A DNA stretch of 64,000 bases. It comes from a virus. How positions within the stretch are numbered: position 1 is the stretch's first letter; each line of letters opens with the position of its first letter. The stretch lies in the IMG/VR virus record IMGVR_UViG_3300045012_000181, positions 1 to 64,000 of that record; one strand, given 5' to 3'. Positions 1 to 64,000 of this stretch are shown here, piece by piece. Made by a program: the position numbers and the translations under genes. The notes under the pieces were generated by a model. The model searched no databases and was not told the origin of the DNA. It saw nothing but the letters and a program-made list of their open reading frames with translations.

Positions 1-726
1 TTCCTCCTGTGTTAGACCGTCTTGGAGCATCTTGGCGATGGCCCTATCGGTGCCATCCAGGCTTTTTAACCACTCGTCAAATAACAGGCGCTTCTCCGCG
101 GTGAGCTCCTTAGAGGCCCCCAGGGTATTTTCATCCAACTCCACGTGTCTGAAGTGGCCCTTGGAGGTTTTCCATAATCTGAGGGCATCCTGAACATTGG
201 TGCGCACGATTATTGTTACGAAGGTCTTAAAATTGGTGCGTGTACTGTCGAAGTCCTTGAGGCGTTGCCAGATTTCTAAGAGGCTCTCGGAGATGGCATC
301 TTCAATATTTGAGAAGGTGAAGTCATCCGGAGCATTCCGGCGCACCAGGGCTTGGGCGAAGCGCTTCAGGGCCTCGTAGAAATCATCCTCATGAAGACTG
401 CCGGCCTTATAGCGCTCATAGGCCTCGTCTACACCCAAGGTCTTTCGGCGGCGGACTTCGAGCATGTGGGCCTTTCGAGAGAGCATTTCCGAGGCGACAT
501 CCTCTTGGAGCTCCCCGGCATCCACGGCCCGGTCCAAGGCGTATTCCAACTCATTTATGCAGCTTCGGAAGCGTTCAGAGGGGCTGTGCTGAGAGGCCCA
601 TTCCTCCTGAGAAAAATTCACTTGGCCATATTCCAGGAATCGGATACCGATACAGTGCGGTTTGTCAAACAAGACGGTGCCTTTACCCCATTGGGGGTGT
701 ATTACGGTGGAGCCTGAGGGGAGCAT
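1..726 (-). CDS. Sigma-70-like RNA polymerase sigma factor, 3' end cut off by window
   Basis: Reading leftwards from ATG at 726, with AAAGGA seven bases upstream, 242 residues are visible and the frame runs off the window edge. Residues about 4-40 (GSTVIHPQWGKGTVLF) resemble the Tudor-like RNA-polymerase-binding module at the C-terminus of PcrA/UvrD. Residues about 120-190 contain ISESLLEIWQRLKDF and FKTFVTIIVRTNVQDALR, which match sigma region 2. From about 213 (EKRLLFDEWLKSLDGTDRAI) a region 4 helix-turn-helix begins and is truncated. The likely role is redirecting host RNA polymerase to phage promoters. It is the last gene visible in the long minus-strand region. Sigma identity is fairly sure; the Tudor-like assignment is inference. 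Confidence 0.75.
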   Translation of the reverse strand, partial: MLPSGSTVIHPQWGKGTVLFDKPHCIGIRFLEYGQVNFSQEEWASQHSPSERFRSCINELEYALDRAVDAGELQEDVASEMLSRKAHMLEVRRRKTLGVDEAYERYKAGSLHEDDFYEALKRFAQALVRRNAPDDFTFSNIEDAISESLLEIWQRLKDFDSTRTNFKTFVTIIVRTNVQDALRLWKTSKGHFRHVELDENTLGASKELTAEKRLLFDEWLKSLDGTDRAIAKMLQDGLTQEE

Positions 727-883
727 GCGGGTCCTTTAGGTGGGATGTCTCAGAGGTGGGATTGCGGTAGTAACTGAGGTTGCGAATTTTCTCTAGCGGA
801 ATAAAACCGGCCTTGCGCAGGCAGATATGACCCCGCCTGTCACAGGGCTTCCAGTGGTCATCGAATTTGTAACCGGAACGCAT
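683..883 (-). CDS. Small hypothetical protein (66 aa)
   Basis: ATG at 883 overlaps the stop of the upstream gene in a TAATG junction, which decides this start over a longer in-frame option. The product contains a C-x7-C pair (CDRRGHIC) and is basic. Its 3' end overlaps the sigma-factor start by 44 bases, which is long for this genome, so either this end or the sigma start may be misjudged. Function is not recognised. Confidence 0.5.
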   Translation of the reverse strand: MRSGYKFDDHWKPCDRRGHICLRKAGFIPLEKIRNLSYYRNPTSETSHLKDPHAPLRLHRNTPPMG

Positions 884-1089
884 TATAACGAAGATGTGCG
901 CCCCGGTGGGGAAGTGCGTGTGTAGGTGCATGGAATTGGCGCCTCCGTAAGCCTCCCGCCACAGATACTACAGGTTCCGGCGTCGCCGCCTAGGGCCTCA
1001 AATATGTATTGGTCATACCACTGGTGCTGTATGCGGCAAAGCAAGTTGCGAGCGGCCAGTTTTAGGAGGGGGTCTTCAACCAAGGTCAT
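883..1089 (-). CDS. Small zinc-finger-like protein (68 aa)
   Basis: The product has a CSICGG knuckle at about residues 41-46 and a basic tail, suggesting a small metal-binding protein. It overlaps both neighbours slightly, as is typical here. It is one of many short CxxC proteins in the minus-strand region; the exact function is unknown. Confidence 0.55.
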   Translation of the reverse strand: MTLVEDPLLKLAARNLLCRIQHQWYDQYIFEALGGDAGTCSICGGRLTEAPIPCTYTRTSPPGRTSSL

Positions 1090-1282
1090 CTCCGCAATTT
1101 AGGCAGTGCATGTCCGGTTCCCATCCACCAGGGTTATAGAACACCACACCCCCCGGGTGGCCTTTGGATCGGCACTTAATGACACGGAGACGCCAAAAAG
1201 GCTCGTCGTTGTATCGAACGCCTTTCATGGGCCCTAGCAGGTAGCGCCACCAGTCGCGTGTTAGCCAGTAAGGTAGGTACAT
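1076..1282 (-). CDS. Small zinc-ribbon-like phage protein (68 aa)
   Basis: The protein ends in HPGGVVFYNPGGWEPDMHC followed by LNCGDDLG, a pattern I recognise from short conserved proteins of many phages. The distal CxxC and an upstream Cys/His could bind zinc. It overlaps the next gene by 14 bases. The role is unknown; the family is common in phage early regions. Confidence 0.65.
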   Translation of the reverse strand: MYLPYWLTRDWWRYLLGPMKGVRYNDEPFWRLRVIKCRSKGHPGGVVFYNPGGWEPDMHCLNCGDDLG

Positions 1283-1283
1283 T

Positions 1284-1466
1284 TCAGTCGGCGTAGGCGT
1301 CTTCTAAAACGGCTTGGTAGCACTTTTTGCAAACGCGGGCGTTCTCGTACATGTAGCCGCCCATTTCGGGTCCGCGGGGGTCGGGCACGGTGCGGTATAC
1401 CCTGTATTTCGCCGGATGTTTCTTACAGAATTCGCAGCGAGGTTTTCTCTTCACTTGTTGAACCAA
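1284..1466 (-). CDS. Small Cys4 zinc-finger protein (60 aa)
   Basis: Two CxxC knuckles (CEFCKKHPAKY near residue 11 and CKKCYQ near residue 46) separated by about 30 residues predict a treble-clef or ribbon zinc finger. It overlaps the upstream gene start by 16 bases. Function is not recognised. Confidence 0.65.
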   Translation of the reverse strand: MVQQVKRKPRCEFCKKHPAKYRVYRTVPDPRGPEMGGYMYENARVCKKCYQAVLEDAYAD

Positions 1467-1669
1467 TGCACATAACCATAGCCGTTATTCAGCACATGGC
1501 CGGCCAGGGCCTCGGAGGGCTTTGCGGGGGCCTCGTGGTCGTAGTGCGTGGGCGTGCCATAATATCCGGAACCGTCATCGTCGACGAAATAGCCCTTGCG
1601 TACGGCCTCCACGAATTCCTTCACGGGCATGAGCTCCGTTATGCTGGCGTTGAAGGGATGTAGTTTCAT
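1451..1669 (-). CDS. Hypothetical protein (72 aa)
   Basis: A short acidic protein with an aromatic, glycine-rich centre (DDDGSGYYGTPTHYD). It starts at an ATG overlapping the stop of the gene upstream (ATGA) and ends inside the following gene. No family is recognised. Confidence 0.6.
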   Translation of the reverse strand: MKLHPFNASITELMPVKEFVEAVRKGYFVDDDGSGYYGTPTHYDHEAPAKPSEALAGHVLNNGYGYVHWFNK

Positions 1670-1935
1670 AGATTGGGGTAACTCGGGCGCAGGTGGCGTT
1701 CCAGTCCTCGGCGAAACAACTCCCGGCGAATCTGCTGCTGTCCCCTCTGAGAGCGCGTTCGGGAGAGCATTCGGGCAATGTTTATAAGGTGCTTGTCCGA
1801 GAGCTCCTGGAGGGGCGTAAGGGAACCGTCCTTGGAGCGCCAGGCATTGGCCGTGCAGAGGAAGCCCTCTCGGGGCCTTCGGGGCTTGGACCTACTGGAG
1901 CGGTGCCACCAGGTTTCGAGTTCTTGGGTGTCCAT
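1666..1935 (-). CDS. Hypothetical phage protein (89 aa)
   Basis: A basic protein with a central motif (LQELSDKHLINIARMLSR) of the kind seen in short conserved phage proteins; the predicted structure is helical. It is the first gene downstream of the inverted-repeat intergenic region at 1936-2115. Function unknown. Confidence 0.65.
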   Translation of the reverse strand: MDTQELETWWHRSSRSKPRRPREGFLCTANAWRSKDGSLTPLQELSDKHLINIARMLSRTRSQRGQQQIRRELFRRGLERHLRPSYPNL

Positions 1936-1959
1936 TGTGTATTAGCTGTGTAAAGGGCC

Positions 1960-2098
1960 TACTAGCCGACACTTTAAGGCGAGCTATTTCCAAACGCGCA
2001 GCGGCTCGCACCAGGTTGAGAGGTCGGAAAACTCAGAGCCTGGATTTCTTCACTGGGTCTGGCCTCTTATTGGCTCGCCAAAAGAGTGTCGGCTAGTA
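1960..2098. repeat. Inverted repeat in an intergenic region (arms about 25 bp, spacer about 88 bp)
   Basis: The left arm (1960-1984) read on the minus strand is GCTCGCCTTAAAGTGTCGG plus CTAGTA. The right arm (2073-2098) on the plus strand is GCTCGCCAAAAGAGTGTCGG plus CTAGTA. The arms match at about 22 of 26 positions and could pair into a long stem. The whole gap 1936-2115 lacks a credible gene. The same core, GCTCGC-5to7nt-GTGTCGG, recurs three times near 50 kb. It could be a transcriptional operator, a processing signal or a recombination site. Confidence 0.75.
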
Positions 2099-2115
2099 AG
2101 ATTGAAAAATTGTTG

Positions 2116-2394
2116 TTAAACAACCTGCCCCATCGAGCGCGGCTCCTGATTTTTGAAGCTACAAAGCCTTATGAGCTCCTGGCGCTTGACCTTCAGACCC
2201 AGCCAGCAGGCCCTGTGCATCCACTTGTGCTCGAAGCCCGTGTACTTGGCCCAACCATATTCCCACTTGTCCATGTCCGGGAGCCAGTAGACGGCCTCCC
2301 GAAGTTGTTGGAAGGACATGGGCTCCTGACAGGCCTCACAAAGCGCGACGTTGTAGTCTACGGCTGGATATCGGCGTCGGTGGCGTTTAGACAT
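2116..2394 (-). CDS. Hypothetical protein with CxxC motif (92 aa)
   Basis: Starts MSKRHRRRYP and carries CEACQEPMSF at about residue 19 with a later HRACW, a possible C2HC zinc site. It is basic overall. Its start overlaps the DHH phosphoesterase stop by eight bases. Function unknown. Confidence 0.6.
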   Translation of the reverse strand: MSKRHRRRYPAVDYNVALCEACQEPMSFQQLREAVYWLPDMDKWEYGWAKYTGFEHKWMHRACWLGLKVKRQELIRLCSFKNQEPRSMGQVV

Positions 2395-3364
2395 TGGTTC
2401 TCCCTAGGATTTCATCAAGGGTCTTGCGGGCCTCTGGCAGAGGCAGCTGAAATCCCGCGGCATTGCGATGTCCACCTCCGTTGAAGGCCTTGGCTATCTC
2501 GGAGACATCCATGTTACCGTTCCCACGCAGTGAGAACTGCACAACACCATCCCCGCGTTCAAACCATGTCAGGCTGACGCCGTGGGCTTTGGCCAGTTCG
2601 TTACCAACCTCAGAACAGTTCAAATAGGGGACGTTGAGAACGGCTGTATTGAAACTACGCAGCACGCCCACCCGGGCGTGCTTCACGGCCTCCCGCACAT
2701 AGTGTTCTACGTGCGATAGAGCGCCAACACCCAGCTGTATAGCTCGGGCCTGATCGAAGCCCTGTTGGTCCAGCGTGTCCCAGGCCTCCTTGGTGTGCGG
2801 GAGGGTCATGAGGTAGGCGTTGATTTCCCGGGAGTGCGAAAGTTTCCAGTTCCACAAATCCCGGTCCTCTACATAGTTTACGTACCACGGGCGTTCTTGG
2901 AACTTCTCACCATAAGGTCCCATGGAGTCCTTGCCAAACAGAAAGTCCCAGGCCAATCCGGCCCCACTGCGAGCCATGTCAAAAGTGGCATAAGGAGCGC
3001 CCTCCAAAACCGTCTGCGCGGTCCTGTGATGATCCAGAATTCGAAAAGACTTGGCCAGATTCGCCATCCTATCATTCTGCTCGCGAGTACGCCACGAGAA
3101 GTCCACCACCAGAACATTGCGGCCTTCTACGGCTTCATAGGGAGGTTCCAGGCCGTGGTCCCGAGCCAGTAACTGCGCATTGGGATATCTCTTGGCGGCC
3201 ACGAAGGCCGCACACCAGCCATCGGGACAGGCATTGTGGTAGATAATCAAGCCCACTTGAGGCTCTTTTCCTACCAAAGGGTCGCACTTAGGACAAGTGC
3301 CTTCGCCCTCGCGTCTAAACTTGCCCACGCCGGCACCGCAATGCTCACAAAATTCGCTCACCAA
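2387..3364 (-). CDS. DHH/DHHA1-family phosphoesterase with N-terminal zinc ribbon
   Basis: At 325 aa this matches the DHH superfamily that hydrolyses oligoribonucleotides or signalling nucleotides (NrnA type). Residues 6-27 hold two CxxC pairs (zinc ribbon). Then come the DHH-domain motifs: NACPDGWCAAF near 44, VVDFSW near 90 and DHHRTAQ near 111, which coordinate two metal ions. The C-terminal DHHA1 motif GGGHRNAAG is near 297. The zinc ribbon is unusual for a stand-alone NrnA-like enzyme. A role in nucleotide recycling, or in removing cyclic-nucleotide defence signals, is inference. Confidence 0.85.
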   Translation of the reverse strand: MVSEFCEHCGAGVGKFRREGEGTCPKCDPLVGKEPQVGLIIYHNACPDGWCAAFVAAKRYPNAQLLARDHGLEPPYEAVEGRNVLVVDFSWRTREQNDRMANLAKSFRILDHHRTAQTVLEGAPYATFDMARSGAGLAWDFLFGKDSMGPYGEKFQERPWYVNYVEDRDLWNWKLSHSREINAYLMTLPHTKEAWDTLDQQGFDQARAIQLGVGALSHVEHYVREAVKHARVGVLRSFNTAVLNVPYLNCSEVGNELAKAHGVSLTWFERGDGVVQFSLRGNGNMDVSEIAKAFNGGGHRNAAGFQLPLPEARKTLDEILGRTNV

Positions 3365-3585
3365 GCCTCCATATCCCAGTCCTCGTCTGTAGCTGGCGCC
3401 AAAGTCCAGTCCTTACCCCGGATGCTGCTAAGAAGCAGAATTTCACACATAGGCCCCTGGGGCGTCTGGATATCAGCCAAGGGTGAGATGGCCGACCAAG
3501 CAGATGGCCCACCGGGTACGGCGCCCATTTTCAACAAGACCTCCTTGCCCCGTCGGACCTCCAGATACAGTTCAATAGGTTGCAT
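3358..3585 (-). CDS. Hypothetical protein (75 aa)
   Basis: The start at 3585 (MQPIELYLEV) fits a short overlap with the preceding stop better than the longer in-frame option. The product is beta-rich and acidic at its end. Its stop overlaps the DHH gene start. Not recognised. Confidence 0.5.
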   Translation of the reverse strand: MQPIELYLEVRRGKEVLLKMGAVPGGPSAWSAISPLADIQTPQGPMCEILLLSSIRGKDWTLAPATDEDWDMEAW

Positions 3586-3760
3586 CGAAGGTGCCCTCGC
3601 TCTCGCTGTCCCACTTCCACAGTTCCAGCTGTTGGATGTAGTCAAATCCTACATCAAAGCCGTCCTTCATGAGCTCTTCGTAGACCGCCGTCCACTTGTG
3701 TTGAGCGGCCTGTTGTAGCAGTTGTTCGTAGGCCTGTTCTTGGGTGAGTTCCTGCATCAT
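3572..3760 (-). CDS. Hypothetical protein (62 aa)
   Basis: A helical, Gln-rich N-terminus (QEQAYEQLLQQAAQH) is followed by an acidic aromatic tail. Preceded by a strong GGAGG ribosome binding site that overlaps the end of the previous small gene. Function unknown. Confidence 0.6.
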   Translation of the reverse strand: MMQELTQEQAYEQLLQQAAQHKWTAVYEELMKDGFDVGFDYIQQLELWKWDSESEGTFDATY

Positions 3761-3761
3761 G

Positions 3762-3860
3762 CTATCCTCCTAGTGCCGCAATCAGCCACATAATAGACAT
3801 GTCCACAATGTCGTCCTCATCGGGTGCTTCTAAAGGGCTGGATTCCGTGGGCGCGTCCAC
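3762..3860 (-). CDS. Very small acidic protein (32 aa)
   Basis: GTG at 3860 lies right after the metallophosphoesterase stop, with GGGAG six bases upstream. It encodes VDAPTESSPLEAPDEDDI followed by a hydrophobic helix. A longer open frame upstream is only the shadow of the phosphoesterase gene. Function unknown. Confidence 0.5.
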   Translation of the reverse strand: MDAPTESSPLEAPDEDDIVDMSIMWLIAALGG

Positions 3861-3861
3861 T

Positions 3862-4432
3862 TCAGTCTCCCAGGCCCGTGGCCAAATACTTCTTAGGATG
3901 GTCCACGAACTTATCAAACTCGACAGGGTAATAGCCCGTGTACTCGATGGCCAACAGGCGCTGCCACTCATGGCGAAGTTTGATGGGTGGCAAAGATGAG
4001 CGTTCTTCAAGTTTATTGCCGTCAACATCTCGAATGTGAAAGCCGTGCCAGATGTTATGTAGATGCCCGTGGATATTGAGCTTGCAGCCGTCGGCCAGAC
4101 TCGTTGAGGGCTCGTGCGTGAGCCAGCAATTGCGGAACTTCATGCCATCACAAGCGAAATCGAATCCGGCCGTCATCCACCTATCGCAGGACCATTGCCT
4201 GTCGTGGTTGCCGCGCACAAGGGCCTTGCGCCCCGGCAGGCTCTTGAGGATGTCCTCGATATCGTGCTTCTTGTGCAGGATGACATCACCAAGGTGGATT
4301 ACGAGGTCTTCGGGCTTGACGGTGGCCTTCCAATTGGCGAGAATGCGTTCCGTAAAATCAGCCGGGCGATCACAATACGTCGCAATATTGGCGTGATTAA
4401 AGATGCGTGTCAGTTATGAGATAAACCTGCAC
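3862..4432 (-). CDS. Calcineurin-like metallophosphoesterase read through an apparent +1 frameshift
   Basis: From GTG at 4432 (AAAGGAG upstream) the first frame reads VQVYLITDTHL and then stops at TAA (4397-4399). The +1 frame continues at once as NHANIATYCDRP and carries the rest of the fold: LVIHLGDVI, RGNHDRQW and NIHGHLHN. The family motif is normally one string (DTHFxHxNI), so the two frames join exactly at CTT TAA T. That is the same architecture as the bacterial prfB +1 site (CTT TGA C). Either translation shifts here or a single base is in error. The product would be about 190 aa, a metal-dependent phosphodiesterase or phosphatase. Confidence 0.75.
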
Positions 4433-4441
4433 GGAACTCCT

Positions 4442-5746
4442 TTAGGTATCAAGATATTGTTCGGCGGCTTTATACTTCCGTAGGCTCTCTGGGGTTCGCC
4501 CAATCACGTGCAAGTCGAAAAAGTCACAGCGCTCCCAGCCCCTCTTGCAGGCATTCATGTTGGCGGGCCACCAGTTTTGTTTCCGGTGCTCTTCTATACG
4601 GTCGGCCACATAATTCACGTTTCGAATGGCCTCGGCTAGCGCATCCGGTGTGCTGCTAATATCATCGATGCGATAGAAGATAGTGGGGCGTCGGGCCTTA
4701 GGGCTCTGTCGACTAACCACGTCGACCGTAAGGCGGGACACACGCTGTTCCGGGTACAGCGCGCCAAGTGCGTACAGATAAATTTTCGCTTGAGTGCGTC
4801 CGGACCAATCCTCGCGAGTGTTGTAGCCCTGTCGGGACTCCGTTTTGGTGTCAAACGGCCCGATAGTCCCATCAGGGTATCGAACCACTGCGTCAAGCTT
4901 AACGACGAGTTCGTGTTGGGTGAAGGTTGTTCCGCATTGCTGGCAGGTTCGTTGGTCGGTGCCCAAGTCGGGTCGAGATTCTCCCTGACCAGCGCATTGT
5001 GGGCAAGGCCGCCGTAGGGGTATGGCATGTGTGCGCTCGGATTCGAGGTATTCGAGGTCTTTGACCCAATGGGCCTCGTAGGCCGCGAGTGTGGATTGCG
5101 CTTCGGCTTCGAGGCTTTCGTCGGCGGATTCGGGTCCGGGCTGGAAATATCCTTCGGGAAGTTGAACCCTCCGAGATCCCAGTTCTCCGCTTGGAGGAGC
5201 TTGACTTGTTCCGGATGTAGGACTATCTTGGGCACTGCTGGCGGAGGGGGCATGGGCGTCCATTTCACGTTGTAGGTGGGCCATTCCGGCGGCGTCTCCG
5301 TGTCGTAGCTGAACTTCATGACTTGGCCCAACTCCCCCGGATGGGGATTCGCTGGCTTGGGCGGGCTGGGTGGGTGTAGGGTCCTCCAACCGGCCTTGTA
5401 AGAGCTCCAGCCCTGTTCGGTGTGGCGCTTTAGCTCCTCCCGGGTCAACTCCACTTTGTCTCCCGGTAGATGTGGTTGAGGGTCCAAGGGGGCGTAATCC
5501 CAGTCGTACCAGTCGGCGCTCGTGGAGGAGCTGGTGGAATCGGGTGCCGAAGTCGATGCCTTCGGACTCTCGGACGAGTCGGATACCGCGGGGGGCGTTG
5601 TTGAGGATTGGGAGGGTTTGGGCTCCGGCTCCATCCACCCCCATTTGGATAAGTTGTACCAGGTCATCGTTCGGGGCCTCGTATCGCTCAAAGTAAAGTT
5701 GCCCACACTTCATGTAGGCAGTAAACATGCTATTGTCGATACGCAC
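4442..5746 (-). CDS. PD-(D/E)XK nuclease of the Cas4/RecB type, with a middle section that reads better in another frame
   Basis: The 434-aa frame has the Cas4/RecB landmarks: FGTRFHQLLHE near residue 67, VVKLDAVVRYPDGT then FDTKTES (the D...DxK pair) near 295, and an RTQAKIYLYAL motif after it. There is a Cys near 14 and a C-x7-C near the C-terminus that might hold an Fe-S cluster. A zinc ribbon (CPQC...CQQC) is inserted before the catalytic strand. Residues about 80-195 are Ser/Pro/Gly/Gln-rich and unlike a fold, while the +1 frame over about 5165-5530 gives VELTREELKRHTEQGW and similar protein-like text. Two compensating frameshifts are likely. Role: 5'-3' exonuclease or recombination. Confidence 0.75.
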   Translation of the reverse strand: MRIDNSMFTAYMKCGQLYFERYEAPNDDLVQLIQMGVDGAGAQTLPILNNAPRGIRLVRESEGIDFGTRFHQLLHERRLVRLGLRPLGPSTTSTGRQSGVDPGGAKAPHRTGLELLQGRLEDPTPTQPAQASESPSGGVGPSHEVQLRHGDAAGMAHLQREMDAHAPSASSAQDSPTSGTSQAPPSGELGSRRVQLPEGYFQPGPESADESLEAEAQSTLAAYEAHWVKDLEYLESERTHAIPLRRPCPQCAGQGESRPDLGTDQRTCQQCGTTFTQHELVVKLDAVVRYPDGTIGPFDTKTESRQGYNTREDWSGRTQAKIYLYALGALYPEQRVSRLTVDVVSRQSPKARRPTIFYRIDDISSTPDALAEAIRNVNYVADRIEEHRKQNWWPANMNACKRGWERCDFFDLHVIGRTPESLRKYKAAEQYLDT

Positions 5747-6137
5747 GTTTTAACCTCTTCATTTCTAGGACGAGGCGTGCGCGTTGCTGCAATTCCCTTG
5801 AGGTTAGTTTGGTATTCTTTTTGTGTACGCCCTTCCTAAATTGGAAAGCCAAAAGGACTTGGGGCTTCTTTATAACGCAATGCGGAAGTACTGCTCTCAA
5901 AAATAGCTCGGCCGTCTTGTTGGTGACAGTCCAGACAAACACACGACTATCGGGCTTGAAATGTACACTACCGCGAAAGCGGTATTTGAACATTTTAAGA
6001 ACGCCCTCATGTTGATTAGCAACGGAGACAGACAGAGTGTACTCGCGATTGCGACCGTTTCTAAAGTTTCTAGAATGCAGGCTTACACAACCTTCTCCAT
6101 CGAACAAACCGGCCAAGTAACGGATATCCGGCTTCAC
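5730..6137 (-). CDS. LAGLIDADG homing endonuclease, single motif
   Basis: GTG at 6137 overlaps the stop of the preceding gene (GTGA), giving about 135 aa. YLAGLFDGEGCVSL is the LAGLIDADG-type helix with the catalytic acidic residue. TLSVSVANQHEGVL and VIKKPQVLLAFQF follow, as in the family. One motif per chain implies a homodimer. It is freestanding rather than inside an obvious intron, and sits in front of the Cas4-like gene. A mobile gene; target site unknown. Confidence 0.85.
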   Translation of the reverse strand: MKPDIRYLAGLFDGEGCVSLHSRNFRNGRNREYTLSVSVANQHEGVLKMFKYRFRGSVHFKPDSRVFVWTVTNKTAELFLRAVLPHCVIKKPQVLLAFQFRKGVHKKNTKLTSRELQQRARLVLEMKRLKRAYRQ

Positions 6138-6415
6138 GGTATCACCTGCACTTTGGTGACGCACCCACGGGGCAGGATTAGCAAATCCATCAAGCCCAGT
6201 GTGCTATCCAGCGGGCCCATGGGGCTAATGGTGTGCGCCAGTGTGAGCGCCTCCGGTCCAACTCCAACCAACACGCCATAAGAGATTTGCAAGCGCGGTG
6301 AGCTATCCACGCCTTCGCCCTCGTGTAGCCAGTGCCAGCCCTTTAGCGAAGTGGTATCAAGCCATTCCACACGGACTGCGGTATTCAAAGCAGGCAACTT
6401 CACAGAGGATTTCAA
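6134..6415 (-). CDS. Hypothetical protein (93 aa)
   Basis: A beta-rich protein containing VRVEWLDTTSLKGWHWL, a pattern seen in short phage proteins. Its stop overlaps the homing endonuclease start. No enzymatic motif is visible. Confidence 0.6.
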   Translation of the reverse strand: MKSSVKLPALNTAVRVEWLDTTSLKGWHWLHEGEGVDSSPRLQISYGVLVGVGPEALTLAHTISPMGPLDSTLGLMDLLILPRGCVTKVQVIP

Positions 6416-6451
6416 TACGGGGCTCCAGTACTGCGGGGATTTTTAGCGAGG

Positions 6452-6477
6452 AAAAGGCAGACTTTGCCCGGTCTGCC
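6452..6477 (-). terminator. Rho-independent terminator
   Basis: On the minus strand GGCAGAC pairs with GTCTGCC (seven base pairs, eight-base loop) and is followed by TTTTCC. It lies just downstream of the 6519-7400 gene. The same stem plus the flanking AGCGGG recurs at 50804-50828. Confidence 0.7.
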
Positions 6478-6518
6478 AGCGGGAAGGAAGGTGAGGCCGA
6501 TGCAACTACAACTACACT

Positions 6519-7400
6519 CTAGGAAAGTACGCCCTTGCTGAAATCGGGCATCCAGTCCTTGAAAATATTCAAGTCGAAATTGTGCGGACACTTTTGCACG
6601 TCGGTGAGCAGTTTGCGCACCGTGCCCCGAGCCTCAAAATTGTGACCCAGTTTGTAGTCCTCGGCGCTGTAGAAACGCTTCCAGCCGTTGGGGAAGGGCG
6701 TCCCACGGGGCAACCAGCCCACGGTCAGATAGCTCTTTCGCTCGCCGGCGTCGTGCGCCTTAATGGCCGCCAGGCCAGCCCGACCATCTACACCGCAATT
6801 GTTGAGCCCAACGGAATCAGCGGGTGAGCCAATGTTCTTGGGCCCCGAAGGGCCTTGGACCTTCCACCAGACATGTTCGTAGTGCTCGTGGCGGTCGGGT
6901 ATTCCGGGATGGCAACGTTCCTTGCTCGTCGCGGCCTTATAGCCCGGATGTAATTGGCAGCTATCCTCCAGCAACTGAAAGCCCCGGCTCTTCAAGAGGC
7001 AGGCATTCTGGTACTGCGAGAAATAGGTGGGCGTGGTGCTCAGGATGACGCAATCCTTCAAATCCGCCAAGGTGGCATCCAAGGCACGTTCCTGAAAGGC
7101 CTGCGAGCGCACCAGACTTCGGGGCCATTGCGCCTTGGCGTAGCCCCGCGCCTTGAGCTGATGGACTTGCTGGCGGGCCCAAATCTCGCCGAAGCCCACA
7201 AAATATCCCAGATACCAGACGCCCTCGCAGAGCTTGCTGACATTCTGTCTCTGGTCCACGTAGGATATATAGAGTCCTTCCAACTCGTCCACGGTGGGCT
7301 CCTGGGATTCTGGTGGTGTCGGTACAGCCGGAACGGCCTTGGTGGTATTATATGCGATACCGCCGAGATTGAAATATCCCGTACTGACGTTCAGACGCAT
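6519..7400 (-). CDS. Hypothetical protein (293 aa)
   Basis: No known fold is recognised. It contains a Pro/Glu linker near residues 25-40, then mixed alpha/beta sequence with PTYFSQYQNACLLKSRGFQL and a basic centre. It ends KCPHNFDLNIF plus DWMPDFSKG. The next gene (7405-8241) is similar in size, tryptophan-rich and also ends in KCPH, so the two may be distant paralogues. Spacing of four bases suggests co-translation. Confidence 0.65.
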   Translation of the reverse strand: MRLNVSTGYFNLGGIAYNTTKAVPAVPTPPESQEPTVDELEGLYISYVDQRQNVSKLCEGVWYLGYFVGFGEIWARQQVHQLKARGYAKAQWPRSLVRSQAFQERALDATLADLKDCVILSTTPTYFSQYQNACLLKSRGFQLLEDSCQLHPGYKAATSKERCHPGIPDRHEHYEHVWWKVQGPSGPKNIGSPADSVGLNNCGVDGRAGLAAIKAHDAGERKSYLTVGWLPRGTPFPNGWKRFYSAEDYKLGHNFEARGTVRKLLTDVQKCPHNFDLNIFKDWMPDFSKGVLS

Positions 7401-7404
7401 GCTC

Positions 7405-8241
7405 TCAGACCTCCAGCGGATGTGGGCATTTTTCTTGCGAGGTGTCTAGTTTCCCGAGATTCGTGGCCCAACTCAGACCGCCGTATTCCAGAAACGCATT
7501 CCAGCCCTTGGGCCACTTTTTGTCCTGCTCTTGCGCGGCAATGCAAAAGAACTCCTCATCCAGTTCCTTACCGCACTCCGGCAGACCGAAGCCCATGGCT
7601 ATCCCACAGCTCTTGCTCAGACGACCCCAGTTGGGGCACCAGCGCGGCGTACCGCCCACATTCTTGATACTTCGGCCGCCCATGTAGTTGATGTGCCACA
7701 AGGAGCCCAGCGAGCCCTTGGTCAAATCCACGTCGCCCGTGGTGGCCTTCAAATCACGGAATTTGGCGGAGAAGTCAAATTCCACGGCCTTTTTCCGCCC
7801 GGGCACGATTGTGTAGAAGGCATGAATCCACTTGTGGAAGCCATCCTTGGACTCCCAAGCCGGGGCCTTGGGATTGCCCGAAGTGCCGTGCTTGGAGCCC
7901 GGGCCCTTGTAGGATTCCCAGCCGCCCCAAACGCGATTGAGGGCACATCCCGGAACCTGTTTCCAGCCAGCGGCCTTCAGGGCCACGAGCCACTTGCCAT
8001 ACGTGCCCTCCAGGGGATTTCCGGCGAAGTAAATTCCGGGTTTGGCGTCCTCCATCGTGAGCTGGATGCTCTTAACGGCGCCCTCCAGTGTAAGAGCCTG
8101 GGGCATATAACCACTGGCCTGTTTGAGGCCCTCCAGTTCCGAGGGCATGAAAATCTGAGGAGTGAAATAGCGCACGTCGCCCACGCCATCACCCCAAGGG
8201 TACACCACCAGTTTGGTGGGTTCCATGGCCTTTAGAGTCAT
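7405..8241 (-). CDS. Hypothetical protein (278 aa)
   Basis: Unrecognised Trp- and Gly-rich protein with FTPQIFMPSELEGLKQ near residue 26 and WPKGWNAFLEYGGLSWATN near the end. KPGIYFAGNPLEGTYGKWL suggests a beta/alpha domain. Its C-terminal KCPHPLEV echoes the neighbouring 293-aa protein. Start ATG at 8241 overlaps the upstream stop. Confidence 0.65.
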   Translation of the reverse strand: MTLKAMEPTKLVVYPWGDGVGDVRYFTPQIFMPSELEGLKQASGYMPQALTLEGAVKSIQLTMEDAKPGIYFAGNPLEGTYGKWLVALKAAGWKQVPGCALNRVWGGWESYKGPGSKHGTSGNPKAPAWESKDGFHKWIHAFYTIVPGRKKAVEFDFSAKFRDLKATTGDVDLTKGSLGSLWHINYMGGRSIKNVGGTPRWCPNWGRLSKSCGIAMGFGLPECGKELDEEFFCIAAQEQDKKWPKGWNAFLEYGGLSWATNLGKLDTSQEKCPHPLEV

Positions 8242-8426
8242 TTTAATTTTCCTTTCTGTTTGAGCCTTCTGGGAATGGTTTCCGTGCGCCCCGAAAGGCC
8301 TTCGTTGTAAGGACTTCGGTTGACGGCCACAAGATAGTCCTCGGTATTGCCCAGACAGACCGTTACGGTGGCATTGCGCAAATAGACAACTATTTCCTCA
8401 TCGTTGATTTCGATTTGCGCCCGCAC
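8238..8426 (-). CDS. Hypothetical protein (62 aa)
   Basis: A short beta-type N-terminus (IEINDEEIVVYLRNATVTV) and a very basic C-terminus (RRLKQKGKLK). Overlaps the downstream gene by four bases. Function unknown. Confidence 0.6.
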   Translation of the reverse strand: MRAQIEINDEEIVVYLRNATVTVCLGNTEDYLVAVNRSPYNEGLSGRTETIPRRLKQKGKLK

Positions 8427-8642
8427 TTAATTGAGCCTCCGCAGGGTATAGTCCATCCGGGGTTGGGCCACGTGTCGCAACTGGCCCACTAATACGGTAT
8501 ACTTCCCGCCCCAGCGTTGGTTGGCCCGGAGGGCCTTGCGAACTGCGGCACTACGCGTCCGGGCCATAAAAGAGGCCCAGCTATTATTCGAGCGCTCGGA
8601 CAGTTCCTGACCCGAGCCCTTGCAGACTACGGCTATGTACAT
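8427..8642 (-). CDS. Hypothetical basic protein (71 aa)
   Basis: ATG at 8642 follows AAGGAGCAACAAAAA, so this internal start is preferred over an upstream in-frame one. The sequence (MYIAVVCKGSGQEL then many Arg) looks like a small nucleic-acid-associated protein. Function unknown. Confidence 0.6.
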   Translation of the reverse strand: MYIAVVCKGSGQELSERSNNSWASFMARTRSAAVRKALRANQRWGGKYTVLVGQLRHVAQPRMDYTLRRLN

Positions 8643-8658
8643 TTTTTGTTGCTCCTTT

Positions 8659-8799
8659 TTAGAACCACCAGTTGAAATCTTCGCCCCACAATCGCCTAGC
8701 GCAGCGAGCACAAATACCAGCTTCCGCCGCTATCTTCAACGGTATGGGAAAATCGCAGACGCAAAGGCCTAGGACATATTTTCTGAACAGTTTACGCAT
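8659..8799 (-). CDS. Small CxxC protein (46 aa)
   Basis: ATG at 8799 begins just after the amidoligase stop. It encodes MRKLFRKYVLGLCVCDF with a second CARCARRLW pair, together a possible Cys4 zinc site. It ends just before the ribosome binding site of the next gene. Function unknown. Confidence 0.6.
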   Translation of the reverse strand: MRKLFRKYVLGLCVCDFPIPLKIAAEAGICARCARRLWGEDFNWWF

Positions 8800-8804
8800 G
8801 GCTT

Positions 8805-9809
8805 CTAGCGCTCCAAGGGATTGTCCCGTCGCCAGCGCGGTTTGAAATCACTACTGGGATCGGCCTGAATTTCCTCGAAGCCCCGGCCCTCTATGAATCG
8901 ACTGAGAATCCAGGCATCCACATCTCCCTCGATGTGTTCGTCCAGCCACGCCAGAAAACCTGTCTTAAGGGCCTGTTTGGAGGGCCACTCCACCGTACTG
9001 GGTCGAGCAGCCGCCAGTTTATATGTGGTGAGCGCTGCCAAGGCCTGCCCCGGTTTGTCCAGCCAGCTGGGCGCACACCGATACTCCACGTGCCCGTTGC
9101 ATTCCCGGACGGCATCGCCGCCGTTTTGGTGACCGTATTTATAGGGCTGGTTTAGCGAGAGCTGCAGCCTTCGAGTGTTTTCCTTGTGCGGCAGGATGTC
9201 CAAATTCAGCAGGCCCGTTGTGACGGCGTTCAGGGCCGCTCTTTGCGAGGGATTAAAACCCCCGATTCCAAAATGCACGTGCCCGCCCAGGGTGTCCAGG
9301 TCGTTGTCCTGAACTGCGGGCTGGACCGGGGTCCCATAGACGGCATTCTGTTGCTGTTGTTGCACGTAGGCCTGTTGACCGGCATTGCTGGCCTGCTGGA
9401 GCGTAAGGCCATATTGCGGCTGGTTGAAGTGCGCAATCCAGGCCTGCAGGGTCGTTGGGTTGGCATGGCCCTGATGTTTCTTGGCACCCAGCGCCCCGCT
9501 CTTCCACTTGAACTTCTCAACCTTATCCAATTCCTGTTGCCGCAGGAGCTTCCAGATATTTATGCACACCACGTAGGCACTCGGGCTTGGAGCCGGCCGG
9601 ACCTCCCAAACCCGGCCATTGTGGTCGCTTCCAATGGAGCCCGCGGCCTTGGAGGTATTGACGGCCAACGGACCCGAATTAGGCACCACCACATCCGGCG
9701 GCGTCATGACGGCCCATTCCGGGTCGGCGCCCAGCAACCAAGGATTTACAACGTCCTTGAGATATTTGGAGGGCAGGTTGTGTTCTCTGAGAGGAATTTC
9801 GTCTGACAA
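8805..9809 (-). CDS. phiEco32-type COOH-NH2 ligase (amidoligase), copy 1
   Basis: At 334 aa it shows the glutamine-synthetase-fold amidoligase signature: LLGADPEWAV near residue 25 (metal-binding Glu), DHNGRVWEVRPAPSPSA near 62 and LGGHVHFGIGGF near 174, followed by a conserved Arg region (EYRCAPSWLD). This family joins a carboxyl to an amine using ATP and was predicted to make peptide-like modifications in phiEco32-like phages. A Gln-rich stretch (QQAYVQQQQQNAVYG) is an odd insertion. It is one of three such proteins in the window (see 15913 and 25597). Confidence 0.85.
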   Translation of the reverse strand: MSDEIPLREHNLPSKYLKDVVNPWLLGADPEWAVMTPPDVVVPNSGPLAVNTSKAAGSIGSDHNGRVWEVRPAPSPSAYVVCINIWKLLRQQELDKVEKFKWKSGALGAKKHQGHANPTTLQAWIAHFNQPQYGLTLQQASNAGQQAYVQQQQQNAVYGTPVQPAVQDNDLDTLGGHVHFGIGGFNPSQRAALNAVTTGLLNLDILPHKENTRRLQLSLNQPYKYGHQNGGDAVRECNGHVEYRCAPSWLDKPGQALAALTTYKLAAARPSTVEWPSKQALKTGFLAWLDEHIEGDVDAWILSRFIEGRGFEEIQADPSSDFKPRWRRDNPLER

Positions 9810-9843
9810 GTTTCACCTCTGGTATTGTTAGAATGCCAAAATT

Positions 9844-10137
9844 CTAGTAAGAATGTCCGCCGGGGTGGTCCAGGGCCCCGTTGCCATCCCAGTTGGATTT
9901 CAGACGGGCCTTGGCCACCTGGCAGTTCTCCAGGATGCACTTCCTGCAACAGCGCACCAGTATGCCCCGCCAGTTGACCCAGCAACAGGGCCTCGTGCCG
10001 TGCTCGTTGCACACCACCTGCGAGCCCGAGAGCTTACTGGGGCCGTTTCGATTCAGGCGCTCAAAGCCAATCTTGACTTCGGGCCAGATGGGCACGAGCT
10101 TGCCATCCTTCTCGACTTTCCAAGCCGTGTTTTTCAT
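9844..10137 (-). CDS. Hypothetical Cys-rich protein (97 aa)
   Basis: Seven cysteines in the middle (CNEHGTRPCC, VRCCRKC and more) predict a metal-binding domain. Stop and start overlaps tie it to the RNA ligase gene upstream. Function unknown. Confidence 0.6.
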   Translation of the reverse strand: MKNTAWKVEKDGKLVPIWPEVKIGFERLNRNGPSKLSGSQVVCNEHGTRPCCWVNWRGILVRCCRKCILENCQVAKARLKSNWDGNGALDHPGGHSY

Positions 10138-11090
10138 TGCGAGGCCTCCGTCGTTGTGGCTTTCTCCAGGGCCTTCTCCAGCAACTTCTGTTTGTAGTAC
10201 TCCGGGAAGCCTCGCAGCACTCCGCGCTCCACATCGTTATAGAACTCCTTCATCAGCCGTTTACTGATGAAATCGTGGTGTTCCATACCGAAGTCCTTCT
10301 TGACTGCACCAATAAGGTAGCCAATATCTTTGGCCTCACCCACCAGCTGGCCTTCATCGCGGGCGTGCTGGATGGCCTTTTCCCAGACGGCCTCTTTGTT
10401 GAAGGTCGCGATTATGCGGTCAATTATGTTGCCTTGCTTCTGCTGGTCCCAGTTGGCCGCGTTCTGTTCCTTGAAGTCATCGGCCACAATCTTGGCCGCG
10501 AGCATCTTGCCGAAGCCATCACAGCGCCCGTAATTCTTTATGACGACGCCCTCTATTCTGGGTCCGCCCAGAAAGCTCTCCCGATTGGCCCAGTTCTCCG
10601 TGTAAAATTTAAGGGCCTCATGCATCGTCAATGTGCCCTCGAAGAGCGTGGGCGCAACCTCCAAGGACCACTTGGCGGCCAGATGGGCCACCTGTCGAGG
10701 CGCCAAGTACATCTCCGAACCGTCCTTCTCGGAAATGTCCCAGATGACCACGTTACCCACCGGGACGCGCTTGTAACTTAGGGTGTTGTGGTGGGGCTTG
10801 TCCAGGCATTCTCCACGAATAACCATGCCTTCGGGAATGGTACCAGTTTGGAAGACCAAATCGGCCGTGCGGACTGCGGCCTTGAACATACCTTCCTGGT
10901 TGCCTCCGTATCCAATCTGCTGGCCCTTGGAGCGGCAGTGCAATTCGCCGTTCAAGTTGCCGAAACTAAACTGCGAACCATCGACCTTCTCTTGAACAAC
11001 GACGGCCCCGGTGAAGAGACCCTGGGCCTGCATGTGCGAGAGTGCCCAAACCTTACTGTAACCGGATAGTTGTGCCACGGTCAGCTCCAA
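10134..11090 (-). CDS. T4 Rnl2-like RNA ligase
   Basis: 318 aa with the nucleotidyltransferase ligase motifs: QEKVDGSQFSFG near residue 33 (motif I, adenylated Lys), GMVIRGECLDKP near 87, IEGVVIKNYG near 177 (motif IV) and GKMLAAKIV near 192 (motif V). It seals nicks in duplex RNA through an AMP-lysine intermediate. The C-terminal 100 residues are helical, as in Rnl2-like ligases. With RtcB and Ro60 elsewhere in the window it forms a set of RNA repair functions. Confidence 0.85.
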   Translation of the reverse strand: MELTVAQLSGYSKVWALSHMQAQGLFTGAVVVQEKVDGSQFSFGNLNGELHCRSKGQQIGYGGNQEGMFKAAVRTADLVFQTGTIPEGMVIRGECLDKPHHNTLSYKRVPVGNVVIWDISEKDGSEMYLAPRQVAHLAAKWSLEVAPTLFEGTLTMHEALKFYTENWANRESFLGGPRIEGVVIKNYGRCDGFGKMLAAKIVADDFKEQNAANWDQQKQGNIIDRIIATFNKEAVWEKAIQHARDEGQLVGEAKDIGYLIGAVKKDFGMEHHDFISKRLMKEFYNDVERGVLRGFPEYYKQKLLEKALEKATTTEASQ

Positions 11091-11914
11091 ATTCCCAAGC
11101 GCAGGCGCGGTTTGGCCTTCTTGTCCGGTTCAACTGCGATTTCGGCCTTGGAGGTCTTATTTGTGGTCTTCTCGGGAGCGTTGTACCAGTCGTCCCCGAC
11201 GGGCTCCAGGCTATCGCGCTTGAATTTCTTTGGAGCAGGGGCTTTTTGCTTCTGAGAGGCCTTGGCCTTATCGAGTTTTGCCACCATGTGCTCATAGAAC
11301 GAGCCGGGAATTGGCGTCGTACTATCAGGCGGTTGGATTTTCCAAGGCGGGGGCGCAGAGGCGTTAAGCAAGACCTCGGTTGCGAATTGCAGGGAGCCCG
11401 CGCCTGCGAGACCCGAACCATACAGCACCTGTGAGGCCCCGGAGGTTATGGCCGGTGCTACTGCTGCAGGGCCCTTGGAGGCCTTCCAGCCCCAACTCCG
11501 GGGATTGCTTAGCGAGTGCTTCCAGCGCCTGTTACGGCTCTCGCGAAAGATCCTCAACTGGCAATAACTCTTGACGTGCTGGGGCAGATTTTCCCATAGC
11601 CATTGCGCCCGGTCCAGCAGGCCCTTGAAGGCCAGTGGGCGTTCGGGCGGCGCAAGGGCAGGCTTCGGACCCAACAGATACTGGCGCTCCGTGCCAAAGG
11701 GTCCGATACGCAGGCCCTTCTTGACGAAGGCCGGTTTACCCAGTCGTATCCACTCATTCTGATCCACCCAGCCCTGTGGTACGGGCGGGGTCGCCGTTCC
11801 AGGCGGGCTATTTTTGGCCAGGGCTTCCATTGCGCGCAGGGCCCGTAGGCCCACATGCGCCGTATGAGGGCCCTCCAGTTCGCAGTGGAACAGAATTCTT
11901 ATCCTATTCGACAC
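11081..11914 (-). CDS. Hypothetical protein (277 aa)
   Basis: Residues 1-130 look folded (RILFHCELEGPHTAHVG; QHVKSYCQLRIFRESRNRRW). The remainder is a Pro/Ala/Lys-rich, probably disordered tail. It lies between the ATP-grasp group and the RNA ligase. No family is recognised. Confidence 0.6.
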   Translation of the reverse strand: MSNRIRILFHCELEGPHTAHVGLRALRAMEALAKNSPPGTATPPVPQGWVDQNEWIRLGKPAFVKKGLRIGPFGTERQYLLGPKPALAPPERPLAFKGLLDRAQWLWENLPQHVKSYCQLRIFRESRNRRWKHSLSNPRSWGWKASKGPAAVAPAITSGASQVLYGSGLAGAGSLQFATEVLLNASAPPPWKIQPPDSTTPIPGSFYEHMVAKLDKAKASQKQKAPAPKKFKRDSLEPVGDDWYNAPEKTTNKTSKAEIAVEPDKKAKPRLRLGIWS

Positions 11915-12047
11915 CCCAAAGCTCCTTGGTTAGAAATTTGCCACCAAACACGCCTTCAACCCACCAAAGCCCGGACTGGCAGGTGGCCTGAACCTGAAAG
12001 ACTTCAAACCAGTTTCCGCTTAACCGATCGCGTGCGTAGGCCTTCAT
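11904..12047 (-). CDS. Small hypothetical protein (47 aa)
   Basis: ATG at 12047 overlaps the stop of the preceding gene (ATGA). It encodes MKAYARDRLSGNWFEVF plus a Gly/Trp-rich end, and stops inside the next gene start. The beta-rich pattern suggests a small barrel. Function unknown. Confidence 0.6.
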   Translation of the reverse strand: MKAYARDRLSGNWFEVFQVQATCQSGLWWVEGVFGGKFLTKELWGVE

Positions 12048-12211
12048 AAATCACGGTCTCCGATAAGATGCCTACTTCGCCAACGTAGTAAGTGCTTCCG
12101 GCAGAAGAATAAAGTGCACCTGCCAACGCCCTTTATGTAGACGTGATGAACCTTCACACTGGGGTGCCAGCCGCAATCCAGTACACAGCAATGGGGTTCA
12201 TTCCCCAACAT
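12044..12211 (-). CDS. Small zinc-finger protein (55 aa)
   Basis: ATG at 12211 overlaps the ATP-grasp stop. Cysteines at about 8, 9, 13, 32 and 37 (CCVLDCGWHP, CTLFFCRKHLL) with histidines form a compact zinc-binding pattern. IKGVGRC is reminiscent of other phage zinc proteins with a YIKGVGR motif. Function unknown. Confidence 0.65.
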   Translation of the reverse strand: MLGNEPHCCVLDCGWHPSVKVHHVYIKGVGRCTLFFCRKHLLRWRSRHLIGDRDL

Positions 12212-12953
12212 TCTTGTCACCATTGCGCCGTGGGCAGCCCAGTCTTTGCCAGTTCCGGATTTTCTCGGCCAGCGATTTGAGTCCGGCCCGGTCTGCTGAT
12301 TCGGCGCCAGGAGCTGTATTCAGCTCCAACAAATAAAACGCTCCATCAACGCCCTTGAGCACATCCACCGCTCCGAAGTCCAGTCCCAACACATCGCAGG
12401 CCTTACTGGCAATCTCCCGCAGGCCCTCGGGCACCAGGGCGCTGTTCATGAGCAAGAAGGCATATCCATTCCGGTGATTTGCGCCCACACGATTACGCCG
12501 GAGGGCCTCTTCGGGCCTTACGAGGCGCTTCTGATAGGTGGCCAGATGTCTCCGGCGATAGACCCAACAGCGATATTCCGTGGCCCGGGGAACATAACGC
12601 GTGTAGAAATCCGACTTGCTAAATATCTCGGCCATCTCCGGTTCCATGATAAGTTTGATGTCCGTGCCGCCATGGTGTTTGAAATTTCGTCCAAGGACCG
12701 GGAAGTCTTCAGCTGCACTGGGCAGTTGGGTAAAGAAGGGCACCGTAAGAAGACCCCCGGCCTTGAACTTCTGGAGCTGCTGGAGTTTGTTGGCCAGACT
12801 TGCTCGCGCATTAAGTGTTGGTTCTGCGCCATTGTGGCCCACACCCCAGCAGACTACCCCCGTACGAGAAGCGCCCTGAGCGCTTCCGACGAGTTCCCGC
12901 AGAAGACTGCCAGTCTTCTCGCAGCCCGCGGCGAATTTGAATTGCAAAGACAT
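12198..12953 (-). CDS. ATP-grasp ligase
   Basis: 251 aa. Motifs of the ATP-grasp fold include a Lys-rich P-loop-like strand, EYRCWVYRRRHLATYQKR, and the metal-binding GAFYLLELNTAPGA near residue 208 (E..NtaPG), as in phage ATP-grasp proteins related to peptide ligases. It would activate a carboxylate as acyl-phosphate for attack by an amine. It is next to the class II glutamine amidotransferase and between two amidoligases, supporting a shared pathway of amide-bond formation. Confidence 0.8.
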   Translation of the reverse strand: MSLQFKFAAGCEKTGSLLRELVGSAQGASRTGVVCWGVGHNGAEPTLNARASLANKLQQLQKFKAGGLLTVPFFTQLPSAAEDFPVLGRNFKHHGGTDIKLIMEPEMAEIFSKSDFYTRYVPRATEYRCWVYRRRHLATYQKRLVRPEEALRRNRVGANHRNGYAFLLMNSALVPEGLREIASKACDVLGLDFGAVDVLKGVDGAFYLLELNTAPGAESADRAGLKSLAEKIRNWQRLGCPRRNGDKNVGE

Positions 12954-12954
12954 T

Positions 12955-13146
12955 CTATTCCTCCCCGATATTTAGTATAATTTTTAGCTGACTGGTCAGC
13001 AGAAAGTGTCCCAAACGGCCTGCCCATGTTCTACGGCACTGCCCACAAGGTAGCATACGCCAAGGCATGAAGAGCAAGAAAATATAATCCAGCATCTCAA
13101 GGGCGTTCGAAAAGATACCCAGCAGGCAGATTCTAAGGTGTCTCAT
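12955..13146 (-). CDS. Hypothetical protein with hydrophobic helix (63 aa)
   Basis: The start at 13146 (MRHLRICLLGIF) overlaps the upstream stop by ATGA. The N-terminal 30 residues are hydrophobic, possibly one membrane segment, followed by CGQC. Function unknown. Confidence 0.55.
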   Translation of the reverse strand: MRHLRICLLGIFSNALEMLDYIFLLFMPWRMLPCGQCRRTWAGRLGHFLLTSQLKIILNIGEE

Positions 13147-13373
13147 AGTCGGCAGATGCCATTTCCCGCCCCGCACACCGTACAGCGATAACCGATCTTG
13201 CCGTCCTTGTTGCAGGGGTTATGGACACGCATTCCAGCGCCATAACGCTGGTCCTGAAAGGCGCTCACACAAAGCATGAACTTGCTGCTGTAGATACTTG
13301 GAGACTGGCCCGTTAGGCCAAAGTTCACGTTCCCACCACCACAACGCTTGATTACCTGGTCCAGTTTGGACAC
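13143..13373 (-). CDS. Small Cys-rich protein (76 aa)
   Basis: A possible zinc ribbon at the C-terminus (CNKDGKIGYRCTVCGAGNGIC). The N-terminus is glycine-rich. The start at 13373 follows GGGAGGTTCTAA, a ribosome-binding arrangement reused through this genome. Function unknown. Confidence 0.6.
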   Translation of the reverse strand: MSKLDQVIKRCGGGNVNFGLTGQSPSIYSSKFMLCVSAFQDQRYGAGMRVHNPCNKDGKIGYRCTVCGAGNGICRL

Positions 13374-13388
13374 TTAGAACCTCCCTTG

Positions 13389-13589
13389 TCAGTCGTCGCC
13401 CAAGCCAAAATGCATGAACAGAAAAATTAACGACACCAGCCCGATTATTCCACAAATCACCACGGAATGTGTAACGCGCATGAGGCTGATGAAACGCGTA
13501 AGGGCCTCCGTGAGGAAGCCCGTTGATAGCGCCGTCAGGAGGAATGTGCTGGTGCGGTCTTCGCCTCTAGTCACAGGGATGTGCTCCAT
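13389..13589 (-). CDS. Small membrane protein (66 aa)
   Basis: One or two hydrophobic segments (SVVICGIIGLVSLIFLFMHF) near the C-terminus. The start overlaps the cupin stop by about 20 bases. Function unknown. Confidence 0.5.
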   Translation of the reverse strand: MEHIPVTRGEDRTSTFLLTALSTGFLTEALTRFISLMRVTHSVVICGIIGLVSLIFLFMHFGLGDD

Positions 13590-14028
13590 GCTCCAAAAAG
13601 TATTTGTTGGCTCGTTTAATGCGGCCCTTCACCCAGAAGCCCCACTTCTGCAATTTGGGCCCCGTAACCAGCAGGCTCCAACAACCGCCCTTGGATACCT
13701 CAACGTAGTGCAGCCACTCCTTGGGACGGAATCGAATGGACCTAACTCTCAGGCGTTCACGCCAAATCGGGCCCACATCCGTATAGGAGCCCTTAAGAAT
13801 ACAAGTCACGAAGGCCCAAGGATGATTGTGGAAGTACCTGCTATCGTCGCTGTGCAACCAGTGATGAAGCCTTACAGAAAACCAAGGCGTCTCTAAATAC
13901 CACCGGCGATTGTAGACGCCCGTGGCGCATCGGAGTTCCTCGGCCCAGCGGATTGCGAATCTGGTACGCGGGGGTGGAGTCGAACCGACCTGCCCCTCAG
14001 TTATCATCTGAGTGCTCTCGCTAACCAT
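13567..14028 (-). CDS. Cupin-like small-molecule-binding protein
   Basis: Contains RWYLETPWFSVRLHHWL, SDDSRYFHNHPWAF and LKGSYTDV, then a second half ending in TGPKLQKWGFW: the two-motif cupin pattern of phage sugar-epimerase-like proteins with metal-binding His residues. The first in-frame ATG lies inside the tRNA-Ile gene, and the first 20 or so residues are simply translated tRNA, so the true start is uncertain (no in-frame ATG after the tRNA). Function could be carbohydrate or nucleotide-sugar binding. Confidence 0.65.
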   Translation of the reverse strand: MVSESTQMITEGQVGSTPPPRTRFAIRWAEELRCATGVYNRRWYLETPWFSVRLHHWLHSDDSRYFHNHPWAFVTCILKGSYTDVGPIWRERLRVRSIRFRPKEWLHYVEVSKGGCWSLLVTGPKLQKWGFWVKGRIKRANKYFLEHGAHPCD

Positions 14029-14063
14029 GATTTCTCATAGCGCTCCCGTTGAGCTACCCGCGT
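13962..14063 (-). tRNA. tRNA-Ile(GAT) with a hairpin insertion in the D loop
   Basis: The acceptor stem ACGCGGG/CCCGCGT is perfect and followed by A and an encoded CCA. The anticodon arm is CTCAG-ATGATAA-CTGAG (anticodon GAT). The D arm reads GCTCAACGGGAG then about 26 extra bases and resumes AGAGCA. The extra bases form their own hairpin (CGCTA/TAGCG around ATGA-GAAA-TCAT, a GAAA tetraloop). The T stem has one extra C (GGTCGG/CCACC); deleting it restores perfect pairing. Total 102 nt instead of about 76. It may be a functional but decorated tRNA or a decaying one. Confidence 0.8.
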
Positions 14064-14072
14064 ATTGAAAAC

Positions 14073-15167
14073 TCAATTAATACTCATAGAGGCATCCGGC
14101 GCCCCGGCCAGATTGGTATTGCAGCTCTCGCAGGCCAATTGGGCAATGCTTGCAAGCTGGCGGTCCTGTGCGCTGAGTTCCACATGCTTGTTGCACTTCA
14201 CATTAGGGCAGATTACGAACTCGAACAGTTGCGGGTCGCTCTCGTCGCCCGTCGCCGCAGCCGCGGCCTGTATGGGCACCAAACTGTTCACACCCGTGAA
14301 GGTCTTTTCCGTACGTGCGGCCATCAGGGCGCGCTCTTTGCGGTCATGGAAGGAGGTGTTCTTGGAATACTTGGTGTACCCGCCATGGCCCTTGCCATTG
14401 CACTTGAACACGTCGTGCTCCTCCAGGCCCTGTGGGCCGATGATCCATCCGGTCTCGTTGGGCATGGCCACGAAAGACAAATCCGGTGCATGCACCTGCA
14501 TGCTGATGTTGTGCAACTTGATCCAGGGCTTGAGGGCCTTGTGCAGGGCCTCTTTGTTTGAGGCGAAGGCAATGGTATCCCTTGTGGCCCCGATTACCAG
14601 GGGATTGCTATCGCGCAATAACAGGAGCTTGCCCGGGCTGTTCCGGTGGATGGCCGCAACGGCGGCCGTGCCCTCTGCGAGCTGCATTTCCCTGATGAGG
14701 CCCTTGTCGATGCAACCATAGTTGTCTATGAGCGCCCGCAGGGCATCGGAATCCGTGGCGCAAGACCTCTGGAAGGCCGGAAGCTTTTTGTTGCTCTCAA
14801 ACAGCCCATCATCATTGCGAATCATGCCGTTGTGCACGACCAGACTGGCGATCGTGGGCTGCGCAAAGAGCGGATGGTTGTTGGCGATGACCAGCGGTGA
14901 GCCCTTGGTGTAGGCCCGCGTGTGACAGAGCATGATGCGCGTGTGCTCCGAGAGATTCTTATCGGCCCACTTGTGGAAATCCTCGGAGGCCGTGGCGACC
15001 CAGGCCGGACTGGCGCTCTTCCAGGCGAAGACCTTGCCATCCGCATTCATCAACGCAAACCCCGTGGCGTCCGTCCCGCGGGTTTGCAATTCGCAGGCCA
15101 TCTCCTGCAGTTGCCACTTTCGAATGGGGCGTTTGCCCAATCTGTAAATTCCGCCGATCCCGCACAT
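14073..15167 (-). CDS. Class II glutamine amidotransferase (Ntn hydrolase)
   Basis: 364 aa beginning MCGIGGIY with the catalytic Cys2. RGTDATGFALMN near residue 32, LCHTRAYTKG near 81, NNHPLF near 95 and VVHNGMIRND near 110 are class II glutaminase motifs. The domain releases ammonia from glutamine. The C-terminal 100 residues are Ala/Gln-rich with a CPNVKC...CESC zinc pattern. No synthetase domain is fused, so partners in trans (the ATP-grasp or amidoligase proteins nearby) are likely. The phiEco32-like amidoligase cluster includes such a protein. Confidence 0.85.
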   Translation of the reverse strand: MCGIGGIYRLGKRPIRKWQLQEMACELQTRGTDATGFALMNADGKVFAWKSASPAWVATASEDFHKWADKNLSEHTRIMLCHTRAYTKGSPLVIANNHPLFAQPTIASLVVHNGMIRNDDGLFESNKKLPAFQRSCATDSDALRALIDNYGCIDKGLIREMQLAEGTAAVAAIHRNSPGKLLLLRDSNPLVIGATRDTIAFASNKEALHKALKPWIKLHNISMQVHAPDLSFVAMPNETGWIIGPQGLEEHDVFKCNGKGHGGYTKYSKNTSFHDRKERALMAARTEKTFTGVNSLVPIQAAAAATGDESDPQLFEFVICPNVKCNKHVELSAQDRQLASIAQLACESCNTNLAGAPDASMSIN

Positions 15168-15170
15168 TAG

Positions 15171-15431
15171 CTATCTCCTTTTTCTTTTGGAATCTTGTCG
15201 GGCCCACCAGCCGTTGACTTCACAGCGATGTTCCAATTTCTGAAGAATTTCTTCATAGAGGCACTCGTTTGCCGGGTAGCCTTCCATGAGTGGGATTAGC
15301 CAATTCAAATCCTCTGCCGAGAATGTTCCCAAATCTTTTTTGGCAAAGGCCCTCTGTAGGCGCTCCAACCTGTCGTTCCTGTCGATTGACTCGCGCCATG
15401 TACTGGACATTTCGCTGGCATAATGACCCAT
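15171..15431 (-). CDS. Hypothetical helical protein (86 aa)
   Basis: Highly charged and helical (RNDRLERLQRAFAKKDLG; AEDLNWLIPLMEGY), ending in a basic KRKRR tail. It starts directly before the 15432 gene stop with no gap. Function unknown. Confidence 0.6.
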   Translation of the reverse strand: MGHYASEMSSTWRESIDRNDRLERLQRAFAKKDLGTFSAEDLNWLIPLMEGYPANECLYEEILQKLEHRCEVNGWWARQDSKRKRR

Positions 15432-15644
15432 TTAGGACTCCTCCAGAACCCACAAAAGGGCCTCAATCTGGCCCTCCACACTTGAAATCGTATTCCCCAG
15501 AATCCGGCGGCGTTCGGCGTCCGACAGCCCGCCCAGAAGGCGCTTGGTCTCGGAATCCGAATACTTGGCCAACCGGGTCTTCCAGTGCTCCAGGTCGCTC
15601 TGTAATTCGCCCAGGTACTTGCGCAGTTGGGTTTCGCTCTTCAT
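15432..15644 (-). CDS. Hypothetical coiled-coil protein (70 aa)
   Basis: Heptad-like sequence (LRKYLGELQSDLEHWKTRL) and a second helix rich in Glu/Leu. Likely a short coiled coil. Function unknown. Confidence 0.6.
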   Translation of the reverse strand: MKSETQLRKYLGELQSDLEHWKTRLAKYSDSETKRLLGGLSDAERRRILGNTISSVEGQIEALLWVLEES

Positions 15645-15647
15645 ACG

Positions 15648-15911
15648 CTAGCCCTCCACGGCCGCATAGCGCAGACGAAAGGGCTTCTTGAGTAGTCGTT
15701 TGTGCTTCCGGCACGCCATAAATTGCCAGCCGTGGATTAACCCGGCATCCGCGTATTCGACGGGCTGTTTGCAAGAGCCCTTATAGGGCCAGCCATCCAT
15801 GATACATCGAGATTTGTAGCAACAGCCCTTGGCCGCACGCCCCTTAATAAAACCACCTATGTTTTGCATTTTGGGACCCAGTGGCTCCGATTTTAGTGCG
15901 AGTAAGCGCAT
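15648..15911 (-). CDS. Hypothetical Cys-rich protein (87 aa)
   Basis: The start at 15911 (MRLLALKSEPL) overlaps the amidoligase stop by two bases and is preferred to a longer frame. Five cysteines (GCCYKSRC, GSCKQ, ACRKHK) suggest metal binding. C-terminus basic. Function unknown. Confidence 0.55.
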   Translation of the reverse strand: MRLLALKSEPLGPKMQNIGGFIKGRAAKGCCYKSRCIMDGWPYKGSCKQPVEYADAGLIHGWQFMACRKHKRLLKKPFRLRYAAVEG

Positions 15912-15912
15912 G

Positions 15913-17451
15913 TTAGAGGCCGGCCCGCTCCAGAAGTATTTTGGGCCCACTGGGACCCTCCAGAGCCTTGAGCCGGGCCTTCCATAAGTCGTAACTGTTG
16001 TTGCGCACGCCCTCCAAGCTCCAGATGGGCAAGGCACCGCTCTCAACAATGATGGTCCGGGCCTTCAGGAACAGTTCCAGACTGAAATCCTTGGTAGCGC
16101 CCAGTTGGATGTTGCCGGGTTCCGTGCTTATAACCGCGACGCAGCGGGCCTCGGAGAGCTTCTCCAGCAGACCCGAACGCTTGATGGCCTTGGACATATT
16201 CACTGGGAACCTGAAGGCCGCGCCCTTGTGACCACAGTTGGTGAATTGCAGGGGCTGGTTTTTGTGCATAACGAGGCCCATACAAAACTCCCCAAGGCCC
16301 GGTGCCAGTTTGGTGTCCACCTGGCTGATGCAGTGCAAGTAGCCCTCGGGCAATTCAGAGGGCCAGGTAGGTTTCAGCGGGCCCGTTTCCGGTGGTCGGT
16401 CCTCAAACATCGAGCAAGCCAATTCACGCTCTTCGGTGTCTAGAGATGGTACGGTCTCGGGCTGCACCAAGGGCAGACTCTCGACTGCGCCCGTGCGGTC
16501 CAGCGGTCCCCGAGGATATACGCCCCAGGCGCTCTTGAAGTCCATGCCCGAGGCGTGCCCGGGCCAGCCCCGGCGGTTCAAAATGGCAAAGGCCAATCGC
16601 GCATCGTCGTCGAGCGGGCTGTAATACGCCAGGATAAGCCTAAGCTGGCCGCGAGCCTGTTCAGCGCTGAGGCTGGCATCGGCCTCAGACAGAGGCGCCA
16701 CCAAATCCGGAAAGGCAACAACGAGCTTTGCCAATACAAGGTTAAAGTACGCCAGCCAAGGCCCATCAATCCAGCTGGGTAGCGTGCGATATTCGTAGCC
16801 ATGCGGCTGCTTGCGCACATCGCCCAGTGCGCCGTAGGGCTGACCCGCAGGTGCGCCCTGAGCCTGCCGAACACGCAGGCGGCCTTCCTCTTTGTCAAAC
16901 AGGCCAGCCACGAACTGCAAATGCGTAAGTCTATCAAGACAAGCGACCTCTCTTTCACGCAATTTTTCGCGTTTGCGCCCGAAGTGCACATGTCCGCCCA
17001 GGCCATCGCCCTCGTAGTAGCCGCCGGAACGCCAGCTGTAGCCCAGCGTGGGCGGATGGTACAAAACCATCCAGCGCATGGCCAGCCACATCGAGGTTAG
17101 CACCGAAAGGGCACTCCGGCTGGGATGCGGGCGCAGTTCACAAAGGCGGCCGTTGTTGTCCGCACCGAAGGCCGGTCCGGCCTTCAGGCCCAGTGCTCGG
17201 GCATCGCAGCGCTGCAGGCCATCATGGAACACAAACTCCGGATCGGCTCCGAGCATGAAGTGATTGACCAAACGGCCCTCTACGGGCAGCGGACCGTCGG
17301 GCGCCTTATAGAGCCTTCTGTACCAGCGCTCCAGGCGTTGTGGCGGAAGTTGTTGCTGCCATGGCGCGGGAACATCCGAAGCTCGGGTCCAGCCCTTGAG
17401 GAGCGCTTCTCTTAAAAGCTCAGACCTTAATTTTTGCAGCTCTACGCTCAT
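15913..17451 (-). CDS. phiEco32-type amidoligase (copy 2) with an extra C-terminal domain
   Basis: 512 aa. Residues about 65-300 have the amidoligase signature: FMLGADPEFVF near 67, DNNGRLCELRPHPSRSA near 98 and GLGGHVHFGRKRE near 152, then YEYRTLPSW. Residues about 360-512 form an additional alpha/beta domain (YLHCISQVDTKLAPG; RCVAVISTEPGNIQLG) that copies 1 and 3 lack. It may select the amine or carboxyl partner. The family ligates COOH to NH2 with ATP. The end overlaps the next gene's Cys-rich protein. Confidence 0.82.
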   Translation of the reverse strand: MSVELQKLRSELLREALLKGWTRASDVPAPWQQQLPPQRLERWYRRLYKAPDGPLPVEGRLVNHFMLGADPEFVFHDGLQRCDARALGLKAGPAFGADNNGRLCELRPHPSRSALSVLTSMWLAMRWMVLYHPPTLGYSWRSGGYYEGDGLGGHVHFGRKREKLREREVACLDRLTHLQFVAGLFDKEEGRLRVRQAQGAPAGQPYGALGDVRKQPHGYEYRTLPSWIDGPWLAYFNLVLAKLVVAFPDLVAPLSEADASLSAEQARGQLRLILAYYSPLDDDARLAFAILNRRGWPGHASGMDFKSAWGVYPRGPLDRTGAVESLPLVQPETVPSLDTEERELACSMFEDRPPETGPLKPTWPSELPEGYLHCISQVDTKLAPGLGEFCMGLVMHKNQPLQFTNCGHKGAAFRFPVNMSKAIKRSGLLEKLSEARCVAVISTEPGNIQLGATKDFSLELFLKARTIIVESGALPIWSLEGVRNNSYDLWKARLKALEGPSGPKILLERAGL

Positions 17452-17656
17452 CTAGGATTCCTTTGCGATAGACGCTTTCCAGCAGGTTGTAAGTCCACAA
17501 TTCGGCGCTGCCTATATCATCGGGCTTGTCGTTGGACAGGAACATTTTGTCCACGTACCTGACGGCCAGCTTGAGCAAGTGCGGTTGGAATTCTGGGCCA
17601 TATTGCTCAAATTCATCTTGAGCTATCTTGCGTCTTGGAAGGACAGGGCGTCTCAA
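17420..17656 (-). CDS. Hypothetical helical protein (78 aa)
   Basis: TTG at 17656 overlaps the previous stop (TTGA). Basic N-terminus (MRRPVLPRRK) and a helical body (HLLKLAVRYVDKMFLSND). Its 3' end overlaps the amidoligase start by 32 bases. Function unknown. Confidence 0.55.
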   Translation of the reverse strand: MRRPVLPRRKIAQDEFEQYGPEFQPHLLKLAVRYVDKMFLSNDKPDDIGSAELWTYNLLESVYRKGILDERRAAKIKV

Positions 17657-17805
17657 TTGTGTATCTCCGGTGCGTGCTCTTCACAGTACCAGCACGTAGC
17701 TGCGTGCTTAAACAAACGTCTCAACCACAGGTAGTAACGGCTTCGTCTACCGCAATGGCAACAACGGCGTCTGGTTTTGTGTGCACGCCATTGTCTTATG
17801 CTCAT
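17653..17805 (-). CDS. Small Cys4 zinc-finger protein (50 aa)
   Basis: ATG at 17805 overlaps the upstream stop (ATGA). RRRCCHCGRR and ATCWYCEEHAPE give two CxxC knuckles about 24 residues apart within a strongly basic protein, consistent with nucleic-acid binding. Function unknown. Confidence 0.65.
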   Translation of the reverse strand: MSIRQWRAHKTRRRCCHCGRRSRYYLWLRRLFKHAATCWYCEEHAPEIHN

Positions 17806-18122
17806 GCGTTGATAAACCCCCACTTTCGTAACTGCGCCTGTGTGGTGAAGTGCTTGATACGGTTGAAGATACGGGTTGCTACGTTCTTACTGGGCTGGTC
17901 ATAGTCCAATCCAAAGTCGTCGTTGCCCCAAACACACACCCGCCACAGGCCATCCGTCAGGTGTATAAGGCTAACACGAACGGCTTCGTGGTAGAGAGGG
18001 TTATAGTAGGCCGGGTTGGAAGGTTGTTGCAGAGGAGCCATCGCTGGATACCAGTCCTCGTTGGTCTTCACGAACTTTGTGAACTTCTCGAAGGGGTGAT
18101 TGAGTTTCAGTGCGATGTTCAT
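17802..18122 (-). CDS. Hypothetical protein (106 aa)
   Basis: ATG at 18122 (MNIALKLNHPF) follows GGGAGGATTATTGCAG. The body VRVSLIHLTDGLWRVCVWGNDD looks like a small beta-sheet domain. It overlaps the 3' end of the deformylase gene by 122 bases in another frame, which is exceptional in this genome. Function unknown. Confidence 0.65.
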   Translation of the reverse strand: MNIALKLNHPFEKFTKFVKTNEDWYPAMAPLQQPSNPAYYNPLYHEAVRVSLIHLTDGLWRVCVWGNDDFGLDYDQPSKNVATRIFNRIKHFTTQAQLRKWGFINA

Positions 18123-18645
18123 CTGCAATAATCCTCCCATAATCCGTAATCAAAACGCCCAAATTGTGGTCCACCTCGTGCTGGATGGTATAGGAGCCCT
18201 CTGAGCTATCGAAGATGCGCTCCTGTTGATGGCCCTGCTCATCCCAATAACGTACCCTTACGACGGAATACCTCTGGACCTCCAGGGGCTTCTCCAGCCT
18301 CACACTCCCACAATTGGAGCGCACATAGCGCAAAGGCCCGCCAAACTCCAGTATCTCGGGATTAATCATGATGTGGCAGCGCGCCCCCGGGGTTCCGCGG
18401 TTCACCACCACGCCCACGATGTTGAAGGGCAGCGCCAGGTTGGCGCCACTTGTACCGTAAGGGCGGCTGTAGCCCTCCAGTTCGGAAAGCGCCACCGAGC
18501 GCAAATATTCACAGCACTCCAACACGATGTGGCGATAGCGCAGCGAGGTTTGGAAGAGCCGCATGCTCACCGGGAGCAACCGGGAGCGCAGATAGATGCG
18601 GTCCTCATCGCGCTGGATATAGGTTAGGAAGTCGTCTACGTGCAT
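18001..18645 (-). CDS. def: Peptide deformylase
   Basis: 214 aa with the three deformylase motifs in order: GTSGANLALPF near residue 85 (motif 1, divergent), SNCGSVRLEKP near 129 (motif 2, Cys metal ligand) and IQHEVDHNLGV near 173 (motif 3, HExxH). It removes formyl groups from nascent N-terminal Met; phage copies are known. There is an N-terminal extension of about 60 residues. The last 40 residues beyond TDYGRI overlap a good-looking gene in another frame, so the real protein may end earlier or one frame may hold an error. Confidence 0.85.
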   Translation of the reverse strand: MHVDDFLTYIQRDEDRIYLRSRLLPVSMRLFQTSLRYRHIVLECCEYLRSVALSELEGYSRPYGTSGANLALPFNIVGVVVNRGTPGARCHIMINPEILEFGGPLRYVRSNCGSVRLEKPLEVQRYSVVRVRYWDEQGHQQERIFDSSEGSYTIQHEVDHNLGVLITDYGRIIADEHRTETQSPLREVHKVREDQRGLVSSDGSSATTFQPGLL

Positions 18646-18869
18646 CTGGGTTCATCCTCTTTGAGAACCTCTCCGGCGGGTCTGTCGGTGTAGTAGTCGG
18701 CATCCTCCAGCGCCGTAACGCTTACGATATCACTGCAGGGATATATGGGATGCACGGTATCGCGTTTGATAATCGTGCAGGTACTGGCATCCGGGCCGTC
18801 CTTGAGCGCTCGGTCCAGCTTGTTCAGGAGCGTTTGGAGATTTCGGCGAGTCAGGTATAGTCGGATCAT
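18636..18869 (-). CDS. Hypothetical conserved phage protein (77 aa)
   Basis: TRRNLQTLLNKLDRALKDG is followed by STCTIIKRDT, a pattern seen in short phage proteins that often sit near deformylase or nucleotide genes. It overlaps the deformylase start by ten bases. Function unknown. Confidence 0.65.
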   Translation of the reverse strand: MIRLYLTRRNLQTLLNKLDRALKDGPDASTCTIIKRDTVHPIYPCSDIVSVTALEDADYYTDRPAGEVLKEDEPRCT

Positions 18870-19111
18870 AAGATTTTATAGCGTTCGATATCCATGAGGA
18901 ACTTGGGCTTAATGCGCTTGAGCTTAACACCCGAGGCCCTAAGAATTCTAAGAGCCGTTTCTTTTCTACTTCTCTCGGCCCTACGAGTGCCTTGCGAGCG
19001 AGAACACACCTCACAGCTTTCGGCATGTCCGCAGAGACATCCACCGGGGTCGTGGTTAACAATTTCCAGCAGGAAATTCTGCCACTCCTTGTAGGTCTTG
19101 TTGAGGCGCAC
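18866..19111 (-). CDS. Hypothetical Cys-rich basic protein (81 aa)
   Basis: GTG at 19111 overlaps the upstream TAG stop (TAGTG), deciding the start. CLCGHAESCEVC is a likely zinc site, followed by an Arg/Lys-rich helix. Function unknown. Confidence 0.6.
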   Translation of the reverse strand: MRLNKTYKEWQNFLLEIVNHDPGGCLCGHAESCEVCSRSQGTRRAERSRKETALRILRASGVKLKRIKPKFLMDIERYKIL

Positions 19112-19314
19112 TAGCGGATTTCCCTTTTCTTGATTCGGCGAATCTGGCACTCGGCCAGCGGATACGAACAACCGGCCACTACGTAGCTCCAGCCGTGCTT
19201 CTTGGTGTAATTCTCCACGCGCACGATGAAATCCGGCTCGCTAACCGGCCCACTTCCATCATCTATGACCATCACCAGCTGGCCCCTTCGGAAGAGCGGA
19301 TGCGTTTTAGCCAT
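19111..19314 (-). CDS. Hypothetical SH3-like protein (67 aa)
   Basis: The start at 19314 (MAKTHPLFRRGQL) gives a compact beta-barrel-like sequence (LVMVIDDGSGP, FIVRVENYTKKHGWSYVVAG). It resembles the other RGQLV-type proteins at 26781 and 30993. Function unknown. Confidence 0.6.
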   Translation of the reverse strand: MAKTHPLFRRGQLVMVIDDGSGPVSEPDFIVRVENYTKKHGWSYVVAGCSYPLAECQIRRIKKREIR

Positions 19315-19561
19315 CTCGGCCCGTCCAGTAGAAGGTGTCTTCCAGGGCATCGTAGATTGTCATGGCGTCCTGGGGATTCTCGAACTCCTGGGCTTGATGC
19401 TCGGAAACGTATATGAAGTTATGCCCGCACCAGTTCCTGAGGGCCTGCCAGAACCTGGTGTCGGGATTTTGTTGACAGTAGGCCACAAACGAGGCCAAGA
19501 CCTTGCTGTTCCGGCTGGTACCCAGTTGGACCTGCAGGCGTTTTCGAAGGCTTTCGCTCAA
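19307..19561 (-). CDS. Hypothetical conserved phage protein (84 aa)
   Basis: Contains ASFVAYCQQNPDTRFWQALR and NWCGHNFIYVS, a pattern recognisable in many phage early proteins. It overlaps both neighbours. Function unknown. Confidence 0.7.
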   Translation of the reverse strand: MSESLRKRLQVQLGTSRNSKVLASFVAYCQQNPDTRFWQALRNWCGHNFIYVSEHQAQEFENPQDAMTIYDALEDTFYWTGRDG

Positions 19562-20217
19562 AATGGCACCGCCTTGAATTCAGGGTCCTCAGGTGCTTCT
19601 GGAGGCTCGGGCAGCTGCGCGCCCACAACCACGCCATCCTCCACGACCATCGGGGCGGGTTTTGGACGCCGAAGCTTCTTGGCAAACTGCTTCAGATACC
19701 ACTCGTAATAGGCATCCAGCTCTTCCACCTTAAGGGTCTTCTTCTGACTATAGAGGCGCATACCGCCTACGCGCTTGATGTGCAGCGGGCGCACGAAGGC
19801 CTCTATGATCTCAACCTGCGGAGGCGGGATGTGCGGATGGTAGGCCGTGAAGGCCCCGCAGCCCACGGCTTGCTTGGCGCGATTGTGCTTCTGTGTGACG
19901 TAGCCCAATAGGCCTCCGCGGTCAAAAGTGGCCTGAAACATGTCAAAAATCAACACACCGGGCTGGCGGGCCTTCTGCATGAAATTGCGCGCCTCCAGGG
20001 CCCGTAGTCTATTGGGCTTGCCGATGTAGTGGTGTGTCTGGAAGCCCTCGAATTTCATGTGCCCCTGCGCATCATGGCCCAAATTCACCAGCTTGATGTA
20101 CCAGGCCACTCTTGTCGGGAAAAGTTTCCCGGGCATGGGCAGCGGTCGACGGGCGGCCTCCAGTTTGGGCGCCTTATCCACCAGGCGCTTGATGTGCTGC
20201 AGGGTGAAATATCGCAT
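19558..20217 (-). CDS. Hypothetical protein (219 aa)
   Basis: Alpha/beta protein with GVLIFDMFQATFDRGGLLGY near residue 86 and a Pro/Glu-rich C-terminal tail. No catalytic motif is certain. It is in the same overlapping gene string as the HisRS-like protein. Confidence 0.6.
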   Translation of the reverse strand: MRYFTLQHIKRLVDKAPKLEAARRPLPMPGKLFPTRVAWYIKLVNLGHDAQGHMKFEGFQTHHYIGKPNRLRALEARNFMQKARQPGVLIFDMFQATFDRGGLLGYVTQKHNRAKQAVGCGAFTAYHPHIPPPQVEIIEAFVRPLHIKRVGGMRLYSQKKTLKVEELDAYYEWYLKQFAKKLRRPKPAPMVVEDGVVVGAQLPEPPEAPEDPEFKAVPF

Positions 20218-20234
20218 CTAGAATATCCTCTCTG

Positions 20235-21038
20235 TTAGCAGGGCGTGCCCCATGTGGCCTCTTCGTCCAATTCGTCCTGTGGGGGCAACTCGCCAAAGGG
20301 CCCCTTGGAACCCGCTTGCAATTGCGCCTTCAGGGCCCACTGCCTGTACTGCTGAAAACCCTGCAGCTGCACATTGAAATTGAACTTCCAGCGCGAATAG
20401 CAGTTGCTGTCATCGCACATGGGAATGCCCCAGTGCGCATTGGAGGTCTCCTGCTTGCAGGCAAAACAGTAACGTTGGGTCTTGCTGGACAACTTGGCAT
20501 ATCTATAGAGCGCAGTCAGGTGCAATTTGCAGGAGCTCTTGTTGTGATGTTCGAGCATCTTGTCTCGCCCCCGGAACAGTACCTGACACCAACGGCAGGT
20601 GCCCTCGTTGAGCGCGGAATAGTTCAAAGAGAAGCCCTTCCAATAGCGGTAATCATCATTGATGAGATTGCCCTTGGGCACCAGGCTCTTCTGTGAGACC
20701 TGTTGTTGGGACTTCTGGAGCTGGCCCTTGCGGCGCGATTTGGCGATGGCCTTGTCGAAGATGGCCTGTTCATCCGCGGTCTTGGGCCGGTAGTGCGCCG
20801 GCAAGGGACTGTAGCCCCCGGAATCCCAAGAGGGCCTAGCCGGGCTGAAGGGCACGATATGGCTACCGTGGATGACTTCTCGCTTGCCACCTCGGGGACG
20901 ATGGCCACCACGCTTCTTGATGGCCTGTAGTGCCCAGGCGGGCGGATCAATCTCACCGAATTTAAAACTGTCGAAAACCGGGAACTCCGTCAGGAAATCC
21001 CTCTCGTCCAAATCAAAAGGCTTGGGATGTCGGGGCAC
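20235..21038 (-). CDS. Hypothetical protein with zinc-binding motifs (267 aa)
   Basis: CRWCQVLFRGRDKMLEHH near residue 165 and CFACKQ...CDDSNCY near 211 look like two zinc fingers. The first half is Pro/Gly/Lys-rich. Its start lies inside the end of the HisRS-like gene, so the two are probably co-translated. Function unknown. Confidence 0.6.
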   Translation of the reverse strand: MPRHPKPFDLDERDFLTEFPVFDSFKFGEIDPPAWALQAIKKRGGHRPRGGKREVIHGSHIVPFSPARPSWDSGGYSPLPAHYRPKTADEQAIFDKAIAKSRRKGQLQKSQQQVSQKSLVPKGNLINDDYRYWKGFSLNYSALNEGTCRWCQVLFRGRDKMLEHHNKSSCKLHLTALYRYAKLSSKTQRYCFACKQETSNAHWGIPMCDDSNCYSRWKFNFNVQLQGFQQYRQWALKAQLQAGSKGPFGELPPQDELDEEATWGTPC

Positions 21039-21651
21039 TTAGATTCTCCTGTCGCACCAGCAGTAATCGGTCCAAGCCAATGGCCCAGCCTTGACCCTCG
21101 GCGTACGGGCCCCCTCCGGCCACTTGCAAGCCCCCGGCCCAGACCTCGAAGCCCTTCTGGGTGTAGTAGGCCTGACCACGTTCCACTTCCAAGCGCCATT
21201 CCCAGTTCTTCAGACCTAACTGGTCTAAACACAGCGCCAACAAATTTCGTAACTCCGCCGGGGATGTGATGGCAGGCATCTCCTCGATGCCAAACTGCCA
21301 GAATTCCCTCCAGCGTCCGCGTTGGGGCCGGTCATAGCGGTAACAACGCTGGCAGTACCAGAGTCTAAGAGGCTTGGGCAGTCTTTGGTCGCCAACCCAG
21401 TGTTCTCGGAATTGCTGCCTTAGAACCGCGGTGACCTCGGGCAACAAAACCTCCCGTCGGCCCGAGCGTTCGGTACTTAATTCAAAGGCCCGGTTGTCGC
21501 CAATTTGGCCCTGAAAGAGTTCCAAACTCTGTAGTGAGCTGACCACCGCGGGCTCGAAGCTGGCCTTCTCAACTACCAGACGAAGTTGAGTCTGGGCATC
21601 CAGCAGTTCCCGGGCCTCGGGGCCCATTAACAAGCGAGTACCTCGAACCAT
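21013..21651 (-). CDS. Stand-alone HisRS-like class II aminoacyl-tRNA synthetase core
   Basis: 212 aa with class II core motifs: VRGTRLLMGPEARELL (HisRS-like motif 1 region), YRYDRPQRGRWREFWQFGIE near residue 105 (motif 2, ATP-binding Arg) and GGGPYAEGQGWAIGLDRLLL near 180 (motif 3). It lacks the anticodon-binding domain and is half the size of HisRS, so it is a HisZ-like or aminoacyl-ligase-like paralogue. It might charge or activate an amino acid for the amidoligase pathway; that is inference. Confidence 0.8.
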   Translation of the reverse strand: MVRGTRLLMGPEARELLDAQTQLRLVVEKASFEPAVVSSLQSLELFQGQIGDNRAFELSTERSGRREVLLPEVTAVLRQQFREHWVGDQRLPKPLRLWYCQRCYRYDRPQRGRWREFWQFGIEEMPAITSPAELRNLLALCLDQLGLKNWEWRLEVERGQAYYTQKGFEVWAGGLQVAGGGPYAEGQGWAIGLDRLLLVRQENLSAPTSQAF

Positions 21652-21660
21652 CCAGAACTC

Positions 21661-21891
21661 CTAAGGGGCCTGATGGCCTACTATTTTCCAACAGCCATTG
21701 CGCGGGTGGTACCAGACCCAGTATTCCAGCACGTCTACAACATTCCAGCCGGGATTGGCGAAGGCGCTCTGGGGGTCCACCCAGAATCTGCGCCGGATGG
21801 GTTTTTCCAACGCGAAATGCGCTCTCTCATGCGTGCAGGGCACACAGAGGCCGCATTTACTGCACCGATAGGCCTCTATACAAGCGCACAT
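21661..21891 (-). CDS. Small zinc-finger protein (76 aa)
   Basis: MCACIEAYRCSKCGLCVPC holds six N-terminal cysteines followed by a His-containing helix. The C-terminus is Trp-rich. Function unknown. Confidence 0.6.
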   Translation of the reverse strand: MCACIEAYRCSKCGLCVPCTHERAHFALEKPIRRRFWVDPQSAFANPGWNVVDVLEYWVWYHPRNGCWKIVGHQAP

Positions 21892-21897
21892 GGCATT

Positions 21898-22149
21898 CTA
21901 GCGGCGGTCCAGCCAAGGCAGGGGCTCGGGCAGCCGACGAACACTCGAAACCACCGAGAGCGAGTCCATGTCGATGATGAGGAGCGGGGCCTCGTTCAAG
22001 TAGGCATTACTGCTTTGGGTCTTGAGGAAGACCTCCATGCCCTTCTTGGCGTCCTCCAAGGTTTTGAAGGCATACTGACTTCCAGGGACATTACCACCAT
22101 GAGCCATGAAGCAACCACTATTTGTCGTCGGGGCTATTGCAATAAACAT
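21898..22149 (-). CDS. Hypothetical protein (83 aa)
   Basis: A small alpha/beta protein (AFKTLEDAKKGMEVFLKTQ) following GGAGACTCTAG. It is the last clear gene before the gene-poor, hairpin-rich stretch to its right. Function unknown. Confidence 0.6.
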   Translation of the reverse strand: MFIAIAPTTNSGCFMAHGGNVPGSQYAFKTLEDAKKGMEVFLKTQSSNAYLNEAPLLIIDMDSLSVVSSVRRLPEPLPWLDRR

Positions 22150-22194
22150 CTAGAGTCTCCTTGGGCTTCTAAATTGCGGGCCAGCAGGCGCATT

Positions 22195-22293
22195 CTATAG
22201 AGCATCCAGAGTGCCTAGGCGGAACTCACCGCCCCCGCGGGCCCTTTTACGGCTTGCGCGTACAACATCTTCCATAAGATTTTTAGGGCCCAT
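22195..22293 (-). CDS. Possible 32-aa peptide
   Basis: ATG at 22293 opens MGPKNLMEDVVRASRKRARG and ends LGTLDAL. A GGGG stretch sits upstream but is poorly spaced. It could be chance. Confidence 0.3.
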   Translation of the reverse strand: MGPKNLMEDVVRASRKRARGGGEFRLGTLDAL

Positions 22294-22827
22294 GCATGCG
22301 TGCCCCTATGTTGCACACGCCTGCAACTACAGGCCCACCATAAGATTCAGCTCGGACCCGAGTTTGGGCGCGCTACCCAAACATGGTCGGAGCCTTCTTG
22401 TGGTCGCCCTACGTTTCCTTGGGATATAGGAAGACAAGGCATTGTGGCACTTATGTGCGGGGCTCTGAATCAGAGTAACTCCCCACACGGGCCTGACAGC
22501 TATTTGTTCGCTGCCCACCGAATAGCGGGCTTTGGAGTACGACGAAGGGGTACAACACCCCTCCGGCATGACCCGCTTCCGGAACTAACAACGAACGCTT
22601 CGTGGTCCTCGGAAGAGCACGTCTTCTACGAGGACAATCGCACTATAATCGAGCCCGCTAGGAATCCTGAGACTCCTGCTTGGACGGCTCTTAGCACAAG
22701 TGCGATATCGGACCTTGATGACAGCGGTTTTTGTAACGGCTCCCGCTGGAGCATGTGGAGTCATGTGCGTTGGTTCACCCGGGGTGTTTTCGGGACCCTC
22801 AGGTGAATTTCTTTAGAAACAGGCGCT
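22294..22827 (-). ncRNA. Candidate large structured RNA, region 1 (about 530 nt without a gene)
   Basis: No frame here looks coding. Strong hairpins are packed along it: 22350-22393 (GCTC/GAGC, GACC/GGTC and TTTGGG/CCCAAA stacked), 22455-22488, 22524-22577 (with GGGGT/ACCCC at 22547-22561), 22605-22635 (GTCCTCG/CGAGGAC plus GAAGA/TCTTC), 22661-22676 and 22722-22748 (CAGCGG/CCGCTG). This density resembles the giant ornate RNAs (GOLLD, ROOL) of phages. The minus strand is assumed because all neighbours are minus. Boundaries are approximate. Confidence 0.55.
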
Positions 22828-23142
22828 CTACCTCACCAGCTTCTTGGCCCAGAGCGTGACCTTGTTGCCCGAGTTGGGGTTGGTGAAGGTGAAGACCTTT
22901 TTGAATTTGTGAAATTTGAGGGCTCGTACAGCGGCCGACTGGGCCGGAATCGTTGTGGCAATGAGCCCACCAGGGGTGAATTCGTCGCCATACATCTCGT
23001 TGTTGCTGGCCAGATCTTGGCGCTCTTGTGCCAAGGCCTCCAGATGATTTTGGATACTCTGTTTAATGGTCCGGTAGGACCCGTTAAAGTTGCCCAGTTC
23101 ATTCATGGCGCAACAGTGCTCGAAATTGTTCAGGTACGACAT
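22828..23142 (-). CDS. Hypothetical conserved phage protein (104 aa)
   Basis: Starts MSYLNNFEHCCAMNELGNF, has a helical centre (QNHLEALAQERQDLASNN) and a basic beta C-terminus. It sits alone between the two gene-free structured stretches. An internal ATG (MNELGNF) is an alternative start. Function unknown. Confidence 0.65.
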   Translation of the reverse strand: MSYLNNFEHCCAMNELGNFNGSYRTIKQSIQNHLEALAQERQDLASNNEMYGDEFTPGGLIATTIPAQSAAVRALKFHKFKKVFTFTNPNSGNKVTLWAKKLVR

Positions 23143-23154
23143 CCCGTAGTCCTC

Positions 23155-23826
23155 CTATAAGGAATTGAAAACAAAGAATTTCTGGGCCGTAGAATCGCAC
23201 GAGGGTATCCAGGTTGCTCGGCACCATCAGGCGCTTCCTTATCGTTGTAACCGCTCTCAGTCCGAAGCCGCTGCTACGCAGCGTAAAAGTCACCAACCAA
23301 GCCACAAGGGCCGGGATTTACAGTTTTTTACGTCGCGCAGCGACGGCCCCGAGGGGGCCCGCTGGTAACACGCCCGCATGAATAAAACATCCGTCGTCAA
23401 GTGCCAAGCGGACTCCCGGGAGGGCTCCAGTTACGGAGAATGCCCGTTCATCCTTCGTGGCAAACATCCCCCGCGGTGCCAAACGGACCGGGTGAATCCA
23501 ACAGAGGCTTCGTAGGCCTCTGCCGTGTTGCTTATAGGTGGCCCATCTGGCACTACGGGAATGCAACAAGGGACTTCCACGCGAAAAAGGAGGCCCGGAG
23601 GCCAGCTTAGACGCATTAAACTACCCCAGCTACCCCGCATCTGGCGGGGCGGTGTTTCAACAATGGAACCGCCTAGTGGCCCAGTTCATCGCCACGGAAG
23701 CACCGGATTCTTGCGAATCAAATGCCGGGCCCAGAAGGGCCCACCCAAGACGATGCGTCAACTGCGACCCCAATGTTTCTGCGGCCCAGGCTCGTTCAGA
23801 CGCTATAAGGGCGTCTGTGAAATTCG
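23155..23826 (-). ncRNA. Candidate large structured RNA, region 2 (about 670 nt without a gene)
   Basis: Gene-free and dense in near-perfect hairpins: 23269-23283 (CGCTGC/GCAGCG), 23331-23345 (CGTCGC/GCGACG), 23345-23359 (GGCCCC/GGGGCC), 23503-23521 (AGAGGC/GCCTCT), 23633-23649 (CCCCGC/GCGGGG), 23706-23719, 23727-23742 (GGGCCC/GGGCCC) and 23798-23816 (AGACGC/GCGTCT). On the minus strand the 23706 hairpin is GATTC-GCAA-GAATC, a GNRA tetraloop, which supports minus-strand transcription. Together with region 1 it flanks a single 104-aa gene. Confidence 0.6.
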
Positions 23827-24315
23827 TTATAGAGTTTTGCCCATTACAAGAACGGTGTGCCCTGTCCGCTTGTTCTTGAATTTGGACAATTCTTCCCATT
23901 TGTGGTCACTGAGAATGGCAATCTCGGGTTTGTTGTCCGCGAGTACAGTGGCCTGAGCGTAAGTGTAACCGGCTTTGCGGGCGGCTTCTTCACGCAACTC
24001 CAACAACAGGCCTCCAAGCCCACGCTTCTGGAAGTCCGTGGCAACGCTACAGTGGTAAAAGACGGCCACCCCGCAACAGCCCGGCAACTCGCTCACTGAG
24101 AACTGAGAAATCTGGGCGTACTTTCCTGCCCCGTATGTGGCTAGTACGAAGGTATCTTCCTTGGTAACTTCAATGATAGGTTCACTTCCAACAATCTTAC
24201 GAATATCATCTCGGAAGCTCGCTGCTGCAGCAGCCACGGCCTGATTCCGCGAGAGACTGTATTCCCTCACGGTCGTGGCCTTGGCCATTGGTTTGTAGCT
24301 GTTGTCGTCGCCCAT
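23827..24315 (-). CDS. GNAT-family N-acetyltransferase
   Basis: ATG at 24315 follows AAGGAGAAAACA. The 162-aa product has the GNAT core: CGVAVFYHCSVATDFQKRGLGG (acetyl-CoA-binding Q/RxxGxG/A variant KRGLGG) then LLELREEAARKAGYTYAQA. The C-terminus is basic. The substrate is unknown. Its position in the amidoligase-rich region suggests a tailoring role. Confidence 0.8.
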   Translation of the reverse strand: MGDDNSYKPMAKATTVREYSLSRNQAVAAAAASFRDDIRKIVGSEPIIEVTKEDTFVLATYGAGKYAQISQFSVSELPGCCGVAVFYHCSVATDFQKRGLGGLLLELREEAARKAGYTYAQATVLADNKPEIAILSDHKWEELSKFKNKRTGHTVLVMGKTL

Positions 24316-24337
24316 TGTTTTCTCCTTGAAATAGAAA

Positions 24338-24730
24338 TCAACCACCAAACATCCCACCACCGTGGCCGTACCAGTCCTTGGACTGCGCCGGAGTCATGGC
24401 CTGGCCGCGGTTCTTACGCCACAGCGCAGATTTCGTGCAGGCCTGCAGCCCACAAGTCCACACATTGTCCTTCTCATCCCACTTGACAGCGGGATAGCCG
24501 CATTCGCAAATGCGGTTTAGGAATATATAACCCAGGCCCTGACAAAAATCACAAGCGGGCATGGCGCTTCTGTAGTAGCCCTTAAAGCGCCCCCGAGGGT
24601 GTTTGCCGTTGGGCCCTTGGCCCATTTGATTGTCCGGGCGGTCTGCCAAACCGGGCGTCCGGGTGCAGTTGGGACAGGGGCGCATATGCGCGATGTTTTC
24701 CTGAATGTCTTTGAGCGGGGCCTTACTCAT
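24338..24730 (-). CDS. DnaJ-type zinc-finger-like protein (130 aa)
   Basis: Four cysteine knuckles: CPNC near residue 19, CDFCQGLGYIF near 60 (CxxCxGxG of DnaJ type), CECG near 74 and CGLQAC near 92. Gly/Gln-rich C-terminus. Probably a scaffold or RNA-associated zinc protein. Confidence 0.65.
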   Translation of the reverse strand: MSKAPLKDIQENIAHMRPCPNCTRTPGLADRPDNQMGQGPNGKHPRGRFKGYYRSAMPACDFCQGLGYIFLNRICECGYPAVKWDEKDNVWTCGLQACTKSALWRKNRGQAMTPAQSKDWYGHGGGMFGG

Positions 24731-24873
24731 CTAGTGCTCCGGATATCTTCGTGTACCGTGTTGGCAAACCACGCGCCTATAATCATAACCGTGCACAGAC
24801 GCCAGTTGCCCTCACCGGCAAACACCAATGCACAGCCCGTACAGAAGCCACTAAGGCCCCGCCAGTATGTCAC
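24727..24873 (-). CDS. Small membrane protein (48 aa)
   Basis: GTG at 24873 overlaps the cyclotransferase stop (GTGA) and its own stop overlaps the next start. One hydrophobic segment around GFCTGCALVFAG and LCTVMIIGAWF. Function unknown. Confidence 0.55.
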   Translation of the reverse strand: MTYWRGLSGFCTGCALVFAGEGNWRLCTVMIIGAWFANTVHEDIRSTR

Positions 24874-25265
24874 GTGGCAACCCCGGGCCACCGCCCATGC
24901 GGCAATTTGCGCGCCCAACTGTAGGGCAGGCGGTCCAGGCCCTCGTAGACCCAGCAGCTCAAGGGCGCAACCATGCCTGCAGTTCCAGAGCCATCTTGGC
25001 CCCAGTGGTATGCCAAGATTTTAGTTCTTTTGTACAGAAGCTCATACCAATCTTGTAGGTCCAGAACGCCTCGACTAACCTCGTAGATTTCACCATGAAC
25101 AATGTGCTCGGAATCCCGTCGGAGTAAAGGGAAATCCATCCCTGGACCCCTGAACTGGAACAACTGCCCTTTAACAACGGCCTTGGTTATGTACTTGGAA
25201 CCAAAAAGGCGCCAGTGGTTGCGCTGGTTGCGCATCAGGGTGCCATAAACCATTAGAAGGCTCAT
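24870..25265 (-). CDS. Gamma-glutamylcyclotransferase (AIG2-like), copy 1
   Basis: 131 aa starting MSLLMVYGTLMRNQRNH: the YGTLxxN substrate loop of the GGCT fold. Then GQLFQFRGPGMDFPLLRRD, HGEIYEVS and LDLQDWYE match the fold; the catalytic Glu would be in the HGEIYEV strand region. It cyclises gamma-glutamyl amines to 5-oxoproline. A second copy lies at 31618. Such enzymes are part of the phiEco32-like amidoligase sets and may release or edit gamma-glutamyl products. Confidence 0.82.
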   Translation of the reverse strand: MSLLMVYGTLMRNQRNHWRLFGSKYITKAVVKGQLFQFRGPGMDFPLLRRDSEHIVHGEIYEVSRGVLDLQDWYELLYKRTKILAYHWGQDGSGTAGMVAPLSCWVYEGLDRLPYSWARKLPHGRWPGVAT

Positions 25266-25597
25266 CCCAAATCTCCCTTGGCTTTTTGCACGGCTCTAAA
25301 CAACCTAGTGAAGACCTTTGAGGGCTTGCCTTTTACAGATGCCAACATGGCCTCGCTTGCGCGCAGCAGTTCAGGTGCTGCAATCCTCAGGTGGCTGTTC
25401 GCTTCTAGCTTTTCCCTGTACATCGTCATATTGGGGTTGCTTAAGTGGTCGAAAATTTCCCGCAGAATATTTCCGCAGCCCAAACAGGGTTGGTGGCAGG
25501 CCATGTTGGCCAAGTAGACCAAACAAGCCGTACGCAGTTCCAATAATTCCAAGGCGCTGTCGCGTTCCGCCTCGGCGCTTGTCAGCTCGTCACACAT
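25262..25597 (-). CDS. Hypothetical helical protein (111 aa)
   Basis: The start at 25597 (MCDELTSAEAERD) coincides with the stop of the amidoligase. Mainly helical, with MACHQPCLGCGNI, a possible metal site. Function unknown. Confidence 0.6.
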   Translation of the reverse strand: MCDELTSAEAERDSALELLELRTACLVYLANMACHQPCLGCGNILREIFDHLSNPNMTMYREKLEANSHLRIAAPELLRASEAMLASVKGKPSKVFTRLFRAVQKAKGDLG

Positions 25598-26781
25598 CAG
25601 CCTAGGTCTTTCCACGCGGGCACCTGTGTCCACAGCCCGCCCACCTGCCAGTCCTGTACGACATCCAAGCCCCAGCCCCCGATGACCTTGTCCAGCCCGC
25701 CCTCAATGGCCGCCCAGAAGGCCTTCTCGGAACCGTACATCAAGCGCGCCCACTGGGTGTAAAACTCCCGGTTAAGTTTCATGAAGTCCTTGGCGCTGCG
25801 CACATCGCCGTAATTGATGGTATCCCGGATGCTCTGTTCGCGGTCCGCGCCTACGAAGATGCCCCGAAATCGGGCCCGGCCAATATTCAAGGCATGTCGA
25901 GCCAAGTCGAACACCAGCATGAAAGCCCTGGGATGCATCAGCCAAAAGTTCGATAGCGTCCGGTACTCCAGCCCATGTGGCGGCAGGCGAAATTCCCCGG
26001 CCAGACCGTAGTATCTGCGCCTGATAAAGTGGTCATAATTCTGCGCCAGGGCCACACAGGGAATGCCCAGCAGGGCATCCAGGGTCTTAACCAGATAGCG
26101 GATGTTCTCGATTTCGCGCTCTTCCTCCGGCAACTCAAAATGCACATGCCCCCCGGCGAAACGCCAGTTGAGGCAGCGGGGACGCTCCACACGCCGACCA
26201 CTGGAACCGTAGGCATTCCGGCTGGGGTCGCAACCCAGTGAGACGTGGGCCTCCGAGGCCAGCTGGAGCATGATGGGCGGAACACGCCAGACGCTCTGTG
26301 GGGCGATGTTGAGGCCCTTCTGGGCGAGGGCCTGCAGTTGCCGGCCAATCTGCTGGGCCAAGATGGCATGGCACTTGATTTTGTGGGCCTTGCAGCTCGC
26401 CGTGCACCACTTATAACAGGCCTTCGGGTCCACGGTGGTTTCGGCCTGAAAGCCATCCCAGAATAGGCCATCCGTGGTGCCATGCTTGTCCGGCAGGAAG
26501 TCAAAAGCCGGAACAACTTGGCGTTCGCCATTCAGGCGCAGGAAAAATTCCGGATCGGTGCCCATAACGGGCTCCACGCCATAACAAGTATCGATGCCTT
26601 CAACGGCCGCCGTCAAAGAAGGCACACGGGGCGTCAGCCCGGCCCTAACGGGACCAGACTTAACCCTGATGGGTCTGAGGCCCTTCTCGGCGAAGAGCAT
26701 GTCCTTCTTTAAGAACCATACATCTTGGCCGTAGCGCTGGCCCAATTTGGGCCCTTGTGGGGAATTTCGTGCCAGGTCCAT
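25597..26781 (-). CDS. phiEco32-type amidoligase, copy 3
   Basis: 394 aa: GTDPEFFLRL near residue 75, DGFQAETTVDPKAC near 107 and AGGHVHFELPEEE near 208 followed by LEYRTLSNFWL. These are the metal and nucleotide sites of the glutamine-synthetase-like amidoligase fold. The tail AAIEGGLDKVIGGWGLD is glycine-rich. It sits with a gamma-glutamylcyclotransferase, which supports a gamma-glutamyl or peptide amide product. Confidence 0.82.
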   Translation of the reverse strand: MDLARNSPQGPKLGQRYGQDVWFLKKDMLFAEKGLRPIRVKSGPVRAGLTPRVPSLTAAVEGIDTCYGVEPVMGTDPEFFLRLNGERQVVPAFDFLPDKHGTTDGLFWDGFQAETTVDPKACYKWCTASCKAHKIKCHAILAQQIGRQLQALAQKGLNIAPQSVWRVPPIMLQLASEAHVSLGCDPSRNAYGSSGRRVERPRCLNWRFAGGHVHFELPEEEREIENIRYLVKTLDALLGIPCVALAQNYDHFIRRRYYGLAGEFRLPPHGLEYRTLSNFWLMHPRAFMLVFDLARHALNIGRARFRGIFVGADREQSIRDTINYGDVRSAKDFMKLNREFYTQWARLMYGSEKAFWAAIEGGLDKVIGGWGLDVVQDWQVGGLWTQVPAWKDLG

Positions 26782-27191
26782 TAGTAGGCGTGACCCCCTT
26801 CGGGTGGTGGAATGTTAAGGCCCGGAGCCTGAGCCTCTAGGGTTTGGGGTTGGGCCTCGGGTGGGTTGCTGTCGCCTTCCAATTCGGTTTTGGTCAGCTC
26901 CCGGCATTTCTTCTCGGGATAGGTAACGAAAGTCGTGGGCGAGTTCTTGCTATGCCCGTAATGCCAGCCATTTTCCTTCAGTTCCAGGCTCAGAACGGTG
27001 AAGTAGATGGCCGGTTGCTCGCGCATCCAGGGGTTCTTCTGACCCGCGAAGGCCACCAGTTGGCCCAGTTTGAATTTCGGGGGCTTGGGCCGGTAGCGCT
27101 CCACCTCGTCTTCCAATTCCAACACACGGCGCAATAGTTCATCCCTGCTGGCCGTTTCAAATTTGTTTGGTGAAAGTTTAGCGTTCTTCAT
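26781..27191 (-). CDS. Hypothetical protein with coiled coil and SH3-like domain (136 aa)
   Basis: A short coiled coil (DELLRRVLELEDEVERY), then FKLGQLVAFAG... resembling an SH3-like barrel, and a Pro-rich disordered tail. It shares this layout with the next gene, suggesting paralogy. Function unknown. Confidence 0.6.
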   Translation of the reverse strand: MKNAKLSPNKFETASRDELLRRVLELEDEVERYRPKPPKFKLGQLVAFAGQKNPWMREQPAIYFTVLSLELKENGWHYGHSKNSPTTFVTYPEKKCRELTKTELEGDSNPPEAQPQTLEAQAPGLNIPPPEGGHAY

Positions 27192-27774
27192 CGGTTAGGG
27201 CCTTCAAACCTTCCTCAAATTGCCATCCAATATTCTGTACCTTGTACTCCCATATGGATGGACTAATGGCATTAACCTTCCTATCAAAAATCTTGAGGAA
27301 CTGGCCGCCCCAGTGCACAACTTGGCCCACGCGGAATTTGGGCTCAGACGGGCGGAGCTTCTCCAATTCCTTTAGGCGTTCGTCCAGTTCTTCGGTCTTA
27401 ACATCGAGTAACTCCGTGGCCTCTTTGAGGTCCTCTTGGGCCTTGCGTTCTTGAGCTACCAAGCCCTTCACGGCCTGAATTAGGGGAACGTGCAGGAAGC
27501 GTATTGGCAATTGCAGCCGAATTTGTACTAACTGTTCTTCGTGCTCTTTCTTGAGGGCGTCTTTCGTGCACGTGGTAGAGCTCTCTCGCCTTAGGGCCTC
27601 ATTCTTCTCCTTGAGGGCCTCGGCCAGCATTGTGGATTGCCTAGAGAGCTTCTCGCGCAGCCCGCTAATTTCATTTATGGCGGCACGATACAAGACCTCC
27701 ATGTCGGGCGCCTGATTGACGTGGAAGTTGAGTAATTCCACGAGTACAGGATAATTAGGGGATGGCGTTCTCAT
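27178..27774 (-). CDS. Hypothetical coiled-coil protein with SH3-like C-terminus (198 aa)
   Basis: Long coiled coil from about residue 30 to 145 (LREKLSRQSTMLAEALKEKN; ERKAQEDLKEATELLDVK), then FRVGQVVHWGGQFLKIFD, an SH3-like barrel as in the preceding gene. Function unknown. Confidence 0.6.
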   Translation of the reverse strand: MRTPSPNYPVLVELLNFHVNQAPDMEVLYRAAINEISGLREKLSRQSTMLAEALKEKNEALRRESSTTCTKDALKKEHEEQLVQIRLQLPIRFLHVPLIQAVKGLVAQERKAQEDLKEATELLDVKTEELDERLKELEKLRPSEPKFRVGQVVHWGGQFLKIFDRKVNAISPSIWEYKVQNIGWQFEEGLKALTDEER

Positions 27775-27953
27775 TTACTTTCACACTCCTTGCACACTCT
27801 CAACTCCACCCGTCCACGGGGCATGGCCGCCCTATGACAATGCCTGCACCTAAAGAACCCCGGGTGGTTGTTGTCGGGTTCCAAAGTGGACATGCGACAA
27901 TATTCGCAACTACTCCCCAGAGACTTCTGGCACTTCCGGCACTGTCGAATCAC
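27771..27953 (-). CDS. Small zinc-finger protein (60 aa)
   Basis: GTG at 27953 is chosen so that all four knuckles are kept: CRKCQKS, CEYCRMS, CRHCHRA and CKECESK. Two zinc ions are plausible (rubredoxin-like knuckles). It overlaps the upstream gene by 43 bases; an ATG at 27893 is the alternative start. Confidence 0.55.
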   Translation of the reverse strand: MIRQCRKCQKSLGSSCEYCRMSTLEPDNNHPGFFRCRHCHRAAMPRGRVELRVCKECESK

Positions 27954-28476
27954 TCTTGCACCCCTTGTGGTATGTACACTTGTTCTGGCCGTAGTCGCGT
28001 TCTGAAACAATTCTTAGACCGCCTGGAACGGCCTCCAAACCGTACTTATAATACCGATCCACGTCCTTAAGGTACTCCGCTTGGGTGTAGTTGTTATCAA
28101 AAAACTCCCTCACTATGTGCACTCGGGGCCACCAGGGCTCAAACAACTCTTGGAAACACTCAATCGTCAGATGCACAAGAAACATCTCCGCCACATACAA
28201 AGCTTCCTTATCCCACCAACCTTTTTCCTTTGTCCAGAAGTCCCTATTGGCCTTGCCGCGCTTGTACAGGCCAAATTTTGGATCTGGGCAGGTGGCATTT
28301 TCGCCGTAGGTCTCGAATCTAAAGATGGCCTCCTCGGGAGTGTCGTACGTCGTGAGGGGGTTGGGATTGAAGGCACCAATCCCCGCCGGCAGGCCGTCCA
28401 TGGGCGTACTACAATGGGCCCACTCCAGATAGTTCTCAAGTCTCTTCTGGTAGCGCGCCGTTAGGCGGAACGTCAA
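27910..28476 (-). CDS. Hypothetical protein (188 aa)
   Basis: Starts MTFRLTARYQKRLENYL; mostly helical, aromatic-rich (FELFEPWWPRVHIV type sequence) with two C-terminal cysteines. No motif recognised. Overlaps neighbours on both sides. Confidence 0.6.
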   Translation of the reverse strand: MTFRLTARYQKRLENYLEWAHCSTPMDGLPAGIGAFNPNPLTTYDTPEEAIFRFETYGENATCPDPKFGLYKRGKANRDFWTKEKGWWDKEALYVAEMFLVHLTIECFQELFEPWWPRVHIVREFFDNNYTQAEYLKDVDRYYKYGLEAVPGGLRIVSERDYGQNKCTYHKGCKSDSTVPEVPEVSGE

Positions 28477-28966
28477 CGGGCCCTCCTTCGGAAATCATGG
28501 CGTCAATCAGTTGGTCTATCGCAGTCCTCGTGGCAATGCCCGCAGCAGCTGGGTTCGGGCCTTCTGACGGGACAGAGGCAGTCGTCGACGAATTCGTCAG
28601 TGACGAGGCCGGTTCGGATGTTGATGTTCCCGACTCGGGGGCCTTTATAGCCTCTGGCGCAGGTTTTACAAGCACCGGTCCCTTGACATCTGTCGCACAT
28701 ACCAGCTCCTTTTCGGCCAGCTCAAGGGCCAGCAGGGCGCTCTCGGCCTCGGCCCATTGGAAATCACAGCCCTCTCGGCCGCACTCCGTCACCACGGAAT
28801 ACCTATCGCCAAAGGCCGCGTAACAGCCACAGGAGGCCCAGACCACAATCAAGTCCGGCAGGCTCTGATGGCGCTCGGCCACGTAGCCCTCTTGATGTGT
28901 TGGAGCGGGCATCTTATCGGAGAGTTGTGCGGCCTGGGAAATGCGGGCCTTCTCGGTGGCGTTCAC
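28436..28966 (-). CDS. Hypothetical protein (176 aa) with an embedded overlapping gene
   Basis: The N-terminal half (to about residue 90) looks folded, with ASCGCYAAF and TECGREGCDF cysteines. The second half is Ser/Thr/Pro/Ala-rich and covers a credible zinc-finger gene in another frame (28503-28700). Either this is a true overlap with a disordered tail or the frame ends earlier. Confidence 0.5.
   Translation of the reverse strand: MNATEKARISQAAQLSDKMPAPTHQEGYVAERHQSLPDLIVVWASCGCYAAFGDRYSVVTECGREGCDFQWAEAESALLALELAEKELVCATDVKGPVLVKPAPEAIKAPESGTSTSEPASSLTNSSTTASVPSEGPNPAAAGIATRTAIDQLIDAMISEGGPVDVPPNGALPEET
28503..28700 (-). CDS. DnaJ-like zinc-finger protein in an alternative frame (65 aa)
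   Basis: MCDRCQGTGACKTCARGYKG has the CxxCxGxG knuckle, and CLCPVRRPEPSCCGHC closes the site. The pattern is too regular for a shadow frame. It overlaps entirely with the low-complexity half of the 28436-28966 frame. Confidence 0.6.
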   Translation of the reverse strand: MCDRCQGTGACKTCARGYKGPRVGNINIRTGLVTDEFVDDCLCPVRRPEPSCCGHCHEDCDRPTD

Positions 28967-29181
28967 TAGGAGGGTTCCTCCATGTGCGCGACCTCAACCA
29001 CCAGTTTGAGTTTGTCCTCGGCCCAACCTCTATATATGCGCGCATCCCTTTGAAGATCCTCGATTAGGGCCATTCGGGCCTTTCGAAAACTGGGATAGCC
29101 CGAACCGCTGGATAGGCTTTCACCGGGCTGCAACTTGTCTATACGAGGCGGTGTGCTAACAAAATACCAAATCTCCTTCAC
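28966..29181 (-). CDS. Hypothetical protein (71 aa)
   Basis: A short beta/alpha protein (YPSFRKARMALIEDLQ) with an acidic C-terminus. Coupled by ATGA to the gene upstream. Function unknown. Confidence 0.6.
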   Translation of the reverse strand: MKEIWYFVSTPPRIDKLQPGESLSSGSGYPSFRKARMALIEDLQRDARIYRGWAEDKLKLVVEVAHMEEPS

Positions 29182-29567
29182 GGTTTGGACTCTCCTTTGG
29201 GCTCCGACTCCATAAACTGCAACAAACTACACTTCAGGCATTGCCAGGTTCGCGCATCCATTTGCTCGAACTGCCCATCACAGCTATTCGAGGCCTCCAG
29301 CGAAAGGGGATTGATGTGGCTGCCAAAGTCCTTCTGCACCCGGGGCTTAACTACGGGGGCCTTGTAAATCCATTTTTCGGGCCAGTAGGTGGAGTAGCCA
29401 ATGGGCTTTGGATAGGTCCTCGGTGGCAACGGGCGCTCGGGCTCTTCGGGCCTCCAGGGCTCATCTATGCCGAGAACCCAATTCCAGAACGCGTCCGAGC
29501 GCAAAACCATACTCAGCCAGTAGAGCACCAAAAAGATACCGCACACCCACAGGAGGAATTCCAGCAT
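29178..29567 (-). CDS. Membrane-anchored protein with zinc knuckle (129 aa)
   Basis: An N-terminal transmembrane helix (EFLLWVCGIFLVLYWLSMVL), then a Pro-rich linker and a C-terminal pair WQCLKCSLL with an upstream Cys. Likely inner-membrane anchored. Function unknown. Confidence 0.6.
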   Translation of the reverse strand: MLEFLLWVCGIFLVLYWLSMVLRSDAFWNWVLGIDEPWRPEEPERPLPPRTYPKPIGYSTYWPEKWIYKAPVVKPRVQKDFGSHINPLSLEASNSCDGQFEQMDARTWQCLKCSLLQFMESEPKGESKP

Positions 29568-29573
29568 AGGCCT

Positions 29574-30494
29574 CTACTCCCCCGAGGACTCCAGAATGAT
29601 GGCCTTGACGTGCGCCGCGGCTTCGGCCATTTCGGCGTTGATGGGCTCGGGCCCGTAGCGAGGATCGGTTTCGTCCCCGCCATCCAGTAGGGTGGCCAGC
29701 GCGGAAGAGCTGGGCTTGGCCGCGGCTCGCAGGGCCTTCTGACTAACGCCGCAGGTCTTGCAGGTCCACCACAGATGCGGACCGCTCTTATCATTGTCCG
29801 CGCGATGCACGGCGGCGGTCATCGTACCGGCACAAGAGGGCGTGAGCGTACAGGTCCGGGAGCTGGCCGGTATGAGACGAATCTTGGCCCGAGGTGCTTC
29901 CGCGGAAGGATGTCGTTTGCCCATTTTGTTCTCCAAGTCGGCCGGAGCCAGGAAATTTCTGGTCTTGCAGAAGGTACAGTACTGCGTGCCTGGTTCGGCA
30001 TAGGTTATGCAGCCCAGTAGGTTATCTCGGTTGAGACAGTAACCGCTCTCAATTTTCTTGAGCCTGTAGGCCTCTCCGCCCGTGGGCGCCGTCATCTTAT
30101 CCAAGCAGCCCTCGCAGCCGTCATCAACGGTGGCCTCGGCCACGCAGCAATAACAGCAGAGCTTGGCCATGAGTTTCCAATCCTTGCCCAAGTAATATTG
30201 CACATGGTTATCGCAGGCCACGAGGTCTTCATCGCGCGCCAGCGGGCTCTTGGAGGCCTCCAGACGGATTTTGTGTCTGTGCGGGTGCATGGGCGGATAG
30301 CAAGACTTGGTGCCGTCCATACCGATGGCTCCGCAAACGCATCGCCTTTTAATCGCGCCAACCATGCTTTCTCCTATAGAATTCCCAGCTCTGGCCTGGG
30401 CCTTGTCGTCCAGCCACTTCTCCACATCCCCGAAGTTCTTGAAATTCAGGCAGTCCTGGCCGAGCGGAGCGCCAAAATACAGGCGGGTTTTCAC
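29574..30494 (-). CDS. Hypothetical Cys-rich protein (306 aa)
   Basis: GTG at 30494. Many Cys/His groups: RRCVCGAIG, CCYCCVAEATVDDGCEGC, YCTFCKTRNF and WTCKTCGVS, suggesting several zinc ribbons in a row. A possible alternative start is MVGAIKRRC. It may act as a multi-zinc-finger adaptor. Function unknown. Confidence 0.6.
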   Translation of the reverse strand: MKTRLYFGAPLGQDCLNFKNFGDVEKWLDDKAQARAGNSIGESMVGAIKRRCVCGAIGMDGTKSCYPPMHPHRHKIRLEASKSPLARDEDLVACDNHVQYYLGKDWKLMAKLCCYCCVAEATVDDGCEGCLDKMTAPTGGEAYRLKKIESGYCLNRDNLLGCITYAEPGTQYCTFCKTRNFLAPADLENKMGKRHPSAEAPRAKIRLIPASSRTCTLTPSCAGTMTAAVHRADNDKSGPHLWWTCKTCGVSQKALRAAAKPSSSALATLLDGGDETDPRYGPEPINAEMAEAAAHVKAIILESSGE

Positions 30495-30496
30495 CT

Positions 30497-31006
30497 CTAG
30501 AACCCGGAATCGCCGCCGGAACTGGAACCGCTATCAAAGGAGGAGCCGCTGTCGAACGAGCTACCGCTATCGGAAGAACAGCCAGAACTGTCCGACGAAC
30601 TTGACGTGTCGGAGGGCGCATCCCAACTTCCACCGGCCCCGCCTCCACCACTTTCGCCGCCGCCGAAGCCCTGAAAGGTTGGTGTATCATCGGAGCTATC
30701 CGGAGTGGGGTTACTTGCTGGAGATGTCATGGAGCCTAAAAGTTCACCCACTACAAAACCCCCAACCATGGCTGGCAGCACGCCATCGTCATCGTCGGAA
30801 CGCCGGGGCTTCGAAGGCACGGGGTCCACAAGGTACCTGCGCAGCTTGCTATGAGGCTTTGGCGCAGGTGGCACAACGGGTGCATGGATATGCGGTGCAT
30901 GCACGTGGTGCGCATGAGGGGCGTGCAGGTGCGGTGGTTGAATGCCCGGATGTGTTGCGGGAACAACCACAGCGGGCTTTTTCTTGAAGATATCAAATGG
31001 CCACAT
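30497..31006 (-). CDS. Low-complexity His- and Gly/Ser-rich membrane-associated protein (170 aa)
   Basis: ATG at 31006 follows GGGAGGTTCTAAAG. MWPFDIFKKK is followed by a His/Pro/Ala stretch, a hydrophobic glycine segment (AMVGGFVVGELLGSM) and an acidic Gly/Ser-rich tail of SDSG repeats. Similar in style to bacterial low-complexity C-terminal tails. Function unknown. Confidence 0.55.
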   Translation of the reverse strand: MWPFDIFKKKPAVVVPATHPGIQPPHLHAPHAHHVHAPHIHAPVVPPAPKPHSKLRRYLVDPVPSKPRRSDDDDGVLPAMVGGFVVGELLGSMTSPASNPTPDSSDDTPTFQGFGGGESGGGGAGGSWDAPSDTSSSSDSSGCSSDSGSSFDSGSSFDSGSSSGGDSGF

Positions 31007-31298
31007 CTTTAGAACCTCCCAGAGATTCCTTAAACTTGTGCGGTACGTCCTGTCCACAGCATTGACAACGACCACGGCGCTTCACTAACTTCAACAAGTT
31101 CTCAGGCCACCAAGCCGAGTAGCCAAAGCCCTTGACGACTAGGGCATAGTCAGGTGGCAGGCCATCAGTACGCCCATACTCGTCTCTGTAGGAGTACTGT
31201 ACAATAGCCAGTTTGCCTTCCCCATGGAAGTGCGCCATATCGGACGGTAGGTGTTTGGCAATGCGTACTAAATCGCCCTTGAAGAACTTTTGGCGCAC
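30993..31298 (-). CDS. SH3-like protein with zinc knuckle (101 aa)
   Basis: FKGDLVRIAKHLPSDMAHF and YALVVKGFGYSAWWPENLL form a small-barrel pattern known in phage and bacterial proteins. It ends with RCQCCGQDV. Function unknown. Confidence 0.65.
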   Translation of the reverse strand: MRQKFFKGDLVRIAKHLPSDMAHFHGEGKLAIVQYSYRDEYGRTDGLPPDYALVVKGFGYSAWWPENLLKLVKRRGRCQCCGQDVPHKFKESLGGSKDVAI

Positions 31299-31300
31299 GT

Positions 31301-31420
31301 TTAGAACCTCTCTTGTTTCTGGTAGTGTTCAGTCAGGCAGTTGTAAACCACCCCGATTAGCGCCGCGAACGCAATTCCACCTACTAGGAGCTCCGGGATG
31401 TGTTCAACAAACCAGCTCAC
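31301..31420 (-). CDS. Small membrane protein (39 aa)
   Basis: GTG at 31420 follows AGGAGGTTCCGAA. One transmembrane helix (LLVGGIAFAALIGVVYN). Function unknown. Confidence 0.6.
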   Translation of the reverse strand: MSWFVEHIPELLVGGIAFAALIGVVYNCLTEHYQKQERF

Positions 31421-31431
31421 TTCGGAACCTC

Positions 31432-31614
31432 CTATTGCGAATTCGCACTGGGACACAGGCCCTGTTTATAACAGCGCGCCTCACAGGCCCTATCTTGGGG
31501 ACAACGGTTGTTGCACAGGTTGGCGTCGTGGACACTGAAGACAATCAACAGTAGCCATCCCGCCAGTAGCACCAAAAAGATTGCCACACCCTTCATGAAA
31601 TTCTGGAAGCTCAA
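31432..31614 (-). CDS. Small membrane protein with Cys-rich periplasmic tail (60 aa)
   Basis: N-terminal transmembrane helix (AIFLVLLAGWLLLIVFSV), then five cysteines within 25 residues (LCNNRCPQDRACEARC, GLC). Disulfide-bonded outer part likely. Possibly a lysis or superinfection function; not demonstrable. Confidence 0.6.
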   Translation of the reverse strand: MSFQNFMKGVAIFLVLLAGWLLLIVFSVHDANLCNNRCPQDRACEARCYKQGLCPSANSQ

Positions 31615-31617
31615 GGC

Positions 31618-32022
31618 CTACTTCCAATCCTTAACGTTATAGTTACCGTCCGGTATGCGCCTATCGGCGCTGTGCAATTTGCGCTGGTAAAAATAGGCCT
31701 GACATTCGCCAAAGTTGGGCGTCTGGATGGGCTCACGTTTGTACATCCAGGGGTGGCCCTCTATGGAGTCAAGGCGCGCCAAGAGGGCATCTCCGACTTC
31801 GTAGACTTCGCCTTGAACTACGTCCTCCGGGCCTTCGGCCGGGCGCAATGCCGGATAGGAGCCCAAGTGATAAAGCTGGCCGGGGAAAGTCGTCTCGCCC
31901 AAGAAGCGGGCGCTCTGCATGTTGTGTGCCAATTTTCCGCCCTTTTTTAGCGAGCCGTAGACACAGATTCTTACTCCTGTCCTTGAGGGATTGGCCAGAA
32001 ATTCGGGACTTTGTGTTTCCAT
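31618..32022 (-). CDS. Gamma-glutamylcyclotransferase, copy 2
   Basis: ATG at 32022 (AGAGGAGAAC upstream) is preferred to a longer frame that runs into rtcB. 134 aa: VRICVYGSLKKGGKLAHN (YGxLxxG loop), GQLYHLGSYPALRPAEG and VQGEVYEVGDALLARLD with the catalytic Glu, ending in AYFYQR. Typical GGCT fold and length. It differs clearly from copy 1, so each may have its own substrate. Confidence 0.85.
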   Translation of the reverse strand: METQSPEFLANPSRTGVRICVYGSLKKGGKLAHNMQSARFLGETTFPGQLYHLGSYPALRPAEGPEDVVQGEVYEVGDALLARLDSIEGHPWMYKREPIQTPNFGECQAYFYQRKLHSADRRIPDGNYNVKDWK

Positions 32023-32032
32023 GTTCTCCTCT

Positions 32033-33205
32033 CTAGTCTTTGTAGGGATCTCTGATGTCCGGACCGGCCATCGCAACCCCGACCGGGACAAGTTGATGCA
32101 GAATTTTGATGCTATCACCGTGTTCGGCCAGCACCTCAGGCAGCCTTTTGTAGCAATCCGGGCTCTCGTCCAACCCGGCTCCCCGCAGTTCCACATGGGC
32201 CTTTTGGAGCCAACCGTCCATCATTTCCTTCGTGACCTTACCAGCACGCAGGACCGCACCGGTCTTCCGATGCACCTTGCCGGCGGCCTCCCGACGGCCC
32301 ATAACACGTCCGGCGCCATGCACGGTGCTATAGAGCGAATACTGGGCCTCCTCGTTCTGCACGCCCTCCAAAATTACGCTGCGTTCGCCCATCGTGCCGC
32401 CTACAAAGCCCCTCTGACCGGGAAAGGCCGGAGTGGCGCCTTTCCGTACAACCCACAGGTCCTCTCCGCCATGCGTCTCGCGCCAAGCGAAATTGTGGTG
32501 GTTGTGTACCTCTTCCAAAATCTTGGCACCTAAAATCAAGGCGACTTTCTGACAGACCCAATCCCTGCCAGCGTAGGCATACTCTCCGGCCAGCTGCATG
32601 CACTGCAAGTATTCCGCGCCCAGCGGACCCTCAACGGGTATCACACAGGGTTCCACGTCCATACCATCTTTGGCTCCGGCTTTGTTCAGAAACCAAGTTG
32701 CGGTCTTGTGACCCAGCCCTCTAGAACCGAAGTGCACGCCCACCCAGACCCTATCCTGTTCATCCGTAAACAAGTCCACATAATGGTTGCCCGAGCCTAC
32801 AGTTCCGAGCTGGTCGGATGCCATCTTCTTCAGGGGCGCGATGGCCTCACAGGACCAAGCCGGACTATCGAACAGCGCGTGGTCTACAGATTCAGCGTTC
32901 TGGCGGCCAATGCCAAAGGCAATATTTTTCCACACATCATCCATGATTTGCCTGATGCCCGCTCGAAGCGCACTCCCGGGCATATCTGTTAAAACGGCCT
33001 TGTTACCGCAGGCGATATCGAAGCCCACGCCAGACGGCGAGATGCTGGCCTTGTAGGCCACCACGCCGCCGATTGGCACGGCATACCCAAAATGCCCATC
33101 CGCCATGAGGGCGGCTTTGTCGGCCGTTCGGGCACACGTGCGGATCTGCTTCAGGGTGTTTTCATCGTGCTTGCCCCAGATGGGAATGCCTTCAACGATG
33201 TTCAC
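32033..33205 (-). CDS. rtcB: RtcB-type RNA-splicing ligase
   Basis: 390 aa. Motifs in order: ALMADGHFGYAVPIGGV near residue 33, GFDIACGNKAVL near 59 (metal-binding Asp and Cys), VHFGSRGLGHKTA near 157, VHNHHNFAWRE near 234, RKGATPAFPGQRGFVGGTMG near 250 and STVHGAGRVMGRREA near 287 with the guanylated His. It joins 2',3'-cyclic phosphate or 3'-phosphate to 5'-OH ends using GTP and Mn. In enterobacteria rtcB is in one operon with Ro60 (rsr) and Y RNA genes; here both occur in one phage. Confidence 0.93.
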   Translation of the reverse strand: MNIVEGIPIWGKHDENTLKQIRTCARTADKAALMADGHFGYAVPIGGVVAYKASISPSGVGFDIACGNKAVLTDMPGSALRAGIRQIMDDVWKNIAFGIGRQNAESVDHALFDSPAWSCEAIAPLKKMASDQLGTVGSGNHYVDLFTDEQDRVWVGVHFGSRGLGHKTATWFLNKAGAKDGMDVEPCVIPVEGPLGAEYLQCMQLAGEYAYAGRDWVCQKVALILGAKILEEVHNHHNFAWRETHGGEDLWVVRKGATPAFPGQRGFVGGTMGERSVILEGVQNEEAQYSLYSTVHGAGRVMGRREAAGKVHRKTGAVLRAGKVTKEMMDGWLQKAHVELRGAGLDESPDCYKRLPEVLAEHGDSIKILHQLVPVGVAMAGPDIRDPYKD

Positions 33206-33960
33206 TGTTTCTCCAGCAGTTCGATATAGGTACTTAAAAGATGGTTTAGAATCAAATCTAGCCCAAAGGGCGCCTTCAGGCGCACCCGGTTGTTCACATG
33301 CGAGAAGGGCGGCGCCGTGGGCAGATTGGGAATCACATCCCAGGGGTTCTCGTACCGACGGGTAGTTGGGGCCGAGCCCAAATCATACCAGTGCGTCCAG
33401 TCGGCATCTCCAACTCGGGGACTGCCGAACGTAACGCTACTCAAATCAAAATCACTGAAAGCACTGTTTTGCGCCAAGAAGTCCAGATGGTCCACTAGGA
33501 TTGTTCCAAGTGCGCCTCCGAGACTGTGCCCCGCTACCACAACGGCATCCACCTGCTGGCTCTCCAAGAGACTGCGCACGTAATCCGCCAAGGTTACGGA
33601 TTTGGCCGCGGGGCTATTCTTGGCCAGTTGGAGGCTCTTGTAGACCTCCAAAAAGCCCGCATGCACCAGGCCATGCCCCCAAGGACACGGTACAGGAAGG
33701 GCTGTGGCGTCGTCCAGCCACTCCAGCAGCCTTCGGGGGTCCGTGCCCCTTAAGCACACGATGAGCGCTTTGTCCTGTTGGGCCAGGAATCCAAAGCTTA
33801 CCTCCAGAACATTTGGGGGCAAATCCGCTCCGCGAATCTCCTGCAGAAAATTACAGCCCAGGGTTTTGATGGCTGCGAATTGCTCAGGTCCGTATGCGCC
33901 AGGAATACCCGCTACTTGAACCAGACGGGCCAACGTCAGGTCATTGAGAGTGTTTGGCAT
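33202..33960 (-). CDS. Class 3 lipase-like alpha/beta hydrolase
   Basis: The start at 33960 (MPNTLNDLTL; AGGA upstream) gives 252 aa. KALIVCLRGTDPRRLLEWLDD (oxyanion region), GLVHAGFLEVYKSL, VVVAGHSLGGALGTIL (nucleophile Ser in GxSxG), FGSPRVGD (Asp region) and a C-terminal HVNNRV (His) follow the fungal-type lipase family. No signal peptide, so it acts in the cell or is released by lysis. Uncommon in phages; cell-envelope lipid is a possible target. Confidence 0.8.
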   Translation of the reverse strand: MPNTLNDLTLARLVQVAGIPGAYGPEQFAAIKTLGCNFLQEIRGADLPPNVLEVSFGFLAQQDKALIVCLRGTDPRRLLEWLDDATALPVPCPWGHGLVHAGFLEVYKSLQLAKNSPAAKSVTLADYVRSLLESQQVDAVVVAGHSLGGALGTILVDHLDFLAQNSAFSDFDLSSVTFGSPRVGDADWTHWYDLGSAPTTRRYENPWDVIPNLPTAPPFSHVNNRVRLKAPFGLDLILNHLLSTYIELLEKQ

Positions 33961-33971
33961 TCTTGGCATTC

Positions 33972-34100
33972 CTACCGGCCCCTTACGAAGGCCCTGAAGG
34001 CCCTTATGCACGTGGCCAGCCCAACGAAGGCCAGCACCCAGACCACCCCACAGGCCGTCCACAGATACCAAGGAATATAGATACCGCCAGCGTCCGACAT
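33972..34100 (-). CDS. Small membrane protein (42 aa)
   Basis: ATG at 34100 follows AGGAGGCTCTT. A transmembrane helix (LWTACGVVWVLAFVGLATC) and an Arg-rich end (RAFRAFVRGR). A longer frame from the lipase gene covers it only as shadow. Function unknown. Confidence 0.6.
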   Translation of the reverse strand: MSDAGGIYIPWYLWTACGVVWVLAFVGLATCIRAFRAFVRGR

Positions 34101-34109
34101 AAGAGCCTC

Positions 34110-34292
34110 CTATTGGTGGTACTTGTTGATTACGTTCTGAATGCGCTTCTTGAGGGCTTCCAGCTCAGTTGGTGATTTGGCCTCGAACAGCACCTTGCTG
34201 ACGTAGACCACGCCGTGCCTCTGAAGAAGCTGCAGAATTTCGTCCACGATTTCAACAGAGATGGCGGTCGATAATTTGTCGGATGCGCTCAA
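34110..34292 (-). CDS. Hypothetical helical protein (60 aa, start uncertain)
   Basis: TTG at 34292, or a shorter GTG version at 34247, encodes DEILQLLQRHGVVYVSKVLFEAK and a helical C-terminus (ELEALKKRIQNVI). The TTG version overlaps the neighbour by 41 bases; the GTG start nearly abuts its stop. Function unknown. Confidence 0.5.
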   Translation of the reverse strand: MSASDKLSTAISVEIVDEILQLLQRHGVVYVSKVLFEAKSPTELEALKKRIQNVINKYHQ

Positions 34293-34422
34293 GGATGGCC
34301 CCCCGGTCGTATTCGTCCATTAAATCACCGTTGTCTCGTGTCATGGACCACTCGTTCGTATCCGCGCCCAGACCAACGATGTGCTCAGCAATTTCCTGTG
34401 CGGCCTTCTGGGAATCCGTCAT
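34252..34422 (-). CDS. Hypothetical acidic protein (56 aa)
   Basis: ATG at 34422 overlaps the stop of the membrane gene upstream (ATGA). MTDSQKAAQEIAEHIVGLG and a helical, acidic C-terminus with LMDEYDRGAILERIRQII. Function unknown. Confidence 0.6.
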   Translation of the reverse strand: MTDSQKAAQEIAEHIVGLGADTNEWSMTRDNGDLMDEYDRGAILERIRQIIDRHLC

Positions 34423-34640
34423 GGTCGTGTATTCTTAATCAAGCAGCCCAACATATAGATTGCCATTAATCCGGCTGGCAGCAAGATTGCCGGTACGAGG
34501 CCCATTAATATACAAATATACAAATCGCCTCGCGAATCCGGCCAATAACCTTCGGAAATCCTGTAAACCGGCGCTCCAATAAGGGCCAAGAGGGTTAGTG
34601 TAATTAAGATGACGCCCAATCCCAACAGGAAACAAATCAC
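34419..34640 (-). CDS. Membrane protein with two transmembrane segments (73 aa)
   Basis: GTG at 34640 follows GGGAGGATCT, which decides the start over longer frames. Segments VICFLLGLGVILITLTLLAL and CILMGLVPAILLPAGLMAI are hydrophobic. Holin-like size, but no proof. Frames upstream (34641-34755) contain only a possible 15-aa peptide. Confidence 0.6.
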   Translation of the reverse strand: MICFLLGLGVILITLTLLALIGAPVYRISEGYWPDSRGDLYICILMGLVPAILLPAGLMAIYMLGCLIKNTRP

Positions 34641-34755
34641 AGATCCTCCCAATCCCCGGAACCTCCAGAATTCGCCAGCCACAACGAACCCAAAAGGGCC
34701 CAACCTCAAATGAACAGCGAGCCACAAGTGAGAATCACGAAGCCCTCGGGCATGG

Positions 34756-35034
34756 CTAGGACACTCCTACAACGGTTAAATTCGTGGGTGGGGCCAATCC
34801 TCCAGTGGGCGTTCGTGTGATGGCCCCGGTTTGGATACTCACAACGGCGCCTAATGGGACCTCATGGCCCACGCTATCGAAGGCATACAGCTGGCCCGTG
34901 GAGGGGTTACAGCCGATGCCCTCAGGATACACACCGTCCACCCTGAAGCTCACATAGGCCAGCGTGGTGCCATCCGAGAGCTCCAGGGTGCAATCAAAGG
35001 AGCCATCCGCGTTGGGCACGTTGTTGCAGCCCAT
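34756..35034 (-). CDS. Hypothetical beta-rich protein (92 aa)
   Basis: Starts MGCNNVPNADGSFDCTLEL; contains GIGCNPSTGQLYAFDSVGHEV and ends in an Fn3-linker-like PPTNLTVVGVS, similar to the ends of Fn3 proteins of the late region (PPTNLQVASVS at 62236). Possibly a surface or decoration protein although on the minus strand. Confidence 0.6.
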   Translation of the reverse strand: MGCNNVPNADGSFDCTLELSDGTTLAYVSFRVDGVYPEGIGCNPSTGQLYAFDSVGHEVPLGAVVSIQTGAITRTPTGGLAPPTNLTVVGVS

Positions 35035-35037
35035 GAT

Positions 35038-35478
35038 TTAGACTGAGGGCTGGACTGCTGGAGAGGCCTTCGTGGTCGATGGAACACAGGCCGGTGCGAC
35101 CAAGAGGCCCACACGCCTGCGAAAATTGGCCGAGCGCTCCTTGGGCCTTCGAACCTTCAGCCAGTAGGCCTTCCAAATGGCCTCTCGGGCCTCGCGGGGC
35201 ACCTGTTCCAGGGCTCTCGTGAGGGCCAGCCGGCTGGCCACGGACTTGACAAAATTGTCTTTCTTGCTGCACAGGGCTTCGCCCTTCAGGCCCGTGACGC
35301 AGTGCTTAGGCTCCGAAGTGCCCACGACGCAGATTCCCGTATGTACAAGTGCTCGCGTTACCACGTCCCAACTGCGACGTTTCCTACGGGACAGCTTGCT
35401 GTCATCCTCCAAAAACTCATGGTGGATATGGATGTACCAGTGTTGGGCCTTCTCGCCTTCACCTATTTCTAGGATCAT
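35038..35478 (-). CDS. Hypothetical basic protein (146 aa)
   Basis: Begins with a beta part (QHWYIHIHHEFLEDDS) and then a Lys/Arg-rich helical region (REAREAIWKAYWLKVRRPKE). Function unknown. Confidence 0.6.
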   Translation of the reverse strand: MILEIGEGEKAQHWYIHIHHEFLEDDSKLSRRKRRSWDVVTRALVHTGICVVGTSEPKHCVTGLKGEALCSKKDNFVKSVASRLALTRALEQVPREAREAIWKAYWLKVRRPKERSANFRRRVGLLVAPACVPSTTKASPAVQPSV

Positions 35479-35492
35479 GAATGGTCTCCTTT

Positions 35493-35774
35493 TTAGATTC
35501 CCAAGAGCCTACGTTCCTCTGGGGTAAGCTTTTTGAGGGCCTTCTTGCGCATGGAGAGCCTGTCGGCCTCCTCCCGCTCACGCTTGAGGCACTCGCGGTC
35601 CTTTAGTTCATGCTCTTTAATCCAATTCCGGGTCTCCTTGCTCAAATTATTAATAGGGTAAATGCGGCTGCCATCTATGTAACCAGACAATTCGCAGGCC
35701 ACCCGGGTTACACGCTCCAGTTCCACACGAAGACGGTCCGCGTCTTCGGCGTCGTAATCAGACCTACAAGGCAT
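35493..35774 (-). CDS. Hypothetical conserved phage protein (93 aa)
   Basis: The start at 35774 (MPCRSDYDAEDADRLRVELE) matches the usual beginning of short phage proteins (MPCRSDY). A helical body with Cys and a charged C-terminus (KKALKKLTPEERRLLGI). Function unknown. Confidence 0.7.
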   Translation of the reverse strand: MPCRSDYDAEDADRLRVELERVTRVACELSGYIDGSRIYPINNLSKETRNWIKEHELKDRECLKREREEADRLSMRKKALKKLTPEERRLLGI

Positions 35775-35775
35775 C

Positions 35776-36006
35776 TCAGCACCTCGAAAATAGCGTAAGG
35801 AATTCCAACTTAGTGCGAGCGTAATCGCCGGGGAAGGCATTCTCACCATGCTTAGTTGCAGCGCTCTGTGTGGCTTCGTATAGACCTAAGGCATCAATGG
35901 GTTTCTGCGTCAACTCCCATTGTACACGGCTGTCGTTTACAATAGCGTCCGTTGTGTTTTGGTCGATGCCCGAGCCCGCAAGCCACAAAACCAGATTAGT
36001 TTTCAT
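35776..36006 (-). CDS. Hypothetical protein (76 aa)
   Basis: MKTNLVLWLAGSGIDQNT then helical, acidic-to-basic text. Coupled to the NAMPT gene stop by ATGA. Function unknown; co-translation suggests a link to the NAD genes. Confidence 0.6.
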   Translation of the reverse strand: MKTNLVLWLAGSGIDQNTTDAIVNDSRVQWELTQKPIDALGLYEATQSAATKHGENAFPGDYARTKLEFLTLFSRC

Positions 36007-37451
36007 GTTCGTACGCGCTTTCGAATGGTATCGAAGTCCTCTCGAATCAACAACTTACCGTTGCTAAAAATCTTCTGGAAGGCACAGTTGTTAAGGGCTG
36101 CGGGCAACTGTTCATCTACGACATAAAGACCATCGGCCTTGCTGCTGTAAACAGCCGGAATGCCCTTCAAGGAGGCCTTGCTAAAACCGCCTTCGGCCGT
36201 AACGGGCTTCTTGAAAATATCCAGAATTTTGCCCGAACGCCTGACCGCAGTGGCCTTCATGGCGAATCCGTAGGTATCACGGGTGACGTATTCATAGGTA
36301 TAGGAACCTATTCCGAATACGATGTTAAACGGGCTCAGGCCCATCTTCACACAGCCCTCTAGAATGGCATCCGCACGCTCCAATGAGATGCCGTCGCCGT
36401 AAATCAAACCGGCTTTGTTGATGTGTCCGGCGCCGTCCGTGCCCAGCGCCCGGCGTAGCAGCTCTAAGGCCCCATAAGCCGCAGGGTGCGTGCCATAGGG
36501 TGCGTCGGAGTCGCCCAGCATGATCTTAACAGGGTCTCCGCTGTCCGGACGGATTACAACCTTGCCGTCCCGTGCGAGGATTTCCTTGCGCAGGGCCGGA
36601 ATGTACTCCATGAGAACCTTCCAAAGGTCCCAAGTATCCGATACGATGCTAACAATTCCAGTGGGATAGGTCTCCGTTATGAGACGCCTGAAGGTCTCGA
36701 ATTCACCATCCATACCACCGGCGCACATCACAGAATGTTCAGTGGCAGGGACGCTCCCACCACAGCTCAAGGGGGCATCATAGAATTCCCTAGCGGCCAG
36801 AATCGCGGGTATGGTATCCGTGCCGTTGAAGCTCAATAGATGACCCATACCGGAGAACATGGCGTCCTCCAACCCACTCATACCCCGATAGGAGAAATCG
36901 TGGCCCTGCCAATCCACGAAACTCAGGTCCTTCTCGCCAAAATTCCGGGCGTGCTTGATGAACAGTTCCCGGAAGCGGGCTGCTGTAGTTGCGGAGGTGG
37001 TGGACTTCCAGAGCGCATTAGATAACGCGGTCTCAAGAAAATTCGGAAGCCAATAGGCGCTATCATTGGTATTGGTTATGACAAGCATGGGCACGCCCAG
37101 CGGAACACGGGAGCCCTCCGGCAAGGCCCAAATATCCAGCGGAAGGTAGCCCAGTTCCCAGAGCCTTCTTATGTGGTCCAGTTTGGGCTCTTTGAGGCCC
37201 AATGTGGCCAGCACGAATTCCCTGTATTGTTCCGCTATAAGACTCCAACTCTGTTCAAAAAATGCCGGCTTCCAGCGCATGAGATTGTTCTGGATGAAGG
37301 CCCTTGCACCGAACCAGCGCACGTCCTTCTCGCCGGGTATTCGCGAACTGCGGGCCGTCCAGTTGGACCAGACCTGTTGCGTATCGGTGGGATATTGCTC
37401 CCAATGGTGAAGCTTATAAAAATCCGCGTGGTAAAGCGGTGAAGGGTTCAT
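36003..37451 (-). CDS. nadV: Nicotinamide phosphoribosyltransferase-like enzyme (NAMPT/NadV, or NARP1 Namat)
   Basis: 482 aa, full NAMPT length. Landmarks: KLHHWEQYPTDTQ near residue 12, DWQGHDFSYRGMSG near 185, SVPATEHSVM near 239 with the catalytic His, VVIRPDSGDPVK near 305 (ribose-phosphate binding) and FGIGSYTYEYVTRD near 383. The known reaction is nicotinamide + PRPP to NMN. Paired directly with a PRPP-synthetase-like gene. In NARP1 phages the same pair instead makes NAD+ from ADP-ribose (Adps + Namat). Which activity applies cannot be told by eye. Confidence 0.9.
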   Translation of the reverse strand: MNPSPLYHADFYKLHHWEQYPTDTQQVWSNWTARSSRIPGEKDVRWFGARAFIQNNLMRWKPAFFEQSWSLIAEQYREFVLATLGLKEPKLDHIRRLWELGYLPLDIWALPEGSRVPLGVPMLVITNTNDSAYWLPNFLETALSNALWKSTTSATTAARFRELFIKHARNFGEKDLSFVDWQGHDFSYRGMSGLEDAMFSGMGHLLSFNGTDTIPAILAAREFYDAPLSCGGSVPATEHSVMCAGGMDGEFETFRRLITETYPTGIVSIVSDTWDLWKVLMEYIPALRKEILARDGKVVIRPDSGDPVKIMLGDSDAPYGTHPAAYGALELLRRALGTDGAGHINKAGLIYGDGISLERADAILEGCVKMGLSPFNIVFGIGSYTYEYVTRDTYGFAMKATAVRRSGKILDIFKKPVTAEGGFSKASLKGIPAVYSSKADGLYVVDEQLPAALNNCAFQKIFSNGKLLIREDFDTIRKRVRT

Positions 37452-37454
37452 AGA

Positions 37455-38315
37455 CTAGTCTCTCCCACAGTTGTTGCACTCGCAATCGCACTCTTCGGAT
37501 TCGGGCATCTGGATACTGTATTCCGAGGTGAAGACCTGCTTGAAGTGCTTCAGCAACACGGCCCTGCCCTTGGAGAAAATTCCATGGCTCACGTACAAAT
37601 ACAGTTTCAAGTCGGGATTGATTTTTAAGAGCGCCTTAGCCAACCCAATAAAGGTTCCGCCGCCGTCGCAGATGTCGTCTATAATGAGGGCCTTCTTGGC
37701 GCGCTCCACTTGCGGCAGGTCCTCCCACCACACACTGAAGCCGCTGAGTTTGCCCGTCTTGGCATCCCGTTGCTTTCGACAGCAGGCCGTGGGCAAGCTA
37801 TAACGCAGGATGTCATAACGCTTATCTGAGCCTTCATCCGGCAAAATCAATACGAGGTCCCTACGACCCAGTTTCCTTATGATGGGCTGAATTTGGTCGC
37901 ATTGTCTATCCGTGGGATTGAGGTTGGCCAGATTTTCAAACAAATTGTGCGCCACGCCACTGTGCACATCAAAAGTCCAAACCACGCTGAAGTTCAAATT
38001 GTTAATCAACCGGGCCCAAACACCCAGGCCATGACTATCCCCGCCCACGAATCGACGGTCCGCACGGGCATAGGGCATGTAGGGCAGGAATAGACTGGAA
38101 CGCCAGAATCCGCCGGCGTGCTCAAGGGCGTCCTTGAGTTGGGCCAGTTCTATGATATCCGGGATGGGGTTGCAGATAATCTCAAACTCGTCTTTGCCCT
38201 TCACAGCGGCCAGCCCTTTGGCCGTTAGCCGGACTTGGATTTCGCCAGCTGGATAGTGGATTACGCTGTAGAGCACGCCCCGGTCTTGGGGGATTTTGAG
38301 GGTGAGTTTTTTCAC
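37455..38315 (-). CDS. prs: Ribose-phosphate pyrophosphokinase-like enzyme (Prs, or NARP1 Adps)
   Basis: 286 aa. YPAGEIQVRLTAKGL near residue 21, LPYMPYARADRRFVGGD near 75 (ATP/flexible loop region), VWTFDVHSGVAHNLFENL near 110, and the PRPP loop IIDDICDGGGTFIGLAKAL near 218. Slightly shorter than bacterial Prs. C-terminus is Cys-rich (CDCECNNCG), unusual for Prs. Four bases from the NAMPT gene, so translation is coupled. It makes PRPP for NAMPT, or phosphorylates ADP-ribose as Adps. Confidence 0.88.
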   Translation of the reverse strand: MKKLTLKIPQDRGVLYSVIHYPAGEIQVRLTAKGLAAVKGKDEFEIICNPIPDIIELAQLKDALEHAGGFWRSSLFLPYMPYARADRRFVGGDSHGLGVWARLINNLNFSVVWTFDVHSGVAHNLFENLANLNPTDRQCDQIQPIIRKLGRRDLVLILPDEGSDKRYDILRYSLPTACCRKQRDAKTGKLSGFSVWWEDLPQVERAKKALIIDDICDGGGTFIGLAKALLKINPDLKLYLYVSHGIFSKGRAVLLKHFKQVFTSEYSIQMPESEECDCECNNCGRD

Positions 38316-38968
38316 CAGCCAGCCTCCAACTTGTCATGTGGCACGTAGACTTGTACCTGCGAGCGCACTTCGTTTTTAGGTGGACGCTCGTTACCCAATG
38401 TTAGGCGTACGAAGGCTCTCCAACCATCCTTGGTCGCGGGCATACCTCTGTGAAATGTCATACTATCGAATTCGTAAAGACCCTCGGAATACGCAGTGGC
38501 CGCATGCCCTGAATATACATCCTTAGGAAGGTCGTTTATGAGAGTGTTATAGAAACCGTACACAGGACCGGACCCCTTTGGTTCGGGCATCTGCAAGGGG
38601 AAATCCAAAAATTCCGTGAGGCTGGCATCACCGTAGAGCACCATGAAATGTCGGGAGTTGTGTGCCGGCCAAAGATTAGCCAAATCCGGCTGTCCGCCAG
38701 TTGGTCGGTAGAAATCATCACAGTGCCAACCCGGTATGCAAGGATACCAGCCCTTCTTTAGCATGGTGACTTTCACATCCAGACTTTGGTACTTGAAGGA
38801 AAAGGGGTTCACGGGCAGGTGGCTTATGAAGTCCCATAGGAGCGGAGCCTTTTTTAGGGCGAAGGCCACATCTGCCCTATAAAGCATGGGCATGGTGCGA
38901 ATTTGCTCCTGTGTTAGGAAGAAGAGCTTGCGGTTGTGATAGGTGAATTTGTTGGAAAACTCAATCAT
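38312..38968 (-). CDS. Possible 2OG-Fe(II) oxygenase-like protein (218 aa)
   Basis: ATG at 38968 overlaps the upstream stop (ATGA). GWHCDDFYRP (H-x-D candidate), MVLYGDASLTEFLDF and YEFDSMTFHRGMPATKDGWR (distal His and Arg) are arranged like the double-stranded beta-helix metal site. The family is not certain. It follows the NAD gene pair and may share its transcript. Confidence 0.45.
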   Translation of the reverse strand: MIEFSNKFTYHNRKLFFLTQEQIRTMPMLYRADVAFALKKAPLLWDFISHLPVNPFSFKYQSLDVKVTMLKKGWYPCIPGWHCDDFYRPTGGQPDLANLWPAHNSRHFMVLYGDASLTEFLDFPLQMPEPKGSGPVYGFYNTLINDLPKDVYSGHAATAYSEGLYEFDSMTFHRGMPATKDGWRAFVRLTLGNERPPKNEVRSQVQVYVPHDKLEAGW

Positions 38969-39198
38969 TGAAAGTTCACCGGCCCCCAAGGGCATCGAAT
39001 TTTGTCCTGAACCCATCCCAGTCCTATTACTGCATAGATGCCACCAAAGGCCAATAGAAAAAGTGGTCCCCACAGGGGCGAAAGCAGCGCAACCAATATC
39101 ACGCGCATCCAGTAACCGCAAGCAGAAGGCACACGGAAGGAGTTTGTGGTAAAATTCCGCCAAATCCAATAGTGCCAGCTTTGTTTGGAGATGTTCAT
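38965..39198 (-). CDS. Membrane protein (77 aa)
   Basis: A basic N-terminus then two hydrophobic stretches (MRVILVALLSPLWGPLFLLA and FGGIYAVIGLGWV). Function unknown. Confidence 0.55.
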   Translation of the reverse strand: MNISKQSWHYWIWRNFTTNSFRVPSACGYWMRVILVALLSPLWGPLFLLAFGGIYAVIGLGWVQDKIRCPWGPVNFQ

Positions 39199-39227
39199 TT
39201 TTGTGGCTCAACCGCTCAAGGAACTCC

Positions 39228-39584
39228 TTAGGATTTCCTAACCAACGTCGAAATCACCGCCACCAGAAACACTCCCACGGCCAGCACGCAGAAAATATCA
39301 CCCAGACTGTAGCGCGCCCAGTCATCGCCATAGACATCAGCCAGGAACTTTAGGTGCGTCTGCGGCGTCAGAACCACATGCAGATGGTCCGAAGGCGGTA
39401 TGAAGGGTCGAAATCCACGCATATCCACGGGCATGTGACCATCGTTGGCCGCGATTACCAGGCCGTTCATCAAACCAGCCAAAGCAGCCAGAGCCGTAGC
39501 CACGCCCGGGGCCCATCGGCGCTTACGCCACAGATACCAGGTGGCTCCGAGGGCCAGCAGGGTGGCCAATATTTCGCTAGTCAT
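39228..39584 (-). CDS. DUF5317-like membrane protein (118 aa)
   Basis: Two or three membrane segments surround NDGHMPVDMRGFRP and HVVLTPQTHLKFLADVY, then YSLGDIFCVLAVGVFLV. This matches the DUF5317 pattern (xNGxMP, T-xLxxLxD, SxGDxxL). Cellular role unknown. Its start is immediately downstream of a strong terminator-like hairpin. Confidence 0.7.
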   Translation of the reverse strand: MTSEILATLLALGATWYLWRKRRWAPGVATALAALAGLMNGLVIAANDGHMPVDMRGFRPFIPPSDHLHVVLTPQTHLKFLADVYGDDWARYSLGDIFCVLAVGVFLVAVISTLVRKS

Positions 39585-39615
39585 AATAAGAGGGCCGGGT
39601 TCCGAGGCCCGGCCC
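39583..39615 (-). terminator. Rho-independent terminator after the Ro60 gene
   Basis: On the minus strand GGGCCGGG pairs with CCCGGCCC and is followed by TCTTATTATG. It ends the Ro60 transcript and abuts the start of the DUF5317 gene. A second small hairpin (CGCCC/GGGCG) lies between it and the Ro60 stop. Confidence 0.65.
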
Positions 39616-39686
39616 AGTAGAGACGGCCTTCTTAGGTACTGGCGGAGACTCTTGTTTTACGCCCAGTGGGCGAATTTTCCCACGCT

Positions 39687-41081
39687 TTAGTCGCGGGAAG
39701 CCTGCTTTTCTGTAGTCTGGATGTAGTTCAGCACGGCCTCAGACCAACCATCCACGTGGGTCCATGGGCCATATCCAATGCCGTTCTTGTACGACGCGAC
39801 ATTGATAAAATAACCCTGTTTGGGCATGCCATTGTAGGATGGGTTTCGGATGGCCTGGTGGCTCTGCTCATCCGTAATCACGACGATGCGGTCGTAGGAT
39901 TCCTTCTGCGCAAGCGCCAAGGCATCATCGGTGTGCGTGGCGTTGTGCGAGGTGGCGTTCTGGATGGCATCCCTCAGAGCAAAACCCCTCCGAGCCGGCA
40001 CCAACACGGGGTTCACGGAGTAGCTGATTACGAGGGCCTCCTCACAAATCTCTCGCAAAAGAATGGCTAGCGCACAGGCCGCGTCCGAGCGGTCCATGTC
40101 GGATTTCGCGGAGATTTTGGCGCCGTACATCGAGCCACTGTTGTCCACCACGATGCAGGTCTTACCGGGGAGCTTTTCGAAGCCCTCCAGAGAGCGCAAC
40201 ATGGCCTTCTCCAGCTCGGGTTCCCACTGCGGTACATATCGAGCGGCCGCCACGAACCTGAAGGGCAGGATGCGGTCGGTTTTCATTTCCAGCAAAGAGC
40301 CCCGGATGAGCTTCTCGGAGACACCGGCCTCTTTCATGTTGCGCAAATTGCGAATAAGGGCCAGTCCACCGAGCTTGTTCTCCGTAAGGAGGCGCTCCCA
40401 AGATTCCCGTTTGGCTTCGCCCTTACCGGCAGACAACTCAACCTCCCAAGTATCAGGAGTGGCCAGCTTGCCGTCAATCAGGCGCTTCCACAGTTGGGCC
40501 TGCGGCAGACCATCGCGTTCGGCCTTGGACATTCCCACACCCCAGCCCTCAGGTCGCGGATGCACAAGGAACAACACATCCCGTAGTTTGATGGCATTAT
40601 CGCGATTCCACTTCGCAAGCTGATATTCATTAAACTTCTGAAATGCCCTTTGGAGGCCCTTTTGGAGCTGGTGGGAAAGCCTGTTGAGTTTCTTGGTTCC
40701 GGTGCGCTCCCGACTGTAGATACTTAGAATCTCGGCCAGCTCGTCCGCACGCTGGATGATGCAGGCCACCAAATCCGCAACGACGTGCCTGTGCGTCTTG
40801 TGCTTGGCGCATTCCACAGCCAACAGCAGTGGAACATGGCGCAGATGCATGCGCTCACGGGCCTCGATGGCGATTTGCGCCACGGTCTCAGCGGGGACCT
40901 TAGGTACGAGCTCGCAGATGCGGGCCGCGATAGAGACGCCGCTTTCATAGAATTCGGATTCCCATAGCAGGCAGCTCATCACGCTTCGACGCAACTCCTG
41001 CTCAGGCGTGGCGTGCTGGTAGGCCGTTGCGCCTTCGAATGTGAGCTTCTTGGGACGCAGTTCCTTTTTATTTAGGTTCAT
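39687..41081 (-). CDS. rsr: Ro60 orthologue (TROVE domain + vWA), Y RNA-binding protein
   Basis: 464 aa, start ATG after AAGGAGAGCAC. The TROVE part has YQHATPEQELRRSVMSCLLW near residue 20, ARERMHLRHVPLLLAVECAK near 93 and FNEYQLAKWNRDNAIKLRDV near 155, as in bacterial Rsr. The vWA part has CIVVDNSGSMYGAKISAK near 312 (MIDAS DxSxS), RSDAACALAILLR and IVVITDEQSHQ (distal Asp). It is a ring of HEAT-like repeats that binds Y RNAs on its outer surface and 3' ends of misfolded RNAs in its cavity. Five predicted Y RNAs lie just upstream (41100-42519). Confidence 0.93.
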   Translation of the reverse strand: MNLNKKELRPKKLTFEGATAYQHATPEQELRRSVMSCLLWESEFYESGVSIAARICELVPKVPAETVAQIAIEARERMHLRHVPLLLAVECAKHKTHRHVVADLVACIIQRADELAEILSIYSRERTGTKKLNRLSHQLQKGLQRAFQKFNEYQLAKWNRDNAIKLRDVLFLVHPRPEGWGVGMSKAERDGLPQAQLWKRLIDGKLATPDTWEVELSAGKGEAKRESWERLLTENKLGGLALIRNLRNMKEAGVSEKLIRGSLLEMKTDRILPFRFVAAARYVPQWEPELEKAMLRSLEGFEKLPGKTCIVVDNSGSMYGAKISAKSDMDRSDAACALAILLREICEEALVISYSVNPVLVPARRGFALRDAIQNATSHNATHTDDALALAQKESYDRIVVITDEQSHQAIRNPSYNGMPKQGYFINVASYKNGIGYGPWTHVDGWSEAVLNYIQTTEKQASRD

Positions 41082-41099
41082 GTGCTCTCCTTAAAAAAT

Positions 41100-41184
41100 G
41101 CCCGGGAATCAAGCGAATGCGGTTATGCCTGTTAGGGCATTCTCATTTTCAGTAAGAAGTAACCGCACTCTAACGTCACCGAGC
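41100..41184 (-). ncRNA. Y RNA gene 1 (nearest Ro60)
   Basis: Basal helix GCTCGG/CCGGGC (41179-41184 with 41100-41105); internal loop 5' TGACGTTA and 3' GCTTGATTC; then an 11-bp helix GAGTGCGGTTA/TAACCGCATTC, a TACTTC motif and a head containing TGCC/GGCA. ATTTTTT follows the basal helix. The loop sequences differ slightly from the other four RNAs while pairing is kept. Its 5' arm overlaps the end of the 41176-41430 gene, and it ends just before the Ro60 ribosome binding site. Confidence 0.75.
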
Positions 41185-41430
41185 CCTTACACGGTCTGGA
41201 ATATGCAACTGCAATAGCTTCACAACCTCTACAAGTTCGTAGTCACTAGTATGTGGGTAGTGTCCATGGCCGATGTCGCGAACGTATTCCACGGAGCGCA
41301 TCTGCGCCATTGTGGGATTGCGTTTTAACAGGTCCGTCAATGACAACTCTCTAACGTGTTCAGCTATACCGTAAACAAAATCTGTTTCGTTAGCCTCTCT
41401 GCCGCGCTTTACATACTCCTGAGGTGTCAC
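41176..41430 (-). CDS. Hypothetical protein inside the Y RNA array (84 aa)
   Basis: GTG at 41430 follows GGAGGCCCG. VKRGREANETDFVYGIAEHV and LLKRNPTMAQMRSVEYVRDI: helical with charged residues. Lying between Y RNA genes and Ro60, it may belong to the same system. No family recognised. Confidence 0.6.
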   Translation of the reverse strand: MTPQEYVKRGREANETDFVYGIAEHVRELSLTDLLKRNPTMAQMRSVEYVRDIGHGHYPHTSDYELVEVVKLLQLHIPDRVRAR

Positions 41431-41445
41431 CGGGCCTCCAAAAAT

Positions 41446-41549
41446 ACACGGGCATCAGGCGAACTCAGAAATTGTGGGGTTTGAACCCACCACCGGCCCT
41501 TGCGGGCCAGTTCTTGACCAGAAGTATCTGAAGTTCTACGGCACCGTGT
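41446..41549 (-). ncRNA. Y RNA gene 2, with a tRNA T-arm-like hairpin
   Basis: Basal helix ACACGG/CCGTGT; loop TGCCGTA and GCCTGATGC; upper helix GAACTTCAGA/TCTGAGTTC with one bulged T; then TACTTC. The head holds GGCCC-GCAA-GGGCC (41495-41508) and a perfect T-arm-like hairpin GTGGG-TTCAAAC-CCCAC (41474-41490). ATTTTTGG follows. It lacks an anticodon and acceptor end, so it is not a tRNA. Confidence 0.8.
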
Positions 41550-41669
41550 TCAAAATTAAAGCCGGAAGGGCAGCGACGTTTCTACGGCATTGGAGGATAC
41601 CACCTATTCGATGGTAGACGTTATTCACCCGCGCCACCCATCCGGTTGGTACTTTGTTGCAACAAAAAT

Positions 41670-41803
41670 CGAGGAGCATCAGACGATTGGGGTGTCTTTT
41701 TGACAGGCGCTCTCCCAACTGAGCTACGGTCTTGCGACCGACGGGGCTCGAACCCGCGACATCCTGTTTTACATGAAGTATCCCGCAATCTACGGCATCC
41801 TCG
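41670..41803 (-). ncRNA. yrlA: Y RNA gene 3, YrlA-like with a permuted tRNA-mimic head
   Basis: Basal helix CGAGGA/TCCTCG; loop TGCCGTA and GTCTGATGC; helix GATTGCGGG/CCCCAATC with one bulged C; TACTTC. The head is a tRNA turned inside out: stem ACAGG/CCTGT, a canonical T arm (41741-41757, loop TTCGAGC), a stem CGGTC-GCAA-GACCG where an acceptor would be, then TA and a D arm GCTC-AGTTGGGA-GAGC (41709-41724). This is the arrangement of bacterial YrlA effector modules. ATTTTTG follows. Adjacent to Ro60, so a Y RNA assignment is strong. Confidence 0.88.
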
Positions 41804-41814
41804 TTGAACTCAAA

Positions 41815-41880
41815 GGTGGCGCAACAGGCACCCAAGGAGTTTTCATCCATTAGAAGTATCCATGGGTTACGGCAGCCACC
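41815..41880 (-). ncRNA. Y RNA gene 4, minimal
   Basis: The shortest member (66 nt): basal helix GGTGGC/GCCACC; loop TGCCGTA and GCCTGTTGC; helix ACCCATGGA/TCCTTGGGT with one T-T mismatch; then TACTTC and a loop of about 20 nt. It carries only the Ro-binding part with almost no head. No long T-run is present; it directly precedes gene 3 in the transcript. Confidence 0.75.
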
Positions 41881-41894
41881 CGGAGCGTAGCTCC

Positions 41895-42040
41895 GTTAAA
41901 ACCATCCGTCGCATAAAAATCATGGGCACAACGTCTCCCGATTAGTGCTCTCCCGCTTCGGAGCTGTCGGATGCGCCCTGCGGGCTGTGTTCTTTGACGC
42001 AGCCAACGACCTGTAGTACGGCCCCGGTCGCCTCGGAATT
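41895..42040 (-). ncRNA. Possible sixth, divergent Y RNA
   Basis: Contains GGCCGTA near 42020, a D-arm-like GCTC-CGAAGCGGGA-GAGC near 41950, a T-arm-like hairpin with CGTCAAAG near 41990 and a CATGATTTTTATGC end. An interrupted helix (CTACAGGTC with GACGTTGTG) may close it, but the conserved internal loop is incomplete. It fits between the 42040 gene stop and Y RNA gene 4. Tentative. Confidence 0.4.
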
Positions 42041-42330
42041 TAACGCTGCACAACGACTTGCGAGGCCTTCTGAGTTTCCAGGGCCTTACGAATCTCAGTG
42101 CTCATATACTGCAGGGCCTTGGCTTCGGCCTCAAACTTAGCGGCCTTGACTTCAGAGGCCTGTTGGTCAGCGGTGCGTTGCTCGGCCAGTTTCTCGCGTT
42201 GCAACTCCACATTCAGGGCGTGTTCGGCCCGACGCATGACATTGCCGTGCAACGTACAGACCATGCTGGCCAGCGCAATGCTCGCTGTCATTCCAAATGC
42301 GCCCAGCATAATACAAGGTGTTATGTCCAT
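42040..42330 (-). CDS. Membrane-anchored coiled-coil protein (96 aa)
   Basis: ATG at 42330 follows GAGGAGAAAACC. One hydrophobic segment (MLGAFGMTASIALASMVC), then a coiled coil (REKLAEQRTADQQASEVKAA). It lies inside the Y RNA array, between genes 4/6 and 5. Function unknown. Confidence 0.6.
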   Translation of the reverse strand: MDITPCIMLGAFGMTASIALASMVCTLHGNVMRRAEHALNVELQREKLAEQRTADQQASEVKAAKFEAEAKALQYMSTEIRKALETQKASQVVVQR

Positions 42331-42434
42331 GGTTTTCTCCTCAAAATCGAGCGCCTTTTGGTTCTCTGTTCTACATATCAACCCGGCCCGGCGCTTAACA
42401 GGCGCTTTCGGACGCTCTACCAACTCAAAATCAA

Positions 42435-42519
42435 CGCAGGGCATCAATCGTCTGGAGCGGTGCCTCCTTGACGGAGGCGCTTCTTAACGGGAAGTAGCTC
42501 CAGGCATACGGCACCTGCG
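42435..42519 (-). ncRNA. Y RNA gene 5
   Basis: Basal helix CGCAGG/CCTGCG; loop TGCCGTA and ending TTGATGC; helix CTGGAGC/GCTCCAG; TA; CTTC-CCGTTAA-GAAG hairpin; and a head GCCTCC-GTCAA-GGAGGC. It is the first member of the array in the direction of transcription. Downstream, 42340-42430 holds further hairpin-forming sequence (GCGC-CTGTTAA-GCGC and a direct repeat GATTTTGAG) that I could not assign. Confidence 0.75.
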
Positions 42520-42527
42520 CTTTAGAA

Positions 42528-42644
42528 TCAAAATTTGTTCCAGAACCAAGTCAAGGCACGCCTCACCAGCGTATAGAGGCCCCAGAGTGCCAGCAGTAGC
42601 AAGCCCGTGCAGAAACCAAGGGCTTTCACGCCTTCCTGAGACAT
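42528..42644 (-). CDS. Small membrane protein (38 aa)
   Basis: ATG at 42644 overlaps the upstream stop (TAATG). One transmembrane helix (CTGLLLLALWGLYTLV) and an aromatic basic end. It ends just before Y RNA gene 5. Function unknown. Confidence 0.6.
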   Translation of the reverse strand: MSQEGVKALGFCTGLLLLALWGLYTLVRRALTWFWNKF

Positions 42645-43054
42645 TAGTGCTTCACCGGACTGGGAACCGTATTCGCGGAGATGTCAAAGAGCACTTCATC
42701 CACTACGTATTCCCTGCCCCCGGGGCAAAGGGCCTTGGTCGCGGTCACCACAACATCCGGGCTGAGAATGGCCGCTTTTCGAATAACAGTGCATTGCAGC
42801 AGCCCAAGTGGGGGATTGTCCGAGCCTTTCAGGCGGCCCATGCCCAACGTTGGCGTCATGAGGGGCTTGAAGTATGCGTGCCCTTCGCGTTCGCGCTCCA
42901 TATTGAACCAAACTTTCCCGATAACAATTTCCTGGCCGGGGAAGTCCAGCACCTGTCCAACACGCCATTGTCCTCCTAGAGGCGCATCAGCACACAAGAT
43001 GGCGCTGCCGGTTAACAAGAGGGCCCCAGTCCAAAGTGCTCGCAGGTTGTGCAT
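42644..43054 (-). CDS. Secreted or periplasmic protein (136 aa)
   Basis: MHNLRALWTGALLLTGSAIL followed by CADAPLGG looks like a signal peptide, possibly with a lipobox-like cysteine. The remainder is a beta-rich domain (QWRVGQVLDFPGQEIVIGKV). Function unknown. Confidence 0.6.
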   Translation of the reverse strand: MHNLRALWTGALLLTGSAILCADAPLGGQWRVGQVLDFPGQEIVIGKVWFNMEREREGHAYFKPLMTPTLGMGRLKGSDNPPLGLLQCTVIRKAAILSPDVVVTATKALCPGGREYVVDEVLFDISANTVPSPVKH

Positions 43055-43184
43055 CTAATTTCTCCCTCAATAAAGTTCTACAACAGGCCTTACAGATAAT
43101 CCTTCCGTGCGTGGGCAAATGGCTTTCTTGGATGTCTTCGGTTGAGGTCCCTTGGCACAGCAGGCACTTGTAATGGAAAAGCAC
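42987..43184 (-). CDS. Small zinc-finger protein (65 aa)
   Basis: YKCLLCQGTS and IICKACCRTLL give two CxxC knuckles 22 residues apart. The 3' end overlaps the signal-peptide gene by 68 bases, longer than usual, so the C-terminus is uncertain. Confidence 0.5.
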   Translation of the reverse strand: MLFHYKCLLCQGTSTEDIQESHLPTHGRIICKACCRTLLREKLDAQPASTLDWGPLVNRQRHLVC

Positions 43185-43185
43185 G

Positions 43186-43389
43186 CTAATTCAAGCCCCA
43201 AGTCAGTAGTAGTGTCAGGCAAATCGTAGTACCCAAAGTCAACAATCCTCCGCAGAAGCAAATAAATACGGTGCCTACAAAATCCTCCCGAATGTCACAG
43301 GCCGCGGCGAAGGTCCCAAGCGCACTAGCACCGAGGATTAGTGTTCCCAGAACCAGCCAAATCGTGCCCAGTACGTGCCAGAAGTTCAT
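43186..43389 (-). CDS. Membrane protein (67 aa)
   Basis: Two hydrophobic segments (VLGTIWLVLGTLILGASALG; FICFCGGLLTLGTTICLTLL). Function unknown. Confidence 0.6.
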   Translation of the reverse strand: MNFWHVLGTIWLVLGTLILGASALGTFAAACDIREDFVGTVFICFCGGLLTLGTTICLTLLLTWGLN

Positions 43390-43430
43390 AGCAGTCTCAC
43401 TGGTGTTTGGGCTTCAGATACGTAGCAATC

Positions 43431-43502
43431 TCACAGAGCTTCCAATAACAGACCGTCAGCATGCAGCAGAGGAAACCCAGACAGAATCGAATTATGTTCA
43501 TG
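43431..43502 (-). CDS. Possible tiny membrane peptide (23 aa)
   Basis: ATG at 43502 overlaps the upstream stop (ATGA). Encodes MNIIRFCLGFLCCMLTVC and ends YWKAL. The hydrophobic character and coupling argue for translation, but it is very short. Confidence 0.4.
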   Translation of the reverse strand, partial: HEHNSILSGFPLLHADGLLLEAL

Positions 43503-43992
43503 GCAGCTCCAGAACATCCCTAGACGGAATGGAAACCCTTTGTCTATAAACCCAACGAATTCGCGGAACGCCAGCGGGTCTTCGGTGCAGGCAATGCAAA
43601 TTGTGAAAAATCACAATTTCGTAGGGCCTAGGCTGGTATATTTCGTCCTCGTGTTTCCTGAACGCTGCCACACCATGTTGGTTGGTCCACTTGATTTCCG
43701 TTGGGTGATTCGAGGCCCAGAGCACGATGGCGCAATCAGGCTTGGAGCCCTCTTGTAAATCGCCATCGTAATGAAATGACTCGGCCTGATTTGTTTTGAA
43801 CGTACGACGCCGCACCTCAGCGTGCAAGACCTTGCTGACCCAATTACGCCCCGTGAGTTCAAGCGGTCCATGAACTGGATCATAATGCGGAAGGAGCCCA
43901 AGCTCGCACGTCAGGTCCGTGAGCTCTCGCCCAACAGTGCTGGCTCGCCATTTGGAGGGCTTGTATGTGCCAAGAACCAAGTAGGGTTTCAC
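43498..43992 (-). CDS. 2OG-Fe(II) oxygenase-like protein (164 aa)
   Basis: GTG at 43992 overlaps the lipoprotein stop (GTGA). ESFHYDGDL (H-x-D) near residue 90, CAIVLWASNHPTEI, and FHNLHCLHRRPAGVPRIRWV (distal His and Arg) form the iron and 2-oxoglutarate sites of the jelly-roll dioxygenases common in phages. Substrate unknown. Confidence 0.65.
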   Translation of the reverse strand: MKPYLVLGTYKPSKWRASTVGRELTDLTCELGLLPHYDPVHGPLELTGRNWVSKVLHAEVRRRTFKTNQAESFHYDGDLQEGSKPDCAIVLWASNHPTEIKWTNQHGVAAFRKHEDEIYQPRPYEIVIFHNLHCLHRRPAGVPRIRWVYRQRVSIPSRDVLELP

Positions 43993-44318
43993 TTGACCTC
44001 CAAATCCAACCTTTTCACTACAAGGAAATTCTTCCACGTGCCGGCCTCTTTGGAGGCGCTCTCGTAGACAAACTGCCCATGCAGGCCCTTCCAGACGGGC
44101 GGCACACCATCCATTAGATGCACCGTGAATAGTGCATGCTCCTCAGTCTCTATAATCACATAAGAGCCCTGTGAGCCGTCGCGCACGACGATTTCGCGCA
44201 CGTAGCCCTGCGTGCTGATCCAGTAGCCCATAGGGGCTGGAGGCTTGGGCTGACTCTGGGGCCCATCGTCACAGCCACCTAGAAGCAGGGCCCCTAGTGC
44301 TAACAGTGGAAATTTCAT
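43989..44318 (-). CDS. Predicted lipoprotein (109 aa)
   Basis: MKFPLLALGALLLGGCDDG is a signal peptide with a lipobox (LLGGC). The mature part is beta-rich (GYVREIVVRDGSQGSYVIIE). Phage lipoproteins often act in superinfection exclusion or lysis; that is inference. Confidence 0.7.
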   Translation of the reverse strand: MKFPLLALGALLLGGCDDGPQSQPKPPAPMGYWISTQGYVREIVVRDGSQGSYVIIETEEHALFTVHLMDGVPPVWKGLHGQFVYESASKEAGTWKNFLVVKRLDLEVK

Positions 44319-44375
44319 AGAACTGTTATCCCGCCTTCGCCATTGGCCATCAGGAACTCTGTGATGTCTTTGAGC

Positions 44376-44558
44376 CTATCCCGCGGCCTTCTGGCAAGTC
44401 AAGGCGGCCTCTGTTTCAAACCGCTTGGCCGAACTCAACTGGGATTCTTTGTTGATGCGACTCTGGACGGCGAATTGCAGACTTTGTTTCTCGTTGGCCA
44501 GCGTGCGCTTGGCCGAGTAGAACTCCGCAGCCAAAATGTCTCGAACGGTTTTGTTCAT
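44376..44558 (-). CDS. Hypothetical helical protein (60 aa)
   Basis: The start at 44558 (MNKTVRDILAAEFY) overlaps the previous stop. Heptad-like helices (KRTLANEKQSLQFAVQSRI). Just after its stop another frame (RLKDITEFLMANGEGG) looks protein-like up to 44319, so a frameshift near the 3' end is possible. Confidence 0.55.
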   Translation of the reverse strand: MNKTVRDILAAEFYSAKRTLANEKQSLQFAVQSRINKESQLSSAKRFETEAALTCQKAAG

Positions 44559-44659
44559 CTGCGTACCATTTGCCCCACAAGCCAGCGAATCGAGCGAAAC
44601 AGACCCGTCAGCGCGATACTGAGGCACAACAGCAGGCCCAGTAGACTCAAGAAGAACAC
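44555..44659 (-). CDS. Small membrane protein (34 aa)
   Basis: GTG at 44659 follows AAGGAGCGCTCCTA. FFLSLLGLLLCLSIALTGLF is a transmembrane helix with a basic end. Adjacent to another 34-aa membrane protein; such tandem pairs can be spanin- or holin-like. Function unknown. Confidence 0.55.
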   Translation of the reverse strand: MFFLSLLGLLLCLSIALTGLFRSIRWLVGQMVRR

Positions 44660-44763
44660 TAGGAGCGCTCCTTGGGATGATAAAGTCGGTAAATCAAACT
44701 GACGGCCAAGTAGTCCAAGCCTATGAAGGCCAGAACGCTCAGAACCACCGCGATGGCCTTCAC
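44659..44763 (-). CDS. Small membrane protein (34 aa)
   Basis: GTG at 44763 overlaps the upstream stop (GTGA). AIAVVLSVLAFIGLDYLAV is a transmembrane helix followed by a basic tail (RLYHPKERS). Function unknown. Confidence 0.55.
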   Translation of the reverse strand: MKAIAVVLSVLAFIGLDYLAVSLIYRLYHPKERS

Positions 44764-45122
44764 AAGAGGCCCAGCTTGCGCTCACGGCGCTGGCGCTGCC
44801 AAATCTCATGGTAAAACATCAAGCCCTTCTGCGCCATGATGGCCTCGTTCATATCACAGCAAAGCATGCACACTTCACCAATACTGGAGGGCCATCCGCA
44901 CTGTGTGCAGACCTTGGGTTTGTAGGAGCGATTTCGGGCGGCTATCAAGAAGGCCTGTTCCTGCGTCAGGTGGTGCGAACGATGGTCCCTTAGCCAATGC
45001 AATGTAAGGGGCCAATCGTCCTTTACGACCTCGGAAGCACCGCAGCCCGAACAGTAGCTGCGCAGACCACTCACCACCACGAAGAAGTCCAGCTTGCGGC
45101 CGCAGGTGCAGGTGGTGCTCAA
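44760..45122 (-). CDS. Zinc-ribbon protein (120 aa)
   Basis: CTCGRKLDF with CSGCGASEV is one knuckle pair, and CTQCGWPSSIGEVCMLCC the second. A helical C-terminus rich in Arg. Likely nucleic-acid or protein-interaction zinc protein. Confidence 0.6.
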   Translation of the reverse strand: MSTTCTCGRKLDFFVVVSGLRSYCSGCGASEVVKDDWPLTLHWLRDHRSHHLTQEQAFLIAARNRSYKPKVCTQCGWPSSIGEVCMLCCDMNEAIMAQKGLMFYHEIWQRQRRERKLGLL

Positions 45123-45577
45123 TGGTGCACCACCACGTTATTCGGAAGCGGCTCCATCAAATGCGCCACTTGCAGGAGCCAACTCAGGCGGCCATTTCCA
45201 CAGCCCAATCTCGGAACATGGAATGTTACTTGGGGATGATTTTTGGATTCTTCCATGAGAAATCTAATACTCATAATCACCAAATCCACATCGGCCTTTT
45301 CGTACCAGTTGTGCTTCACAGGCAAGATTAGGAAGGTGTTTTGGAAGCCCAATATGCTAAGACTTTGCGTTGTCAATCGACCGGGCACGTTACCCTTGGC
45401 TTTCAGGTGCTGACCCAGCAACAACGGTAAATCCGGGTGCATCTGGGCCGCTGTCAGGGCACAACCCCGACCCATGACGCCTCGGCCATCGCGCTTTATG
45501 AAACCATTGGTACTGATTCCCACCAAGTGCCCCGGCTCGTTGAGTTGCGCAAACAAATCCTCGCAGCGTTCAATCAT
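45119..45577 (-). CDS. Macro-domain protein (predicted ADP-ribose binding)
   Basis: 152 aa. VGISTNGFIKRDGRGVMGRG and CALTAAQMHPDL near the N-terminus, FLILPVKHNWYEKADVDLVI in the middle and VPRLGCGNGRLSW near residue 125 match the macro-domain phosphate/ribose loops of phage Appr-1''-p-type proteins. It could bind or hydrolyse ADP-ribose derivatives, which links it to the NAD genes at 36-38 kb; direct evidence is lacking. Confidence 0.75.
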   Translation of the reverse strand: MIERCEDLFAQLNEPGHLVGISTNGFIKRDGRGVMGRGCALTAAQMHPDLPLLLGQHLKAKGNVPGRLTTQSLSILGFQNTFLILPVKHNWYEKADVDLVIMSIRFLMEESKNHPQVTFHVPRLGCGNGRLSWLLQVAHLMEPLPNNVVVHH

Positions 45578-45801
45578 TCCTCGATACTCCCAGGTGTAAA
45601 ACGTTTATCGCCTTGGCCCCAGTTGCGGGTGCGGTAGCGTAGTTCCCAATAATCGGCATTGGGTCCCACACTCAACCAACTGTAGACTGTAGCCGCAAAA
45701 GCCAACAGGCCCCAAAACAGGTTAATCTCTGTCATTATGACGCCTGCGCACATCAAGGCGGCGAATATTCCCGGAGCGGCTCTTAGCATGTTGTGTGTCA
45801 T
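45574..45801 (-). CDS. Membrane protein (75 aa)
   Basis: Two hydrophobic segments (GIFAALMCAGVIMTEINLF; GLLAFAATVYSWLSV) and a polar C-terminus. Function unknown. Confidence 0.6.
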   Translation of the reverse strand: MTHNMLRAAPGIFAALMCAGVIMTEINLFWGLLAFAATVYSWLSVGPNADYWELRYRTRNWGQGDKRFTPGSIEE

Positions 45802-46013
45802 GCCTCAATCGCCTTCGGGGCCCTCTTGGGCTTCAGGGCCTCCAGGCGTTGGAACTCCTCAGCTCGGCGCTTGTTGGCTCCATGCGTCGTTACGTGCCCA
45901 CAGTGTTGGCACTTGTTGGAGCCCTCAGGGAACACGTGCTTTCGACGCTGGGAGCTCAAACGGCCCTCTTGTCGGGATTTGCAAGCCACCTTACTGCACG
46001 ACTCGCTTTCCAA
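45798..46013 (-). CDS. Small basic zinc-finger protein (71 aa)
   Basis: CSKVACKSRQ and CQHCGHVTTH provide Cys/His ligands. Strongly basic C-terminus (ALKPKRAPKAIEA). Function unknown. Confidence 0.55.
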   Translation of the reverse strand: MESESCSKVACKSRQEGRLSSQRRKHVFPEGSNKCQHCGHVTTHGANKRRAEEFQRLEALKPKRAPKAIEA

Positions 46014-46203
46014 AGTGTCTGTGTTGGCTCTCTATTAGAGGCTCAGCCGGAGTCAGGACGTGGTCTTGGCCATCGCGCTCGATGCTGTAGCGATAAGTGC
46101 CCCGCAGGCCCTGAATTTGCACCAGTTCACCTACTTTCAGACCGGCTTTTGCGAGCCATCCGCCGGATTTGGGATCCGTATTGAAATAGGGAATTGTTCT
46201 CAT
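45991..46203 (-). CDS. Small SH3-like protein (70 aa)
   Basis: The start at 46203 (MRTIPYFNTDPKSGGWL) overlaps the upstream stop. LKVGELVQIQGLRGTYRYSI is a small-barrel pattern. Function unknown. Confidence 0.6.
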   Translation of the reverse strand: MRTIPYFNTDPKSGGWLAKAGLKVGELVQIQGLRGTYRYSIERDGQDHVLTPAEPLIESQHRHFGKRVVQ

Positions 46204-46418
46204 TTTACGACCTCTCCTACAAATTCTGCCATTATGCGCCGCAGTTTCTTCACACAGGCCGCGCAAAACAGGCGATAATTGCCCATGAAGGGCATGTAAT
46301 AGATTTGTTCGAAGCTGGTTTCTTTTATATCCTTATCCTGTACGGCTTGGCCCTTGTAGGGGATATGCGTAAATAGGGCACAATGTTCGCATGTCAATAG
46401 CACCTGCAATTTGCTCAC
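46200..46418 (-). CDS. Small CxxC protein (72 aa)
   Basis: GTG at 46418 follows GGAGGATTT and overlaps the previous stop (GTGA). CEHCALFTHIP and LFCAACVKKLR form a Cys4 site. A much longer frame upstream is not supported. Function unknown. Confidence 0.6.
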   Translation of the reverse strand: MSKLQVLLTCEHCALFTHIPYKGQAVQDKDIKETSFEQIYYMPFMGNYRLFCAACVKKLRRIMAEFVGEVVK

Positions 46419-46516
46419 AAATCCTCCAGGCGCTCTCGAATAGTCTGCCAGAGCACATACAGAATTACAAAGAGCGTTATCGAGAGCGGCGTCACTAGGA
46501 TCATGTTCAATAGCAT
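46415..46516 (-). CDS. Small membrane protein (33 aa)
   Basis: ATG at 46516 follows AGGAGGAATCC. MILVTPLSITLFVILYVLW is a transmembrane helix with a charged end (RERLEDL). Function unknown. Confidence 0.6.
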   Translation of the reverse strand: MLLNMILVTPLSITLFVILYVLWQTIRERLEDL

Positions 46517-46531
46517 GGATTCCTCCTGATT

Positions 46532-46566
46532 CTAAAGATGGCCCCTGTCGGGTTAAGTCAGAGGCC
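46532..46566 (-). terminator. Hairpin, probable terminator of the 46609-47463 gene
   Basis: On the minus strand GGCCTCTG pairs with CAGGGGCC (46559-46566 with 46540-46547) and is followed by ATCTTTAG. The T-run is short, so partial read-through into the next small genes is likely. Confidence 0.5.
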
Positions 46567-46608
46567 ATCCGGGGTGACAACGTGGTGTACGGCACACGGA
46601 GGACTGGA

Positions 46609-47463
46609 CTAAATTGTTCGGCGACCTTCAAAGCCGGGCTCATCCCATACGTCGATGTAGCAACCGATGCCCTTGTAATCGGCCACCAGAAAAGGGTCCG
46701 GTGCAGGCGGAGGCAGGTATTTTTCCGTTTGGAGTTCCTTTTTCTCAACCGTCAACTCCTGCACGGAAAAGGTCACTTCAGGCAGGGCCTTCTTCAGGGA
46801 AACCATGCGCTGAATGGCAAAGGCCGGAATGGCGGCTTTGTAGCCATCGTTATAGTTCTCGCCTGTGTCGTGTACTTGATGTGATGTCCAACTGGCTTGA
46901 ATTTCTAGGGCCTTTTTGTACCGCAAAAACATCAGAACGCTCCAGATGGCCAAGGGAACCGCGGGCCAAGCCATTATGTGACTGGCCTGTGTTAGGCTCA
47001 TGTACTTGAAGAGCTCGACACTGTTATGGCCATTCCATCCCCAACCCGCGTGGTAACCCCCGAAATGCAGGACCGCGCAAACGGCTGACACGCCAACGGA
47101 GGCCAGCCAAGTAGGCCAACCCAAAACAGATACAGTATCGTGGCCGTCCCACTCACGTTTGTTGGAAGTGTGCATGAAGCGAGTTATGGTAAGGCTTTCG
47201 CCCCTGTGGGCCTTCTTGAGCATTTGGGCCTTATATTGCTCCACACTTTGAATTGTGAAGGGTTCGATATCCACCTCAGCCAGGGCCTTGGCCAGTACGG
47301 CCTCATTCAAAGAGCCTTTGCGGATTTGTTCGGCCTCTAGCAGGGCTTTGGGTCTGTAACCGATTAACTTGGCGGCCTCTTGCAAAAGCGCGGCATCCCA
47401 ACCTTCTTGCACTTGCAGGGGCCTGAAAGGCGCTCTTACGAGGGCCTGTGTTGCAGTACTCAT
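46609..47463 (-). CDS. Membrane protein with two or three transmembrane segments (284 aa)
   Basis: Residues 1-95 are helical and soluble; then WPTWLASVGVSAVCAVLHF and HIMAWPAVPLAIWSVLMFL are membrane helices, followed by a helical, charged C-terminus. It stands apart with its own leader and terminator. Function unknown. Confidence 0.6.
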   Translation of the reverse strand: MSTATQALVRAPFRPLQVQEGWDAALLQEAAKLIGYRPKALLEAEQIRKGSLNEAVLAKALAEVDIEPFTIQSVEQYKAQMLKKAHRGESLTITRFMHTSNKREWDGHDTVSVLGWPTWLASVGVSAVCAVLHFGGYHAGWGWNGHNSVELFKYMSLTQASHIMAWPAVPLAIWSVLMFLRYKKALEIQASWTSHQVHDTGENYNDGYKAAIPAFAIQRMVSLKKALPEVTFSVQELTVEKKELQTEKYLPPPAPDPFLVADYKGIGCYIDVWDEPGFEGRRTI

Positions 47464-47640
47464 GTTTTATTCCTGTTCTCCCAGACGTTTTGTACGCGCA
47501 CGTCTAAGACTTTAGAAGCACCTTGGGTGCTTTAGCCCATGCGCCTTCCCGGGGTACATGGGCCAAAGAATCCAACTGTGTGGAGTGCTTTTTCCGTTTT
47601 AGAGTTTTCTGCTCAAGCCCTTTGAACCTTTCTTTTGAAT
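47464..47640 (-). promoter_or_regulatory. Structured leader of the 284-aa membrane protein gene
   Basis: No gene in this gap. Minus-strand hairpins: GCCCATG/CATGGGC, GCACC-CAA-GGTGC, and AGACGT/ACGTCT close to the start codon. This suggests an untranslated leader with its own promoter; no clear -35/-10 pair was identified. Confidence 0.45.
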
Positions 47641-47790
47641 TTAACTACATCCCTTAGAACCGGGATTTCGTTTGGAGCCGCCAAGAGCCAGCCCCAGAAT
47701 GAATAAAAGGCCCGCTGCACCGATGCCCCAGATAATAAGGCCATGCCAGTAGAGCCACTGGATAGCCGGGGATTCCGGATGGGCGTTCAT
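47641..47790 (-). CDS. Small membrane protein (49 aa)
   Basis: ATG at 47790 overlaps the upstream stop (ATGA). GLIIWGIGAAGLLFILGLAL is a transmembrane helix with a basic end. Function unknown. Confidence 0.6.
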   Translation of the reverse strand: MNAHPESPAIQWLYWHGLIIWGIGAAGLLFILGLALGGSKRNPGSKGCS

Positions 47791-48404
47791 AACTTAATGC
47801 CCCATATGCTCTCCAAACGCAGGCGCACCTCAGCCGCAAGGGCCTCTATTTGGTCCTCCGGCACGGCATAGGCCCTCAAGTGACCCGCTATGTCGTTGAC
47901 CAATCGGCCATCTTCCTTGCCAATGCTCTCAGGCAACGTGAGGATGTCCTCATAATGCGGTCTAAAATCGGGTCCCCACTTCTCCTGCCCGGAGGCCTTG
48001 GGGAATATACCGCCCCTACGACCCACGGATTGTCCCCGGAAGCCCCGAACGTGTGTCTCGAAATTTCGGAGGATTTGTTTGACGGCCCAGCGGGCATGCT
48101 GTCTGTAGGCCTTCTCGCAGTGCAATTGTGAGATGCCTTCGTAGTACTCCGAAACCTGTCGTAGAAACTCCTCGTGGCCCAGTTCTTCGTACATGAAACC
48201 GGGATTCTGGAATAGTGGGGGTTCAATCCAGTGCAGGGGCGCTCGCCATCCCCTCAAGAAGGCCCCTCTGGAGGCCGTCAAGAGCTTTCCGGCGGCTTGC
48301 TTGGCCAAATCCCTCTTGGACAACTTTGGTGGCCGAATTATAAGGGCATCCATAGGCCAGTAGCCCTCTTTGTTGAAAAACTCCTGCCGTTCTTGCGGGG
48401 TCAT
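47787..48404 (-). CDS. Hypothetical protein (205 aa)
   Basis: The start at 48404 (MTPQERQEFFNKEG) overlaps the upstream gene. Helical, with many aromatic residues (ELGHEEFLRQVSEYYEGI). No motif recognised. Confidence 0.6.
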   Translation of the reverse strand: MTPQERQEFFNKEGYWPMDALIIRPPKLSKRDLAKQAAGKLLTASRGAFLRGWRAPLHWIEPPLFQNPGFMYEELGHEEFLRQVSEYYEGISQLHCEKAYRQHARWAVKQILRNFETHVRGFRGQSVGRRGGIFPKASGQEKWGPDFRPHYEDILTLPESIGKEDGRLVNDIAGHLRAYAVPEDQIEALAAEVRLRLESIWGIKL

Positions 48405-48697
48405 GGGCGCACCCCCCATATGGATTGTTTGGACTGATTGGTCTTGCGGTTACCCGGACAGGGCCGCTGACCGCGCTTGCTGTATTCACGGATGGGACCA
48501 CCAAGCCGGGCCTCCTCCTTGTGCCCACCAAAGAAGGCCAGCAGTTGCACCTCGGCGTGCTTGAAGATGCGATGGATTCTATTGGCTTGGACATTTCCGG
48601 GGTTGGTTATGCCCCCGGCTCTTATCCAATCCACTACGATGCTCTTTAGCAGGCTCAGTCGAGCCAGCCCATATGTCACATCAACGGTGCCTTGCAT
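48401..48697 (-). CDS. Hypothetical basic protein (98 aa)
   Basis: GLARLSLLKSIVVDWIRAGG and a Lys/Arg-rich C-terminus (REYSKRGQRPCPGNRK). Preceded by AAAGGAGAGCGCAA. Function unknown. Confidence 0.6.
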   Translation of the reverse strand: MQGTVDVTYGLARLSLLKSIVVDWIRAGGITNPGNVQANRIHRIFKHAEVQLLAFFGGHKEEARLGGPIREYSKRGQRPCPGNRKTNQSKQSIWGVRP

Positions 48698-48750
48698 TTG
48701 CGCTCTCCTTTCGCAAACTCTAGAATCGGGATTGTTTGTTCGGTGTCTCC

Positions 48751-49596
48751 TTAGGTCAGACCTGTGTAACCAGATTGTGTGGCCGGGATGTGCCTGTCGC
48801 GACGGATTTTACCGTTCGTACCGGCTAGGGCCTTGGTTGTGAATTCCAGTTCCTCGGCCTCATTTCGCAGGCGTTGAACTTCGTCCAGGTACTCCTTCTC
48901 GGTCAGTTCCTCTTCCTCTAGGAGCATGCGTAACCAGCCCCTATAGTCCGGTTGGACCTCATACCGGCGGGCATCCCTTTCGGTCCAAAGGTCTTGGGCC
49001 TTGTCACGTTGGAAGCGGGCTTCCCACTTGTTGAGAGGATTGGTTGTTATTGAGGTGCGACCAAAGGGGTCATCAACTCTTTGAAGAGTTTCCAACCCAG
49101 CTTGGCCTTGGCTCTCCGGGCTGTCGTCTGTGCGAACTTGACCACGGGCCGCTCGCTCCTCAATGTTGCGTTCCCCAGCCCACCAGACATCGGATTTGGC
49201 CTTCTTGTAGCCCTCTTCATGGTCCGCACAAGGCCTATCGGTGGTCTTGCCGCCAACACGGGCCGTCTCTTGATAGCACTTGGGACAGGCCTTGAAGATG
49301 GCCTCCCAAGCCTTTAGATTCGAGAGAAGCTGGCCCGTTCTAAGGAGCTTAAAACGCTCCTTTTGAATCTCATAGGGCCAAGTGTCCTTGCGGCGCATAT
49401 GCCGGCTGGGCCTCTTGTCGTCCACTTGGAAAACATTCTCGGTTTTGATTCTAAGTGCGGTTTCGTAGGTTATAACCTCGTCTAGAACGCTAGCAGGCAA
49501 ATGCCCGTTGGCAATCGCACGGTGCCATTGTTGCTCTTGTTGTTGCCAGTAGAGCGTGTTCCAGGCCAAATCCCTGCGGTCATAGAGTTTGCCCAT
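48751..49596 (-). CDS. Hypothetical helical protein (281 aa)
   Basis: ATG at 49596 follows AAGGAGGCGGCTA. Mostly charged helices, with a central CPKCYQETARVGG...CADHEEG zinc-like site. Long Glu-rich helix near residue 220 (EEEELTEKEYLDEVQRLR). Function unknown. Confidence 0.6.
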   Translation of the reverse strand: MGKLYDRRDLAWNTLYWQQQEQQWHRAIANGHLPASVLDEVITYETALRIKTENVFQVDDKRPSRHMRRKDTWPYEIQKERFKLLRTGQLLSNLKAWEAIFKACPKCYQETARVGGKTTDRPCADHEEGYKKAKSDVWWAGERNIEERAARGQVRTDDSPESQGQAGLETLQRVDDPFGRTSITTNPLNKWEARFQRDKAQDLWTERDARRYEVQPDYRGWLRMLLEEEELTEKEYLDEVQRLRNEAEELEFTTKALAGTNGKIRRDRHIPATQSGYTGLT

Positions 49597-49729
49597 TAGC
49601 CGCCTCCTTAGGGCAGGGTGGTATGGGCGTAGTGGAAACGGCTTCCCCGACACTTTGGTGCGAGCATTTTTGACAGCGGGCCATATTGCGGCAGATGGGC
49701 TGTTTGCAGATGGGACAGCGTTTAGTCAT
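49580..49729 (-). CDS. Small zinc-finger protein (49 aa)
   Basis: ATG at 49729 lies within the last codons of the DUF4326 gene in another frame. RCPICKQPICRNMARCQKC contains three Cys pairs. Its C-terminus overlaps the start of the next gene by 17 bases. One copy of the GCTCGC-GTGTCGG element lies in its frame. Confidence 0.6.
   Translation of the reverse strand: MTKRCPICKQPICRNMARCQKCSHQSVGEAVSTTPIPPCPKEAANGQTL
49647..49665 (-). repeat. Copy 3 of the GCTCGC-N6-GTGTCGG element
   Basis: Reads GCTCGCACCAAAGTGTCGG on the minus strand, inside a small zinc-finger gene. It is nearly identical to copy 5 (50208-50225) although the two are read in different frames, so shared protein sequence does not explain it. 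Confidence 0.7.
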
Positions 49730-49982
49730 TGGCCACCTCTGCTAGTATGTCGGCATGACAGGGTAGCGGAGCGCACCAACAACCAAGAATCTTGCCGCGT
49801 AGCTCTTTCTTGATTTGCGCCATCAGAACTATGTTTTTGTTGAGGTACTCTCGAAATTTGGCTATGACCTCACTTCGGGTGCCGTCTTTCCCGATGGAAA
49901 AGGGGTTCCCGAATTTGCTTGGACGGCCAACGTAGACATCAAATTTGGCTCGTTTACAGTGCACAACCCATTTGGAGGCCAT
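49722..49982 (-). CDS. DUF4326 protein (86 aa)
   Basis: VYVGRPSKFGNPFSIGKDGT near residue 16 and LRGKILGCWCAPLPCHADIL near 60 are the DUF4326 signature, with conserved Cys and His. Common in phages and plasmids. Biochemical role unknown. Confidence 0.85.
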   Translation of the reverse strand: MASKWVVHCKRAKFDVYVGRPSKFGNPFSIGKDGTRSEVIAKFREYLNKNIVLMAQIKKELRGKILGCWCAPLPCHADILAEVAND

Positions 49983-50182
49983 CAGAGCACCCCCGACAAA
50001 TTTCGCTCGCCGTAGAGTGTCGGCCTAAGGGGTTGGACTTCGATGGGATACTGCTTCTGTGATTGTTCCTTGGCTAGCAATGCGGCTTTACAGCGCGCGC
50101 ACTGGTCGATTTTAAGGCCGCAGACTTCCAGATGAAACTGGTCAGCGACCCAACGTATCTGTTGAAGTTCTTGTGTACTCAT
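49982..50182 (-). CDS. Small CxxC protein (66 aa)
   Basis: ATG at 50182 (MSTQELQQIRW) follows AGGAGGTCGGCC and overlaps the previous stop. CGLKIDQCARCKAALL provides Cys ligands. Copy 4 of the repeated element (reverse orientation) lies near its 3' end. Confidence 0.6.
   Translation of the reverse strand: MSTQELQQIRWVADQFHLEVCGLKIDQCARCKAALLAKEQSQKQYPIEVQPLRPTLYGERNLSGVL
50005..50023 (+). repeat. Copy 4 of the GCTCGC-N6-GTGTCGG element
   Basis: Reads GCTCGCCGTAGAGTGTCGG on the plus strand, opposite to copies 3 and 5 that flank it, giving an inverted arrangement like the pair at 1960-2098. Confidence 0.65.
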
Positions 50183-50430
50183 GGCCGACCTCCTAAGGGC
50201 GCGCTGGCCGACACTTTGTGCGAGCCATAGCACAGTTCGACCATACGCCTGTAGGCCATGTAGGCGGGCATACTCAAATCCGCCTCCAGCAGAATAACGC
50301 TCCAGGCCTCATAACGTGCTGCCCGTACGGCCCGTTCGGATTCCCAGTTGCTGGACCGGAAGCCCACAACCGTTTTCAGATAGGCCTTGGCGGCCTGCGT
50401 GTGCTCTCTGGCTGAGGCGGTGGCGCTCAT
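50179..50430 (-). CDS. Hypothetical conserved phage protein (83 aa)
   Basis: RAARYEAWSVILLEADLSMP and AYMAYRRMVELCYGSHKVSAS: a helical protein of a type often found in phage early regions. Overlaps both neighbours. Function unknown. Confidence 0.65.
   Translation of the reverse strand: MSATASAREHTQAAKAYLKTVVGFRSSNWESERAVRAARYEAWSVILLEADLSMPAYMAYRRMVELCYGSHKVSASAPLGGRP
50208..50225 (-). repeat. Copy 5 of the GCTCGC-N5-GTGTCGG element
   Basis: Reads GCTCGCACAAAGTGTCGG on the minus strand at the 3' end of the 50179-50430 gene, about 25 bases before the next gene's ribosome binding site. Confidence 0.65.
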
Positions 50431-50609
50431 TTGAACACCCCTACTTTTAGCGGCGGTACTTCTCGTCCAACTGCGGTCCAGCGCTCGGCCACCATACTCA
50501 CAGCAGACCGAGCATTTTTGCGGCTTTTAAACAGCAATCCGCGAATCGCACGCCAACGTCCATTAGGACGCTTGCGCAATACTGTGTAGCACTTCTTACT
50601 CCTTGACAT
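50427..50609 (-). CDS. Small basic protein (60 aa)
   Basis: ATG at 50609 follows GGGAGAGGTGAAA. SRSKKCYTVLRKRPNGRWRA is strongly basic; a DNA- or RNA-binding role is likely but not identified. Confidence 0.6.
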   Translation of the reverse strand: MSRSKKCYTVLRKRPNGRWRAIRGLLFKSRKNARSAVSMVAERWTAVGREVPPLKVGVFK

Positions 50610-50644
50610 GACATTTTCACCTCTCCCAGTGAAATGAGGCAATT

Positions 50645-50725
50645 CCTAGCGCCCCGCACAAGTGACACAGAGGAGAGTAACCGCGCTATTTAAAGCGCGC
50701 TGTGCCACCTGAGCATGGCGCTAGG
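50645..50725 (-). promoter_or_regulatory. Cloverleaf-sized hairpin region in the leader of the 50427-50609 gene
   Basis: A nine-bp closing stem CCTAGCGCC/GGCGCTAGG spans 81 nt. Inside are CGCGCT/AGCGCG and CACAG/CTGTG stems. An alternative hairpin (GCATGG/CCATGC) competes on one side, so a switch or attenuator is possible. It is not a tRNA: no T loop. Confidence 0.5.
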
Positions 50726-50743
50726 CCATGCCTTAGAACCACC

Positions 50744-50788
50744 AAAAGCACTGGGTTGCCAGTTCAGGCTCGTATAAACGCCCAGTGC
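50744..50788 (-). terminator. Terminator-like hairpin
   Basis: On the minus strand GCACTGGG pairs with CCCAGTGC around a 25-nt loop and is followed by TTTTGG. It lies downstream of the 50845-51252 gene. A second hairpin (50804-50821) matches the terminator stem at 6456-6477. Confidence 0.55.
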
Positions 50789-50844
50789 TCTTGGAGTCCA
50801 AGTGGCAGACATCCGGTCTGCCAGCGGGTGACGTGGAGTAAAAA

Positions 50845-51252
50845 CTAGCCGTTGTTTTCGGCGGGTTCCTTGATTTCCGTCTCCTGAGAAGCCGAACTTC
50901 CGGCCTGTTGAGTCGGTTCGGTCGTTGAAGCGGGATCGGCCATCACAGGAAGCGTTGCGGTATTGCCTTCCGTGAGGACCTCTTCTTCGGTGCCTTCCAA
51001 GTGTTCCTCGATTAGCTCCTCGCCTTCGACAGCGTCGGCGGCTTCAAGGGCCTGTTCTTCGCTAATTAGTTCGGAAGTGGCCTCCTGAGAGACGCCTTCC
51101 GCTGCCGTGGGGTTCGTTTCGTCCTTCATGCTTTTCGCTCCCAGAGAGGGCGGATGAATCGTTGCCAGAGCACCTTGGTGTCTCCGGGCCAGCTTGGCCG
51201 CATGCCGGAGCTTTTTGCCACTCCTCCGCGACTTCGTTGACGGTTGACTCAT
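50845..51252 (-). CDS. Acidic, probably disordered protein (135 aa)
   Basis: ATG at 51252 follows GAGGAGAGGTGAT. A basic start (KSRRSGKKLRHAAKLARRH) is followed by a long Glu/Ala/Thr-rich tail (EALEAADAVEGEELIEEHLE type). DNA-mimic or scaffolding proteins look like this; no identification. Confidence 0.6.
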   Translation of the reverse strand: MSQPSTKSRRSGKKLRHAAKLARRHQGALATIHPPSLGAKSMKDETNPTAAEGVSQEATSELISEEQALEAADAVEGEELIEEHLEGTEEEVLTEGNTATLPVMADPASTTEPTQQAGSSASQETEIKEPAENNG

Positions 51253-51538
51253 ATCACCTCTCCTCAGTGTGATTTAACTGCGTACCAAGCCCCCATTTCA
51301 CAGCACAGGAAGTCGGCCTAGTGGCTTGTCATCCGTGCTGCTCCTGTCTTACGCCGTTTCTCAGCACGAACGACTAGAGCCGAGGCGGACTGTGAACTGG
51401 AGTGCTTGCCTAGTGCGCTCTGAACGTCGGCGTGTACAGCAAGGGAGCACGGAGCGACAGTTTCCAGAGCGCCTAAGGAAAACTCTCAAGTTTTGCAGCG
51501 CCGCCGAAGCGTTAGCGAGAGGCGGCGTACTAGTAGAC
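51253..51538 (-). ncRNA. Structured leader or small RNA, about 285 nt without a gene
   Basis: Minus-strand hairpins: CGCCGCC/GGCGGCG, AAAACT-TGAG-AGTTTT, a long-range GCGCTCTG/CAGAGCGC stem closing a 42-nt domain, and CAGCAC/GTGCTG. The region ends at the ribosome binding site of the 50845-51252 gene. It looks like a folded 5' leader or a separate RNA. Confidence 0.5.
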
Positions 51539-51703
51539 CTAGGCGGCTTTTTCAGTCACAATTGAGATGCCCTGAGGAATCTCCGCAGGATAGAACAACT
51601 CCTCAATCGTGATTTTGGCGCTTTGATCCAGTTCGGTTGTGAGCCTATCAACCAATTCTTGGTCCGTGTCACTTGGGAATTCCACTACCGTAGTGATTTT
51701 CAT
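51539..51703 (-). CDS. Hypothetical protein (54 aa)
   Basis: The start at 51703 follows AAGGAGAGCAC. MKITTVVEFPSDTDQELVDR is beta then helix; acidic. A leader hairpin (CACACT/AGTGTG) sits upstream. Function unknown. Confidence 0.6.
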   Translation of the reverse strand: MKITTVVEFPSDTDQELVDRLTTELDQSAKITIEELFYPAEIPQGISIVTEKAA

Positions 51704-51804
51704 GTGCTCTCCTTCACAACCAAACACACTTTAGAACGTTCCAGTGTGCTTGCCCAAGGACTCCAGTCAATTCGCAGGAGCCCTTAGGGGAAGCATACTA
51801 CAAC

Positions 51805-51963
51805 TCAATTGCTGGGATTCATCCAGATACTATGGCCCTCAGACAGCCAGAACTTGACCATCTTTCTATCACAGAGGATCCATTTGCCCTTCATTGTCTC
51901 CCAGTACTCTAACTGGTTTGTTTTGATGGTGTTAGCGGTCCAACGCACCTTGATTGTGGTCAT
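51805..51963 (-). CDS. Hypothetical protein (52 aa)
   Basis: ATG at 51963 overlaps the upstream stop (TGATGA). MTTIKVRWTANTIKTNQLEY and WILCDRKMVKFWLSEG: small beta protein. Function unknown. Confidence 0.6.
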   Translation of the reverse strand: MTTIKVRWTANTIKTNQLEYWETMKGKWILCDRKMVKFWLSEGHSIWMNPSN

Positions 51964-52115
51964 CAGTTCCAAACCTGGCCTTCGGCCTCTGATAACGTGT
52001 CCAAACAGGCCTCCTGAACTTCAGCGGACCAATCCTCTTCCAAAACGTGCCAAATGGCCCGCTCAAGCATGGAAAACCGCTCCGGCGGACCCATAAGGGC
52101 CTCATCGAGGTTCAT
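51963..52115 (-). CDS. Hypothetical acidic protein (50 aa)
   Basis: The start at 52115 (MNLDEALMGPPERF) overlaps the upstream stop (ATGA). Helical and acidic. Function unknown. Confidence 0.55.
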   Translation of the reverse strand: MNLDEALMGPPERFSMLERAIWHVLEEDWSAEVQEACLDTLSEAEGQVWN

Positions 52116-52237
52116 AGACAGGACACCAGTACGATAAGCGCCCAGAATGCCAGCCCAAACAAGAGCGCTCCACAAGCGCCCCTGAAGGCATCCAATTCAT
52201 CGTGGGGTATCTCTAAACGTCTCCTGACTCTAAGCAT
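52112..52237 (-). CDS. Small membrane protein (41 aa)
   Basis: ATG at 52237 follows AAGGAGAGCCGTT. A basic N-terminus and one transmembrane helix (LLFGLAFWALIVLVSCL). Function unknown. Confidence 0.6.
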   Translation of the reverse strand: MLRVRRRLEIPHDELDAFRGACGALLFGLAFWALIVLVSCL

Positions 52238-52445
52238 AACGGCTCTCCTTCCGTCTGAGCAGCCTTGAACGTGCTGGATGCTCAAGTAGGGCCTTCAGGA
52301 ACGCTCTATTGATTCTAAAGGACTTACTGGAGCACTCAAATTTATTTTCGATTATTTTTAGCGCGCAGGTTGCAAAAAGTCGTTTTCAAACGTACTCTTT
52401 ACGACTTTGAGTCTTCAAGAGCACTACGGACCACCACGGTTCCCA

Positions 52446-52488
52446 ATAAAAATGGCCCCAGAAGCCCTCTTTCGAGAGCCTCCGGGGC
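52446..52488 (-). terminator. Strong Rho-independent terminator
   Basis: A 15-bp imperfect stem (GCCCCGGAGGCTCTC with GAGGGCTTCTGGGGC) closed by a GAAA tetraloop is followed by ATTTTTATT on the minus strand. It ends the 52516-53025 transcript. Between it and 52238 is an AT-rich leader (52300-52445) with a possible promoter (TTGAGT, 16 bases, TAGAAT). Confidence 0.85.
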
Positions 52489-52515
52489 GCAAGTGGTTGA
52501 CTGGAAGGTACTTGT

Positions 52516-53025
52516 CTAGAGTTCCGTGAGAGGCGCCTTGCCCTCTGAGGCCCTCCGGCGATTGACGGCATCCAACAGGGCGGTATTGGACATGGAATCG
52601 CCCTTCTTGATTTCCCGTGTGGCCGTTTGGACCTGGCGTTCCTTACGACGGGCTTCGGCCTGCGCCTGATGAGTCACATCAATGAGCGTGACTCGGAAGC
52701 CCAAGGCCATCGGCACGCCATGCAGCGTGTTGAGCTTGCGGCTCTGTACGGCGCTGAGGTCGATGCTTCGATAGAGCCCCGTTCCCGGTCCCAAATCGAA
52801 GGCGCCCCAAGTCGTTGAAGTGGTCGTCTTGCCTGTCCCAGAGGTTTTGACCTCAAGGGGAATGGCATTGCGCCGGACCAACTCCTGAGCAACCCGCACA
52901 CAGAAGTCCTCAATCGACAAGTCCTCAACGGCCTTCAAGAAGCCATCTTCGGGCATTGCAATCGAGGGCGCGGCAATTACTGGGGCCTTTGTTGCTGGAA
53001 CAGCGTGTTGTGTAACTGGGTCCAT
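52516..53025 (-). CDS. Hypothetical protein (169 aa)
   Basis: An Ala/Pro/Thr-rich N-terminus, then a folded part (FCVRVAQELVRRNAIPLEVK; VPMALGFRVTLIDVTHQAQA) and a charged C-terminus. It has its own leader and terminator, as if expressed separately. Function unknown. Confidence 0.65.
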   Translation of the reverse strand: MDPVTQHAVPATKAPVIAAPSIAMPEDGFLKAVEDLSIEDFCVRVAQELVRRNAIPLEVKTSGTGKTTTSTTWGAFDLGPGTGLYRSIDLSAVQSRKLNTLHGVPMALGFRVTLIDVTHQAQAEARRKERQVQTATREIKKGDSMSNTALLDAVNRRRASEGKAPLTEL

Positions 53026-53163
53026 AACTACCTCCTAGTATTTAACGTCCTTCGGACGGGACAGCGCATTCCCCTTTAGAACCACGTGGCGTTCTGGAAG
53101 GGTTTACAGGCGCTCCCTTAGAACCACCCTTAGAATCAGATGGTTCTACAGTAACGTCTGGAA

Positions 53164-53409
53164 TTATTGGGCTTGTTCCAACTCGGTTACAGAAGGCTTC
53201 AAAACGACAGCCTCTGGTTCAAATGTTACAGGATCTTCAGACGTACCGTCCCAAACATGAATGCGTAGTTTCTTTGCACCACCATCGGCAGCGTAATACT
53301 CAACGAATATCTGAGAGGGCTGCCAACCGGGGTCGCCTTTGAACCCCGAAACGCTGATTTCTAAACCGCCGTCTTCAACTAGGTCTTGTGGACACAGACT
53401 GAGTTTCAT
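53164..53409 (-). CDS. Hypothetical beta-rich protein (81 aa)
   Basis: ISVSGFKGDPGWQPSQIFVE and KKLRIHVWDGTSEDPVTFE suggest a beta-sandwich. Coupled by overlap to the wing-helix protein upstream. Function unknown. Confidence 0.6.
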   Translation of the reverse strand: MKLSLCPQDLVEDGGLEISVSGFKGDPGWQPSQIFVEYYAADGGAKKLRIHVWDGTSEDPVTFEPEAVVLKPSVTELEQAQ

Positions 53410-53744
53410 GCCTGCACCGCCCTCATCCTTTGAACAAGCTCCTGGCCCTTCGGGGTGATGAAGTACTGATTGTTGGAATGGCGCAACCAGCCTGATTCTG
53501 CAAGGTTGGCCATCATGGTTGTGTAGGCACTCAGAGTGCCGCCCTGTGTCATCCAGAACATATAGAGCATTCCGGAGGGCACACCATTAGGCTCTTCGGA
53601 GATTGTCTCCAAGAGGGCCTTAATAAGCAAGATGGCCTTCTGAGTTTGAATTTTGTTACTGGGTGGACAAACCACATGCGTTGTAACTGGTTGACCTTGT
53701 CTGTGTCCCTCAGGGACGGGTTGACCACAGATAGTGCAATTCAT
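53406..53744 (-). CDS. Winged-helix-like regulator with zinc knuckle (112 aa)
   Basis: MNCTICGQPVPEGH at the start is a CxxC...H site. Then helices (AILLIKALLETISEEPNGVP) and LAESGWLRHSNNQYFITPKG, a typical wing of a MarR/PadR-like DNA-binding domain. Early regulator is a reasonable guess. Confidence 0.6.
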   Translation of the reverse strand: MNCTICGQPVPEGHRQGQPVTTHVVCPPSNKIQTQKAILLIKALLETISEEPNGVPSGMLYMFWMTQGGTLSAYTTMMANLAESGWLRHSNNQYFITPKGQELVQRMRAVQA

Positions 53745-53766
53745 AACAGGCTCTCCTTCCTGTATT

Positions 53767-53870
53767 TTAGCAGTCAGGCCAACGCTCGGAGCACGCTAGG
53801 TGCGAGTCTCGTAGGGCACACTGAAACTTCCAAGTCCCAAGGAGCTTTTACTGGAACGTTGGCCTGCTAA
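53767..53870 (-). promoter_or_regulatory. Structured leader upstream of the winged-helix gene
   Basis: A long stem TTAGCAG-GCCAACG pairs with CGTTGGC-CTGA-CTGCTAA and encloses two side hairpins (TTCCA/TGGAA and CTCG-GCAC/GTGC-CGAG). A multi-branch leader of this kind could be a regulatory RNA. A further hairpin (53895-53922, CCTCTTGT/ACAAGAGG) lies before the 53952 gene's end. Confidence 0.5.
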
Positions 53871-53951
53871 CACCAAAAGGCCCCTCATAGCCACCCTCTT
53901 GTTAGAGGATGACTACAAGAGGCCAGTTGGTGCGGTAGACCCCAGGTAAAC

Positions 53952-54242
53952 TTAGGCGGCTTTGGCAGCCAGAGCGGTTAGCTCGGCAATCTTCGCCTCA
54001 AGCTCGACCTTAGACATCTCCGAGGCGGGCTTCGCAAGGGGTTCGGGTATGGTAATCACCAGCTTGATTTTGGTACCGGGCTTACTAGTACCGGCCAATT
54101 TTCTCAGATGCGTTACGGCCTGTTCGAACGTTTCCGGGCCGCCAGTGACTTGCCGGTAGGCATCATTGTCAACCATCTGGCCCTTGTTGAATCCGCGTTC
54201 TGCGACGTGTTTATTGGCAGCAGCGATGGCAAGGTAATACAT
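53952..54242 (-). CDS. Hypothetical protein, first gene of the minus-strand region (96 aa)
   Basis: MYYLAIAAANKHVAERGFNK with a beta strand (KIKLVITIPEPLA) and an Ala/Glu-rich helix at the end. It is the promoter-proximal minus gene, so probably expressed early. Function unknown. Confidence 0.65.
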   Translation of the reverse strand: MYYLAIAAANKHVAERGFNKGQMVDNDAYRQVTGGPETFEQAVTHLRKLAGTSKPGTKIKLVITIPEPLAKPASEMSKVELEAKIAELTALAAKAA

Positions 54243-54540
54243 AATTCACCTCATATGTTACGGGCTGTAGCATGCTATGTTCCTTTGATGCTATCAGTTA
54301 CCGGAAACTGTTTGGACAGAATTTCCGGCACCCTTGCAAAGTGCCTCGCGCGCACCACTCGACGGCGTGTAAGAACATTGGTTTCTAAGAGTTAGGGAGG
54401 GTGTAAATAATTCTTTCCCCCTGCCAAGTTGTTGAAAATCACAGTTTTAGCCCTAAATCCTTTAGAATCAGCGTTTCTTAGTTTCGTCTGTGTTAGTTCT
54501 GTAACAGCTGGGGGTTTTGCTAGAGTTTCGAGGGAGTTTG
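54243..54540. promoter_or_regulatory. Divergent intergenic region between early (minus) and late (plus) genes
   Basis: No gene in 298 nt. Contains a perfect hairpin CCGGAAA-CTGT-TTGG-ACAG-AA-TTTCCGG (54301-54328), a palindrome TAGCATGCTA near 54268 and AT-rich segments. On the plus side, TTGAAA with TAAATC 16 bases later (near 54433-54460) is a weak promoter candidate. The late genes begin at 54541 after GAGGGAG. Confidence 0.6.
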
Positions 54541-54795
54541 ATGGCCGACTACAACACATTTATAGCAGGCTCTGGGGACTTCGAGCTCTCCAAGAGCTTC
54601 TCAGACTACAAGGTCTCCACAGAGACCAAGCCCTCCGGCGGACTGTCTTACAAAATAGCGGCCCGATTTACCTTCGACACCCCAATTGGCGAGGTGATTC
54701 CTTGGTTAGAGGCCGGCGGAACGATTAGTTTCACCCGAGATGGTCAGCCAAAGCGCATAGTACTGGAGACAATAGATGGGACTCAGGGGGCCTAA
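54541..54795 (+). CDS. First late gene, hypothetical protein (84 aa)
   Basis: ATG at 54541 follows GAGGGAGTTTG. DYNTFIAGSGDFELSKSFSD and FTFDTPIGEVIPWLEAGGTI look beta-rich. It overlaps the terminase small subunit start by 20 bases. Function unknown. Confidence 0.6.
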   Translation: MADYNTFIAGSGDFELSKSFSDYKVSTETKPSGGLSYKIAARFTFDTPIGEVIPWLEAGGTISFTRDGQPKRIVLETIDGTQGA

Positions 54796-55252
54796 GGCCC
54801 GAAATCAACAGGACTGGATGGTTCCAGTAGCGGAATTGATGATACAGGAGTTCATGAGCTTCAGTGCGGCGGCCCTGGCACTGGGCGTCAAGTTCGAAAA
54901 CACCGCAGATGAGCGCGGCATCCAGCACTCTGAGGCCTTCCAGAACATTCTGGATGCCCTGAGTTATAGGTTCTATGCCCGAATTGGTGACAATCCGCTT
55001 TTAACTAAGGGCGTACTGGCCGGCACACTGATGACAGCCATACGCCGGCTGGGCGAAATGGATCAGTGGGACAAGGTGGCCATGCCCGGCAAGCTCCTAG
55101 CTGACCTTATGGGCTGGACAGAGAAGGCCCCTGAGAATGAGAAGGTCATTGGGAACTTGACCCAAAGCGATATAGACAAGATTCGGGCCGACCTTAAAGC
55201 TCAAGAGGAACAGGCCAAGACCGTAGTCGTAGTGGATGGCACACCCAATTGA
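54776..55252 (+). CDS. terS: Terminase small subunit
   Basis: 158 aa beginning MGLRGPKARNQQDWMVPV, typical for small terminases. A helix-turn-helix-like part (SAAALALGVKFENTADERG) is followed by coiled helices and a charged tail. It recognises the packaging site and stimulates the large subunit. Located directly before terL with two small genes between. Confidence 0.75.
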   Translation: MGLRGPKARNQQDWMVPVAELMIQEFMSFSAAALALGVKFENTADERGIQHSEAFQNILDALSYRFYARIGDNPLLTKGVLAGTLMTAIRRLGEMDQWDKVAMPGKLLADLMGWTEKAPENEKVIGNLTQSDIDKIRADLKAQEEQAKTVVVVDGTPN

Positions 55253-55449
55253 CAGACGAGGACCAAGAACTGTTAAAGATGGCTCAATTGCCTCTATGGT
55301 CTTGCAAAGGGTCTGCAGAGGAATGCGAAGATAGTTGGATGGCCTTCCTGGGTGCTACTCGTTGGAAGGGCAAATGGATTGGGGTGAATAGCCTACTCAA
55401 CTATGAGTGTAGCGTTTGTGGAGAACTTGGGCATACGTGGTGCATATAG
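55249..55449 (+). CDS. Hypothetical protein (66 aa)
   Basis: TTG at 55249 overlaps the terS stop (TTGA). CKGSAEECEDSWMAFLG and CSVCGELGHTWC contain four cysteines. Function unknown. Confidence 0.55.
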   Translation: MTDEDQELLKMAQLPLWSCKGSAEECEDSWMAFLGATRWKGKWIGVNSLLNYECSVCGELGHTWCI

Positions 55450-55661
55450 ATCTGAAGCACTGTGATGTCTGTGGGAAACCGTGGTTGGGTTATGGCAACG
55501 ATATCTGGGTTGTGTCTAGTAATTCAAACCCCAGACAGTATAGTGGGCACAAACGTTGTATACATCCTGAAGAGCCTGTGAGGGGCTGGAATGTTTTTAA
55601 TACTGATAGCAGCAGTGATTCTGATACGGGCCTTCCTGTTGGAGCCGGCCCCGAGAAGTAG
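55437..55661 (+). CDS. Small CxxC protein (74 aa)
   Basis: GTG at 55437 or 55440 (no clear ribosome binding site). HIDLKHCDVCGKPWLGYG resembles a zinc-binding knuckle, with a distal Cys. Acidic C-terminus. Function unknown. Confidence 0.5.
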   Translation: MVHIDLKHCDVCGKPWLGYGNDIWVVSSNSNPRQYSGHKRCIHPEEPVRGWNVFNTDSSSDSDTGLPVGAGPEK

Positions 55662-55671
55662 GGGTTAGCCC

Positions 55672-57138
55672 GTGAAACTACCTGACGACCCCAAGCTGGC
55701 CTCGGCCATTCTCGACAGTATGGAGAAGAAGCGCCGGGATGAACGCTTTATATCCTACTGGCAGCCCTTCCCCTACCAAAAGAAGGCCTTTGACAAATTC
55801 CGTCCCGGTATCAAGATTCTAGTAGTGGCTGGTGGTAACCGTTCGGGCAAGACCGAGGTGGGCGCCGCCCTGACAATGGCCTTCGCCGAGGGCAAGGAGT
55901 ACTTCCGTGGCGATCCTGCATGGGATTGGGTCAAGGACCTGCCCATCCCAGACAAGCCCCGCCGAAATATCTGGATAGTCGGACTGGACTTCAAACTCCT
56001 CAAGGATGTCATCTGGCGGGAGAAGCTCCTGTCCGGGGCCAACCATCCGGGTTTCTTGCCCAAAGACGACTCCGTTGTCAATGTCCTCGAACGGGACATG
56101 CAAATCGAGTTTACAGACAATACAGCCATCACGGCCAAATCGGCGGATTCCGGTCGAGAGAAGTTTCAGAGCGCCTCGGTTGACCTCATTTGGATAGATG
56201 AGGAGTGCGATGCGGAAATTTTTGATGAATGCTATCAACGCACTGTTGATTGTGGTGGGGTCATTATTGTTACTGTCACACCTCTTATTGACATCAATAG
56301 CGGCGTCAAGACACCGTGGATCTACAACCTCTGGGAGGATATGAAGAATGGCCGGAAAGATATTGCCTTCGTCAACCTCTCAGTCCTCGATAATCCAATC
56401 GTCCCAGAAGCCGAAAAACAGAAACTCCTCGACAAGTGGAAGGGCCATCCGGAAGAGCGGGCCCGTCTTTTCGGTGAGTTCGTCCGACGCGCTGGACTCG
56501 TTTATCCTAACTTCGACCGGAAGGTGCATCTCAAGCGCACCAACCCACCTCCCGATTGGTATACTATCGTTAGCATTGATCCAGCGGCAACTGGACCGAC
56601 GGCTGCGCTGTGGGGACGTGTGGACCCCTCCGGCAACATCCACCTCTATAGAGAATACCTAGAGGCTGATTTACCCGTCTCCGAGCATGTGGCCAACATC
56701 AAGCTTAAGAACCGTGGTGACAAAGTCGACCTCTGGCTACTGGACCCCACATGGGGCTCTCAGCGAACGGCCGAGGCCCACAAAACGGGCCAGCAGCTTT
56801 ATAGAGATGCCGGATTGCCTGTAAGATTGGCCTGTGTAGATAGAGATTTTGGCCGATTAAATCTCTGGGAATATCTTCAGGGTACTGTTTTAGGTCCCGA
56901 GGGCCGGCAGCCCAAACTCTGGATTGACCCCTCTTTGCATGAATTCGTAGAAGAGATAGAACACTACATAGTGGATAGTTACCATTCCGGCCCGCTCAAG
57001 GGTCTGTCTAAGGATAGGCCTCGTAAGCGGGCCGACGATTTGATTAATGCCGCACAGTATATGGCGGCACAAAAGCCCCGGGGCCGTCTAAGAAGCGATC
57101 CCGATCAGGCCCCGCCTTCTGGTGGGAGTTATTTCTAA
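55672..57138 (+). CDS. terL: Terminase large subunit
   Basis: 488 aa from GTG at 55672. Walker A VVAGGNRSGKTEVG near residue 54, Walker B VDLIWIDEECD near 172, then the RNase H-like nuclease: IVSIDPAATGPTAALWG near 304 (first Asp), WLLDPTWGSQ near 359 and KRADDLINAAQY near 460 (distal Asp). It powers DNA packaging and cuts genome ends. Normal length and all key residues present. Confidence 0.95.
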   Translation: MKLPDDPKLASAILDSMEKKRRDERFISYWQPFPYQKKAFDKFRPGIKILVVAGGNRSGKTEVGAALTMAFAEGKEYFRGDPAWDWVKDLPIPDKPRRNIWIVGLDFKLLKDVIWREKLLSGANHPGFLPKDDSVVNVLERDMQIEFTDNTAITAKSADSGREKFQSASVDLIWIDEECDAEIFDECYQRTVDCGGVIIVTVTPLIDINSGVKTPWIYNLWEDMKNGRKDIAFVNLSVLDNPIVPEAEKQKLLDKWKGHPEERARLFGEFVRRAGLVYPNFDRKVHLKRTNPPPDWYTIVSIDPAATGPTAALWGRVDPSGNIHLYREYLEADLPVSEHVANIKLKNRGDKVDLWLLDPTWGSQRTAEAHKTGQQLYRDAGLPVRLACVDRDFGRLNLWEYLQGTVLGPEGRQPKLWIDPSLHEFVEEIEHYIVDSYHSGPLKGLSKDRPRKRADDLINAAQYMAAQKPRGRLRSDPDQAPPSGGSYF

Positions 57139-57177
57139 ATAAAATTTTAAAGCGAGGGGACGTGAGGGACTCACGAG

Positions 57178-57216
57178 TTTAGGCCACTTTTTAGAAAGTC
57201 CCTCCAATGGCCTAAA
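57178..57216 (+). terminator. Hairpin after terL
   Basis: TTTAGGCCA pairs with TGGCCTAAA (nine bp, 21-nt loop) and is followed by AGAAAG. A smaller hairpin CGTGA-GGGAC-TCACG precedes it. There is no strong T-run on the plus strand, so an RNA-processing or weak terminator role is possible. Confidence 0.4.
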
Positions 57217-57293
57217 AGAAAGCAGCCCTCTATTACACGAACACTTCTGTCGCTAGATAAGCTGACAACAATGGGAAGAAAGCACATCAATAC

Positions 57294-58736
57294 TTGTCAC
57301 ACGAAATCACGATTCAATGGGACCCCTCCCCGGGAACCATCTCCGGATATAACGTTTATCGCGGAACCGTAAGTGGAAATGAAAGTAAGATTCCTCTTAA
57401 TGGTGGAACCCTTGTACCGCCAAGCCCTGCTCCGACTTTTGTAGATGTTACAGTTGCAGCGGGCGTCGTATACTATTACGAAATAACCGCAGTTCTTAAT
57501 GGCGTAGAAAGTCTGGATTCGGTGCAGGTAAAGTCTGTGCCCGTCCCGTTTTCTCCCTCCCCTAAGGCCATCACCTTGGGTATCGCTAGTAGCTTTGGCG
57601 TCTTGGCTGGCTCCACAGTCACCAATACTGGTCCTACTAGCGTCATTGGAGATGTGGGCGTCAGTCCTGGAACGAGTATTACAGGCTTCGGTGCACCGGC
57701 CTCTATTACTGGCGTTTTTCATGCCGGCGATTTTGTGGCTGCTGCTGCACAACAGGATCTTACAACGGCCTATAACGCCGCCGCTAGTGCTTTAAATCCC
57801 TCTGGCCTGTTTCCGGGAGTAACCACAAATTACGGGGTTACCTCGGTGGCCACAAGTACTGCGGGCGGAACGGCCCTCTATACAGGGACATTTCCTACTG
57901 GGGGCCTAAACGGCCAAAGCATCACTTTTTCAGGTTTTACGAATGCCTCTAATAATGGCACCTTCTTGGTTTCAGCCAGCACCATCACAACGGTCACGGT
58001 CAATAATAGTTTGGCTACTGCCGAGACCGCTACAGTCGTAGGCGCAGTTACTTCGGGTGGTGGCACAACGGCCGTTACATTGCCCGCGGATATCGGAGGT
58101 ATGACTCTAACGCCCGGTGTCTACAATGTGGCCTCAAGTCTGGCAATCACGGGAAATGCTATCTTGGATGCTCAAGGCAATCAGGATGCTGTTTTCATCT
58201 TTCAGATTGGTTCCACTTTAACAACGGCTGCTGGTAATAGCGGCGTCAGCTTGGCCGGTGGAGCTAGTGCCTCTAACATCTACTGGCAAGTCGGTTCAAG
58301 TGCCACACTGGGTGTGAATACGTCCTTCTCGGGTATCATTATGGCACAGGCCTCGATCACGGCCGGTCATGGTGCAACCATCAATGGCCAGTTACTGGCC
58401 CGAGTGGGTGCCGTCACACTGGACAGCAACGATGTTAGTTTGTTTATTCCAGGTGTCCTCAGGCTCTATGCCAGTAACACCCGATATGATGTTGGTAACA
58501 TCATCTTCGATTGTCCCACACATACCTTCCAAGAAGCCATCATAGGCGGCGTCACGTGTCCATCTTCACCAAGCTTTAATCCCACCATCGGTGGAACAAC
58601 GGCCGATTGCGGAGTGACTTGGTTGACACTGAATCCGCCAGTCGGGACACTCCTTCCACTTCCGCCTTCTCCGCCTAACGTCCCGCCCGTACCACCGGCG
58701 GCTCCTCTCAATCCTCGGATCACTTCCGAGGCCTGA
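57294..58736 (+). CDS. Fn3 + DUF3494 (ice-binding-protein fold) structural protein
   Basis: 480 aa from TTG at 57294. Residues 1-85 are an Fn3 domain (ITIQWDPSPGTISGYNVYRG). From about residue 92 the DUF3494 fold starts (FGVLAGSTVTNTGPTSVIGD, VGVSPGTSITGFG). About 85 residues (around 170-255) are inserted, then it resumes (LTPGVYNVASSLAITGNAIL; VFIFQIGSTLTTAAG; NIYWQVGSSATLGVNTSFSG; GATINGQLLARVGAVTLDSN). A Pro-rich end follows. Such domains form a solenoid beta-helix used for ice or polysaccharide adhesion. Probably displayed on the virion. Confidence 0.85.
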   Translation: MSHEITIQWDPSPGTISGYNVYRGTVSGNESKIPLNGGTLVPPSPAPTFVDVTVAAGVVYYYEITAVLNGVESLDSVQVKSVPVPFSPSPKAITLGIASSFGVLAGSTVTNTGPTSVIGDVGVSPGTSITGFGAPASITGVFHAGDFVAAAAQQDLTTAYNAAASALNPSGLFPGVTTNYGVTSVATSTAGGTALYTGTFPTGGLNGQSITFSGFTNASNNGTFLVSASTITTVTVNNSLATAETATVVGAVTSGGGTTAVTLPADIGGMTLTPGVYNVASSLAITGNAILDAQGNQDAVFIFQIGSTLTTAAGNSGVSLAGGASASNIYWQVGSSATLGVNTSFSGIIMAQASITAGHGATINGQLLARVGAVTLDSNDVSLFIPGVLRLYASNTRYDVGNIIFDCPTHTFQEAIIGGVTCPSSPSFNPTIGGTTADCGVTWLTLNPPVGTLLPLPPSPPNVPPVPPAAPLNPRITSEA

Positions 58737-58905
58737 ATACCCGACGCTCTCGGTAGCGCCAAAAGCGCGACCGGCGTTCTCATAAGTAATCCCTAGAATA
58801 TAGAGGCTTAACAGTATGAGGGCTCTGGAGCACTTCTGGTGCAGGTGGCGGCGTCTTAAACGGCACCGCCACCGGCATCACAGACGTTCGGCAAAAGGAG
58901 AATTA

Positions 58906-59202
58906 ATGCCAGCAACAATTCAAGTAGGTGGTCATGGTGCAACCTTCGTGTTCACGGAGTTCACTGGACCCAATGGCACGGGTTCCATAATTAATCCCGT
59001 TGGCGTAGTGGCCTACACTAGTTCAAATACCGGGGTAGGTACGGTAGATACTTCAGGCAATGTAAGTGCAGTGGCTCCTGGTACTTGTAATATCGTAGGA
59101 ACGGATCCGGGAAATGGCCTCACGGCCTCGGATGTTTTGACGGTTACGGCTTCGAGCATCGTGGCTCAAAGTGCTACTGGTGTCCTGACGGCTAATGCCT
59201 AG
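58906..59202 (+). CDS. Ig-like (BIG2-type) protein (98 aa)
   Basis: ATG at 58906 follows AAAAGGAGAATTA. A BIG2-like sandwich: VVAYTSSNTGVGTVDTSGNV and SAVAPGTCNIVGTDPGNG then LTVTASS. Probably a capsid or tail decoration. The 169 nt upstream hold a GGTGGCGG/CCGCCACC hairpin and no credible gene. Confidence 0.75.
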   Translation: MPATIQVGGHGATFVFTEFTGPNGTGSIINPVGVVAYTSSNTGVGTVDTSGNVSAVAPGTCNIVGTDPGNGLTASDVLTVTASSIVAQSATGVLTANA

Positions 59203-59276
59203 TTTTTAGTCATAGAACGCAAAAGGTGGGGGCCTCTAAACAGGCTCCCCTCTTAATGAAGCTAAGTGGAGGAAAG

Positions 59277-59462
59277 ATGTTCGAATTCGCAATTTTGTTT
59301 AGTCTCAAAAGCTACGCCATCGTCATCGCAGCCAGTGCTGTGGGTGGGGGCGTGTTGGGTTTTCTATTCGGGAATAAGGTGGAAGCAAAGGCCCAGGCTG
59401 AAGTTGCCAAGGCATCATCTGCTGTTAGTGGTATCACCGCAAGCGTTGCAAAAAAGCTGTGA
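59277..59462 (+). CDS. Small membrane protein (61 aa), holin-like size
   Basis: ATG at 59277 follows GGAGGAAAG. One transmembrane helix (YAIVIAASAVGGGVLGFLFG) and a Lys/Ala-rich amphipathic tail. Holin or lysis accessory is possible; not provable. Confidence 0.55.
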   Translation: MFEFAILFSLKSYAIVIAASAVGGGVLGFLFGNKVEAKAQAEVAKASSAVSGITASVAKKL

Positions 59463-59764
59463 AAGTCTCAAACCAAAAGGCACTGGAACTACTGGAGAGC
59501 CTCCCGATGGACAAGGTTTCTAATGAGGCCAACTTCCTTGCGCCCCTGCACATCCGGGGGCGCTCAGTTAGCACGGAATACACCGATCCTGGCAACGTCA
59601 AACTTGAGCAGGCCAAGCGCCGGATTGCTGATGCCCTGGGCGCCGTCGGTCCCACGGACAACAACAATGTCTGGTACGAGGTTCAGTATGATAACAATAC
59701 GGGCGTGCACAAAATCAAGGGCACCCTCTTAAACGATAGCGTGCCCATCAAAGTGGTGAGTTAG
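59459..59764 (+). CDS. Hypothetical protein (101 aa)
   Basis: GTG at 59459 overlaps the upstream stop (GTGA). PLHIRGRSVSTEYTDPGNV and WYEVQYDNNTGVHKIKGTLL: alpha/beta. Function unknown. Confidence 0.65.
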   Translation: MKVSNQKALELLESLPMDKVSNEANFLAPLHIRGRSVSTEYTDPGNVKLEQAKRRIADALGAVGPTDNNNVWYEVQYDNNTGVHKIKGTLLNDSVPIKVVS

Positions 59765-60024
59765 TGGAAAGTCCCGGGGGGATGCACGATGGCGGAGTCG
59801 GAATTGAACCCTGGCAAATCCCCAAGTTCGGCGGTTCAGTCGGGGGCTCGGGCCGAGGAATTGGCCAAGGCGCTGGAGGTACTACTGCCGGTACTACCCA
59901 GGGAATTGGCTCTACAGGTGTTGGCGGAGTTTTCGCTACTGGAGATTGGCCCGGAGAAATGGCGCCTATGTGGCACCGGGGTCTCTACGGTGGATTTGGT
60001 GACAGAACAGGAAGCGCAACCTAA
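59764..60024 (+). CDS. Gly-rich protein (86 aa)
   Basis: GTG at 59764 overlaps the previous TAG stop and its TAA overlaps the next ATG (TAATG), which is why this frame is preferred over another open frame (59789-60052). Gly/Thr-rich repeats (GGTTAGTTQGIGSTGVGG) end in an aromatic GFGDRTG. Possibly a virion component. Confidence 0.5.
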   Translation: MESPGGMHDGGVGIEPWQIPKFGGSVGGSGRGIGQGAGGTTAGTTQGIGSTGVGGVFATGDWPGEMAPMWHRGLYGGFGDRTGSAT

Positions 60025-60188
60025 TGGACCCCACAAACAATCCCAGTCTTAGTATCCGACCCACGCGTTCGGAGATTCGCAAGAGCCAACTGGAAGACCT
60101 AAAGAAGCCCGGCTGGGTTGTAATCCTGCACACCGGTGAAATTATAACAAAGCCCGTAGACCCACAAGTGGAAGAGCCCTCTAAGTGA
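60024..60188 (+). CDS. Hypothetical protein (54 aa)
   Basis: ATG at 60024 couples to the previous stop. SLSIRPTRSEIRKSQLEDL then GWVVILHTGEIITKPVD. Function unknown. Confidence 0.6.
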   Translation: MDPTNNPSLSIRPTRSEIRKSQLEDLKKPGWVVILHTGEIITKPVDPQVEEPSK

Positions 60189-60337
60189 AAACCATCGTGG
60201 CCTTGCAAATTGGGGGCTTTGTGGCCAGTCTGGCTTGTTTGGCCATTCCGCACATACCGCACTGGGCCTTCATAGCGTGCTTTGGTATTCACGTCTTGGG
60301 TGATGTATTGTTTATTCGCAGAGAGGGCCTCCTATGA
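60185..60337 (+). CDS. Small membrane protein (50 aa)
   Basis: GTG at 60185 overlaps the previous stop. Two short hydrophobic segments (ALQIGGFVASLACLAI and FIACFGIHVLGDVLF). Function unknown; the lysis region is a possibility. Confidence 0.6.
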   Translation: MKTIVALQIGGFVASLACLAIPHIPHWAFIACFGIHVLGDVLFIRREGLL

Positions 60338-60501
60338 GTTTGCTTAGTGCATTCGAACAGAACGTCAAGCTAGCGCCCTGGTTGCAGTTCGTGGGCTACA
60401 TGCTGGCCTTTGGCGGGTTGGTTACTCGACATCCCATACTGGCCTATGTGGGCCTAGGCGTGAGCATGGCCGGTTGGTTGTACAAGAAAATCTATCCATG
60501 A
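60334..60501 (+). CDS. Small membrane protein (55 aa)
   Basis: ATG at 60334 overlaps the previous stop (ATGA). LQFVGYMLAFGGLVTRHPIL and AYVGLGVSMAGWLY: two membrane segments. Function unknown. Confidence 0.6.
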   Translation: MSLLSAFEQNVKLAPWLQFVGYMLAFGGLVTRHPILAYVGLGVSMAGWLYKKIYP

Positions 60502-60689
60502 GCGTCGAAATCAGTTTGGAAAATCGTATCGACCCCTTCGCCCCGAAATTTGAGGCCTGTAGCAAATGTGGCGGGAGATTGGCCCTTCGAGTAGAGAATA
60601 TGAGCAACGGCTCCCAGCACACAAGTCAAGTGTGCCGTAAGTGTGGCCATAAGGTTCTGACAGCGCGTGTAAACGTGATAAGGATTTGA
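60498..60689 (+). CDS. Zinc-ribbon protein (63 aa)
   Basis: ATG at 60498 overlaps the previous stop. CSKCGGRLALRVENM and VCRKCGHKVLT give a Cys4 ribbon. Function unknown. Confidence 0.65.
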   Translation: MSVEISLENRIDPFAPKFEACSKCGGRLALRVENMSNGSQHTSQVCRKCGHKVLTARVNVIRI

Positions 60690-60690
60690 G

Positions 60691-60891
60691 ATGCGTGCCT
60701 CTAAAATTCCTGTTGTAAAGGTCTCCCGGGGTGGTGCCGTAGGAACGCCCGAGGACTTTGAAGCCCGGTATGACAAGCTCCGAAAGAAGGGCTCTGGACA
60801 AGTCAATCGGCCGGCGCCGCAGCCCAAACTCAAGCCCTTGGAGAATCCCTCTATGGGAGATCGGATGGCCGACTTTGGCATCGAGGAATAA
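60691..60891 (+). CDS. Hypothetical basic protein (66 aa)
   Basis: MRASKIPVVKVSRGGAVGT then a Lys/Pro-rich stretch and an acidic end (MADFGIEE). Possible virion-associated peptide. Confidence 0.55.
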   Translation: MRASKIPVVKVSRGGAVGTPEDFEARYDKLRKKGSGQVNRPAPQPKLKPLENPSMGDRMADFGIEE

Positions 60892-61129
60892 CAGATTCAA
60901 GAAGGCCCAGGAGCAGGCCTATGGCAGTGCGCAGGTCAATGAGCAGGGTGGTCCGGAGAACCCCTCTCAGATTCCCGTAGAGGAACTGCACAGCCGTTAT
61001 AGGGGCTTCAATGGCCGGGTCTCCACGGATGCCGCTTTCCATGGCGTGCGACGTAAAAACAATAGTCAGAATCCCAGCGTGGCCAAGTCCGAGACCCCTG
61101 AGACCGAGATGAAAAATGGCGAACGGTAA
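60875..61129 (+). CDS. Hypothetical polar protein (84 aa)
   Basis: TTG at 60875 is the only start candidate in the frame near the previous stop. Polar, probably disordered sequence (RFKKAQEQAYGSAQVNEQGG). It shares style with the next gene, suggesting related virion proteins. Confidence 0.45.
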   Translation: MASRNNRFKKAQEQAYGSAQVNEQGGPENPSQIPVEELHSRYRGFNGRVSTDAAFHGVRRKNNSQNPSVAKSETPETEMKNGER

Positions 61130-61352
61130 GAACAATCCCAACAACCCGGCCGTGGCCAAACAACAACCCGCCCCAGCGGACCAACCTTGGAACCGTAGCA
61201 CCATGGAAATTGAGCCCTCGCCCGAAATGGATTCCCAGATCACACCGCAGGGCCGCTACAATGATAGGATTAAAATTTCGCCCATGAACGAACAGGGCGC
61301 CGCCACTAAGAGGGCTGTTAGGGGCTGGCCCGTGGGCCAGAAGAAGGCCTAA
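61116..61352 (+). CDS. Hypothetical Pro/Asn-rich protein (78 aa)
   Basis: MANGKNNPNNPAVAKQQPAP is disordered; RYNDRIKISPMNEQGAATK is basic. Function unknown. Confidence 0.55.
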   Translation: MANGKNNPNNPAVAKQQPAPADQPWNRSTMEIEPSPEMDSQITPQGRYNDRIKISPMNEQGAATKRAVRGWPVGQKKA

Positions 61353-61365
61353 TGGAGGGTGTGTT

Positions 61366-61557
61366 ATGAAAGATTTTACAGCGTTGGAACTCACAGAGAT
61401 ATACACAAAAATTATCGACAGTTCCAGGTTCGCCATGCGTGAAACCACTATCGCGGCTGTATTGGAAGAGCTTTCCAACCGGGGCACCACCCCTGAAGAG
61501 CTTAGTGGACTGGACCGGGCCATTCGCGCCCGAGTACCTCTAGATGCCCGCGCATAA
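61366..61557 (+). CDS. Small helical protein (63 aa)
   Basis: MKDFTALELTEIYTKIIDSS and a second helix (ETTIAAVLEELSNRGT). The end overlaps the next gene by 14 bases. Function unknown. Confidence 0.6.
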   Translation: MKDFTALELTEIYTKIIDSSRFAMRETTIAAVLEELSNRGTTPEELSGLDRAIRARVPLDARA

Positions 61558-61786
61558 GCTTCCAGTTTATCCCAAGGACCATGCAGTCGGGAGCGTCGTG
61601 GCCGAAGGCGGTTCGATGTGCGCCAACTGCGAATACCTACGGGCCAATAATGTCTGCGCCCAGAAACTCTTTGTGCAGTGGAACGGCTCTTCCAAGATTC
61701 CAGCGCCCATCAAAAATTACTGCTGTGACTTTTGGGAAGTCAACCCACGAGTGTTGGATGTCAAGCTTGAGGATGTAGGCCTATGA
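61544..61786 (+). CDS. High-potential-iron-sulfur-like Cys protein (80 aa)
   Basis: MCANCEYLRANNVCAQKLFV and IPAPIKNYCCDFWEV: the C-x2-C...C...C spacing resembles small phage proteins with HiPIP-like motifs (CxNCxY, WxGSxxIPxP, YCCDxW). A metal- or Fe-S-binding role is likely. Confidence 0.65.
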   Translation: MPAHKLPVYPKDHAVGSVVAEGGSMCANCEYLRANNVCAQKLFVQWNGSSKIPAPIKNYCCDFWEVNPRVLDVKLEDVGL

Positions 61787-61887
61787 AGAAACTCCGGCCC
61801 CTGAATTTGCAGGAATGGCACGACAAAATCACAAAAGTTTTGGCCCAAAAAGCCAAGCGCCGGCTCTTAAGCCGGACCCCGAAGTAA
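61783..61887 (+). CDS. Small basic protein (34 aa)
   Basis: ATG at 61783 overlaps the previous stop (ATGA). Encodes MKKLRPLNLQEWHDKITK and a very basic end. Function unknown. Confidence 0.55.
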   Translation: MKKLRPLNLQEWHDKITKVLAQKAKRRLLSRTPK

Positions 61888-61945
61888 CACTGTGGACGAA
61901 GTCCACTTACTCAATAATCGAATAATCGTTATCGAAAGGAATTTA

Positions 61946-62236
61946 ATGTCCCATCAAGTAAATCTAGCTTGGACAGCCAGTACAGACCCCGTCACAGGCT
62001 ATAACGTTCTTCGAGGCACCACGGCTACCGGTCCATTTACCGTCGTGAATAGCACGCCCTTGGCCTCCACTGCAACGACCTACACCGACGTGGGGCCCTT
62101 TCCTAACTTGGGGCCTTTCTTCTATACGGCTCAGTCCCTGAATGGCTCTGAGACTTCGGTCGATAGCAACGTTACCGCTGCGGTGTTTCTTCCCCCCTTG
62201 CCACCGACGAATTTGCAAGTGGCTTCCGTTTCTTAA
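61946..62236 (+). CDS. Fibronectin type III protein (96 aa)
   Basis: ATG at 61946. VNLAWTASTDPVTGYNVLRG, TTYTDVGPFPN and FYTAQSLNGSETSVDSN: a single Fn3 domain. The end PPTNLQVASVS is like an inter-domain linker of tail fibres and matches the minus-strand protein at 34756. Probably a decoration or tail protein. Confidence 0.8.
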   Translation: MSHQVNLAWTASTDPVTGYNVLRGTTATGPFTVVNSTPLASTATTYTDVGPFPNLGPFFYTAQSLNGSETSVDSNVTAAVFLPPLPPTNLQVASVS

Positions 62237-62320
62237 TAGCATGCTCAGTAGCTGGTGTTATTGTAGGTAAATCGGGAGGGCCTCTAAATGGGGCCCTTCT
62301 CATCTAAAGCGTGAGGGCTT

Positions 62321-62515
62321 ATGTCAAGAGAAGTTTATGATAATCCGTGTGATGCCGGAATGCATCGCTACTTTGTTATTACGGATGGCACAGTTGAGGG
62401 TCTGGAGACCATTAAGGTTTATTCCGTTATCGCCTGTACTGTATGTGCTGATAGCAGGCTTTTGGAGCACATCATGGTCAAGGATGCGGACAAGTTAACA
62501 CAAAAAGGAAAATAA
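62321..62515 (+). CDS. Hypothetical Cys-containing protein (64 aa)
   Basis: CDAGMHRYFVITDGTVEGLE and IACTVCADSRLLEH. Similar to short phage proteins with a zinc site. Function unknown. Confidence 0.55.
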   Translation: MSREVYDNPCDAGMHRYFVITDGTVEGLETIKVYSVIACTVCADSRLLEHIMVKDADKLTQKGK

Positions 62516-62521
62516 AACTCC

Positions 62522-63190
62522 ATGAGTTCTCGTCAATCCACAGTTGCCACCAGCGTCAGCCAGAATGCCCTGCAGTATCAGGCGCCTAATGGCTTCGCCG
62601 TTGTTCAAAATGATATCGCTCTGTCTAACCAATCCGGAAATCCGGCTCTTAAAGGCATCGTTAGCGGTTTGGGTACTACGGCGGCCGCCACACAAACCCT
62701 ACCCATCCTTACTTCTTCGGGTGCCAATCATGGCCTCACTAGTTCGGGCACCACGGCCACTTGTACCTTGGGCTCGCCGCATGGCTATGCCATAGGCGCC
62801 GGCAGCATCACGGCTACTGTAAGTGCCAGCAATGCGGCCTATAACGTAACGGGTGCCACCGTGGCCTTCATAAGCCCTTATGCCTTCACCTATACGACTT
62901 CCGGTTCAAATTTGGCCGTCTCGGATGGCGGCACGGTTGTCATCACCACCCCGGCTTGGAGCACCACGCAGAGCGCCAATCAGGGCTTTAGCCCCCTGCC
63001 CGCCGGTACGGCCGTGGGAACCACGGGCCAGCCCTTCTATGGGGGCATCACGGGTACGACCTTTAATAGTGCCACCACGGGCACGATTGAAACTTGGGGC
63101 GATGGTACCTTCTGGGATCTGACCAACAACCGAGCCGTCAGTGTAAATGCCCTGGGTTTTGATCCGGCCTTCCAAGGGCACTCGGCCTAG
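62522..63190 (+). CDS. Probable virion protein, long form (222 aa)
   Basis: STVATSVSQNALQYQAPNG at the start and ETWGDGTFWDLTNNRAVSVN at the end match the next gene, while the middle is a Ser/Thr/Gly-rich beta part (TTATCTLGSPHGYAIGAGSI). It looks like a capsid or tail surface protein with an extra inserted domain. Paralogue of 63221-63508. Confidence 0.65.
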   Translation: MSSRQSTVATSVSQNALQYQAPNGFAVVQNDIALSNQSGNPALKGIVSGLGTTAAATQTLPILTSSGANHGLTSSGTTATCTLGSPHGYAIGAGSITATVSASNAAYNVTGATVAFISPYAFTYTTSGSNLAVSDGGTVVITTPAWSTTQSANQGFSPLPAGTAVGTTGQPFYGGITGTTFNSATTGTIETWGDGTFWDLTNNRAVSVNALGFDPAFQGHSA

Positions 63191-63220
63191 TTCTAAGTCC
63201 AATAAAAAGGAAAATCAAAT

Positions 63221-63508
63221 ATGGCTTCGCGTCTTACAGCAGTTTCAACAAGTGTTAGTCAGAACGGCAACCAGTATGGTGCCGGTCAGGCCGGGGCTTC
63301 TCAGGTGGATATTTTCCTGAGCCCCGTGCCGGCGCTCAATTTGGGTTCGGCCCTTTCAAACGCCATCCTCGGAACAACCATTCGTGGTAATCTTGTCAGT
63401 ACCATCGAGTGCTGGTCTGATGGCGTTGTCTGGGACGTTACAAACACCCGTGCGCTTATTCCCAATTTGGATTACGATCCCAGTTTGCGGATGCGTTCCG
63501 GACTTTAA
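63221..63508 (+). CDS. Probable virion protein, short form (95 aa)
   Basis: TAVSTSVSQNGNQYGAGQAG and ECWSDGVVWDVTNTRALIPN are paralogous to the ends of the preceding 222-aa protein, without its middle domain. Preceded by AAAAAGGAAAATCAAAT. Function unknown, likely structural. Confidence 0.65.
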   Translation: MASRLTAVSTSVSQNGNQYGAGQAGASQVDIFLSPVPALNLGSALSNAILGTTIRGNLVSTIECWSDGVVWDVTNTRALIPNLDYDPSLRMRSGL

Positions 63509-63534
63509 AAATCTAACAATCCTGTGAGGGGAAT

Positions 63535-64000
63535 ATGTCAGAAGAAAGTAAAGCACCAGAATTTATCGGTGAAAGCCTTGAAAGTCTTTCTCCAGTAAAG
63601 AATAAAGTTGGTCTAATACTGGGTTTGCCTTTGGGTCGACAGGTGGTTCGTAGGGAATGGGCGCATGCCATGATGACAATTGGCTGGCCGCTTAACATAA
63701 CCATAATGCATAGCGTGGTTACGGATATGGCCATCTCGGATGCCCGGAACCTAATCTGTAAACAGGCACAAGAGGTTGGCGCCAAGTTTATTTGGTTCGT
63801 TGATGATGATACCGTTGTGCCCTCGGCCAGCATTCGAATGCTCATGTATCAGTTGGAACAGCATCCTGATGTATTGGCCATTGGCGGTATTTATTGTTGC
63901 AAGACCGAACCCACCCAGCCCATGGTCTTTGCGGACTTCGGTGCGGGTTCATACTGGGATTGGACCCTGGGCGAGACCTTCGAGTGCGCGGCCGTTGGAA
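63535..64000 (+). CDS. Glycosyltransferase (GT-A fold), 3' end cut off by window
   Basis: ATG at 63535 follows GAGGGGAAT. Visible 155 residues: KVGLILGLPLGRQVVRREW, DARNLICKQAQEVGAKFIWF and FVDDDTVVPSASIRMLM, where DDD is the metal- and nucleotide-sugar-binding DxD of GT-A enzymes, then LAIGGIYCCKTEP. It could glycosylate virion proteins or host surface. Truncated at the window end. Confidence 0.75.
   Translation, partial: MSEESKAPEFIGESLESLSPVKNKVGLILGLPLGRQVVRREWAHAMMTIGWPLNITIMHSVVTDMAISDARNLICKQAQEVGAKFIWFVDDDTVVPSASIRMLMYQLEQHPDVLAIGGIYCCKTEPTQPMVFADFGAGSYWDWTLGETFECAAVG

What the first reader, a model, noticed from the sequence alone, without database searches (positions are those of the whole stretch)
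8805..32022. Three amidoligases with ATP-grasp, glutaminase, GNAT, HisRS-like and two GGCT enzymes
Seen: amidoligases at 8805, 15913 and 25597; ATP-grasp at 12198; class II glutamine amidotransferase at 14073; HisRS-like at 21013; GNAT at 23827; gamma-glutamylcyclotransferases at 24870 and 31618. Known: phiEco32-like phages have a smaller set predicted to form peptide or amide modifications. Three amidoligases and a synthetase core are a richer set. Inference: a multi-step biosynthesis of a gamma-glutamyl-type compound or protein tag.
Basis: partly seen in the sequence, partly recalled or inferred. Interest (0 to 1): 0.75.

Follow-up and report, generated by a model that had tools for sequence, protein, structure and literature searches.

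The report
Expanded phage amide-bond-making gene cassette
This virus of bacteria carries an enlarged, order-conserved set of enzymes that join molecules through amide bonds, a richer version of a cassette predicted years ago in phages such as phiEco32 whose product nobody has yet identified.

Summary
In detail: all nine named genes are real, on the minus strand of a 125.6-kb phage record. Three ligases (C 25597, B 15913, A 8805) belong to Pfam COOH-NH2_lig; models of C and B match gamma-glutamylcysteine ligase, glutamine synthetase and PafA/Dop. Ligases, glutaminase and ATP-grasp keep their catalytic motifs.

In 16 of 16 other viral loci carrying B, genes lie on one strand in the same order: C, Zn-finger protein (20235), B, class II glutaminase, ATP-grasp. 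A follows in 12, GNAT is present in 10, a GGCT in at least 7. Eleven of eleven sampled named phages carry C, glutaminase and ATP-grasp; phiEco32 and LUZ24 use a different second ligase (PF12224), absent here. So this is an enlarged variant of a published cassette, called a 'peptidoglycan modification cassette' without biochemical proof.

The HisRS-like gene does not belong: it is a 212-aa minimal HisRS core, absent from the 21 other cassette contigs checked, found in 45 other viral contigs and often near tRNA-His genes.

Likely function: stepwise ATP-driven assembly of a peptide-like amide-linked group on an unknown acceptor.

The parts
25597..26781 (-). Ligase C, GS/GCS-fold COOH-NH2 ligase; the widespread one (LUZ24 gp16, phiEco32 gp86)
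   Evidence: Pfam PF14395 5.9e-15; phrog_3815 1.6e-30; model pTM 0.74, best PDB match GshF Z 15.0, GshA 13.6-13.8; present in 16/16 loci
24870..25265 (-). GGCT-like protein 1, close to C; catalytic Glu position is Asp
   Evidence: Pfam GGACT 9.6e-15; alignment A2
23827..24360 (-). GNAT acyltransferase (start more likely 24315)
   Evidence: Pfam PF00583 4.2e-5; homologue in the cassette region of 10/16 loci
20235..21038 (-). Conserved protein with two probable Cys/His zinc sites, always upstream of B
   Evidence: 16/16 loci; invariant C148 C151 H164 C170 C191 C194 C208 C213; no Pfam match over cut-off, no PHROG match
19558..20217 (-). Conserved protein of unknown function between the Zn protein and B
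   Evidence: 11/16 loci; no Pfam match over cut-off, no PHROG match
15913..17451 (-). Ligase B, COOH-NH2 ligase with C-terminal extension
   Evidence: Pfam PF14395 1.2e-17; model matches Dop Z 14.2, PafA 14.1, YbdK-type 13.2, GCL 12.9
14073..15167 (-). Class II glutamine amidotransferase with N-terminal Cys (MCGI) and C-terminal Cys-rich ribbon
   Evidence: Pfam GATase_6 5.6e-13; 16/16 loci; start sequence
12198..12953 (-). RimK-like ATP-grasp ligase
   Evidence: phrog_2599 1.8e-20; invariant E-x-R, K, D and E-x-N; best NCBIfam RimK S6--glutamate ligase 2.9e-5, below cut-off
11081..11914 (-). Protein with low-complexity tail downstream of ATP-grasp; tentative member of conserved family T (possible acceptor)
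   Evidence: Family T recovered by leave-one-out for 11 of 14 sequences at E<1e-5, but this copy was not; placed by position and a visible N-terminal motif
9844..10137 (-). Small Cys/His protein just upstream of A; similar small proteins lie there in relatives
   Evidence: position and C-x2-H ... C-x2-C pattern; weak alignment
8805..9809 (-). Ligase A, third COOH-NH2 ligase
   Evidence: Pfam PF14395 7.5e-8; pairwise hits 3e-22 and 3e-19 to A of G009 and G006; 12/16 loci; motifs DPE, GGHVHF, EYR kept
31618..32022 (-). GGCT 2, intact D-x-x-E-G; upstream of C
   Evidence: Pfam GGACT 1.5e-22; a match of this type inside the cassette in 7/16 loci
21013..21651 (-). Minimal HisRS-like core, judged not part of the pathway
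   Evidence: Pfam 8.6e-9; hisS 4.8e-27, under cut-off; 0/16 loci, 0/9 contigs

Best explanation
The region holds an enlarged variant of the phage amide-ligase cassette known from phiEco32, LUZ24 and Pseudoalteromonas podoviruses. Shown here: the genes belong together, keep one order and one strand, and the ligases, glutaminase and ATP-grasp keep their catalytic motifs. Inferred: the glutaminase frees ammonia from glutamine (or cleaves a glutamyl amide); ligases C, B and A each activate a carboxylate with ATP, as gamma-glutamylcysteine ligase, glutamine synthetase and PafA do, and join it to an amine; the RimK-like ATP-grasp adds a further residue; the GNAT caps an amine; GGCT removes gamma-glutamyl groups. 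Together they would build a short peptide-like, amide-linked group, step by step and early in infection, on an acceptor that is not known: a cell-wall precursor peptide or a protein are the best candidates. The HisRS-like gene is a separate translation or tRNA gene.
For: Co-conservation: 16/16 viral loci with B carry C, the Zn protein, B, GAT and ATP-grasp in one order and strand within 8-15 kb; A in 12, GNAT in 10. Eleven of eleven sampled named phages with C also have GAT and ATP-grasp, mostly also GGCT. Folds: C matches GshF/GshA (Z 13.6-15), B matches Dop/PafA (Z 14.1-14.2), both match glutamine synthetase. Motifs: DPE, GGHxH and EYR present in A, B and C and in most relatives; ATP-grasp E-x-N; GAT starts MCG. 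Peptide chemistry: a relative has an M19 dipeptidase just before two ATP-grasp genes; a bacterial relative of the ligase lies beside cotE, a spore coat gene.
Against: No biochemistry was found for any member. The acceptor and the amine are unknown. Models have middling confidence (pTM 0.74 and 0.62) and B's tail is poorly predicted. GGCT and GNAT are not universal. In this genome unrelated-looking genes (peptide deformylase, RNA ligase, cupin, HisRS) are interleaved, and one GGCT lacks the catalytic Glu.
Confidence: 0.72

Rival explanations
1. Peptidoglycan precursor modification: the cassette adds unusual amide links to stem peptides so that other phages or lysis enzymes cannot act. This is the published prediction, and a specific form of the best explanation.
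For: PMC5498523 describes a seven-gene cassette with two amidoligases, ATP-grasp, GGCT and GAT in Pseudoalteromonas podoviruses as peptidoglycan modification; PMC10580990 repeats the superinfection idea for phiEco32. Ligases that act on gamma-glutamyl links fit the gamma-D-Glu of stem peptides (own knowledge).
Against: No peptidoglycan-binding, membrane or lipid-carrier protein was identified in the conserved set. The claim rests on prediction only.
Confidence: 0.3
2. Protein tagging: B (PafA/Dop-like) and the RimK-like ligase attach residues to a host or phage protein, perhaps to family T encoded next to the ATP-grasp.
For: B's top structural matches are Dop and PafA; nearest ATP-grasp families are alpha-glutamate ligases; family T sits beside ATP-grasp across loci and has a low-complexity tail.
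Against: The Dop/PafA lead over other ligases is about 1 Z unit; no Pup-like protein ending in GGE/GGQ in 6-33 kb; T of this genome is not recovered by leave-one-out; T was not found in the sampled named phages.
Confidence: 0.28
3. Free small molecule: the enzymes make or recycle a soluble gamma-glutamyl amine or peptide, as in glutathione, ergothioneine or gamma-glutamyl polyamine pathways, or simply move nitrogen into amino acids.
For: C resembles GshA/GshF; GGCT acts on gamma-glutamyl compounds; PMC10945688 suggests nitrogen metabolism for phage ZRK32.
Against: Several dedicated ligases plus Zn-finger proteins are more than nitrogen assimilation needs; no complete known pathway is recognisable.
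Confidence: 0.25
4. DNA base hypermodification of the phage genome through an amide-linked side chain.
For: Large phage with many biosynthetic enzymes; complex side chains occur in some phage bases (own knowledge).
Against: No thymidylate-synthase-type hydroxymethylase (PF00303) in this genome or in six others searched; no base-transfer enzymes were recognised among the proteins scanned.
Confidence: 0.05
5. Coincidental clustering of unrelated metabolic genes.
For: Some genes here are interleaved with unrelated ones.
Against: Same order and strand in 16/16 loci at about 30-40% identity.
Confidence: 0.03

Closest known systems
phiEco32 / LUZ24 / tf amide-ligase cassette (phiEco32 gp77-gp86; LUZ24 gp16-gp22); in Pseudoalteromonas podoviruses called 'peptidoglycan modification cassette' (PMC5498523)
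   Same: C, class II GAT and RimK-like ATP-grasp are homologous; same gene order and early-strand position; GGCT present.
   Different: No PF12224 amidoligase here. Instead two further COOH-NH2 ligases A and B, plus GNAT, a double Zn-site protein, 19558 and probably T, which were not found in the named phages examined.
Pup ligase PafA / depupylase Dop
   Same: Fold of B (Z 14.1-14.2).
   Different: About 7-12% identity over the aligned part; no Pup-like protein found.
Gamma-glutamylcysteine ligase GshA / GshF
   Same: Fold of C (Z 13.6-15).
   Different: About 10% identity; no glutathione pathway seen.
RimK family alpha-glutamate ligases
   Same: Nearest curated ATP-grasp families.
   Different: Far below their cut-offs; shorter, 251 aa.
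Histidyl-tRNA synthetase (for the 21013 gene)
   Same: Class II core and histidine-pocket motifs RG..YY and GGG.Y.
   Different: 212 aa; no insertion or anticodon domain.

Membership tests
phiEco32/LUZ24-type amide-ligase cassette | COOH-NH2_lig PF14395 (ligase C) | tested here: met
phiEco32/LUZ24-type amide-ligase cassette | class II GAT and RimK-like ATP-grasp downstream on the same strand | tested here: met
phiEco32/LUZ24-type amide-ligase cassette | GGCT | tested here: met
   one of two copies keeps the catalytic Glu
phiEco32/LUZ24-type amide-ligase cassette | second ligase of the PF12224 Amidoligase_2 family between C and GAT | tested here: not met
   PF12224 absent from G000, found in phiEco32 and LUZ24; the position holds B. 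So it is a variant, not filed as a strict member
phiEco32/LUZ24-type amide-ligase cassette | alters host peptidoglycan | not testable with these tools
   prediction only in PMC5498523 and PMC10580990
Pup-PafA tagging | PafA/Dop fold | tested here: met
   top rows within about 1 Z of other ligases, and a shared fold shows no function
Pup-PafA tagging | small disordered tag ending in GGE/GGQ | tested here: not met
   none in 6-33 kb
Histidyl-tRNA synthetase | class II core with motifs 2 and 3 and histidine-binding motifs | tested here: met
Histidyl-tRNA synthetase | insertion domain and C-terminal anticodon-binding domain | tested here: not met
   212 aa against about 420; alignment skips the middle and ends after motif 3
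Histidyl-tRNA synthetase | charges tRNA-His | not testable with these tools
   20 of 46 relatives lie within about 6 kb of a tRNA-His gene

The most novel reading that the evidence does not exclude
A phage-encoded protein-tagging system: PafA-like ligase B, ligases A and C and a RimK-like ligase build an amide-linked chain on a dedicated phage acceptor protein (family T) or on host proteins, with GNAT and GGCT capping and trimming it. No Pup-like tag is involved, so it would be a new modification.
Probability: 0.12. Interest if true: 0.85.

Novelty: new variant of a known kind. Interest (0 to 1): 0.52.

Why it matters
Hundreds of sequenced phages, including model phages of E. coli and Pseudomonas, carry the core of this cassette (299 records match ligase C and 249 match the ATP-grasp), yet its product is unknown. 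The enlarged version narrows the search: it shows which genes always travel together, adds two ligases, an acyltransferase and conserved Zn-finger proteins, and separates the HisRS gene from the pathway. Finding the product would reveal a new phage-made modification of cell wall, protein or metabolite and a likely role in host takeover or exclusion of rival phages.

Tried and rejected
HisRS as supplier of activated amino acid: dropped, because it is absent from 9/9 and 16/16 cassette loci, no cassette gene was found near 46 mini-HisRS loci, and it sits by tRNA-His or RNA ligases elsewhere. Pup-like or graspetide-like precursor: none convincing (one match to the loose graspetide pattern, at 28914-29045, lies outside the cassette and is unsupported). 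DNA hypermodification: no PF00303 enzyme. Anti-phage defence: no PADLOC match. RNA element: no Rfam match in the window. Small ORFs sharing an N-terminal MPLEIL motif in G008 were considered as precursors, but no conserved core was seen; left open. T as acceptor: the identity contrast between N-terminus and tail was too small to prove a leader/core design (23% against 20%), and G000's copy failed leave-one-out. LUZ24 gp17 and phiEco32 gp85 share the position of 20235 but no detectable homology. Single-sequence searches with B found no relative in viral contigs or named phages; the alignment was needed. Iyer 2009 and Hardies 2013 are not held, so they are known here only through citing papers.

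Full report
CHECK OF THE OBSERVATION. The window is bases 1-64,000 of a 125,606-bp virus record. Its ends share a 133-bp repeat with one mismatch, so the record is probably complete. Early genes lie on the minus strand up to about 54 kb; terminase, portal and capsid genes follow on the plus strand.

CATALYTIC STATE. A, B and C all keep G-x-DPE, GGHVHF and EYR, and most relatives keep them too. The ATP-grasp keeps E-x-R, a Lys, an Asp and E-x-N. The amidotransferase starts MCGI, with the expected nucleophile Cys at position 2. GGCT at 31618 keeps D-x-x-E-G; the one at 24870 has Asp where the catalytic Glu is expected.

FOLDS. The model of C (pTM 0.74, core pLDDT about 80-94) matches bifunctional glutathione synthetase GshF (Z 15.0), GshA (13.6-13.8), YbdK (13.7), glutamine synthetases (about 12-13) and PafA (12.8). 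The model of B (pTM 0.62, weak tail) matches Dop (14.2), PafA (14.1), a YbdK-type ligase (13.2) and plant GCL (12.9). Rows within 1 Z are tied. The fold is therefore the glutamine synthetase / GCS / PafA one, which supports ATP-driven amide formation but does not name a substrate.

Searching with C gave nine viral contigs. All carry the cassette core: PF14395 genes in 9/9, GATase_6 in 9/9 and ATP-grasp in 9/9. Searching with an alignment of B gave 16 viral loci, four of them in the same contigs as before and two nearly identical to each other. In 16/16, C, the Zn-finger protein homologous to 20235, B, GAT and ATP-grasp lie on one strand in that order within 8-15 kb; A follows in 12, the 19558 homologue in 11, GNAT is present in 10 and a GGCT in at least 7. 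Of the four loci without A, one (L064) is cut by the contig end soon after the ATP-grasp. The gene order of the window fits this pattern. Among named phages, C, GAT and ATP-grasp occur together in 11/11 that I sampled: phiEco32, LUZ24, tf, CVT22, GAP52, Slicky01, MW202615, T5S1, T2S2, Lbo-JY46 and ZRK32.

WHAT DIFFERS FROM THE KNOWN CASSETTE. LUZ24 and phiEco32 have one COOH-NH2 ligase plus one PF12224 amidoligase. The window's genome has no PF12224 gene; the position between C and GAT is held by B, and A is added after the ATP-grasp. B has no match among 50,697 named phage records by tblastn. GNAT was not found in LUZ24 or phiEco32. The Zn-site protein (20235), 19558 and family T were not found in the named phages and have no Pfam match over cut-off and no PHROG match.

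NEW CONSERVED NEIGHBOURS. 20235 has eight invariant Cys/His residues that suggest two zinc sites. Directly after the ATP-grasp most loci carry a protein (family T) with a conserved start and a Pro/Ala/Gly-rich tail. Leave-one-out profiles recover 11 of 14 at E<1e-5, but not the window's own 11081-11914, which is placed by position and a visible motif only. T is a candidate acceptor, nothing more.

THE HisRS-LIKE GENE. It is a 212-aa class II core that keeps the histidine-pocket motifs RG..YY and GGG.Y and the motif 2 and motif 3 arginines, but has no insertion or anticodon domain. It is absent from all cassette relatives. The same minimal form occurs in Sinorhizobium phage Phosso, two genes from tRNA-His, in two huge phages (in one directly between two RNA ligases, in the other followed by one), and in 45 viral contigs; 20 of 46 loci have tRNA-His within about 6 kb. 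The genome in hand has no tRNA gene but does have two RNA ligases and a TROVE protein. I assign this gene to translation or tRNA repair.

PROPOSED MECHANISM (inferred). GAT supplies ammonia or cleaves a glutamyl amide; C, B and A form amide bonds through acyl phosphates; the RimK-like enzyme adds another residue; GNAT caps; GGCT trims gamma-glutamyl groups. The product is a peptide-like group on an unknown acceptor. The published guess is peptidoglycan and superinfection exclusion (PMC5498523; PMC10580990); another paper suggests nitrogen metabolism (PMC10945688). None of these papers tests the enzymes. A bacterial relative of the ligase beside cotE and an M19 dipeptidase in one viral cassette agree with peptide chemistry. 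DNA modification is unlikely.

VERDICT. Real, co-inherited, enlarged variant of a known predicted cassette with an unknown product.

Noticed in passing
window 21013-21651 and loci L147-L191, L048, L049, L050: A family of minimal HisRS-like proteins (about 145-260 aa as called) in 45 viral contigs and several jumbo phages, often near tRNA-His; keeps histidine-binding motifs but lacks insertion and anticodon domains.
   Followed up: partly
window 36003-37451 and 37455-38315: NAMPT-like nicotinamide phosphoribosyltransferase and a PRPP-synthetase-like gene, an NAD salvage pair; GAP52, Slicky01 and Lbo-JY46 carry a similar pair near the amide-ligase cassette.
   Followed up: no
window 10134-11090, 32033-33205, 39687-41081: RNA repair genes: PF09414 RNA ligase, RtcB, and a TROVE/Ro60-like protein with vWA domain, in a phage without tRNA genes.
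   Followed up: no
window 18001-18645: Peptide deformylase (2.3e-13), 214 aa, inside the cassette region.
   Followed up: no
window 13567-14028: Small cupin-like protein matching phrog_4786 'cysteine dioxygenase' (2.9e-30) between GAT and ATP-grasp; not found in the 16 related cassettes at E<1e-3.
   Followed up: partly
window 33202-33960: Lipase class 3-like protein (1.4e-19) next to the RtcB gene.
   Followed up: no
L011 12771-13721 (G008): M19 membrane dipeptidase directly before two tandem ATP-grasp ligases in a related cassette.
   Followed up: partly
L031/L032 (G008): Several small ORFs of one phage share the N-terminus MPLEIL-x-N-K with different downstream sequences, perhaps a repeated translation-start element.
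   Followed up: no
L067, L075 (and probably other loci of L067-L146): Paenibacillaceae-type genomes carry a PF14395 ligase next to mutS; in Ammoniphilus (L075) it lies between cotE and mutS.
   Followed up: partly
record G000 101546-111115 (outside the window): A 3,189-aa protein at the end of the late genes, likely a giant virion protein.
   Followed up: no

What the first reader, a model, noticed from the sequence alone, without database searches (positions are those of the whole stretch)
23155..23826. Second gene-free, hairpin-dense stretch adjacent to the first (part 2)
Seen: about 670 nt with at least eight near-perfect hairpins and a GCAA tetraloop hairpin on the minus strand (23706-23719). 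The two stretches flank only one 104-aa gene, so they may be two RNAs or one long RNA with an inserted gene. Total structured length is about 1.2 kb.
Basis: partly seen in the sequence, partly recalled or inferred. Interest (0 to 1): 0.8.

Follow-up and report, generated by a model that had tools for sequence, protein, structure and literature searches.

The report
Two orphan structured phage RNAs
A phage of unknown host carries two neighbouring gene-free stretches of about 670 bases whose minus-strand RNA would fold far more tightly and definitely than chance allows, so they are probably two long working RNAs, but no relative, transcript or function is known yet.

Summary
Window 23155-23826 (R2) and its neighbour 22150-22827 (R1) lack coding signal and fold, as minus-strand RNA, far better than shuffled sequence (z about -5 to -6 and -6 to -8; 24 mostly genic control windows -0.7 +/- 1.6). 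Their ensembles are also unusually definite: 44-45% of bases have one partner at P>0.9, against 17-20% in shuffles and at most 36% in 87 other stretches of this window. The minus strand folds better than the plus strand, and all neighbouring genes lie on the minus strand. R1 and R2 share about 9 of ~410 pairs, and R2 keeps 95% of its pairs inside its flanks, so they are two RNAs, not one RNA with an inserted gene.

No Rfam family matches, including ROOL, GOLLD and OLE. No DNA relative turned up in 50,697 phage genomes, and none of the neighbouring proteins tried gave a relative that carries the locus, so covariation could not be tested. No promoter, terminator or tRNA is present.

Best reading: two separate large structured RNAs of the broad kind seen in phages (ROOL, GOLLD, the ICP1 long RNA), cut from a polycistronic transcript. 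Main rival: giant cis-acting spacers. Comparison phages gave two other conserved large RNAs absent from Rfam.

The parts
23155..23826 (-). R2: structured, non-coding stretch (the finding), about 672 nt, predicted autonomous fold
   Evidence: z -4.7 to -6.0, entropy 0.51 bits vs 1.01 +/- 0.27, 95% of pairs kept in context
23182..23789 (-). R2 long-range closing helix CUGGGCCG (23789-23782) / CGGCCCAG (23189-23182), continued inward by further helices
   Evidence: mean pair probability 0.95
23797..23817 (-). R2 5' hairpin CAGACGC-CCUUAUA-GCGUCUG; its loop is the possible pseudoknot partner
   Evidence: pair probability 1.00
23706..23719 (-). GCAA tetraloop hairpin GAUUC-GCAA-GAAUC
   Evidence: pair probability 1.00
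23476..23553 (-). R2 14-bp helix GUGCCAGAUGGGCC / GGUCCGUUUGGCAC with a nested hairpin 23525-23499
   Evidence: mean pair probability 1.00
23531..23537 (-). R2 unpaired CUAUAAG, fully complementary to CUUAUAG at 23809-23803: pseudoknot candidate
   Evidence: a 7-nt match between unpaired stretches arises in 1 of 80 shuffles
22150..22827 (-). R1: companion structured, non-coding stretch, 678 nt
   Evidence: z -6.1 to -8.0, entropy 0.46 bits vs 1.04 +/- 0.24
22151..22830 (-). R1 outer helix: UAGAG of the 104-aa gene's stop (22830-22826) with CUCUA (22155-22151), then 3 bp and 9 bp more
   Evidence: mean pair probability 0.96-0.99; overall end-to-end pairing of R1 is not beyond shuffles
22294..22299 (-). 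R1 loop palindrome GCAUGC, possible self-kissing loop (hypothesis only)
   Evidence: predicted unpaired; such a loop is expected by chance at this length (estimate)
22828..23142 (-). 104-aa gene between R2 and R1, with Shine-Dalgarno AGGAGG; no relative that carries the locus
23827..24315 (-). GNAT-type acetyltransferase gene directly upstream of R2
   Evidence: Pfam PF00583 E 4e-5
21898..22149 (-). 83-aa gene directly downstream of R1

Best explanation
R2 and R1 are two separate long structured RNAs encoded on the minus strand of a 125.6-kb phage record. They are transcribed within the surrounding run of minus-strand genes and folded into stable, autonomous, roughly 670-nt domains. Most likely they are released or protected as stand-alone RNAs and work through their shape, as a scaffold or RNA/protein particle, in the broad manner of the large phage RNAs ROOL, GOLLD and the ICP1 long RNA. 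Shown here: absence of coding signal and strong, definite, strand-biased predicted structure in two independent units. Inferred: transcription, processing from a polycistronic transcript, and action in trans. The phage also encodes a Ro60-type RNA-binding protein and an RtcB RNA ligase, which could handle such RNAs; that link is conjecture.
For: Fold z-scores and ensemble definiteness beyond all shuffles and beyond 87 non-overlapping stretches of the same window. Minus strand folds better than plus. No coding signal on either strand and no Pfam match in reading frames of either strand. R2 independent of its flanks, R1 86% so, and R1-R2 pairing negligible. Pseudoknot candidate in R2. Length and complexity are far above typical riboswitch-type leaders (general knowledge) and in the range of ROOL (574-position model) and GOLLD (over 800 nt, PMC12286853). 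Large structured gaps also occur in 7 of 10 other large phages examined.
Against: No RNA-seq. No relative, so no covariation test. No promoter or terminator of their own. Each sits flush between a stop codon and a Shine-Dalgarno, as a leader would. Not near tRNAs. Single-sequence folding cannot prove function.
Confidence: 0.5

Rival explanations
1. R2 and R1 are cis-acting structured spacers/leaders of one long mRNA that control translation or decay of the 104-aa and 83-aa genes. In R1 the outermost helix joins the stop codon of the upstream gene to bases next to the start codon of the next, so the fold could hold a finished ribosome near the next start or hide the Shine-Dalgarno.
For: Flush position between stop and Shine-Dalgarno in both cases; R1 outer helix includes UAG and AGG of the AAGGAGA motif; no own promoter or terminator. 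A comparable structured stretch precedes a small gene at 50600-50845 and in two related contigs.
Against: 670 nt is very long for a leader; most of the structure lies far from the gene starts; in R2 the Shine-Dalgarno is not firmly paired.
Confidence: 0.33
2. The structure serves DNA or arises without selection: GC-rich hairpin-forming DNA (packaging or replication signal) or decayed sequence such as a homing-endonuclease remnant.
For: The plus strand also folds better than shuffles (z about -3.3). A 29-nt match to an HNH-like frame of another phage lies on the plus strand (E 0.0047).
Against: Clear minus-strand advantage; entropy beyond every shuffle and other stretch; no family match for any frame tried; GC content equals the surroundings.
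Confidence: 0.12
3. One long RNA of about 1.35 kb interrupted by an inserted 104-aa gene.
For: Adjacency and similar length of the two stretches.
Against: About 9 of ~410 pairs join R1 and R2; each has its own closing helix.
Confidence: 0.05

Closest known systems
ROOL RNA (Rfam RF03087)
   Same: Large, highly structured non-coding RNA of phages, about 570-600 nt, unknown function
   Different: No match to the Rfam model at any useful score; no tRNAs in the record; multimer formation untested
GOLLD RNA (RF02032)
   Same: Large structured phage/prophage RNA, often over 800 nt (PMC12286853)
   Different: No model match; no tRNA neighbourhood
Vibrio phage ICP1 ~800-nt long non-coding RNA (PMC7567579)
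   Same: ORF-free space between co-directional genes in a ~125-kb phage without tRNAs; no strong Rfam match
   Different: Shown by RNA-seq to be the most abundant ICP1 transcript; its single-sequence structure signal is much weaker (z -2.4)
YrlA-type Y RNAs beside Ro60 genes
   Same: Same phage carries a Ro60 gene with a Y-RNA-like region at 41082-42039
   Different: R1 and R2 lack the permuted tRNA mimic found there and lie about 18 kb away

Membership tests
ROOL RNA | Match to the Rfam covariance model RF03087 | tested here: not met
   cmscan of the window and of 22100-23900 at E<=5, and a genome search of the record; no positive control rang
ROOL RNA | Frequent location near tRNA clusters | tested here: not met
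   no tRNA found by ARAGORN in the record
ROOL RNA | Homo-multimeric nanocage | not testable with these tools
   needs transcription and cryo-EM
GOLLD RNA | Match to Rfam RF02032 (conserved 3' region) | tested here: not met
   no positive control rang
OLE RNA | Match to its Rfam model | tested here: not met
   no OLE among matches at E<=5
Large structured phage non-coding RNA (broad kind) | Hundreds of nucleotides without coding signal | tested here: met
Large structured phage non-coding RNA (broad kind) | Structure beyond chance | tested here: met
Large structured phage non-coding RNA (broad kind) | Covariation across relatives | not testable with these tools
   no relative found
Large structured phage non-coding RNA (broad kind) | Abundant discrete transcript | not testable with these tools
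   no RNA-seq available
Y RNA (YrlA type) | Permuted tRNA mimic with T-arm and D-arm | tested here: not met
   in the window the T-arm scan hits only 41757 and 41490, none in R1/R2
Self-splicing intron, RNase P RNA, tmRNA or other Rfam family | Rfam match | tested here: not met
   only chance-level hits at E 1.7 and 3.9

The most novel reading that the evidence does not exclude
R1 and R2 are founding members of one or two new classes of ornate, self-assembling or Ro/RtcB-handled phage RNAs, unrelated in sequence to ROOL, GOLLD and OLE, carried as a tandem pair around a small gene.
Probability: 0.25. Interest if true: 0.8.

Novelty: new variant of a known kind. Interest (0 to 1): 0.5.

Why it matters
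The known ornate RNAs build protein-free cages or dimers, and the function of the phage ones is unknown. Two further, sequence-unrelated, strongly structured 670-nt RNAs in a phage that also carries Ro60, Y-RNA-like sequence and RtcB would widen that set and give an RNA-handling context to test. The comparison also shows that large phages hold other conserved large RNAs not in Rfam.

Tried and rejected
Homology to the RNAs beside a COOH.NH2 ligase in other phages: an eye-caught motif in R2 (CCTGGATACCCTCGTGCGATTC, 23213-23192 minus) resembled the L029/L032 RNA, but alignment z-scores (-0.5, 1.7) and a covariance model (5 bits, E 0.4 in a 1.7-kb search) gave no support. HNH-remnant idea from a 29-nt match: no Pfam support. 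R1 and R2 as duplicates of each other: no (alignment z 0.4). Ro-binding motif GGUCCGA in R1 (two copies): no matching UGACC partner strand within the range searched. Antisense action through a 16-nt match of R2 to 10678-10693: about 0.08 such matches expected by chance, not pursued. A GOLLD yardstick from mycobacterial genomes was not obtained. An association of structured gaps with the ligase: dropped, since other phages and other places have them too. Weak partial protein hits of the 104-aa gene in Pseudomonas and Mycobacterium contigs were not followed and are probably chance.

Full report
WHAT IS THERE. The window is the first 64 kb of a 125,606-base phage record. Genes around the finding all run on the minus strand: COOH.NH2 ligase (25597-26781), a GGACT-like gene, a 130-aa cysteine-rich gene (24338-24730), a GNAT acetyltransferase (23827-24315), then R2 (23155-23826), a 104-aa gene (22828-23142), R1 (22150-22827), an 83-aa gene (21898-22149), and a histidyl-tRNA-synthetase-like gene (21013-21651). 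The genome is gene-dense. R1 and R2 are two of only five gaps in the window longer than 550 nt. Codon-usage scores drop to background in all six frames over both gaps and rise again in the 104-aa gene. No open frame tried from either gap, on either strand, matches Pfam.

IS THE STRUCTURE REAL. R2 folds on the minus strand at -301 kcal/mol against -254 +/- 8 for dinucleotide shuffles (z -6.0), R1 at -282 against -240 +/- 7 (z -6.1); a second shuffle set gave -4.65 and -7.96. The plus strands reach only about -3.2, the difference expected if the minus-strand RNA is what counts. Twenty-four 677-nt control windows along the same strand average z -0.7 +/- 1.6, and the only one below -3 overlaps R1. 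The ensembles are unusually definite: mean positional entropy 0.46 (R1) and 0.51 (R2) bits against 1.04 and 1.01 in shuffles, none of 60 as low; 45% and 44% of bases have one partner with P>0.9 against 17% and 20%. Across 87 non-overlapping 677-nt stretches of the window the best values are 0.56 bits and 36%. The claimed GCAA hairpin is exactly where stated. Perfect Watson-Crick hairpins are in excess in R2 (6 against 1.2), but not if G-U pairs are counted.

ANATOMY. R2 has a long-range closing helix (23789-23782 with 23189-23182 and further helices inside it), a free-standing 5' hairpin (23817-23797), a two-hairpin arm that includes the GCAA loop, a 14-bp helix (23553-23540 / 23489-23476) and a long 3' arm (23352-23262). 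The 7-nt loop of the 5' hairpin (CUUAUAG) is fully complementary to an unpaired CUAUAAG at 23537-23531; such a match between unpaired stretches occurs in 1 of 80 shuffles, a moderate hint of a pseudoknot. R1 is a radial set of hairpins inside an outer helix that joins the upstream stop codon (UAGAG, 22830-22826) to CUCUA (22155-22151) beside the next start. Overall end-to-end pairing of R1 is not beyond shuffles (12.9 against 7.4 +/- 6.9), and that of R2 is about two standard deviations up (23.9 against 8.6 +/- 7.7), so the closing helices are suggestive only. In joint folding R1 and R2 share about 9 pairs; R2 keeps 95% and R1 86% of their pairs with flanks present. Two RNAs are therefore better supported than one interrupted RNA.

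RELATIVES. None were found. blastn against 50,697 phage records; peptide-pattern scans of IMG/VR with the 104-aa, GNAT, HisRS-like and 267-aa proteins; tblastn with the 104-aa, 130-aa and 267-aa proteins. The HisRS-like protein has distant relatives in huge phages, which were not examined for the locus. The peptide scans detect close relatives only. Terminase gave two short related contigs (L006 81%, L034 69% identity), which do not include this locus. Covariation is thus untested, which is the main weakness.

COMPARISON SET. Phages reached through the COOH.NH2 ligase turned out to have their own large structured gaps. Two pairs are mutually homologous: L026 791-1764 with L031 2236-3299 (24 of 77 predicted pairs with both sides changed and pairing kept; alignment z 10.8), and L029 with L032 downstream of the ligase (alignment z 5.2). 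The pair counts come from two-sequence alignments folded by RNAalifold, so they lean towards the structure. Neither pair matches Rfam. R1 and R2 are not detectably related to either. Gaps of at least 300 nt with z of -3.7 or lower occur in 7 of 10 phages scanned, so strongly structured gaps are not rare in such phages. R1 and R2 stand out in this genome but are not unique among phages. The expressed ICP1 long RNA, used as a yardstick, scores only z -2.4.

HOW IT MOST LIKELY WORKS. Shown: two non-coding, strongly and definitely folding minus-strand units. Inferred: they are transcribed with the minus-strand genes, since no promoter or terminator was found in them that stands out from chance, and then persist as separate structured RNAs. 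The main rival is cis control of the 104-aa and 83-aa genes, favoured by the flush placement between stop codon and Shine-Dalgarno. I put 0.5 on stand-alone RNA and 0.33 on cis element. Ro60 (39687-41081), RtcB (32033-33205) and a Y-RNA-like region (41082-42039) in the same phage make an RNA-handling role plausible but unproven.

NOVELTY. Large structured RNAs in phages are a known kind (ROOL, GOLLD, PMC12286853; ICP1, PMC7567579; phage K, PMC9241854). R1 and R2 fail membership of every named class tested and are best described as orphan RNAs of that broad kind.

Noticed in passing
L026:791-1764 and L031:2236-3299: A roughly 1-kb conserved structured RNA shared by two phages (61-76% nt identity in blocks), with motif AGAC-R-GGAAAAACTAA-4bp-GATnnAGACTAA-4bp-CAACGAG...GTCGGCC-Y-GTC and 24 predicted pairs with both sides changed; absent from Rfam.
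   Followed up: partly
L029:11415-11800 and L032:8738-9150: A second conserved structured RNA directly downstream of a COOH.NH2 ligase and a cysteine-rich gene in two phages, with 3' motif TAAACAAGG...GGGATTTGSATAC; not in Rfam.
   Followed up: partly
41082-42039 (core 41767-41703, minus): Y-RNA-like region upstream of the Ro60 gene: a permuted tRNA mimic with a GCAA-closed acceptor stem. Similar mimics lie upstream of Ro in another phage (L010 5766-6400, at least two) and T-arm-like motifs in L004; motif GATACTTC/GTTACTTC recurs.
   Followed up: partly
50600-50845, minus: A strongly folded stretch (z -7.7 with the following small gene included) with a closing helix, just before a small gene. 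Two related contigs also have folded sequence before their homologue of that gene (L006, L034).
   Followed up: partly
53745-53951, minus: 207-nt gap with a 21-bp near-perfect hairpin and a 13-bp helix, z -6.5; resembles an RNase III processing site.
   Followed up: no
21013-21651, minus: Stand-alone 212-aa histidyl-tRNA-synthetase-like catalytic domain; relatives of about the same span in huge phages such as Sinorhizobium phage Phosso.
   Followed up: no
L006:3219-5762: Terminase large subunit of a related phage contig is interrupted by an in-frame insert that looks like an intein (847-aa frame), absent from the window's terminase.
   Followed up: no
32033-41081, minus: Phage carries RtcB RNA ligase, class 3 lipase, nicotinamide phosphoribosyltransferase and Ro60 in one minus-strand run.
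   Followed up: no
G008 86648-87371 minus; G014 60340-60977 minus: Two further very strongly folded gaps in other phages (z -9.5 and -11.4).
   Followed up: no
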